Part shown: positions 1 through 22,559 of the stretch, one piece after another
How positions within the stretch are numbered: position 1 is the stretch's first letter
Layout of the letters: the number at the start of each line of letters is the position of its first letter
Source: a virus
Virus record (IMG/VR): IMGVR_UViG_3300022927_000134
Coordinates: 1 to 22,559 of that record
Length of the DNA: 22,559 nt
Reading direction: 5' to 3' (one strand)
Notes under the pieces: model-generated
Databases searched by the model: none
What the model was told of the DNA's origin: nothing
Seen by the model: the letters and a program-made list of their open reading frames with translations, nothing else
Program-made: the position numbers and the translations under genes

Positions 1-2477
1 CCACTTGACCTTAAATTCTCATTAAACTGATTTACTACCTGGAATTCTGGCATAAGGTTCGCACCTTTCCAGACACTCATCTTTTCGACTCGTCCTCCAA
101 TATTAACAGATCGCTTCTCTGGAACAATGTGTGCAGAAACACCCTGCTTAAGATTATCTATCTGTTCTTGACGGAGTGGCATCTTATCTTTTTTATACTT
201 AGCTGCAAGTTCATCAATAGCTTTTAGCTCAGCTTCCATAGTTGACCACGTCATTTGTCTACGTGCGTTTGATATGGCTCTAGGAGAAGAATGTTTCTCT
301 TCAATTAGACTTTTACCGCTTGCAAATCTAGGAATCTCACCAGCGATAAGCTGTGAAATTGCTTGTGGATTTTTTCTTACAACATCTGCTGGGATAATAG
401 CTTCACCATTAGAAACCATAGCCATAATAGAATCAGAAGTTCCAGTGCCAGGGCCACGGATAATACCACCAGTCGCAGCCTTTGGAATATTGACACTGCC
501 ACCCTTGCCACCCTTAACTGAACCAGCACCCATAAATGCTCTTTGTGCAATGATGCCCTTCTCATACTCTAGAGTAAGAGCACGTACTGCTGCTGTCTCT
601 GAAGTAAATATTGGAGTAAGAGATGCGTGGCTCTGCCCCAAAGCCATGGCTGCAGCCTCAGCCTCAAGCTGTGTAGTAGCCATATATTGTGTAGAAGTAG
701 CAACACTATTCATACCAGCTGAAGCAGAACCAACCCTGCTCAATGTTGCAATAAGAAGACCAATGTTTGCTATACCGTTACCAACAAGACCAATAATCAT
801 TAGAAGCGTAGGGGCAATAACACCAAGAATAGCTGTTAGTGCAATAGTAAATCTTTTTGGACCCTCGCCCATCTCATTAAATTTCTTTAATAAGGTTGTT
901 CCAAACTCTATAATCGGAGTAACTGCTTTAAGGAATTCTTCACCAACTGGTGCTAGCTCTATCTTTAAATCTTCTACTGCCTTTTTAAACTTATAAAGTG
1001 GTGAGGATTCCACACGCTTAAGCTCTCGCTCACTCAGTACAGCCAGCTCTTCAGCACTGGCAGAAGTAAGCTTTAGAACTCTTTCAGCCTGAGAACCTTC
1101 CTTGATTACGTTTTGCATCAAAGTTGAAATTCTAGCAAACTGGAACTTACCGAATAGTTCTTCAATAGCTCTTGCTTTATTGAGAGGGTCTAGAGTGTCT
1201 AGGGCAGTTGCCAAAGCAACAATAGTTCCCTTTACGTCGCCAGCATTACCTTCTACAATTCCGTTAATGTTAATACCAAGCCCAGCAAGCATTTCTGATG
1301 CTCGATCTGTTGGATTAATAATCCTTGCCAAACCAGACTTTAGAGCGTTAGCACCCTCTGATGCATTAATTCCACCTTCCTTCATGGCGGTAAGTAAGAA
1401 TGCGAGATCCTCAACATCTCCACCAAGCTGTTTGACTACTGGACCAGCTTTTGGAATAGCAGTGGTAAGATCTTCAATGCTAACAACAGTTTGGTTTTCA
1501 ACTGCGTTAAGGAAGTCAATCTTATTAGCAAGCTCTTCTGTGGCAACACCAAATGCGTTAGTTAATGAGATTGTTGTTTCTAGGGCTTTATCTTGCTCTA
1601 CCCCACCGAGGACGGCAAGGGTAGCAGCTTGTCTAACCTGTGCCATAAGATCTGCACCAGTCTTACCCATTGCAGCTGCGTCAGCAGCCATCTTCATGGT
1701 GTCTTTAAGAGCAACACCATATTTTGTAAACTCTGAACCAAGGCCCTGAAGATCCTTGTACATTTGATCTGTTTCTTTTTGAGAAGTAAACAGCTCACCA
1801 TAAACACGCTTAAACCTAATAGCCTGTTCTTCAAGATCCATAAATGTTCTTGCAGCAACAGAGCCAAACAAGGTTAGTGGAAGAGTAAAACCAACCATAA
1901 GCTGACGACCAGCCCACTGAGTATTCTTACCCCAGTTTAGTAGGCTAGTAGAACCCTGCCTCAACAGCTGATTAAATAATGCTTGTCTTTGTGCTGCTAT
2001 TGCTGTTCTAGTAGCAAGGTTTTCCATATCAAGGGCAAGTGGCCTAACGGCAATAGCCCTCATTGCACCGTTGGCATCACGACCCATCTTTATGTATTGG
2101 GTCTGAAGAGTCTTTACTCTTTCACGAGCAACCCTATTAATAGTGTCAAACTCACTACGAAAAACTCTTCCAAATGTTTTTGTTGAAGCAACACCATACT
2201 TGAAGTATTGACCAAGAGATAGTTTGTTTGTTTCTAATGCACGAGTAAAAGCACTAGTTGTACTTGCAACAGTTGTCATTTGTGCAGAAAACTGACCAGT
2301 AGCATTAATGCTATTGATCAGGTTTCTCTGCATACCTGCAGCTTGTGAGGCTGCCTGTGCATTTAGTGCTGACTGCGTTTGGTGAAATTTTGATATTTCT
2401 GCTTGCAAAGCACGGATAGAAGCCAGTGCCTTAGAAGTATCAAGATTTACACTAAGATGGGCTTGTGCATCAGCCAT
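1..2477 (-). CDS. Tail tape-measure protein (3' end beyond window)
   Basis: The tape-measure protein sets tail length and fills the tail tube before DNA ejection. The reading frame is open from an ATG at 2477 to the left edge, about 825 residues with no stop, so the C-terminus is missing. Residues roughly 190-410 resemble the TP901-type tape-measure core (TMADAAAMGKTG-like helices, then NAFGVATEELANKID). Two adjacent hydrophobic segments lie near residues 540-582. A glycine motif, GGIIRGPGTGTSDSIMAMVS, near residue 667 is typical of tape-measure proteins. The start is supported by a GGGAGT Shine-Dalgarno sequence (2486-2491) eight bases upstream, just before the stop of the upstream short chaperone. 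Position after tail tube and chaperones is canonical. Identification rests on visible motifs and gene order. The two plus-strand frames at 274-996 and 1102-1749 are antisense shadows of this gene. Confidence 0.93.
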   Translation of the reverse strand, partial: MADAQAHLSVNLDTSKALASIRALQAEISKFHQTQSALNAQAASQAAGMQRNLINSINATGQFSAQMTTVASTTSAFTRALETNKLSLGQYFKYGVASTKTFGRVFRSEFDTINRVARERVKTLQTQYIKMGRDANGAMRAIAVRPLALDMENLATRTAIAAQRQALFNQLLRQGSTSLLNWGKNTQWAGRQLMVGFTLPLTLFGSVAARTFMDLEEQAIRFKRVYGELFTSQKETDQMYKDLQGLGSEFTKYGVALKDTMKMAADAAAMGKTGADLMAQVRQAATLAVLGGVEQDKALETTISLTNAFGVATEELANKIDFLNAVENQTVVSIEDLTTAIPKAGPVVKQLGGDVEDLAFLLTAMKEGGINASEGANALKSGLARIINPTDRASEMLAGLGININGIVEGNAGDVKGTIVALATALDTLDPLNKARAIEELFGKFQFARISTLMQNVIKEGSQAERVLKLTSASAEELAVLSERELKRVESSPLYKFKKAVEDLKIELAPVGEEFLKAVTPIIEFGTTLLKKFNEMGEGPKRFTIALTAILGVIAPTLLMIIGLVGNGIANIGLLIATLSRVGSASAGMNSVATSTQYMATTQLEAEAAAMALGQSHASLTPIFTSETAAVRALTLEYEKGIIAQRAFMGAGSVKGGKGGSVNIPKAATGGIIRGPGTGTSDSIMAMVSNGEAIIPADVVRKNPQAISQLIAGEIPRFASGKSLIEEKHSSPRAISNARRQMTWSTMEAELKAIDELAAKYKKDKMPLRQEQIDNLKQGVSAHIVPEKRSVNIGGRVEKMSVWKGANLMPEFQVVNQFNENLRSS

Positions 2478-2491
2478 TAATAATTACTCCC

Positions 2492-2803
2492 TTATTGTTG
2501 AATAAGAGAATCTGTCAGTCTCACCCCAGATGCCTCTTCGACAATCTTGTATACTGTTGGTAGATCAAGAAGGTCTTCTAGCTTTTCTGCATCATCAGCT
2601 AGTTCTGGCTTATACTGCCTCATAGCAATCTGAACACATTCAATTAAAATTGTCATAGATTTTTCGTTATCTGATGAGACTTCTTGTACTTCTTCAAATT
2701 TTTTCATAAATAGTTTTAGTAGAGAAATCTTTAGTGGTCTAATGTTAAATTTTGTCCCATCGATAAGTGTAATTTCTTTTTCTTCGTTTATGTTTGTTGC
2801 CAT
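2492..2803 (-). CDS. Short tail-assembly chaperone (gpG-like paralog)
   Basis: This 103-residue protein aligns along nearly its whole length with residues 1-97 of the 231-residue protein encoded just upstream. By eye about 35 of 87 positions are identical, including IDGT, PLKI, an EC pair, M-x-QY-x-P and DLPTVYKI. It lacks the second domain of that protein. Its place directly before the tape-measure gene is where phages encode the chaperones that coat that protein during tail assembly, usually as a short form and a frameshifted long form. Here the short form seems to be its own gene. It has a Shine-Dalgarno sequence AAAGGAG at 2814-2820 and its own TGTTATAAT box at 2834-2842. No extended frame continues past its stop. 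The chaperone role is inferred from position and paralogy. Confidence 0.75.
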   Translation of the reverse strand: MATNINEEKEITLIDGTKFNIRPLKISLLKLFMKKFEEVQEVSSDNEKSMTILIECVQIAMRQYKPELADDAEKLEDLLDLPTVYKIVEEASGVRLTDSLIQQ

Positions 2804-2833
2804 TGATCTCTTTCTCCTTTACTTGGCTATACT

Positions 2834-2842
2834 ATTATAACA
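2834..2842 (-). promoter_or_regulatory. Extended -10 promoter before short chaperone
   Basis: The minus strand reads TGTTATAAT, a perfect extended -10 element, immediately after the stop codon of the long chaperone gene. A start about seven bases downstream would leave a leader of roughly 24 bases that contains the AAAGGAG ribosome site. No -35 box is seen at normal spacing. The 13 bases TATAATAGTATAG starting here are identical to those of the box before the tail-tube gene (4303-4308). Confidence 0.6.
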
Positions 2843-2847
2843 TAGTC

Positions 2848-3543
2848 CTAGTCTTTTTTACGTTCAATTTTTTCGTATGAAAGACCCATACCAATACCAA
2901 ACCCAGCCTTTTGAGCGTTAAGTCCTCGTAGTGCTGTAATGTCGTTTGGATTATCTGTTGCTCCACCGCTGAATACTCTGGCTTTCATTTCTTCCCAAGC
3001 ATTGTTTTTGCCAGATTGTTCATCAAGATCCACGCCTTGCATAGCTGCGAGGAATTTCTTTTCATTGTAGTCTAAATCTCTTATTTTTTCAATAACAGCA
3101 ATAAGTTCTGCCATTGTCATAGAAAGTTCAAGATCTTCAAAATTTTTCCAAGCACCAATAATAAAAGCTTCTGCTTCCAGAGAGGCTAGGTCTAGATTTT
3201 CCCACGTATTCTTGTCGCTCTGGTCCTTAGCTTGTTTGTCTACATCGTCTTCATCAGGATTAATTTTAATGCCAGCACATATTTCTAAAATCTTATACAC
3301 TGTAGGCAAATCAACAAGCTCTTCTAGATCTTCTTTGCTAGCAACTATTGGATAATACTGCTTCATACAAACAGTAGCACATTCTGACAAAACAGCTATA
3401 GACTGCTCATCATTTGCAGTAAATTTAATAAGTTGAAATATGTCCATAAACTCTCTCATGAACTTAATTTTTAAAGGACCCAGATTAACCAAAGTTCCAT
3501 CAATAAAAACTACAGAATCTGTTTCATAAACTTTTTTAGCCAT
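2848..3543 (-). CDS. Long tail-assembly chaperone (two-domain, GT-like)
   Basis: This 231-residue protein has two parts. Residues 1-97 are paralogous to the short protein encoded downstream. Residues about 113-231 form a second domain with a helical FEDLELSMTMAELIAVIEK segment, LAAMQGVDLDE and a C-terminal GIGMGLSYEKIE, resembling the second domain of siphophage tail-assembly chaperones. It sits between the tail-tube gene and the tape-measure gene, as expected. The long form is encoded in one continuous frame, so no frameshift is needed to make it. There is no Shine-Dalgarno sequence. The ATG lies exactly six bases after a TGCTACAAT box, consistent with a leaderless mRNA. A strong terminator lies just upstream. 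Function is inferred from position and domain resemblance. Confidence 0.78.
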   Translation of the reverse strand: MAKKVYETDSVVFIDGTLVNLGPLKIKFMREFMDIFQLIKFTANDEQSIAVLSECATVCMKQYYPIVASKEDLEELVDLPTVYKILEICAGIKINPDEDDVDKQAKDQSDKNTWENLDLASLEAEAFIIGAWKNFEDLELSMTMAELIAVIEKIRDLDYNEKKFLAAMQGVDLDEQSGKNNAWEEMKARVFSGGATDNPNDITALRGLNAQKAGFGIGMGLSYEKIERKKD

Positions 3544-3549
3544 TACTAT

Positions 3550-3558
3550 ATTGTAGCA
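3550..3558 (-). promoter_or_regulatory. Extended -10, leaderless start of long chaperone
   Basis: The minus strand reads TGCTACAAT, then ATAGTA, then the ATG at 3543. A transcript starting seven bases after the box would begin on the A of the ATG. The gene has no Shine-Dalgarno sequence. The element sits immediately after the tail-tube terminator, so it would restart transcription for the chaperone and tape-measure genes. Confidence 0.6.
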
Positions 3559-3596
3559 AAAGAAATACCGCCCAGGGTGGTTGCCCTGGGCGGTAT
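3557..3596 (-). terminator. Intrinsic terminator after tail-tube gene
   Basis: A perfect 13-bp inverted repeat (3565-3577 and 3584-3596, arm ATACCGCCCAGGG) encloses a six-base loop. On the minus strand it is followed by TTTCTTTTGC, a U-rich run. The plus-strand side lacks a U-run, so the terminator acts on minus-strand transcription. It lies 14 bases past the tail-tube stop codon. Confidence 0.9.
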
Positions 3597-3609
3597 AACT
3601 TAATCGTTA

Positions 3610-4251
3610 CTATGAAACGAGAGAGATAGTTCTGTCAACGATCTTACCATATGAAGCTGTGTCATTTGGAAGAAGGCGGAAAGAAACCTCGAACATAGTT
3701 GGCTCGTCACGCTTAGCGGATACTGTAACATTCTCAATTGAGAGTGCACGGTAAGCAACGTATACGCGCTCGATGGATTCTGATGCTGCACAGTCACCTG
3801 TACCTGGACCAACTGCAACTAGACCACGCTCTACTGGACATTCACCGATGTCACCAGCACTCATGTTGAGAACTGGGTTACCATTGAATGGACCAGAAGC
3901 TGCTGTAGCTAGATCTGAGTCCTGACCAGCGATTGAGTAGAGAAGGTTCTCTAGAGTTGCCTCAGCGAATGCAGTGTTAAGGTTAACCTGCATACCCTGC
4001 TTGTAAAGCTTGGCAACGTCGAGCACCTGGTCTACCTGGACTTCACCGAAGTCTGGCTGGAAAACGATCTCAAGACCGTTCATGGTGTATCCAACATTAC
4101 GGAAGTCAGTGTCATCGGTAAGAGTGTCTTTGTAGCTCTCATCCTCAACAACTGTAGGAAGGTCGGTGTCAGCCAACTCTCCTGCTTCGTAAGTGAATAG
4201 CGCAGCAGCACCCACGATAATCTGTGAGCTATTACCACGAGTATATGCCAT
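3610..4251 (-). CDS. Major tail protein (tail tube)
   Basis: This 213-residue protein is the likely tail-tube subunit. The evidence is its position (after the tail terminator, before chaperones and tape measure), its size, its beta-rich polar composition, and the dedicated terminator behind it, which suits an abundant protein. The frame can be opened at a GTG at 4260, but that GTG lies inside the Shine-Dalgarno sequence GAGGTG (4258-4263). The ATG at 4251, six bases after it, is the better start and gives MAYTRGNSSQ. A TATAAT box lies at 4303-4308. No catalytic motif or membrane segment is seen. No tail-sheath gene is nearby, so a non-contractile tail is inferred. Identification rests on context more than on a signature motif. 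Confidence 0.85.
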   Translation of the reverse strand: MAYTRGNSSQIIVGAAALFTYEAGELADTDLPTVVEDESYKDTLTDDTDFRNVGYTMNGLEIVFQPDFGEVQVDQVLDVAKLYKQGMQVNLNTAFAEATLENLLYSIAGQDSDLATAASGPFNGNPVLNMSAGDIGECPVERGLVAVGPGTGDCAASESIERVYVAYRALSIENVTVSAKRDEPTMFEVSFRLLPNDTASYGKIVDRTISLVS

Positions 4252-4302
4252 AATTTTCACCTCATTTTCTATAATGAAATATGGGCGTGTTTCCTCTATA
4301 CT

Positions 4303-4308
4303 ATTATA
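4303..4308 (-). promoter_or_regulatory. TATAAT -10 box before tail-tube gene
   Basis: The minus strand reads TATAATAGTATAG, the same 13 bases as at the short-chaperone promoter, inside a weak ctata/tatag dyad. It lacks the upstream TG of the extended form, and no -35 box is obvious. A transcript from here would carry a leader of about 45 bases ending in the GAGGTG ribosome site. It begins within ten bases of the upstream gene's stop. Confidence 0.5.
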
Positions 4309-4316
4309 TAGACTAT

Positions 4317-4865
4317 TTATGAATAATCTTTGACGTGGTAGTCATAGTTAATAATTATTTTACTAGCCATATAAGTTCTTGATGTATTTTGAGAAACAAT
4401 ATCTCTAGATTCTTCTAGTGAAAATATGTTAAGTTCATGAAAAAATACTGGCTTAAATGTTCTTTGCATTCTTCCAGTGCCAAGGACAACAAGACCTTGT
4501 TGGTTTACCTTGGTTGAGATCCATGCGTTTATCTCCTGAGCAGACTCATCTTTACGATCTAGAAGATCATGAATAACCTGTATAACCTCAAACAATGCTT
4601 CTGGATCACTATTCATCTTATACAAATAAATCATTAGCTGCTCACATTTAATGTGGGGGAAAGCTTTACGATTTAATCTGAACATTCTGTCATATACGCC
4701 AAACACATCTTTTGCCATTGCTGGGTTAGCTTTAACTAACGCATTGATATCTGTTGGCATTGTTGGAAATAGCTTAAACCCTCCGTTAAAACGCCCTGGA
4801 AGCCTTTCTACGACCTTTTCAGCAAGGTATTCATTAATTAGTGCTGGTAAATATGTAATTGCCAT
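4317..4865 (-). CDS. Probable tail terminator protein
   Basis: This is a 182-residue protein starting MAITYLPALINEYLAE. It lies between the gp10-like connector and the tail-tube gene, the usual slot for the tail terminator that caps the finished tail tube and joins it to the head. It has no strong sequence signature that I can name. A GTG at 4871 could add two residues. I prefer the ATG at 4865 because the stop of the upstream gene (TGA at 4868-4870) is almost contiguous with it, and AGGAG and AGGTGA lie just upstream. This is a tightly coupled neck operon. Function is inferred from gene order. Confidence 0.65.
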   Translation of the reverse strand: MAITYLPALINEYLAEKVVERLPGRFNGGFKLFPTMPTDINALVKANPAMAKDVFGVYDRMFRLNRKAFPHIKCEQLMIYLYKMNSDPEALFEVIQVIHDLLDRKDESAQEINAWISTKVNQQGLVVLGTGRMQRTFKPVFFHELNIFSLEESRDIVSQNTSRTYMASKIIINYDYHVKDYS

Positions 4866-4867
4866 TA

Positions 4868-5545
4868 TCACCTAACTCCTACATTTGTTATCCATCTAAA
4901 GCCAGCCTTGACTCCAGCTGCCTTTCCAACTTTAATTCCAGCTGCCAGATTTTGCTTATATGAAGTAAGATTTGTAAATTGTCTATTTATTCCAGCAATT
5001 TGTAAAAATGCTTGAGAAAAATAGCTGTTAACAAATAGATCAAAAGTTCTTTCAAAACTACCCTCAACGGCATAGCCACCAGGACTATCTATAGAGACTG
5101 GATTTTTAGTAAAGACTGTTTCTGCACCATCCTCAAAAACAAGAACGTCAGACTCCTTTGGACTAACTGTTATAGATATTCCATTTTCCATCAACGCTGC
5201 CTTATTGTAGAATGGAACCTTAGATCCGTTTTTTATAGAAGTAGACTGTCTAAATGTAGAATTCAAAGATAGTCCAAGATTACTTACAGTATATCGAATA
5301 TCAAACAACCTTGCCCCAGGATTTCCAGTCTCATACCATTCGTAGACGTGATGTAATGCTTCTGGCTCTTGTCTAGCTACAGAGTCAATAAACTCTTCAA
5401 GAACTTCTGTGACCTTTTCACCAAAAGTTGCAAAAAAAAGTTTTTTTCCAGCGTTAGCCCCTTCAACAAAACCAATAGAATATTTGACAAGGTTATCCAT
5501 TTGCTTTGCAAATATTCCTTTTCTGTCAAATGTTACGGAGATCAT
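4868..5545 (-). CDS. Head-tail connector / neck protein (gp10-like candidate)
   Basis: This 225-residue protein starts MISVTFDRKGIFAKQMDN. Its position, third after the capsid gene and just before the tail-terminator candidate, matches the HK97 gp10-like connector or minor tail component. An N-terminal helical region with basic residues is followed by a longer polar beta region (SITVSPKESDVLVFEDG) and a basic glycine-rich C-terminus (AAGVKAGFRW). At 225 residues it is longer than typical gp10-like proteins of about 110-150, suggesting an insertion or extra domain. The ATG overlaps the upstream stop as ATGA, with GGAG eight bases before it, so the two genes are translationally coupled. Confidence 0.55.
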   Translation of the reverse strand: MISVTFDRKGIFAKQMDNLVKYSIGFVEGANAGKKLFFATFGEKVTEVLEEFIDSVARQEPEALHHVYEWYETGNPGARLFDIRYTVSNLGLSLNSTFRQSTSIKNGSKVPFYNKAALMENGISITVSPKESDVLVFEDGAETVFTKNPVSIDSPGGYAVEGSFERTFDLFVNSYFSQAFLQIAGINRQFTNLTSYKQNLAAGIKVGKAAGVKAGFRWITNVGVR

Positions 5546-5988
5546 ACGTCAAACTCCTGATTCTCTGACTTTTTTAGAATCAGGTTATAGTATTCAACCT
5601 TACCAAAAGGACCAACGAAAGGTCTTTGTGTTGCTACCTCAAACAATGTTGAAAGACCATCTCGTGGCCCACCAAACTCTTTATAAATTTCGTTGCATTC
5701 TCTATCACGAATATTAGTGATTACGATGTTACTAATAGCAAAATTTTCATCAAATGAGCTTACTCTAACATCTTCTTTTATACGTGCAGAAAGAATAGAA
5801 TCAGTAGTTATATTAATATTAATAGTTAGCTCTTCTTTTTCTTCTGCCCCAGCATAAACAAAGTTGCCAACAATGACTCTATCAAATGTCCATGATTTTA
5901 AAACATTTCCATATGGGCTTTGATCTATGATTGGATAGTAGATCTCTGCTGTCATTGGGAAGCGGAAGTCTTTGGTGTCACAATTCAT
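5542..5988 (-). CDS. Probable head-tail stopper / joining protein
   Basis: This is a 148-residue protein starting MNCDTKDFRFPMTAEIYY. It is encoded directly after the adaptor candidate, where phages place the stopper (head completion) protein that closes the DNA channel. The composition is beta-rich with alternating hydrophobic residues (ELTININITTDSILSARIKE). I see no unambiguous family motif. Its start shares one base with the upstream stop (TAATG), with GGAG seven bases ahead. Its own stop overlaps the next start (ATGA). The function is inferred from position only. Confidence 0.55.
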   Translation of the reverse strand: MNCDTKDFRFPMTAEIYYPIIDQSPYGNVLKSWTFDRVIVGNFVYAGAEEKEELTININITTDSILSARIKEDVRVSSFDENFAISNIVITNIRDRECNEIYKEFGGPRDGLSTLFEVATQRPFVGPFGKVEYYNLILKKSENQEFDV

Positions 5989-6878
5989 TACAACACTCCT
6001 GGAGTTCCGTAAAACCTCGCATACTTAGAGAGAATCTTATCTACAATCAAATTACCAGTTCCAGAAAGTGCTTCCTGAGCCATCTGAACCTTGAACTGAT
6101 CAGTGTTATAAGATGTAATGTATCTTTGGAAATAGTCAAGCTTACCGCAAGAGATGTCGTCTACAAGTAGCTCTGCTGCCCTCACAATGTCTTGTGGGAT
6201 ACTTGTATACCCATGGGTAATAAGAATCCTGTAGTCAAATGTCTTTGGGAATCCACGGTATGAGTACTTGGTGTCTAAAATATCAGAGCCACCAGCTGGA
6301 AGAATATTAGGTGCACCCTCCAGCCTATTTACAAGATCATCTGTGTCCTCAACAATAGCTGTTTTGTCGCTAGTCAATGAATACGATGTCATATAATCTT
6401 CTGGATTAGCTGCATCATAAAGCAATACATTGTTTTCATAGAGCTTTAATACTTTTTTAGCCTTCTGCCAAACAGGGATATAGTCAGCACCCAAACCAAC
6501 AGTTTCAATAAACTTTTTCTGATAATAGAAACCTTCAGTCACAATGGAATCGATGATTGCTCTAGCAAGCTCTTCATAGCCACGGTATTCAGCAATATCA
6601 GAAGCTGTAGTTGCCTTAGTTGTAGGATCTACGTATGGTCTAACAACAGTAAAATAATGCTCGTCTCCGTCAACTGTGACGGTATAAGAATTATCATATT
6701 CTGAAGGAAGGGTAATAGTTAGCTTACCACTAGAGTCTGTGGTAGCAGTACCCTCGGTAACAGAGTGGTCAACATCATCAAGAACAGAATAGTCGTATTC
6801 TGTAGAAGCTGAAAGACCAGTAACGGTAGCAGTTGTTGCTAACGAAGGTACTCTTAAGATCTCCATGTTATAAACCAT
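5988..6878 (-). CDS. Head-tail adaptor with Ig-like N-terminal domain
   Basis: This 296-residue protein probably forms the adaptor ring under the portal. The C-terminal part (about residue 90 onward) is mostly helical, with EYRGYEELARAIIDSIVTEG, a WQKAKKVLKLYENNV segment and PQDIVRAAELLVDD, resembling HK97 gp6-type connector proteins. The N-terminal 85 residues look different. Alternating polar/hydrophobic strands (TATVTGLSASTEYDYSV, KLTITLPSEYDNSYTVTVDG) suggest an immunoglobulin or fibronectin-like beta domain. The start is uncertain: the ATG at 6878 overlaps the upstream gene and is only one base after GAGGAG, while the ATG at 6866 follows the upstream TAA by one base. They differ by four residues. 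Confidence 0.65.
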   Translation of the reverse strand: MVYNMEILRVPSLATTATVTGLSASTEYDYSVLDDVDHSVTEGTATTDSSGKLTITLPSEYDNSYTVTVDGDEHYFTVVRPYVDPTTKATTASDIAEYRGYEELARAIIDSIVTEGFYYQKKFIETVGLGADYIPVWQKAKKVLKLYENNVLLYDAANPEDYMTSYSLTSDKTAIVEDTDDLVNRLEGAPNILPAGGSDILDTKYSYRGFPKTFDYRILITHGYTSIPQDIVRAAELLVDDISCGKLDYFQRYITSYNTDQFKVQMAQEALSGTGNLIVDKILSKYARFYGTPGVL

Positions 6879-7173
6879 ACTCCTCGGCTATTTCTTTAGG
6901 AGTAGCCTCTCTGACATGATCACGAGAAAGCCACTTCTCTACGCTCTCTCTTGGCACTATGTTGTATCCTTTATGAACAGAACCAACACCTTCCCAGCTA
7001 ACATTTTTACTAGAAAATATAGCTACCATATTATATTCTTTTTTAACTTTTTCTTTTTTATTTTTTTCTTTTACTACTGGGATCAAATTGCCTGTACCAA
7101 TTACTCCATCATTTATTTGTTTAACTGCTTCCGTATGTTTTTGAAAGTTTTTAGGAATTGGATTCTTAGACAT
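6868..7173 (-). CDS. Small protein of the capsid-neck junction
   Basis: This 101-residue protein has unknown function. The first half contains a lysine-glutamate run near residues 35-46, encoded by an A-rich tract. The second half (from MVAIFSSKNVSW to the end) looks like a compact folded unit ending in HVREATPKEIAEEYGL, a kind of tail seen in small proteins beside phage capsid genes. It could be a minor head component, but this is a guess. The ATG has AGGAGGA at 7178-7184. A TGATATAAT box is 16 bases upstream, directly after the capsid terminator, so this gene probably leads a new transcript. Its end overlaps the adaptor's first possible start. Confidence 0.7.
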   Translation of the reverse strand: MSKNPIPKNFQKHTEAVKQINDGVIGTGNLIPVVKEKNKKEKVKKEYNMVAIFSSKNVSWEGVGSVHKGYNIVPRESVEKWLSRDHVREATPKEIAEEYGL

Positions 7174-7189
7174 TTTTTCCTCCTAGTCA

Positions 7190-7198
7190 ATTATATCA
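7190..7198 (-). promoter_or_regulatory. Extended -10 promoter restarting after capsid terminator
   Basis: The minus strand reads TGATATAAT, a perfect extended -10 box, nine bases downstream of the U-run of the capsid terminator. It is followed by TGACT and the AGGAGGA ribosome site of the next gene. It would drive the neck genes from 7173 leftward. No -35 box is visible. Confidence 0.6.
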
Positions 7199-7206
7199 GT
7201 TAATTA

Positions 7207-7238
7207 GAAAAGGGGGCAGAGGTTTCCCCCTGCCCCCT
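7207..7238 (-). terminator. Intrinsic terminator after major capsid gene
   Basis: A nine-bp perfect stem (7211-7219 and 7230-7238, arm AGGGGGCAG on the minus strand) extends inward by one G-T and two G-C pairs to a GAAA tetraloop. It is followed on the minus strand by TTTT and AT-rich sequence. It lies 22 bases past the capsid stop codon and acts on minus-strand transcription. Confidence 0.88.
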
Positions 7239-7259
7239 AATCGGGTTATTTAGTTAGAT

Positions 7260-8345
7260 TTAGCTGTCAGCAGCTGCATCAACGAATGCAACAGCGTCTT
7301 CCTCTTCCCACTGAATACCGAAACGTACGAATACGGTGTATTCAATGGTGTCCTTCTTAGCAACGTATTCACGGTTTACAGTGATGTCGCGCTGGAAGCC
7401 CCAAACACGGTTGCTTGGGAATGTGAGGTCAACATAACCATCTGGGTAGTATGGAACCTCCATGACAGGAATACCGAGGACACGTGTGGTACGAGCCTCA
7501 CCGATGACCTGGTCAGTACCAGCAAGGTAGGAGTTACGGTACTGCTCAGTCCAGATGTTCTGGCTGTCAGTTCCGTTAGCCTTTACGATACCAGCGAAGG
7601 CATCTGTACCTGCATAGAACTTTAGACCACTCTTGAGTGCACGGTACTTACGTGGCAATGAGTTGATTACACCCTGAAGAACTTCTGGGGTAAATGCATT
7701 GTCAGTAACAGTTGCAACGTGCTCGTGTGCGTCACCGTTGGTGGTTACTCTGTTGACAAAACCTTCCAAGATGGAAAGGAAGTCACCAGTGGAACCGTCA
7801 CCATTAATAGCTAGATCTTCAATGTCATTTGCAAAAGCATTTGTCATGAGACGAACTAGGTGATCCTCTAGTGCAGCACCCTCAATGTTGTCTTCGAGTG
7901 CTTCAGCTGAAACTTCCCAGTCAAGGCGGATCTTCTTTGTAGTAAGCTCAACCTTGCTGAATGTAGCACCAGCGTTTGTGTATGTTGCGTCGGCCTGGTT
8001 GGCGGCACGAATTACACGCTCTCCAACGTTAACTTTTTCAAGTTCCATTGTGTTAGCTCGCATAGTAACGCGACGACCATCTTTGGCGAGAACAGTTCCA
8101 TCCCAAACGTAGTCGATAAAACGACGTGCTTGTTCAGGACGTAGGATACCACTACCTGCCTCACCTGAAGGGTTTACAGCGTTTGGACCTGTTGTTAGAC
8201 CAAACTCGGCGGTTGGGATGTTTCCGAGGGTGCTAGCACCTGGATCAGTTACACCACCAATGCCACCAGAAGCGAAGCCACCTTCACCGTTTACGGTTGG
8301 GTTGCCATCACCATCTGGATAGTTCTTGATAATCTCTTCCGACAT
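7260..8345 (-). CDS. Major capsid protein (HK97 fold)
   Basis: This 361-residue protein is the shell subunit. It follows the protease-scaffold gene, has the size of HK97-fold capsid proteins, and shows segments expected of them: PEQARRFIDYVWDGTVL near residue 70, KKIRLDWEVSAEALEDN, a long helix (EDHLVRLMTNAFANDIEDLAINGDG) and a C-terminal VFVRFGIQWEEEDAVAFVD. The first 65 or so residues are glycine-rich and low in structure, and could be the part removed by the protease. The start is firm: AGGAGGT at 8351-8357 lies five bases before the ATG. No TATAAT box is seen immediately upstream, so its mRNA probably begins at the protease gene or inside it. A strong terminator follows. Confidence 0.92.
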   Translation of the reverse strand: MSEEIIKNYPDGDGNPTVNGEGGFASGGIGGVTDPGASTLGNIPTAEFGLTTGPNAVNPSGEAGSGILRPEQARRFIDYVWDGTVLAKDGRRVTMRANTMELEKVNVGERVIRAANQADATYTNAGATFSKVELTTKKIRLDWEVSAEALEDNIEGAALEDHLVRLMTNAFANDIEDLAINGDGSTGDFLSILEGFVNRVTTNGDAHEHVATVTDNAFTPEVLQGVINSLPRKYRALKSGLKFYAGTDAFAGIVKANGTDSQNIWTEQYRNSYLAGTDQVIGEARTTRVLGIPVMEVPYYPDGYVDLTFPSNRVWGFQRDITVNREYVAKKDTIEYTVFVRFGIQWEEEDAVAFVDAAADS

Positions 8346-8370
8346 TTGTCACCTCCTAAGTGATTTTTTC

Positions 8371-8910
8371 TTAATTAAATAAGTCGGCAGTTTTGAGGAA
8401 ACGACCGCCCCATAGGGATTTTTGAACCATTTCTGGCTCATCCTGTACGATCTCGCCTAGATCGCCAGACTTGCGAAAAGCTGTGTCAGCCTCAACGGCA
8501 TCAACACGCTTTCCAATGTTTTCCTGAGTCTCAGCAACTTCTGCTTTAACTGAGTCAACTGATTTCTTTAGTGCGTCAACCTGCTCGTGTAGAGCTTTTA
8601 CGGTTTCTGCTAGATCGCTAAAGGCTGATGTAATAGTATTCTGAATTTCAGAAACAACATTTTCTGTAGTGTCTGATTTAGATACCTCTTCAACCTCTAC
8701 AACCTCATCGGCTGCTTCGGCCTCAACTTCTACAGCTGCTTCTACATCAACTGCTTCTTCAGCTACCTCGTCAGACTTGATGACATCTGCATCAGCATCT
8801 GCCTTCTCTGTCTCGGCAACCTCTGTTTCGGCATCTGCCTCTGGAGCGACCTCTACCTCTTCAACAACTTCGTCAGATTTCTCTACGATTTCTTCTGTTG
8901 TGTCAGTCAT
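8371..8910 (-). CDS. Nested scaffold protein (internal start within protease gene)
   Basis: Inside the protease-scaffold frame, an ATG at 8910 has the ribosome site AAAGGAGGT seven bases upstream (8918-8926), the strongest such site in the window. The in-frame product has 179 residues. It has a very acidic, Val/Ala/Glu-rich, low-complexity first half, a predicted coiled coil (QNTITSAFSDLAETVKALHE onward, about residues 90-140), and a C-terminal LWGGRFLKTADLFN. These are scaffold features. Phage lambda makes its scaffold Nu3 in the same way from inside protease gene C. The internal start is read directly from the sequence. That it is used, and that the product directs capsid assembly, is inferred. 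Confidence 0.75.
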   Translation of the reverse strand: MTDTTEEIVEKSDEVVEEVEVAPEADAETEVAETEKADADADVIKSDEVAEEAVDVEAAVEVEAEAADEVVEVEEVSKSDTTENVVSEIQNTITSAFSDLAETVKALHEQVDALKKSVDSVKAEVAETQENIGKRVDAVEADTAFRKSGDLGEIVQDEPEMVQKSLWGGRFLKTADLFN

Positions 8911-9666
8911 AGGACTTACCTCCTTTGTTATCTCAGTGTTAATGCCTTTAGCACTATCAACTAAGAACTTTACCATGTCTGCTTTTTCACTGTCTGATTT
9001 CTCAACGAATCCAATATTTTCCATTACCTCGCCAGAAATAGGGCTGACTTCAGCATCGCTTTCTGAAAGAATAACAATGTCTGATTGTGAATCCCAGAAC
9101 ACATTCTCAAGAACAGTGTCTTCGTCAATACCCTTTACGACATCAACGCCATCCACCTTTTCAACAGAAATGATACTAGCAAACTGGTTTGCTGGGGAAT
9201 CGACCAAAGAAAGCTCAATCAAGTCGTACTCTTTAATAACACGAATCTTGTTATCCATTTCTGAATCATACCCATCATCCCATTTTAGCATCTTTCCGCC
9301 AATTGAGAAACCTGTATAGGTTCCATCTAGAACCTTTTCCCATGCATCTTGTGCACCCTTTGAAACATATGCAGAAACATAAACTCCCTGATAGAATTTC
9401 TTTGTTTCTGGGTCAAAATATTTTTCTTCTTTAAAGTCTACCATTTTACCAACAGCTGATGGCTGGTGCATTTCACGAATGTTACCACGGAACTTAGAGA
9501 AAGCCTTCATGCTGGCTTCAGATGTAACAATGTCATTTTGACGATCTACGTTGTCAAGGGTAGCAAAACCAGAGACGATGCGTCTCTCCTGATCAACTTT
9601 ACTGAACGGCATAGAGAGGCGAACACTGTCGCCCTCTGTATCCCAATGAGCTTTAAACATAGTCAT
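8371..9666 (-). CDS. Capsid maturation protease fused to scaffold
   Basis: This 431-residue protein (from the ATG at 9666) joins two functions. Residues about 1-175 are a prohead serine protease of the HK97/XkdF type. It has GFATLDNVDRQNDIVTSEA, a histidine in REMHQPSAVG (about residue 67), the probable catalytic serine in GFSIGGK (about residue 121), and IELSLVDSPAN. After a linker, residues 253-431 are an acidic, coiled-coil scaffold. It should cleave scaffold and capsid during maturation. The frame could start at the ATG at 9684, giving 437 residues. That start has AAAGGG with no spacing, and a TATAAT box lies inside its first codons, so I prefer 9666, nine bases after the box. It lies between portal and capsid genes. 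Confidence 0.88.
   Translation of the reverse strand: MTMFKAHWDTEGDSVRLSMPFSKVDQERRIVSGFATLDNVDRQNDIVTSEASMKAFSKFRGNIREMHQPSAVGKMVDFKEEKYFDPETKKFYQGVYVSAYVSKGAQDAWEKVLDGTYTGFSIGGKMLKWDDGYDSEMDNKIRVIKEYDLIELSLVDSPANQFASIISVEKVDGVDVVKGIDEDTVLENVFWDSQSDIVILSESDAEVSPISGEVMENIGFVEKSDSEKADMVKFLVDSAKGINTEITKEVSPMTDTTEEIVEKSDEVVEEVEVAPEADAETEVAETEKADADADVIKSDEVAEEAVDVEAAVEVEAEAADEVVEVEEVSKSDTTENVVSEIQNTITSAFSDLAETVKALHEQVDALKKSVDSVKAEVAETQENIGKRVDAVEADTAFRKSGDLGEIVQDEPEMVQKSLWGGRFLKTADLFN
8918..8926 (-). promoter_or_regulatory. Internal ribosome-binding site for scaffold
   Basis: The minus strand reads AAAGGAGGT, a near-perfect match to the 16S rRNA 3' end, seven bases before the in-frame ATG at 8910. 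Within a coding frame (Lys-Glu-Val) such a match with correct spacing and start codon is unlikely by chance. Confidence 0.8.
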
Positions 9667-9675
9667 ACTATCTCT

Positions 9676-9681
9676 ATTATA
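9676..9681 (-). promoter_or_regulatory. TATAAT box before the protease gene
   Basis: The minus strand reads GATGTATAATAGAGATAG, with TATAAT nine bases before the ATG at 9666. Transcription seven bases after the box would leave a leader of about three bases. It lacks a properly spaced TG. It lies between the portal stop and the protease start and may drive protease, scaffold and capsid. Confidence 0.5.
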
Positions 9682-9714
9682 CATCCCTTTTATGCAATTG
9701 TTATAAAAAGGTAA

Positions 9715-11316
9715 TTATTGGCTTGCTGGACCTTCACCCTGTGCATTACGACCATCTACTGTACCAGGACTATCTGCCTGATTGTTTGATCGCTCTGTAT
9801 CCCTTGCTCTATTCTGAGCAGTGTTTGCTCTCATGTCAGTTGCCTGACGAGATGTCATCTGAAATGGTGCGTCACCATCTGTTCTCTGCGGAAGACCAAG
9901 CTGCTGCCTTGCTTCGTTAGGAGTAATTACTTGTGTTTTAACATAACGTTCAATAATTTGTGATTGTGCAATCTCATCTGTAAGCGTAAGCTCGTTAAAC
10001 TTAAAATCAATAATGTCTGTACGTTCTTTGATAATTCTATTGATCATCTTTTCCAGATTACGTTGTGCTGGTCTTGACACCTGCTCTTTGAATGTACGAT
10101 CTTGTGCGAGAGCTGCAGCAATAGCTGTTCTGTCGCCACCACCAATCTTAGAAAGTGGAACCTGGTGGGCAATAAGAATGTCATCCCTGTTTTGTAAACG
10201 ATATTCTTTGAAGGATGCTTCTTGAACTCCATTCTCAATTGGCTCCATGTTGAATTCAACCTTGTTGCCATCTGAATCTCCTGGGAGTGGAATATATAGG
10301 CTTCGGTGTGACTGCCCCTTAAGGTTAGTCTGAAGAAATCTAAATAGCTTATCTTCTGCGTCTGAAGACAGCTTTGCACCCTTAAGAGTAACAATGTAAC
10401 GTGGCACTGCTTTGTTACCAAAGTAGTCAATGTTGTATTGTGAAGCTAGCTGATCTCCTTGCAAAGATGTAATAGCTGACATGATGTCTGGAACACCATA
10501 GAATGTGTTTAGTGGTGAATATTCTTTATAGTGAAGAATTTCGTTTGGTCTTGGATCTGTTGTCATTGGGTTTGGGTTCTTTGCCCCGAAGTTTCTGAAG
10601 TAAACAACCTTCTGTCCAATTATCTGTACGTACCCGTCACGCAATCTGCGCACACGCATTGTAGTTGATGGGATGTGGCCGACATAGCCGATCTCTCCGT
10701 TGATAGTTCTACCAATTTCTAAATACCCGTTTCCTGTCGCTTGTACATCTGTGTAAAATTTAATTAGTGTTTGTGTAAATGAGTCATCATCATTTAGGTT
10801 TTCTAGCCAGTCTCTTAGCTCTACCTTTGCTCTTTCAATTCTTTTACGAGCACGGGCTGTTGCTTCTTGATCTGAGTTGTCATCAAGACGTAGCATTGTT
10901 CTCTTAGATGTTTCAAAATCATATCCAAGCCCAACAATGTTTTCTACCTTAGCATCAATAGCTGCGTGGTTTGCAAAAGAGGTGTCGTAATAATTTGCAA
11001 GCTCATAGAGATTCCAAGGTGGTGTAATAACGTCAAACATTCCGTAGCCATTACGGAAAACATCGCCAGGATTAATCTCTTTAGACTTTGCGCCTTCAAT
11101 GCCAGATGGTGTAGATTTCGCTGCCTCAAGATATCCATTGCTTGGTGGCATTGATGCTACCTTTGCTACCCTGCTTGTGCGACGCTTAAAGTTTGTGTCT
11201 AAGCCACTGAATGTTTTTAGATCATTCCAGTCTTTACTGAATGGATCTTGTGCTTTAAACAAGTCTTCTTCTTGTGGCATCTCTGGCATAGATGCACCAA
11301 CAATGTATTCAGCCAT
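9715..11316 (-). CDS. Portal protein
   Basis: This 533-residue protein forms the dodecameric ring through which DNA enters and leaves the head. It shows portal-family features: ANYYDTSFANHAAIDAKVEN near the N-terminus, TGNGYLEIGR near residue 191, VGHIPSTTMRVRR, ILHYKEYSPLNTFYGVPDI near residue 265, YFGNKAVPRYIV, and a helical C-terminal region ending in a polar, disordered tail (TERSNNQADSPGTVDG). The start shares one base with the upstream stop (TAATG) and follows GAGG. This places it in an operon with the 122-residue protein. The next gene downstream is the protease, as in HK97-type head modules. Confidence 0.94.
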   Translation of the reverse strand: MAEYIVGASMPEMPQEEDLFKAQDPFSKDWNDLKTFSGLDTNFKRRTSRVAKVASMPPSNGYLEAAKSTPSGIEGAKSKEINPGDVFRNGYGMFDVITPPWNLYELANYYDTSFANHAAIDAKVENIVGLGYDFETSKRTMLRLDDNSDQEATARARKRIERAKVELRDWLENLNDDDSFTQTLIKFYTDVQATGNGYLEIGRTINGEIGYVGHIPSTTMRVRRLRDGYVQIIGQKVVYFRNFGAKNPNPMTTDPRPNEILHYKEYSPLNTFYGVPDIMSAITSLQGDQLASQYNIDYFGNKAVPRYIVTLKGAKLSSDAEDKLFRFLQTNLKGQSHRSLYIPLPGDSDGNKVEFNMEPIENGVQEASFKEYRLQNRDDILIAHQVPLSKIGGGDRTAIAAALAQDRTFKEQVSRPAQRNLEKMINRIIKERTDIIDFKFNELTLTDEIAQSQIIERYVKTQVITPNEARQQLGLPQRTDGDAPFQMTSRQATDMRANTAQNRARDTERSNNQADSPGTVDGRNAQGEGPASQ

Positions 11317-11684
11317 TATTCCTCATCACCATACTGCTTAATAGTTTGCTTTGCTGCGTGTACAGCACCGAGGTCGTTAAGGTTAGGAATAAGACCCTCT
11401 TGCATTCTATTTAGCTGTTCGCTGTATTCTTCATCAGAAACTCTGTTTAGTCCAGCAAAAAAATGTGGACTGCCATCTGGCTCTCCGTAATGTGCTGCTG
11501 CAGCCTGAAGCTTTGCTAGCTGAGAAATGTCACCTTTATGTGAAGGAATATTTAAAATATTGCCATTTCCGTCAGTAAACCATTTACCATTAGCTTTTTT
11601 CCACACATAGATGCCCCAATCATACTGCTTGTCAATAATTGTGGCTTTGCTTTTACCAATTGGATTCTTTTTGTGGTTGGACAT
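11316..11684 (-). CDS. Small protein upstream of portal, function unknown
   Basis: This 122-residue protein starts MSNHKKNPIGKSKATIID. It has an aromatic, possibly folded N-terminal part (YDWGIYVWKKANGKWFTDGN) and a helical, charged second half. I do not recognise a family. It overlaps the portal start by one base, so it is probably translated with the portal and may be head-related. It has no Shine-Dalgarno sequence. The ATG is exactly six bases after a TGTTATAAT box, so its mRNA is predicted to be leaderless and to carry the portal gene as well. Confidence 0.75.
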   Translation of the reverse strand: MSNHKKNPIGKSKATIIDKQYDWGIYVWKKANGKWFTDGNGNILNIPSHKGDISQLAKLQAAAAHYGEPDGSPHFFAGLNRVSDEEYSEQLNRMQEGLIPNLNDLGAVHAAKQTIKQYGDEE

Positions 11685-11690
11685 GGTTCA

Positions 11691-11699
11691 ATTATAACA
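11691..11699 (-). promoter_or_regulatory. Extended -10, leaderless start before 122-aa gene and portal
   Basis: The minus strand reads TGTTATAAT, then TGAACC, then the ATG at 11684. The six-base gap predicts a transcript beginning at the A of the start codon. A second TATAAT lies just upstream in AGTATAATG, next to the stop of the large jelly-roll gene. Confidence 0.65.
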
Positions 11700-11701
11700 C
11701 A

Positions 11702-14700
11702 TTATACTGGCTTAATGGTAGCTGACTGTACAGAAATGTTGTTTATAACTGAATATTGTATATTTTTAGGACCAGAAGCAATGTCGTCTCCTACAATAAC
11801 CTTATTAGTTCCAGTAAAAATTCCATATATTACTTCTGGATCTATTCCCACATATTCGGTAGCTGAAAGAACTTCTAGTTGAGCCTGTTGTAGATTATTT
11901 AATGCATAATATGAAATATTATTAACCATAATTGGTCCAACAACATTAAGCTTTCCAGATATGCCGTCTAGATCTAGCAATGTTTCTAATCCAATAGAGA
12001 TCATATTCCAATCATTAATTGATATTGTTGGATCAGCAACCCTCTTGCCGTTGACATAAAAGTATAAAGATCTAATTCTCTCATCGTTATTATTTGTAGC
12101 AAATATTCTAAATCTTTTATTTGATGGATAAGCTGGTTCTATCCATATCTTGATTCTTTCGGTTGCAAAGTTAGTCTCTAAATGCATAATTTCTACTGGT
12201 TCGGTAACCAAATCGTCTCTAGTGAATCGTGCAGAGAACTGAATGGTAGATAACTTATACTGTGCTGTTTTTTCTTCATTAATTAATAAAGACAATCCCC
12301 TGTTGGAGTCTGTAAAATCACCAGCAAGCTCTATACCGCTGTGCTTAGTCAAATATAGATGTGGAGTAGAATCTTTATAAATAACAAAAGGGGTTTGCTT
12401 ATTGTAATCATAGTAAATACCATACCTATTGTATGGATACATCGATACCCCACGCTTTGTTCCAATAGGATTCTTTTTGCTAGCATTAAAAGATTTTCCA
12501 GACAAAGACATTGATCTTACCCTAATTGGATTTTTAATAATTCCACTAGATGACATATCCATATGCACAACCATTGCTAGCTCATCTAAACCAATATCTT
12601 GTGGCAAATAAATCAAAGATTGATTTACAACCTCATATTTTGTAGTACGCCAATTTTCTCCAGGAACAATAGTCTTGTTTCTTCCGAGCTTTTGTGTATT
12701 CACAAATTGCTCTTCTGTTTTTGTTGGTCCAGATGCAATAGTTTGGAATGTCACATATGTTTTAATCGAAGAGCTACTGGTATCATAATTGTCTTCATCA
12801 TCAAAGAAAAGAGGTACAGTGGTATCTGAATTATATTGGATAAAGTCAAGCTTGTAGGAAATCTCTTCATTTAATCCAAAAGTATTTTTGGCCAAATATG
12901 TTAGCGGAACATAGTCTTGCCAATAAGAGCTTGTTGCTATGTCTAAATACCTTTCACCAAAAAAGCTTTTAACTACTAATGTGTAACTGGCTGTATGCGA
13001 AAGAATGTCATCAACATATTCTTCATATGTATATCCAGCATCGATTGTTATACCAGTGAACTCGTCATCATCGTATGATGTATCTGATCCGCCTTCAAAC
13101 TGATATCTAAGAAATGGTGTTCCGTTAGAAGAAAAAAGATAATCAAGCTTATCTATATTTCTTAATGTAGAAAAGCCAACCCTATAAATATTACCAGAGA
13201 AAGTGTTAGAGAAGTTTTTATTACCACCGACATACAGCTTTAGCTGTCTTCTGTTTCCAATCAATGTTGAAACATTGCCACCGAAATATTTTGCAAACTC
13301 TATGAAGTTTAGTCCAGCAACGATTGTTGTTCCTAATGCTATAGCTGGTGTTTGATATATAACCTCTTCATTAGAATTAAATGTTAAGCTATATTGTATT
13401 ACGTGATAGATTCCCTCCACAGAATCTTCAGCTATAGAAGATATAGATATTGCGTCACCATCTTTAATGTTAGAAATACTAAACGTGTCATCATCAATCT
13501 TAGTTACATAATACTCTATACCAGCAATAATTTCTGATGGTAGCGATCCTTCAAAACGTATTACGTCATATGTTTGTAAATCATGGCTATTAGAAGTTAA
13601 AACAGTCCCATCAATTGATGCAATGTCAATACTTTTTGTAGCAAGACTAACATCAAGATAATTACCAGTTACTTTATTTTCAAGAACAAAAAGACTTTGA
13701 GTACCAGTCATACCTATCTCTGGTCTAAACAATCCATAGAATCCAGCAGTTTTTTGATTAAGCACATTAGGACTATCAAAGAATAGGTAGCCATCGGTAT
13801 CAATCCATGAGTCATCTGGCTTGAGACTAATACCTTGATATGCATTAGACTTTAATGCCCTATACCATGCGTCAGATGTTTTATTGTTAAATACTAGACT
13901 TGGCAATGAATACTTTGGCGGCTGCAAAACATTATTTTCTGAAGATATGTTTTCAGACACCCCAGATCTCCACTTAACCATATCTGGATAAATATAGTTA
14001 TTGTTATAATTTGCAAAAGTATAATCAACAGGGAATGACTTTCCAGAATATGCTGAGCTTATTGAATATGGAAAATCAATTGCTTGACCATAAACAAATC
14101 TTCTTTTTGATACAGCTGTTGGAACGCGATAAGAATATATTGCTACACAGTCAATCTCAAACTGAAAAATATCTTCATAAGAATAAAATCCAAGCCAGTC
14201 TTGATCTTTTCCAGATAAACTAGTTTTAGACGGTAGATCTAGCTCTGATGTATTAAAACTTAAATCGATTACCTTTTCACCATTGATGATCAACGAAGAG
14301 CCATTTCTAAAAGTAAGAAGATTAATTAGCATTGGCCTATACCATTCACCGATGTAGTGAGATTGTACTGATTCTCCAACCTTTAATGTTATAAAAGGGC
14401 CGTCAACATATAATCCGTCAGAAGAATTAATTGGACCAAAAATTCTTTTTGGCTCATCAGTATCTGGACTAATTCTAAGCCAAAACTCTACCGTATGTGT
14501 TTTATACCTACCATCTTCGTTTAGGAATCCAAGTCCAGGGAAGATCATTGATGGCCCACCAAATCTTTCTGGAATCAAAGATGTTAAATTAGAAGAGCCA
14601 TAAACGATTGGCATATTGGTATTTTTTGCAAGAAGTTTATTTTCTCTAACTAAATAATATGCTGATAAATCTTGAAACCCATAGGCAGCACCCTCTACAT

Positions 14701-15580
14701 AATAATATTCATTGTCAACATTTATTCCAGATAATTCTGTAGAAGATACCCCAAAAGAGTTTTCCATAAACTCTGAAGACCATTGTCCAGCAGATAATCC
14801 GCAGATATAAGATGTAGTAGCTATGGCCTCATATGAATAGAATTTAATCAATGGCTTTAGTTTTAAAACTGGAGTAATAAACAGGTTTCCAAACTGATAG
14901 AAAAACTCTATACTGCCAGAGCCAATAGACTCCTCTACCTCAAACGTGTTTTCTGTAGCGTTTACTACATAATAAATGTGATACTGGCTTATAAGATTTG
15001 GAACTATATATGATGAGCTAAGCTTAATTTTGTCGCCATCGCTTAGTCCATGTGCATTGTATGTAATTTCTGTGAATCCTTCTGACGGATCTTCATCATT
15101 AGTAAAATCAGCAAATGGAATAGAAAGCGAAACTGTTTCTGGCAAAGGTAATGTTTTAGAAACATAGTACCACTGATTAAGTTCAAAATCTATATCTGAT
15201 ACTTCTGCAACCTCTTCGCTTTCACCATAAACATATCCTATATCCAATGACCTTAGATTAGATGATGCTGGATTAAAATAAAAGCCTAAAGTAATACTTT
15301 CTAAATCAGGATTAACATATGAGCTTAAAGGATTTTGATCTGTAATAGAATATTCTAAACTAGAAGAATTAATTTGATAAACATTTTCCCCAACAATCGG
15401 AGCATCAGATTCAGATTCAGACACAGAGCATCCATCTAAAGTATAAATATCTGTATCAGAAATATCACGATTTGCAGCTGGTATAAGTTGAATATAGTCA
15501 ACAGCTTCATCAAAAGGCCATAAGCCTATGGGATGCTCGCCAAAAACTTTTTCGGCATAAAGATTAGAAGGGATTGACAT
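11702..15580 (-). CDS. Large virion protein with LamG/jelly-roll-like domains
   Basis: At 1292 residues this is the largest complete protein here. It begins with a YAEKVFGEHPIGLWPFDE motif, seen in phage structural proteins with laminin-G/concanavalin-like folds. Segments about 355-435 (HTVEFWLRISPDTDEPKRIF, then an INGEKVIDL strand), 610-850 and 1110-1290 (FYVNGKRVADPTISINDW) look like separate jelly-roll domains, which often bind carbohydrate. A beta-domain near 170-226 (NAHGLSDGDKIKL, YYVVNATENTFEV) recurs near 650-715 (NSHDLQTYDVIRF, YYVTKIDDDTFSI). No signal peptide, membrane segment or enzyme motif is visible. It has no Shine-Dalgarno sequence and starts seven bases after a TGATAAAAT box. 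It is probably a host-surface-binding or head/tail decoration protein. Its site on the virion is unknown. Confidence 0.75.
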   Translation of the reverse strand: MSIPSNLYAEKVFGEHPIGLWPFDEAVDYIQLIPAANRDISDTDIYTLDGCSVSESESDAPIVGENVYQINSSSLEYSITDQNPLSSYVNPDLESITLGFYFNPASSNLRSLDIGYVYGESEEVAEVSDIDFELNQWYYVSKTLPLPETVSLSIPFADFTNDEDPSEGFTEITYNAHGLSDGDKIKLSSSYIVPNLISQYHIYYVVNATENTFEVEESIGSGSIEFFYQFGNLFITPVLKLKPLIKFYSYEAIATTSYICGLSAGQWSSEFMENSFGVSSTELSGINVDNEYYYVEGAAYGFQDLSAYYLVRENKLLAKNTNMPIVYGSSNLTSLIPERFGGPSMIFPGLGFLNEDGRYKTHTVEFWLRISPDTDEPKRIFGPINSSDGLYVDGPFITLKVGESVQSHYIGEWYRPMLINLLTFRNGSSLIINGEKVIDLSFNTSELDLPSKTSLSGKDQDWLGFYSYEDIFQFEIDCVAIYSYRVPTAVSKRRFVYGQAIDFPYSISSAYSGKSFPVDYTFANYNNNYIYPDMVKWRSGVSENISSENNVLQPPKYSLPSLVFNNKTSDAWYRALKSNAYQGISLKPDDSWIDTDGYLFFDSPNVLNQKTAGFYGLFRPEIGMTGTQSLFVLENKVTGNYLDVSLATKSIDIASIDGTVLTSNSHDLQTYDVIRFEGSLPSEIIAGIEYYVTKIDDDTFSISNIKDGDAISISSIAEDSVEGIYHVIQYSLTFNSNEEVIYQTPAIALGTTIVAGLNFIEFAKYFGGNVSTLIGNRRQLKLYVGGNKNFSNTFSGNIYRVGFSTLRNIDKLDYLFSSNGTPFLRYQFEGGSDTSYDDDEFTGITIDAGYTYEEYVDDILSHTASYTLVVKSFFGERYLDIATSSYWQDYVPLTYLAKNTFGLNEEISYKLDFIQYNSDTTVPLFFDDEDNYDTSSSSIKTYVTFQTIASGPTKTEEQFVNTQKLGRNKTIVPGENWRTTKYEVVNQSLIYLPQDIGLDELAMVVHMDMSSSGIIKNPIRVRSMSLSGKSFNASKKNPIGTKRGVSMYPYNRYGIYYDYNKQTPFVIYKDSTPHLYLTKHSGIELAGDFTDSNRGLSLLINEEKTAQYKLSTIQFSARFTRDDLVTEPVEIMHLETNFATERIKIWIEPAYPSNKRFRIFATNNNDERIRSLYFYVNGKRVADPTISINDWNMISIGLETLLDLDGISGKLNVVGPIMVNNISYYALNNLQQAQLEVLSATEYVGIDPEVIYGIFTGTNKVIVGDDIASGPKNIQYSVINNISVQSATIKPV

Positions 15581-15587
15581 ATAGTCT

Positions 15588-15596
15588 ATTTTATCA
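15588..15596 (-). promoter_or_regulatory. Extended -10, near-leaderless start of jelly-roll gene
   Basis: The minus strand reads TGATAAAAT, then AGACTAT, then the ATG at 15580. The gap of seven bases predicts a leader of zero or one base. No Shine-Dalgarno sequence is present. The box starts within a few bases of the stop of the upstream short fibre-associated gene. Confidence 0.5.
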
Positions 15597-15598
15597 TA

Positions 15599-15916
15599 TT
15601 AGGACTCAGAAATGATGAGTTCCCAAGACAAAGTGTCTTCGTTCCAGTCATAATGCTGACCATCTTGCGGTTTGGCAATAGGTGGCTCCCAATAAAGAGT
15701 CTCCTCATTCAAAACCCAAGACTCAAAAGGCTTAGGCCAAATAAACTGATCTAACTCGGAATCATAAGACATACCAACGTTAGGTCTGTGCTTACGACTA
15801 CTGTCCTCTGAGTGTTCTACCCATTCGCCGTCAAAGTTTTCAGCAACCCATTCGGCTGTAGCGCCAGTAGTCACATTAGTGACAATACCGTTTTCTATTT
15901 TGGCAAAGAAACTCAT
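15599..15916 (-). CDS. Short tail-fibre-associated protein
   Basis: This 105-residue protein starts MSFFAKIENGIVTNV. It contains YDSELDQFIWPKPFESWVLN and a following WEPP motif, then YDWNEDTLSWE. This tryptophan/proline-rich pattern is well known in short structural proteins and fibre appendages of marine and freshwater phages. The repeated W-x-x-pro units suggest a small fibre tip or adaptor. Its ATG overlaps the stop of the glycine-rich adhesin gene (ATGA), so the two are translationally coupled and may act together. A GAGG lies about nine bases ahead of the ATG. The exact role is not known. Confidence 0.75.
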   Translation of the reverse strand: MSFFAKIENGIVTNVTTGATAEWVAENFDGEWVEHSEDSSRKHRPNVGMSYDSELDQFIWPKPFESWVLNEETLYWEPPIAKPQDGQHYDWNEDTLSWELIISES

Positions 15917-16923
15917 ACTCTATACCTCACAATACATACGCCATCTGCTCCATCAGAAGCCAAGTTGTTCTGAGCGCCTCCACCACCGCCACCACCAGAG
16001 TTGTCTAAAGCAGTAAGAGCATCGCCATCCTGATAAGCCCCCCAAGCCCCACCTCCATACGGTGCGCGAATGCGACCACTGTTATTGTCGTAGCCACCAG
16101 AACCTCCAGAAGCAATGAAATATGCTGTTACGCTACCGCTAATACCAGTCCAAGTAACACTTTCAAAAGTGTTAGGAACACCTAAAGCTGAGCAATCCGC
16201 ACCCCAAGAATCAAGACGGACACCTTCACCGCCAGAACCTTGTTGACCAAAGTCTAGATTATCGGCATCATCAAACCGCCATCTCTGTCCACCACCTATT
16301 TTTCCTGGGCTACCAGCTCCGCCACCGCCACCGCTTGTATTAGAACCACCATTTGAACTAGCCCCATAATGGCCCTGTTCGCCTCGCCCGTACACATCAT
16401 CTCCAGGGGCGCTAAGCAAACCAAGAGGGGCAACAGGATTCTGTGTGTTACCATTATCACCAGCGCCACCACTAGAAGCGCCAGTAGTGCCAGAACGGGT
16501 AACATCCTCTCCACCGCCACCGCCACCACCCTTAGCAGTCAAACCATTGAAAGTAGTGTCACCACCAGTGCCACCAGGGGTGGCTGTACCGCCACTAGCC
16601 CCAGCACTTGCACCAGTCCCAATACCTACCGAATAACTACCAGCCGTCAATGTTGCCGTAGTGAGAATAAGCCCACCAGCTCCACCGCCACCGCCTGATG
16701 ACCCTCCAGCTCCACCGCCGCCACCGCCGCCGCCAACCATCAAAATCTCACAGTTCACTTCACGCGAAACAGTCAAAGTGCCGTTTTGAGTAAAGACGTT
16801 ATAGTAGTAACCGTTTGCTTCATCTTCGTAATCACCACCAGAAGTGACAGGCTGTAGTCCACCTACAGCGTCAATCCACGCAGTTCCATTCCAAATTTTA
16901 GCTGTAGCTAATTGATAAGCCAT
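15913..16923 (-). CDS. Glycine-rich tail-tip adhesin
   Basis: This 336-residue protein starts MAYQLATAKIWNGTAWIDAV, a short strand-rich attachment region. From about residue 62 it consists of many long glycine runs (GGGGGGGGAGGSS and similar) separated by short polar loops, ending in GADGVCIVRYRV. The pattern matches polyglycine-rich phage adhesins in which glycine strands pack as polyglycine II helices and present variable loops that bind the host receptor. The glycine runs make the DNA much richer in GC than its neighbours and repetitive (GGC/GGT runs near 16494-16536 and 16672-16736). GGGAG lies just before the ATG. The antisense proline-rich frames are shadows. Adhesin function is inferred from the family pattern. 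Confidence 0.78.
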   Translation of the reverse strand: MAYQLATAKIWNGTAWIDAVGGLQPVTSGGDYEDEANGYYYNVFTQNGTLTVSREVNCEILMVGGGGGGGGAGGSSGGGGGAGGLILTTATLTAGSYSVGIGTGASAGASGGTATPGGTGGDTTFNGLTAKGGGGGGGEDVTRSGTTGASSGGAGDNGNTQNPVAPLGLLSAPGDDVYGRGEQGHYGASSNGGSNTSGGGGGAGSPGKIGGGQRWRFDDADNLDFGQQGSGGEGVRLDSWGADCSALGVPNTFESVTWTGISGSVTAYFIASGGSGGYDNNSGRIRAPYGGGAWGAYQDGDALTALDNSGGGGGGGAQNNLASDGADGVCIVRYRV

Positions 16924-16931
16924 ATCTCTCC

Positions 16932-17147
16932 CTAAGCAACTGGTTCAATCCATACATCGCCAGCAGCCAATGTATAAGTTCCATCAGGATCAACAGAACC
17001 AACATAGATTGTGTTACCAGGATCGTCATCAGTATTTACGATCTTAGCTGTTGTATCAATAATTTGCCAAGCACCAACGGTAGAATTGTAGACATACCCA
17101 TTGTATGTGTCACCGTTACTTGGGCTACTTGGAAAATCTAATGCCAT
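16932..17147 (-). CDS. Small fibre-associated protein
   Basis: This 71-residue protein starts MALDFPSSPSNGDTYNGYVY, followed by a V-x-x-W-Q segment. Such P-x-x-G-x-x-Y...W modules recur in phage fibres, where they occur as domains of larger proteins. Here one stands alone, followed by a strand-rich tail (GTYTLAAGDVWIEPV). The ATG has AGAGGA at 17155-17160, seven bases ahead. A TATAAT box is 23 bases upstream. The stop is nine bases before the adhesin ATG. Function is unknown beyond the fibre context. Confidence 0.7.
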   Translation of the reverse strand: MALDFPSSPSNGDTYNGYVYNSTVGAWQIIDTTAKIVNTDDDPGNTIYVGSVDPDGTYTLAAGDVWIEPVA

Positions 17148-17170
17148 CTGCTTATCCTCTTTCTAACAAC

Positions 17171-17176
17171 ATTATA
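17171..17176 (-). promoter_or_regulatory. TATAAT box before 71-aa fibre gene
   Basis: The minus strand reads AGTGTATAATG right before the stop-to-start gap ends. The TG lies directly against the box, not one base away, so it is not a true extended form. A transcript from here would have a leader of about 17 bases containing the AGAGGA site, and could carry the adhesin genes downstream. Confidence 0.45.
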
Positions 17177-17178
17177 CA

Positions 17179-17565
17179 CTATGATAGTGGAAGAATGTTT
17201 ACCTGAATCCACTGAGAACTAGTACCGTCTTCATAATACATGTATAGTCTTCCATCCTCAGTACTAAACCAGAAATCCCCCTGATTTCCAGCTGGCCCTG
17301 TAGGACCAGTTACTGTTACGTCACCTCCAGGGACTCCCTGTGGTCCTGTTGGACCAAGATCTCCCTGAAAACCCTGTGGTCCTGTTGGACCAGTTGGACC
17401 CTGCGGTCCACTAATTGCTGGAAGATCTGACCAAGCAAGTTCACCATTACCAATTTTAATGGTATTGTTTGTTGTATCAAAACCAATTTCACCTAGAGCA
17501 AGAACAGGATTGTTTGTATCCCATTCTGAAGCAGTAGCTCTACGCTGTTGCATTCTGGTAGCCAA
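17179..17565 (-). CDS. Collagen-like tail fibre with actinophage-type N-terminus
   Basis: This 128-residue protein has three parts. Residues 1-50 (MATRMQQRRATASEWD, then LALGEIGFDTTNNTIKIGNG) match the N-terminal attachment module common in actinophage fibres. Residues about 52-96 are collagen-like Gly-X-Y repeats (GPQGPTGPTGPQGFQGD, GPTGPAG). The C-terminus carries a strand module (DGRLYMYYEDGTSSQWIQV) shared with the fibre encoded at 18699-19421. It likely forms a short trimeric fibre. The start is a TTG at 17565, chosen because GGAGGA lies five bases ahead of it. The alternative ATG at codon 4 has poorer spacing. A TGTTATAAT box lies at 17594-17602. Confidence 0.85.
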   Translation of the reverse strand: MATRMQQRRATASEWDTNNPVLALGEIGFDTTNNTIKIGNGELAWSDLPAISGPQGPTGPTGPQGFQGDLGPTGPQGVPGGDVTVTGPTGPAGNQGDFWFSTEDGRLYMYYEDGTSSQWIQVNILPLS

Positions 17566-17593
17566 ATTATTCCTCCAAACAAAGACTAACTCA

Positions 17594-17602
17594 ATTATAA
17601 CA
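17594..17602 (-). promoter_or_regulatory. Extended -10 promoter before collagen-like fibre
   Basis: The minus strand reads TGTTATAAT, then TTGAGTTAG, right after the glycosyltransferase stop codon. A transcript from here would have a leader of about 22 bases with the GGAGGA ribosome site before the TTG start. No -35 box is visible. Confidence 0.6.
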
Positions 17603-17605
17603 TGT

Positions 17606-18676
17606 CTATTTATTTATAGTCTTGTTAGCGTAATATGCAATATTATTTTTTAGTCTTTCATCATTTGGATTTAGCTCTACTGCTTTAGATCCATATTTTA
17701 GAGCATCGTCATATTTACCCAGCGAATATGACGCTATTGCTGCAAGATCATATGGACGATCTCCCCAAGCCTCGTCTTCGCAAAGATACTCTAAAGGCTT
17801 TTCTGTAATATCTAAAGCTTTAACAGAATACTCCAAGCATTCTTCCCACATGCCGTTTTCATAACAATACGTTGCAAGATCAACTAGTGGCTCTCTTCTA
17901 TTTGGTGTTTCTTTTACTGCTTTTATAAACCATTCTTCACGTTCCTTGCCGTAGCTACATTTAGCAATATAACGCATAGAAGCAGAACGCTCTGGTGGCC
18001 AGGTAGCTTTAGGCAAAGACAGATGTCTGATAAATTCTTTTTTAGCCTCATCTAACTGATAATGAAAAAATAGCTCTCTAGCATAATAATGAGTATTACG
18101 ATCATCTGATGGATCTTCTTCTACAGCAAGTTTTAATAGTGGCATGTATTGTCCACGTGATTTAGAATGATCTGGATGGTGATGTATTTCTAAATCTACC
18201 CAGCTTTGTTTCTCTTCAATTCTGTCTGTAGTTAATACTTCGTGAACTGGATGCTTCCAGCGGTATCCAAATCTAGAATGAATCTTATCTCCACCATACT
18301 GCAATCCAGGAATAGTTTCTTCTTCATCTTTCCAAGACCATGTGTACTGATACCGTGGACGTGTAGCTCCTTCTTTATGAGCTTGTTCAAGCTTTTCTTT
18401 CCAACCAGGCAACAGCACTTCATCCATATCGAGTGCAATACAATAGTCAATATCTTCTGGTAGCAATGCTAGAGCAGCATTGCGAGCATTATCAAAACGC
18501 CAAGGTCTAACAAGAATGGAAGCAACCTCTATGCCATATTTAGCAGCGGTAAGTAAAGTATCATCTGTACTACCAGTATCAGCAATCAGAAGATAATCGG
18601 CATCTTTAGCTGATTCATACCAACGTTCAATAAACTGCTCTTCATTCAAAGCAATAGTATAAACCGCAACTCTCAT
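17606..18676 (-). CDS. Family 2 glycosyltransferase with C-terminal TPR-like repeats
   Basis: This 356-residue protein transfers a sugar from a nucleotide-sugar donor. The N-terminal domain shows family 2 hallmarks: YTIALNEEQFIERW, DTGSTDDT, and the metal-binding DxD-type motif in IALDMDEVLLPGW (about residues 79-91), followed by a KIHSRFGYRWKHPVHEVL segment. The last 150 residues form tetratricopeptide-like helices (ATYCYENGMWEECLEYSVKA, then a repeat of the form YDDALKYGSKAVELNPND). It sits among fibre genes, so it may glycosylate fibre, tail or capsid proteins, as reported for some mycobacteriophages, or alter host surface glycans. The acceptor is unknown. No signal peptide or membrane segment is seen. 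There is no Shine-Dalgarno sequence; the ATG is six bases after TGCTACACT. Confidence 0.9.
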   Translation of the reverse strand: MRVAVYTIALNEEQFIERWYESAKDADYLLIADTGSTDDTLLTAAKYGIEVASILVRPWRFDNARNAALALLPEDIDYCIALDMDEVLLPGWKEKLEQAHKEGATRPRYQYTWSWKDEEETIPGLQYGGDKIHSRFGYRWKHPVHEVLTTDRIEEKQSWVDLEIHHHPDHSKSRGQYMPLLKLAVEEDPSDDRNTHYYARELFFHYQLDEAKKEFIRHLSLPKATWPPERSASMRYIAKCSYGKEREEWFIKAVKETPNRREPLVDLATYCYENGMWEECLEYSVKALDITEKPLEYLCEDEAWGDRPYDLAAIASYSLGKYDDALKYGSKAVELNPNDERLKNNIAYYANKTINK

Positions 18677-18682
18677 AAAACA

Positions 18683-18691
18683 AGTGTAGCA
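18683..18691 (-). promoter_or_regulatory. Extended -10, leaderless start of glycosyltransferase
   Basis: The minus strand reads TGCTACACT, then TGTTTT, then the ATG at 18676. The box is weaker (TACACT) but keeps the extended TG and the exact six-base gap found at three other genes that lack a ribosome site. Confidence 0.5.
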
Positions 18692-18698
18692 GATAGGG

Positions 18699-19421
18699 CT
18701 ATGAGAATGTTCCAGCTATCTGAACAGCAGAAGCATCAATAGTTCCACTAGTTGACTGAACACTAACATTTAAGCTATCTCCAGCATCAAAAGACAATGG
18801 CGTTCCAAAAGTGGTTACGGAAGCTCCAGCACCAGTTCTAGATGCATAATAACTTGAACCCTGACCAGTACCGTTCTTAACTAACTCAACAGTTAAAGTT
18901 CCAGTAGCAGAACTGCCAAGAAAAACAGACACACGAGTTACCTGTCCAGCAAAAGACATAGGAGCTTCTGTAATAGCTGAACCATTACCAAGTGCATAGT
19001 TCTGACCAACAGTTGGAGTAGCAGAGGATCTTTCACCAGTAATAGTAAACTTTTGAGGTAGATTAGCACCAACACCACCATACGACGCTATCTCAATCCA
19101 TTGCGAAGAATCAACATCGTTATAATATAAATAATATTTACCGTTTGCTGAATCGTACCAAATATCTCCAGAACTTGGTGATCCAGGTGCTGTGTCTGAT
19201 ATTGTTACGCCACCACCGCCACCGCCAGATACTGCGGATGGAATCCAGTTACCAGAACTATAGGTTAAAACTTCTCCATTAGAAGCTCCAGAAAGATCTA
19301 CATCAGACAAATCTCCGATAGACGATGCCTCTGTAATAACATTATTACCATTTACGGAAGCGGTAGCACCTTCGACAATAAGACCATTTTTGATCTTAAA
19401 GTCTTTGTTATTTGTAGCCAA
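18699..19421 (-). CDS. Mosaic tail-fibre protein C
   Basis: This 240-residue protein is built from modules found elsewhere in the window. Residues 1-32 (KDFKIKNGLIVEGATASVNG) match the N-terminus of the 372-residue fibre encoded upstream. A glycine linker is followed by a GDIWYDSANGKYYLYYNDVD/SSQWIEI unit shared with the collagen-like fibre at 17179-17565. The last 105 residues (VGQNYALGNG ... GSSATGTLTVELVKNG ... TPLSFDAGDSLNV) are homologous to the C-terminus of the fibre cut by the right edge. It is likely a virion-attached fibre whose C-terminal beta domain contacts receptor or trimerises. The start is a TTG at 19421, with GGAGGT (19430-19435) eight bases ahead. There is no ATG nearby in frame. 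Confidence 0.8.
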   Translation of the reverse strand: MATNNKDFKIKNGLIVEGATASVNGNNVITEASSIGDLSDVDLSGASNGEVLTYSSGNWIPSAVSGGGGGGVTISDTAPGSPSSGDIWYDSANGKYYLYYNDVDSSQWIEIASYGGVGANLPQKFTITGERSSATPTVGQNYALGNGSAITEAPMSFAGQVTRVSVFLGSSATGTLTVELVKNGTGQGSSYYASRTGAGASVTTFGTPLSFDAGDSLNVSVQSTSGTIDASAVQIAGTFS

Positions 19422-19443
19422 GTGCTACCACCTCCATAAATTT

Positions 19444-20562
19444 CTATGCTATAAGTGTACCAAATACTTTTACAGTAGTTGTTGCTGTTCCAGCAGTATA
19501 AAGAATCTCAACGTCTGTTCCATTAATACCAGCTGTGATTTCTCCAAGACTTCCGTTGGTTCCGACAACTGCATATTCTGTGATTGCAATGTTGTCTGAT
19601 GTGTCTAGCGTTACTAGTATTTCTGATACCTCGGTGTGAGTTGAGTATGCTGCTTTTACTACAAACTTTGCTGCTCTGTAATCTGCTTTAGCCCATGCAT
19701 ACACTGCTGTTTGGCTTGTGTCAGACAATGTTGCTGTAGCTGCTACCTGTAGTGCAACGCTATTCAGTTCAACTGATGTGAATGATCTGTCTGTGTCGTC
19801 TACAGCTGACTGTGCTCTTGCATCAGTAAAGTAAAGATTAGTGCTGCCCTCTGTCAAATCGTCAGTTGTGTCTGGGACTTCAGAATCAACATACTGCTTT
19901 GTAGCTGCATGTAGGTTAGCAGTTGGGTCTGCTGAAAGGGTGAGAAACCCAGTCATAGTGTCACCAGACTTAGCAACCTTTTCTCCAATAGAAGTAGTAA
20001 TTGTTGATGCAAAGTTTTCATCATCATTAATTGCTGCTGCAAGCTCATCAAGTGTGTCAAGTAGTGCTGGTGCACCACTAACAAGATCAGATACTGCTGT
20101 TGCAATTCTATCTGTTACTGTGTTACCAGATGTTCCATCTACAGTTGCATCACCAATCAAATCATCTGTATATGAGTTTGCATTTGATTCAGCAGTTGAT
20201 GCAGATCCTGCTGCGTCATAAGCAGAAGATGTGGCATCCAATGCTCTCTGATTTGTAAAGTAAAGATTTGTTGAACCTTCTGTTAGATCATCAGTTGTTG
20301 AAATTGGTGAAGAACCACTAAATGAGATAGAGTTAGCTTCATCATTATAAGTGATGCTAATGTTTGTGTGTGTACCATTGCCAATTGCTGTTGCTACAGC
20401 ATCAACTGCTAGCTCATCAGCAAAGTAAAGGTTAGTGCTACCCTGATCAAGATCATCAGTAGTACTACCAGTTGTAATAACATCCTCGCCATTAACAGTA
20501 GCTGTCGTACCTTCAACGACGAGGCCATTCTTGACCCTAAAGTCTTTATCTACAGTTGCCAT
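19444..20562 (-). CDS. Mosaic tail-fibre protein B with TDDL repeats
   Basis: This 372-residue fibre has an N-terminal attachment segment (KDFRVKNGLVVEGTTATVNG) shared with the next gene. It has three copies of a TTDDLTEGSTNLYFTDARA-type stalk unit near residues 35-50, 90-106 and 232-250. A widely distributed fibre segment (LDTLDELAAAINDDENFAST, DTMTGFLTLSADP, ATKQYVDSEV) follows near 168-228. The C-terminal domain (YRAAKFVV, EILVTLDTSDNIAITEYAVV, GSLGEI) is of a type common in aquatic phage structural proteins and recurs in the 148-residue protein encoded upstream. The ATG has AAGGAG at 20572-20577, overlapping the end of the upstream gene. The fibre role is well supported; receptor and site are unknown. 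Confidence 0.85.
   Translation of the reverse strand: MATVDKDFRVKNGLVVEGTTATVNGEDVITTGSTTDDLDQGSTNLYFADELAVDAVATAIGNGTHTNISITYNDEANSISFSGSSPISTTDDLTEGSTNLYFTNQRALDATSSAYDAAGSASTAESNANSYTDDLIGDATVDGTSGNTVTDRIATAVSDLVSGAPALLDTLDELAAAINDDENFASTITTSIGEKVAKSGDTMTGFLTLSADPTANLHAATKQYVDSEVPDTTDDLTEGSTNLYFTDARAQSAVDDTDRSFTSVELNSVALQVAATATLSDTSQTAVYAWAKADYRAAKFVVKAAYSTHTEVSEILVTLDTSDNIAITEYAVVGTNGSLGEITAGINGTDVEILYTAGTATTTVKVFGTLIA
19813..20460 (-). repeat. Three dispersed TDDL/GSTNLYF stalk repeats
   Basis: Within fibre B, three related units occur at 20413-20460, 20245-20295 and 19813-19869. They encode T-T-D-D-L-x-x-G-S-T-N-L-Y-F with varying ends. The latter two are nearly identical in protein and similar in DNA, so they could recombine with each other. 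Confidence 0.8.
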
Positions 20563-20579
20563 TTTCTTTTTCTCCTTAG

Positions 20580-21026
20580 CTATGCCTTAAGTCCCATGCG
20601 AGCGTATCGCACAGTGACTGGCCTAACGGATGGAATTGGTGTCAAAATTAATTGAACATCATCTCCAGCCTTAGAGACACTAACGGTTCCCATATCCCCA
20701 TCGTTGTCTACAATGCCATACTGAGCAACATTTACATCATCATTATCGATTAGAATTGTTAACTCAGTTGCATAATAATTATTGTCACCATCTGTTGTTT
20801 TAGAAATAGAAACAAGGTATTTAACCATTCTCCATTCATCTGCAACAAAACTGTCAATAACTGTTGTGTTTTCTATTCCAGCAATTTCGTGTTCGTTATT
20901 ACCAGATGATCCGAGATCAGTAGAATTCGCTGCAAGTGTATCAATAAGATCAACAAAGTCGTCTCCGTCTGGCCTATCACCAGTTTCAAAGAGTGCTTTC
21001 AGTGCAGCAAGATCTAGCTTGGACAT
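20580..21026 (-). CDS. Structural protein with fibre-type C-terminal domain
   Basis: This 148-residue protein starts MSKLDLAALKALFETGDRPD and continues FVDLIDTL, a pattern found at the N-terminus of phage structural proteins and fibres. The C-terminal 95 residues (EWRMVKYLVSISKTTDG, ATELTILIDNDDVNVAQYGI, VTVRYARMGL) are homologous to the end of the fibre encoded next. It may be a short fibre or the attachment partner of that fibre. There is no Shine-Dalgarno sequence. The ATG at 21026 is exactly six bases after TGTTATAAT, so a leaderless mRNA is predicted. The downstream fibre gene follows after 17 bases and has its own ribosome site. Confidence 0.75.
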   Translation of the reverse strand: MSKLDLAALKALFETGDRPDGDDFVDLIDTLAANSTDLGSSGNNEHEIAGIENTTVIDSFVADEWRMVKYLVSISKTTDGDNNYYATELTILIDNDDVNVAQYGIVDNDGDMGTVSVSKAGDDVQLILTPIPSVRPVTVRYARMGLKA

Positions 21027-21032
21027 ATATCC

Positions 21033-21041
21033 ATTATAACA
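21033..21041 (-). promoter_or_regulatory. Extended -10, leaderless start of 148-aa structural gene
   Basis: The minus strand reads TGTTATAAT, then GGATAT, then the ATG at 21026. The six-base gap predicts initiation on the start codon itself. It overlaps the 12-bp palindrome AACATTAATGTT. Confidence 0.65.
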
Positions 21042-21049
21042 TTAATGTT
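21038..21049. repeat. 12-bp perfect palindrome overlapping a promoter
   Basis: AACATTAATGTT equals its own reverse complement. It overlaps the TGTT of the extended -10 box before the 148-residue gene, where a bound dimeric regulator could act. Chance occurrence in AT-rich DNA cannot be excluded. Confidence 0.4.
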
Positions 21050-21053
21050 TAAT

Positions 21054-21365
21054 TTAAAGAATATAGTTATTAAATCCGATAACAGCCACACCAATAGGTG
21101 GTGGGTTTTCTGGACTATAAGCTGAAAAACCTTTATTAAGAAACTTAACCCTAAAAGGCAACTGTTCTTTAATAATAGTGTTTACCTTAATATCGTTAAT
21201 TCTAGTATTTGGATAATCTTTAGCTTTAATGTTTTTAGACGATGGAGATGCATCAGTAATCTTTACAGAAATATCTTTATCAGATACAGTAGCTCTTCTA
21301 GAATCTTTTTGAACAACAAAATCTAAAAAAAGATCACGCTGTTGAATAATTCTTGCGTTTGCCAT
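21054..21365 (-). CDS. Small protein in fibre cassette, function unknown
   Basis: This 103-residue protein starts MANARIIQQRDLFLDFVVQK. It has a basic first half with strand-like SVKITDASPSSKNIKAKDYP and a proline-rich end (SPENPPPIGVAVIGFNNYIL). I do not recognise a family. The ATG shares a base with the upstream stop (TAATG). No Shine-Dalgarno sequence is visible, so it is probably translated by coupling to the 117-residue gene before it. The two may form a pair of beta-rich baseplate or fibre-attachment proteins. Confidence 0.65.
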   Translation of the reverse strand: MANARIIQQRDLFLDFVVQKDSRRATVSDKDISVKITDASPSSKNIKAKDYPNTRINDIKVNTIIKEQLPFRVKFLNKGFSAYSPENPPPIGVAVIGFNNYIL

Positions 21366-21718
21366 TATTCAGTAACGTCTTCGATGATTACCATGCTACC
21401 CTGTGCAACAGTCCATACTCTTGTAAGATCAGATAGCTGAATATCAAAAACATCTCCAGTCTCTAGTAGCTCTGACTGTGCTGCGGTAAGAGAAACAGTA
21501 AATTCACCTGGATCATCATCTGGTTGTGCTTCTGGAGTAAGATTAACAATATCTGAACCATTACGTTCAATGTCCATGTTGATAGTCCAGTCTTCAATAG
21601 CTAAAGGTAGCTTATCATCATCAGTTACATAAACTTTAAAAGAAGCAGTATCTCCACGAACAACTGTCCATGTGACTTGTGGAGGGGTAACACCTACATT
21701 ATAATTTCTGGTAGCCAT
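21365..21718 (-). CDS. Beta-rich structural protein, BppU-like N-terminus candidate
   Basis: This 117-residue protein starts MATRNYNVGVTPPQVTWTVV. It reads like a single beta-sandwich (RGDTASFKVYVTDDDKLPLA, DWTINMDIERNGSD, FTVSLTAAQSELLETG, YDIQLSD-like), a layout seen in baseplate upper proteins of Gram-positive siphophages. That assignment is tentative. It starts eight bases after a TGGTATAAT box and has no Shine-Dalgarno sequence, so the predicted leader is about two bases. Its stop overlaps the next start. The neighbours suggest a role in anchoring fibres. Confidence 0.65.
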   Translation of the reverse strand: MATRNYNVGVTPPQVTWTVVRGDTASFKVYVTDDDKLPLAIEDWTINMDIERNGSDIVNLTPEAQPDDDPGEFTVSLTAAQSELLETGDVFDIQLSDLTRVWTVAQGSMVIIEDVTE

Positions 21719-21722
21719 GATA

Positions 21723-21747
21723 CTTAATTATACCACCTATAATTAAG
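21723..21747. repeat. 10-bp inverted repeat over promoter and stop codon
   Basis: The arms CTTAATTATA (21723-21732) and TATAATTAAG (21738-21747) are perfectly complementary around a five-base loop. One arm contains the TATAAT of the 117-residue gene's promoter and the other covers the stop of the collagen-like fibre. There is no U-run, so it is more like an operator or a weak hairpin than a terminator. Confidence 0.6.
21727..21735 (-). promoter_or_regulatory. Extended -10, near-leaderless start of 117-aa gene
   Basis: The minus strand reads TGGTATAAT, then TAAGTATC, then the ATG at 21718. The eight-base gap predicts a leader of about two bases. The box lies within a 10-bp inverted repeat. 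Confidence 0.55.
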
Positions 21748-22559
21748 ATCCAGCATCAACATCAAAAAAACATACAAGTGACATGGTAGTTGTATCCATA
21801 GTTGTTCCAGCTGAAGTACACTGCATATTAATTGCATCTCCAGCTACAAAACTAAGTGGTGTATCAAACTCAACAACAGATGTACCAGCTCCAGTAAGGC
21901 TAACCTGATAGCCAGTTCCTTGCAAAGAGCCATTCTTGATAACTTGAACAACAAGAGTATCTACTGCCGAACTTCCCATCCACAAAGCTGCAGAATGTAC
22001 AACTCCATCGAATGGCATTGGAAGCTCTGAGCCTGTTGCACCATTACCTAAAGAAAAATTTTGCCCAACAGTTAGTCCGTTAGCTGCAGACTCTTCTCCA
22101 AGAATAATAAACATTTGTCCACCAATTGTATTTGGAGAAACATATTCTGTAGTATCTGGAAGTGCTCCAACATCTGAGGCATTTACAGTAACCCATTCAG
22201 TATCATAGTCATCACCTGATGACTTTACTAAAGTTTGTCCAGTTGTTCCACCAGCTGGTACTCCTTCGCCATCTGCGCCGTCTGCACCGTCTGCACCGTC
22301 TGTACCGTTTGTGCCGTCTGTACCGTTTGTGCCAGCTGCTCCAGTAGGGCCTGTTGGTCCAGTAGGTCCAAACAGCTGTGCCAAAGCAGTCCAGCTACCG
22401 TCAAGATACTGATAGAATAAACCAAAGTCTGAACCAGTACCGTCTAAGTCAACATAGACATCATATTCTGATGGGGTAATACCTGATTCACTAAAAAAAG
22501 TTTCTGGTGGATCTTCTCCAGCATATATTGTGCTACCCCTTGGTCCTTGTGGTCCAAAG
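21743..22559 (-). CDS. Collagen-like tail fibre A (5' end beyond window)
   Basis: The frame is open to the right edge, so about 271 C-terminal residues are visible and the true start lies outside. An apparent TTG start at 22384 is internal, because fibre sequence continues in frame before it (GPQGPRGSTIYAGEDPP, VDLDGTGSDFGLFYQYLDGS). Two collagen-like Gly-X-Y blocks flank that module. The second contains a run of GTNGTDGTNG / GADGADGADG units. The last 105 residues (VGQNFSLGNG ... GSSAVDTLVVQVIKNG ... TPLSFVAGDAINM) are homologous to the C-terminus of fibre C. It is probably a trimeric fibre with a collagen stalk and a globular tip. Confidence 0.85.
   Translation of the reverse strand, partial: FGPQGPRGSTIYAGEDPPETFFSESGITPSEYDVYVDLDGTGSDFGLFYQYLDGSWTALAQLFGPTGPTGPTGAAGTNGTDGTNGTDGADGADGADGEGVPAGGTTGQTLVKSSGDDYDTEWVTVNASDVGALPDTTEYVSPNTIGGQMFIILGEESAANGLTVGQNFSLGNGATGSELPMPFDGVVHSAALWMGSSAVDTLVVQVIKNGSLQGTGYQVSLTGAGTSVVEFDTPLSFVAGDAINMQCTSAGTTMDTTTMSLVCFFDVDAGS
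22270..22332 (-). repeat. 9-bp tandem repeat encoding Gly-Thr/Ala-Asp/Asn units
   Basis: Seven near-identical 9-base units (plus strand CGTCTGCAC, CGTCTGTAC or CGTTTGTGC) lie in the collagen stalk of fibre A. Each encodes one triplet plus part of the next Gly-X-Y. Gain or loss of a unit would keep the frame and alter stalk length. Confidence 0.85.

Follow-up and report, generated by a model that had tools for sequence, protein, structure and literature searches.

The DNA analysed here, referred to as the window, is a viral stretch of 22,559 nucleotides (IMG/VR record IMGVR_UViG_3300022927_000134) in which a pair of related genes lies between the major tail protein gene and the tape measure (PhageMin_Tail) gene. 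On the minus strand, the order is major tail protein, a long gene (GT), a separate short gene (G) and the start of the tape measure gene (Table 1). The product assigned as major tail protein also matches, weakly, a major tail protein family, and its gene occupies the position of the annotated major tail protein in Streptomyces phages.

Table 1. Features of the tail region and further genes of the window preceded by a leaderless-type box
Feature	Position	Strand	Remarks
Major tail protein gene, upstream of GT	3610-4251	-	phrog_2175, 2.4e-30
Intrinsic terminator-like hairpin, 13 pairs	3565-3596	-	between major tail protein gene and GT
Extended -10 box TGCTACAAT of GT	3550-3558	-	ends 6 nt before ATG
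Fused tail assembly chaperone GT (putative), 231 aa, ATG start	2848-3543	-	phrog_10504 + phrog_10474, frame-split homologs in Streptomyces phages
Extended -10 box TGTTATAAT of separate G	2834-2842	-	ends 30 nt before ATG
Shine-Dalgarno AAGGAG of separate G	2814-2819	-	downstream of TGTTATAAT
Separate short chaperone G (putative), 103 aa, ATG start	2492-2803	-	40% identity to GT G domain
Tape measure protein gene, 5' part, downstream of G	3-2477	-	PhageMin_Tail PF10145, 3.7e-28; continues past window edge
Other genes with leaderless-type box	11316-11684, 11702-15580, 17606-18676, 20580-21026, 21365-21718	-	

The two proteins share an N-terminal domain, to which the longer one adds a second domain, so that GT consists of a G domain (approximately residues 1-97), a linker and a T domain (approximately residues 114-231). 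In profile searches, phrog_10504 was matched by both GT (residues 1-106) and the separate G, with E values of 8.5e-20 and 2.6e-22, and phrog_10474, a separate family, was matched by the C-terminal part of GT only (residues 132-189). This assignment of the G and T domains to two different PHROGs gave a first hint that they are encoded in different frames in other phages. GT and the separate G are identical at 39 of 97 positions (40%; BLASTP, E = 3e-24), and purifying selection acts on both genes, with median dN/dS values of 0.08 and 0.05. Domain identity, fused state and paralogy are computed from these comparisons, and they bear out what the initial annotation had read at this locus: one uninterrupted frame of 231 residues, a distinct gene of 103 residues on the same strand paralogous to it at about 40%, and no second overlapping frame in the window. 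The two proteins fall in one family, not in unrelated ones, and the promoter-like boxes lie where it had placed them, TGCTACAAT exactly 6 nt before the ATG of GT and TGTTATAAT before G.

Pfam searches returned no chaperone family for GT, the separate G or 79 fused homologs, 16 of which matched DUF4778 weakly, and a PDB sequence search with the chaperone proteins gave nothing relevant. The structural model of GT has a mean pLDDT of 75 and exceeds 90 across most of the G domain; its matches in a viral library include a tail assembly chaperone, the N15 tail assembly protein GT and a tape measure chaperone frameshift protein. Among solved structures, the HK97 chaperone 2ob9 ranked first for G and second for GT, with weak Z scores of 4.3-4.6, a level that does not exclude chance; the separate G in particular had the HK97 tail assembly chaperone as its best match at a weak Z of 4.6. 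Foldseek found no significant match in the PDB. Position, homology and predicted structure thus suggest that the two genes encode the forms of a tail assembly chaperone.

Some relatives of this pair have a frameshift layout. A tblastn search against annotated phages matched 130 records (best E 2e-33), 127 of them from Streptomyces phages and many annotated as tail assembly chaperone. The Streptomyces phage records examined in detail belong to Stanwilliamsviridae; there the matches come in two pieces, and the Emma1919 record gives the long form as a joined CDS with a frameshift. We assembled 100 distinct loci in the frameshift state from IMG/VR environmental loci and three Stanwilliamsviridae isolates. 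In all of them T comes after G in the -1 frame, and 96 carry an in-phase CCCAAAC, CCCAAAT or CCCAAAA heptamer within the G/T overlap, the rest having variants of it. A Shine-Dalgarno sequence precedes the frameshift-state G gene in 96 of 96 cases, and an extended -10 box lies 4-9 nt before the start in none of the 96. In 79 of these 96 distinct sister-clade G genes, the start codon behind the strong Shine-Dalgarno is TTG (loci L014-L022, L179-L258 and relatives). As a separate observation, Streptomyces phage Faust (L423:1193-1842) has a 60-bp second chaperone gene annotated where the homologous T frame should be longer; it is probably a misannotated frameshift product. WhiB genes occur in all nine long contigs (9/9), in both clades, and among 14 control genomes only in Corynebacterium, which points to actinobacterial hosts.

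The clade of the window has a different arrangement. Searches with GT, G, T and the tape measure gene alone yielded 150 distinct loci with G and T joined in a single frame and another G downstream. The gap between GT and G is 26-146 nt in 106 of the 107 loci measured, and in uncut loci of the clade GT never occurs without the separate G, nor the reverse. Wherever a fused locus has no separate G, the contig ends there, with the start of the G gene visible in most cases. The collection made with the tape measure gene alone is blind to the state of the chaperone genes: chaperone domains lie directly upstream of the tape measure gene in 80 of its 80 loci, and the order is GT then G in 78, the other two being cut by a contig end. 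Intermediates, either a frameshift pair with an extra G or a fused GT alone, were absent from the loci inspected. The known members of the clade are all uncultured, and no relative of the fused gene was found in a prophage or host genome among the genome contigs searched.

A frameshift hidden in the fused gene was also considered. No conserved in-phase slippery heptamer exists at the fused G/T junction in the 150 distinct relatives; heptamers of scattered kinds occur in codons 85-120 of 26 of the 150 fused genes. For want of a conserved in-phase heptamer at the junction, this candidate was rejected, although a non-canonical frameshift may yield some short form from the fused gene. The slippery site is computed to be missing, and the frameshift appears to have been lost in the clade of the window, where the long form would need none. 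With the frameshift layout in relatives and a fused GT followed by a separate G throughout the clade, the survey upholds the central proposal of the initial annotation, that the two chaperone forms come from duplicated genes and not from a frameshift.

The tree of the G domain resolves three groups (SH-aLRT 82, 96 and 97), made up of the G halves of GT, of the separate Gs and of the frameshift Gs; the first two stand together opposite the third with an SH-aLRT of 97. The T-domain tree likewise splits the fused T from the frameshift T (support 99/94). Mean identity is 41% between the separate G and GT, and 35% between the separate G and the frameshift G. Taken together, the trees and identities make a single duplication most likely, at the base of the window's clade and after its split from the sampled frameshifting lineages. 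Phage tail modules often recombine, and the separate G could on that account have been imported from another phage rather than duplicated. We consider this very improbable, since the separate Gs fall on the side of the GT G halves, against all frameshift Gs, and are nearer to GT by identity. The trees being unrooted, the direction of change follows from the distribution of frameshifting, which we regard as ancestral because it is present in the isolates and in unrelated phages (PMC5009743). In the ancestor, G would have come from a single gene, on which a -1 slip of the ribosome at a CCCAAAC-type site also gave GT. The lineage of the window would then have duplicated the G part once and fused one copy in frame to T, the other remaining as a stand-alone gene just before the tape measure gene.

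The expression signals of the two genes are opposite in kind. Promoter and terminator calls are consensus matches, the extended -10 box being defined as TGnTAnnnT. Such a box lies 4-9 nt before the ATG in 139 of 150 distinct GT genes and exactly 6 nt before it in 87, against a background of 1.3% of 31,003 ATGs in the same loci. Of the 11 GT genes without the extended box, most carry TATACT or TATAAT at a distance of 6 nt, the TG being absent. The GT box itself is variable (TATAAT in 41 of 139; the rest TATACT, TAAACT, TACAAT and others). From its 6-nt spacing, TGCTACAAT is predicted to start the RNA on the A of the GT ATG. GT of the window has no Shine-Dalgarno, and one of at least 4 bases was found in only 1 of the 150 GT genes. 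Because an extended -10 box stands at the ATG and a Shine-Dalgarno is absent, the GT mRNA is predicted to be leaderless. The sequence preceding GT folds stably in every one of the 150 relatives, with an MFE below -12 (median -25). The separate G has its box 23-44 nt before the start in 149 of 150 relatives, as TATAAT in 148, and a Shine-Dalgarno of at least 4 bases in 149 of 150. The conservation of both sets of signals is computed, and RNA 5' ends and leaderless translation are predicted from it. The strong terminator-like hairpin shortly before GT and the leaderless implication for GT had both been overlooked in the initial annotation.

Elsewhere in the window, the combination of an extended -10 box, here ending 6-8 nt ahead of the ATG, with no clear Shine-Dalgarno recurs at five more genes, which suggests that leaderless expression is common in this phage beyond the tail region as well. 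One of these genes (11702-15580), predicted to encode 1292 aa, adjoins a portal-like gene and has no significant Pfam or PHROGs match.

It might be argued that the short paralog has diverged and taken on a different task, such as serving as chaperone for another tail protein, and that the fused gene makes both forms through an undetected frameshift in the manner of dnaX. The paralogs indeed average only about 41% identity, and five alignment columns are fixed differently between the separate G and the G half of GT. We nevertheless judge this improbable, given the lack of a conserved in-phase slippery heptamer at the fused junction. Moreover, the short gene adjoins the tape measure gene in every uncut locus, retains the promoter and Shine-Dalgarno type of the ancestral G, and is the slower-evolving of the two G copies, with a mean identity within groups of 71% for the separate G and 52% for the G half of GT.

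The explanation that we favor, and hold to be highly probable as a whole, is that these are G and GT chaperones which arose by one duplication of G and an in-frame fusion to GT, that this arrangement replaced the frameshift, and that G is expected to exceed GT. The stand-alone G would have kept the ancestral type of signals, a strong -10 box with a Shine-Dalgarno, and GT would have gained a promoter of its own, more degenerate, with the RNA starting at the ATG. The terminator before GT would separate GT from the RNA of the major tail protein. The search for a terminator between GT and G in the window found none, so that GT transcripts should also carry G. Read-through from GT, together with an extra strong promoter for G, would bring G in excess of GT as in phage lambda, in which the G:GT ratio is about 30:1 (PMC5009743). 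By analogy with lambda, many copies of G and few of GT might coat the tape measure protein, the T part recruiting the major tail protein.

Since the promoter and Shine-Dalgarno signals of GT and G are opposite, the ratio of the two forms is most likely set at initiation, by promoter strength and initiation mode, and not by ribosomal slippage. The initial annotation had suggested that transcription sets it, which is plausible but incomplete: leaderless and Shine-Dalgarno initiation differ just as consistently between the two genes, and the GT transcript probably continues through G. With the same proteins and the same duplication, the ratio might even be fixed mainly by translation (leaderless against Shine-Dalgarno) or by late regulation, the -10 boxes mattering little. 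The Shine-Dalgarno contrast (1/150 against 149/150) is as sharp as that of the promoters and speaks for such a control, which we consider possible but rather unlikely, since position and consensus are preserved for both boxes and a terminator-like hairpin cuts GT off from the gene before it.

On a broader view, for which the chances seem to us about even, an abundant lineage of actinobacterial phages has swapped a recoding event that ranks with the most conserved of tailed phages, by one duplication and one fusion, for a G that is strong and leadered and a GT that is weak and leaderless. No longer bound to share its codons with the short form, the G half of GT would then have diverged faster and may be specialised for tail initiation. 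It has hitherto been hard to separate what the slip itself provides (co-translation, coupling, a fixed ratio from one mRNA) from what the ratio alone provides. This lineage offers a natural experiment in that respect, with the same protein pair, frameshifting sisters drawn from the same database and what looks like one clean change to two genes whose initiation signals are opposite. Moreover, annotation rules that expect a frameshift would miss or misjoin the GT and G genes.

The proteins themselves are ordinary, and what is new is how the phage produces the two forms. A search of the literature for a fused GT with a duplicate G and opposite initiation signals found none among the papers covered, which take in few subscription journals. 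The -1 frameshift of tail assembly chaperone genes is conserved and widespread in long-tailed phages (PMC5009743). As with G and GT of lambda, the two forms share an N-terminal domain, lie between the major tail protein and tape measure genes, and the short form, in excess in lambda, is expected to be so here. Unlike lambda, the window dispenses with the frameshift; its long form is read from a single uninterrupted frame, and a paralogous gene, equipped with a promoter and a ribosome binding site of its own, encodes the short form. By sequence, the closest isolates are the Stanwilliamsviridae Streptomyces phages (Emma1919, Targaryen, Coruscant, Faust), which share the gene order and have homologous G and T domains, but in them G and T occupy two frames and the interval from T to the tape measure gene holds no annotated second G. 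Microbacterium Cluster EA phages, TeddyBear among them, are reported to have chaperone pairs with no evident frameshift (PMC7302621). BLASTP detects no paralogy between the two genes of TeddyBear (EA1; E 6.2), which match one half each of phrog_18843, a family of longer chaperones; TeddyBear has a split G and T, whereas the window has a fused GT plus a second G. As the genes of TeddyBear, the phage checked, are split and not duplicated, we rejected Microbacterium EA1 as a precedent. Finally, a TANNNT box about 12 bp before the start codon, with no Shine-Dalgarno, is the mark of leaderless genes, which make up more than 20% of the genes of Actinobacteria (PMC3160421). GT of the window resembles these genes in having such a box near its start and no Shine-Dalgarno, but here the leaderless signals are borne by only one of two paralogous chaperone genes. 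The pair would offer a conserved example of one complex whose two paralogs differ in initiation, one being leaderless and the other using a Shine-Dalgarno.

Follow-up and report, generated by a model that had tools for sequence, protein, structure and literature searches.

How does an uncultured tailed phage express its structural genes when many of them begin close behind a promoter-like box, and what do two such starts accomplish for the adjacent genes that encode its tail assembly chaperones? The DNA analyzed here (the window) is an entire IMG/VR virus record of 22,559 bases, and it is filled by the minus-strand structural module of a tailed phage. Besides the genes listed below, it contains two chaperone genes and the beginning of the tape measure gene, while neither Rfam elements, at either threshold, nor tRNA genes were found in the window. 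The nearest cultured phages are Stanwilliamsviridae of Streptomyces, in which the capsid protein is ~42% identical and the gene order is equal, and at least 586 DNA stretches of the viral collection encode relatives of the capsid protein.

9715-11316, minus strand: portal
8371-9666, minus strand: protease
7260-8345, minus strand: major capsid
3610-4251, minus strand: protein in the major tail protein position

Placement and conservation of the boxes

The first-pass annotation of this DNA listed twelve boxes upstream of gene starts and reported a TG extension for nine. All twelve are present on the minus strand, and a box-by-box check confirmed that TGN stands directly before TANNNT in 9/12; the other three are all TATAAT and lack the TG. 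Genes are named here by the coordinate of their start codon.

21727..21735, minus strand: TGGTATAAT box, 8 bases before the 21718 ATG; 6 bases in three orthologues
21033..21041, minus strand: TGTTATAAT box, 6 bases before the 21026 ATG, predicted leaderless; likewise in the G018, G019 and G002 orthologues
18683..18691, minus strand: TGCTACACT box, 6 bases before the 18676 ATG (glycosyltransferase gene), predicted leaderless
17594..17602, minus strand: TGTTATAAT box, 28 bases before the 17565 TTG; Shine-Dalgarno TGGAGG
17171..17176, minus strand: TATAAT without TG, 23 bases before the 17147 ATG
15588..15596, minus strand: TGATAAAAT box, 7 bases before the 15580 ATG
11691..11699, minus strand: TGTTATAAT box, 6 bases before the 11684 ATG, predicted leaderless; 6-7 bases in 50/53 orthologues
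9699-9704, minus strand: −35-like ATAACA of 9666, with a conserved TAAAAnG block between this hexamer and TATAAT
9676..9681, minus strand: TATAAT without TG, 9 bases before the ATG of the protease gene 9666
7190..7198, minus strand: TGATATAAT box, 16 bases before the 7173 ATG; Shine-Dalgarno AGGAGG
4303..4308, minus strand: TATAAT without TG, 51 bases before the 4251 ATG (major tail protein gene); Shine-Dalgarno GAGGTG
3550..3558, minus strand: TGCTACAAT box, 6 bases before the 3543 ATG (GT), putative leaderless promoter; TG box at 6 bases in 67/76 relatives
2834..2842, minus strand: TGTTATAAT box, 30 bases before the 2803 ATG (G); leader with Shine-Dalgarno AAAGGAG

The spacing is as described originally, with gaps of exactly six bases at four starts (21026, 18676, 11684 and 3543) and of seven, eight and nine bases at three more; only the distance at 4251, given here as 51 bases, corrects the first-pass annotation.

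If these boxes were chance matches in AT-rich DNA near gene starts, their placement should be no tighter than in shuffled sequence. In the window, the motif TGNTANNNT lies exactly six bases before 4/25 starts, compared with 0.06 in shuffled sequence, and at a gap of 6-7 bases before 5/25 starts, compared with ~0.1 expected (binomial P ~8e-8), the comparison sets being random same-strand positions, other ATGs and the opposite strand. Within 45 bases of the start, it is found at 10/25 starts against a shuffled mean of 1.8, and 0/5000 shuffles reach ten. The stricter TGNTATAAT precedes 6/25 starts, against a shuffled mean of 0.06. These counts bear out the enrichment before starts in the window that the first-pass annotation had predicted. 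That annotation had also expected the motif to be rarer inside genes and on the opposite strand, which holds for position but not for number: there are 50 copies of TGNTANNNT on the gene strand and 30 on the other with ~39 expected, whereas on the gene strand ten lie in ~1.6 kb of intergenic and 40 in ~20.9 kb of genic DNA, and the six gene-strand copies of TGNTATAAT are all intergenic. Because the total is unraised, we dropped it as evidence and rely on position. Likewise, TANNNT alone, the bare core, shows no enrichment in the 0-40 bases before starts in the window (18 compared with ~14-16), and the signal is therefore the TG extension together with exact placement. The flat counts of the bare core and of TGNTANNNT as a whole are what chance would give; the exact spacing, the absence of such boxes at internal ATGs and above all the conservation in orthologues are not, and the last of these already refutes an origin by chance, which we regard as extremely improbable.

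The same placement is found among relatives. Across the 866 first ATGs of 81 sequences, and with the expectation scaled from internal ATGs, a box lies at six bases before 62 first ATGs (0.4 expected) and at seven bases before 50 (3.8 expected), giving 112/866 together, and within 44 bases of internal ATGs in these 81 sequences TGNTATAAT never occurs. Logos built from 280 unique sites (128 leaderless, 152 leadered), all chosen by their TG box and the leadered ones selected as TATAAT, share the form TnTGnTAtAnT with a common T-n-T-G; the extra T two bases before the TG is present in 92% of the leaderless and 85% of the leadered sites, and the leaderless −10 boxes are often TAtACT. Neither logo contains a −35. 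Thus, the boxes fit extended −10 promoters, a class that does not need a −35. The original statement that none of them has one stands for the aggregated logos but fails at the protease gene 9666, where ATAACA and TATAAT are separated by 17 bases (a pair scoring 10/12).

A box 6-7 bases before an ATG that lacks a Shine-Dalgarno sequence has the geometry expected of a leaderless mRNA, and a transcript from such a promoter would begin at or beside the start codon. In a second, leadered class, the box lies ~15-50 bases upstream and the leader would carry the Shine-Dalgarno sequence. The two modes of translation start proposed from the window alone hold up well, since each gene keeps its mode across orthologues. 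For example, orthologues of 3543 have the box at six bases in 47/50 cases of the orthologue scan, while those of the major capsid, portal, tape measure and 4865 genes have a Shine-Dalgarno sequence and almost no TG box; the few counts at six bases for 2803 orthologues are GT genes picked up where contigs stop before or within G.

The first-pass annotation further proposed that many short transcripts replace a single long operon. Consensus scans of the window gave no overall excess of −35/−10 pairs (58 compared with 55.9 shuffled) or of terminators (13 compared with 11.1 shuffled), and we therefore rely only on the two best-scoring terminators and on conservation in orthologues.

7211..7238, minus strand: intrinsic terminator between the major capsid gene and the 7173 promoter, directly upstream of the latter
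3565..3596, minus strand: intrinsic terminator with a 13-bp stem, its T-rich tail extending into the TG of the GT promoter

These are the only two junctions in the window with strong terminators, and there the proposal is supported. Elsewhere several genes are coupled: 21365, 11316, 6878, 5988, 5545 and 4865 overlap or abut their neighbors and have no promoter of their own, and for these, separate short transcripts on the one hand and read-through with nested transcripts on the other are equally likely. We suggest instead that, through the two classes of boxes, the structural module is split into nested transcription units.

Candidate readers of the boxes

Late promoters of the phages T4 and SPO1 have no −35 and share a box in front of late genes. 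Because the promoters described here also lack a −35 and place a single common box in front of late genes, they might be read by a sigma factor or RNA polymerase that the phage itself encodes. We consider this quite unlikely. The search for a phage sigma factor that had been suggested found Pfam Sigma70_r2 over cut-off in 0/17 and Sigma70_r4 in 0/13 large relatives, most of the searched records being incomplete; those searched for Sigma70_r4 include G018 (124,540 bases), which is probably complete because it has a perfect direct repeat of 8,517 bases at both ends. Moreover, the box itself is an ordinary SigA-like TGnTATAAT.

The boxes resemble the leaderless SigA promoters of actinobacteria, in which TANNNT lies ~6-7 bases before the ATG, there is no Shine-Dalgarno sequence and the −35 is weak or absent. 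They differ from them in that most have the TG, often with a T two bases before it, and in that they precede a fixed set of virion genes. Leaderless genes behind SigA TANNNT promoters are common in this phylum, accounting for 24% of mRNAs in Mycobacterium smegmatis (PMC6448022) and 33% in Corynebacterium glutamicum (PMC3890552). The form of the boxes, the lack of sigma-70 domains in the searched relatives and the frequency of leaderless SigA genes together make the SigA-type RNA polymerase of the host the likeliest reader. An actinobacterial host is itself suggested by the phage genes: WhiB, a family of Actinobacteria, is over cut-off in 10/13 large relatives, and gp136 of the Stanwilliamsviridae phage Circinus is annotated as WhiB. 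In addition, a scan of genome collections for hosts found a 71% identical capsid gene on a 4.9-kb contig in an Actinomycetota bin, which is weak host evidence. In this bin (~117 kb), TANNNT lies six bases before 11/86 starts, compared with 0.7 expected, without the TG. Thus, the TG is specific to the phage, and this could mean that the polymerase is modified.

In phage T4, AsiA blocks recognition of the −35 and diverts the polymerase to extended −10 promoters. By analogy, a phage protein, likeliest WhiB, may bind region 4 of SigA, block reading of the −35 and favor extended −10 promoters, an idea that we regard as possible but doubtful. The wide occurrence of WhiB among the large relatives and in Circinus speaks for it, as does the distribution of promoter types. 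Outside the structural module, G018 and G019 have TATAAT with a perfect TTGACA, mostly without TG and in several cases again six bases before an ATG; inside the module, the limits of which were judged by eye from where the structural genes lie, a perfect −35 accompanies 0/44 TATAAT sites in three relatives. Also, the −35 is read by region 4 of SigA, to which WhiB7 binds (PMC3905903), and a phage WhiB could therefore push the enzyme towards extended −10 promoters. On the other hand, the promoters activated by WhiB7 itself contain a −35, TG boxes are found outside the structural module too, and extended −10 promoters need no modified polymerase.

A split pair of tail assembly chaperone genes

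In the reading that we prefer, with host SigA polymerase at the boxes, the two start modes meet at the genes 3543 and 2803, here called GT and G.

2848..3543, minus strand: GT, tail assembly chaperone, 231 aa; phrog_10504 (G) and phrog_10474 (T) in one continuous frame
2492..2803, minus strand: G, separate G-only paralogue, 103 aa; phrog_10504 alone, 40% identical to the N-terminus of GT

Their domains and their position between the major tail protein and the tape measure identify them as a tail assembly chaperone pair. The first-pass annotation overlooked them as a split pair, although it is here that the two modes matter most. In all 76 dereplicated relatives with both genes, GT is a single open frame of 223-242 aa, and the G gene follows 26-83 bases after it and encodes 102-110 aa; half of these loci were retrieved with GT itself, and the capsid-retrieved half agrees. 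Of the contigs without the pair, L158 and L058 have irregular frames, and all others stop before or within G. A residual frameshift within GT was considered and rejected, frame 0 being open throughout and frames 1 and 2 filled with stops, and in none of the 76 pairs is GT made by a programmed frameshift. The G sequences form one monophyletic clade with support of 100/100, and thus the split is old; the same tree leaves the branching order of GT and the Streptomyces gene undecided. AlphaFold2 models have a mean pLDDT of 72 for G and 67 for GT, the C-terminus of which is of low confidence. In a PDB fold search with the G model, the top match was the HK97 tail assembly chaperone 2ob9 (E 0.56, TM 0.47), which is not significant and only suggestive of a common fold, and a PDB sequence search with the G profile found nothing.

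The cultured relatives share much of this arrangement. In Circinus, TunaTartare and Targaryen, the order is likewise portal, protease, capsid, major tail, chaperone and tape measure, a terminator and then a box precede the chaperone gene, and some starts have the box six bases before the ATG (Circinus gp21, gp24 and gp29); WhiB in Circinus is a further likeness. By contrast, these phages have one leadered chaperone gene with a Shine-Dalgarno sequence, in which the T domain picks up in the −1 frame where G stops, and no second G gene is seen between the chaperone and tape measure genes. In Circinus, the domains are in gp34 (annotated as tail assembly chaperone) and gp35, between the major tail protein and the tape measure; TunaTartare gp37 and gp53 of Rhodococcus phage Francesca each carry a joined-gene annotation. 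Among the 40 matches listed, GT matches each cultured phage in two pieces, except for Francesca (T only).

The design is also similar to G/GT of phage lambda, with a short G and a longer G+T between the major tail protein and the tape measure and an expected excess of G. In lambda, the G:GT ratio of 30:1 is set by a frameshift, which has been described as widely conserved in long-tailed phages (PMC5009743). The phage of the window differs in having two separate genes, two promoters and no frameshift. No description of split chaperone pairs was found in the papers searched. For the tail chaperones of T4-like phages, a mechanism other than frameshifting has been reported (Vladimirov et al. 2022, cited in PMC12859696), and to the extent conveyed by that citation the novelty of the split pair is not absolute.

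Two start modes and the G:GT ratio

The two genes differ consistently in how they start. Among the 76 relatives, GT has a Shine-Dalgarno sequence in none; besides the 67 with the TG box at six bases, five further have only the core box. A terminator-like hairpin lies within 72 bases upstream of GT in 76/76, compared with 9/380 shuffles. G, on the other hand, has a Shine-Dalgarno sequence in 75/76, a leadered TG box in 76/76 (TGnTATAAT in 73/76) and a terminator before it in 1/76.

Based on these data, we propose a model in which two promoters and two start modes stand in for the frameshift and set the G:GT ratio. The terminator upstream of GT would block read-through from the major tail gene, and GT would begin leaderless from a usually non-consensus −10 (TATACT, TACAAT). 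G would have its own promoter, a consensus TGnTATAAT followed by a leader with a Shine-Dalgarno sequence, and could in addition be read from the GT transcript. The terminator shield on GT, the stronger-looking promoter of G and read-through from GT together predict more G than GT. Leaderless mRNAs in mycobacteria are not always poorly translated and can be robust (PMC8485053), and a low level of GT would therefore have to come mainly from transcription; lower transcript production has been inferred for leaderless constructs in M. smegmatis (PMC7148126).

Alternatively, GT and G may be ordinary paralogues with separate roles, the promoters of which set no stoichiometry. That G is one old clade, far diverged from GT, is in line with this idea. 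Against it, the domain content is precisely G and G+T, the contrast in start mode and terminator is invariable (76/76), and the frameshift relatives produce the same two products from one gene. In our judgment, separate roles are a tentative reading at best, and we lean somewhat towards the view that, throughout this large group of uncultured phages of actinobacteria, a duplication giving a terminator-insulated leaderless GT and a Shine-Dalgarno G with its own promoter replaced the frameshift, and that transcription and start mode, rather than the ribosomal frame, set the stoichiometry and thereby tail assembly. For the joint explanation, i.e. SigA-read extended −10 promoters in leaderless and leadered classes, nested transcription units and a split pair with G in excess over GT, we estimate a probability of roughly 70%.

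Leaderless extended −10 promoters are of an already known kind. As far as the searched papers show, a split, oppositely started chaperone pair that replaces a frameshift is new. A clade without the frameshift beside sister phages that retain it is a natural experiment on the purpose of the frameshift, and if two promoters do its job, the stoichiometry is a selected trait. Moreover, a clean set of leaderless promoters is gained for uncultured actinobacteria, and a phage WhiB is tied to a testable promoter switch.

Protease promoter and tail-fibre region of the window

The promoter of the protease gene (window 9676-9710) and those of its orthologues are without the TG extension of the -10 box and keep an upstream block, ahead of TATAAT, that consists of a T-rich stretch, TAAC and TAAAAAG. 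In the window copy, part of this block could pair to form an inverted repeat.

Several genes in 18699-22558 resemble tail-fibre genes. The tail-fibre-like genes, with alike N-termini or collagen-like GPT/GTD repeats, are listed by position:
17179, 18699, 19444, 21743

Within the tail-fibre region sits a gene with leaderless geometry (17606-18676), which encodes a family 2 glycosyltransferase with TPR-like repeats at its C-terminal end.

Irregular and short related stretches

In the related stretch L058 (5485-5946), the frame of the tail assembly chaperone GT has just 153 aa and is followed by a normal G; this short frame probably reflects a truncation or a sequencing error. L083 (RGSB01000058.1) is a short phage contig assigned to an Actinomycetota genome bin.

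Large relatives and a putative second leaderless promoter class

The opening and closing 8,517 bases of the large relative G018 (L175-L181, 124,540 bases) are identical. Because of these long direct terminal repeats, which its record does not report, G018 is probably a complete genome. Near 2663, 6637, 9973 and 39140 in G018, and near 6940 in the large relative G019, TATAAT promoters lacking the TG are accompanied by five or six of the six TTGACA bases, with the ATG six bases on. These sites are predicted to form a second leaderless class, which is probably early.
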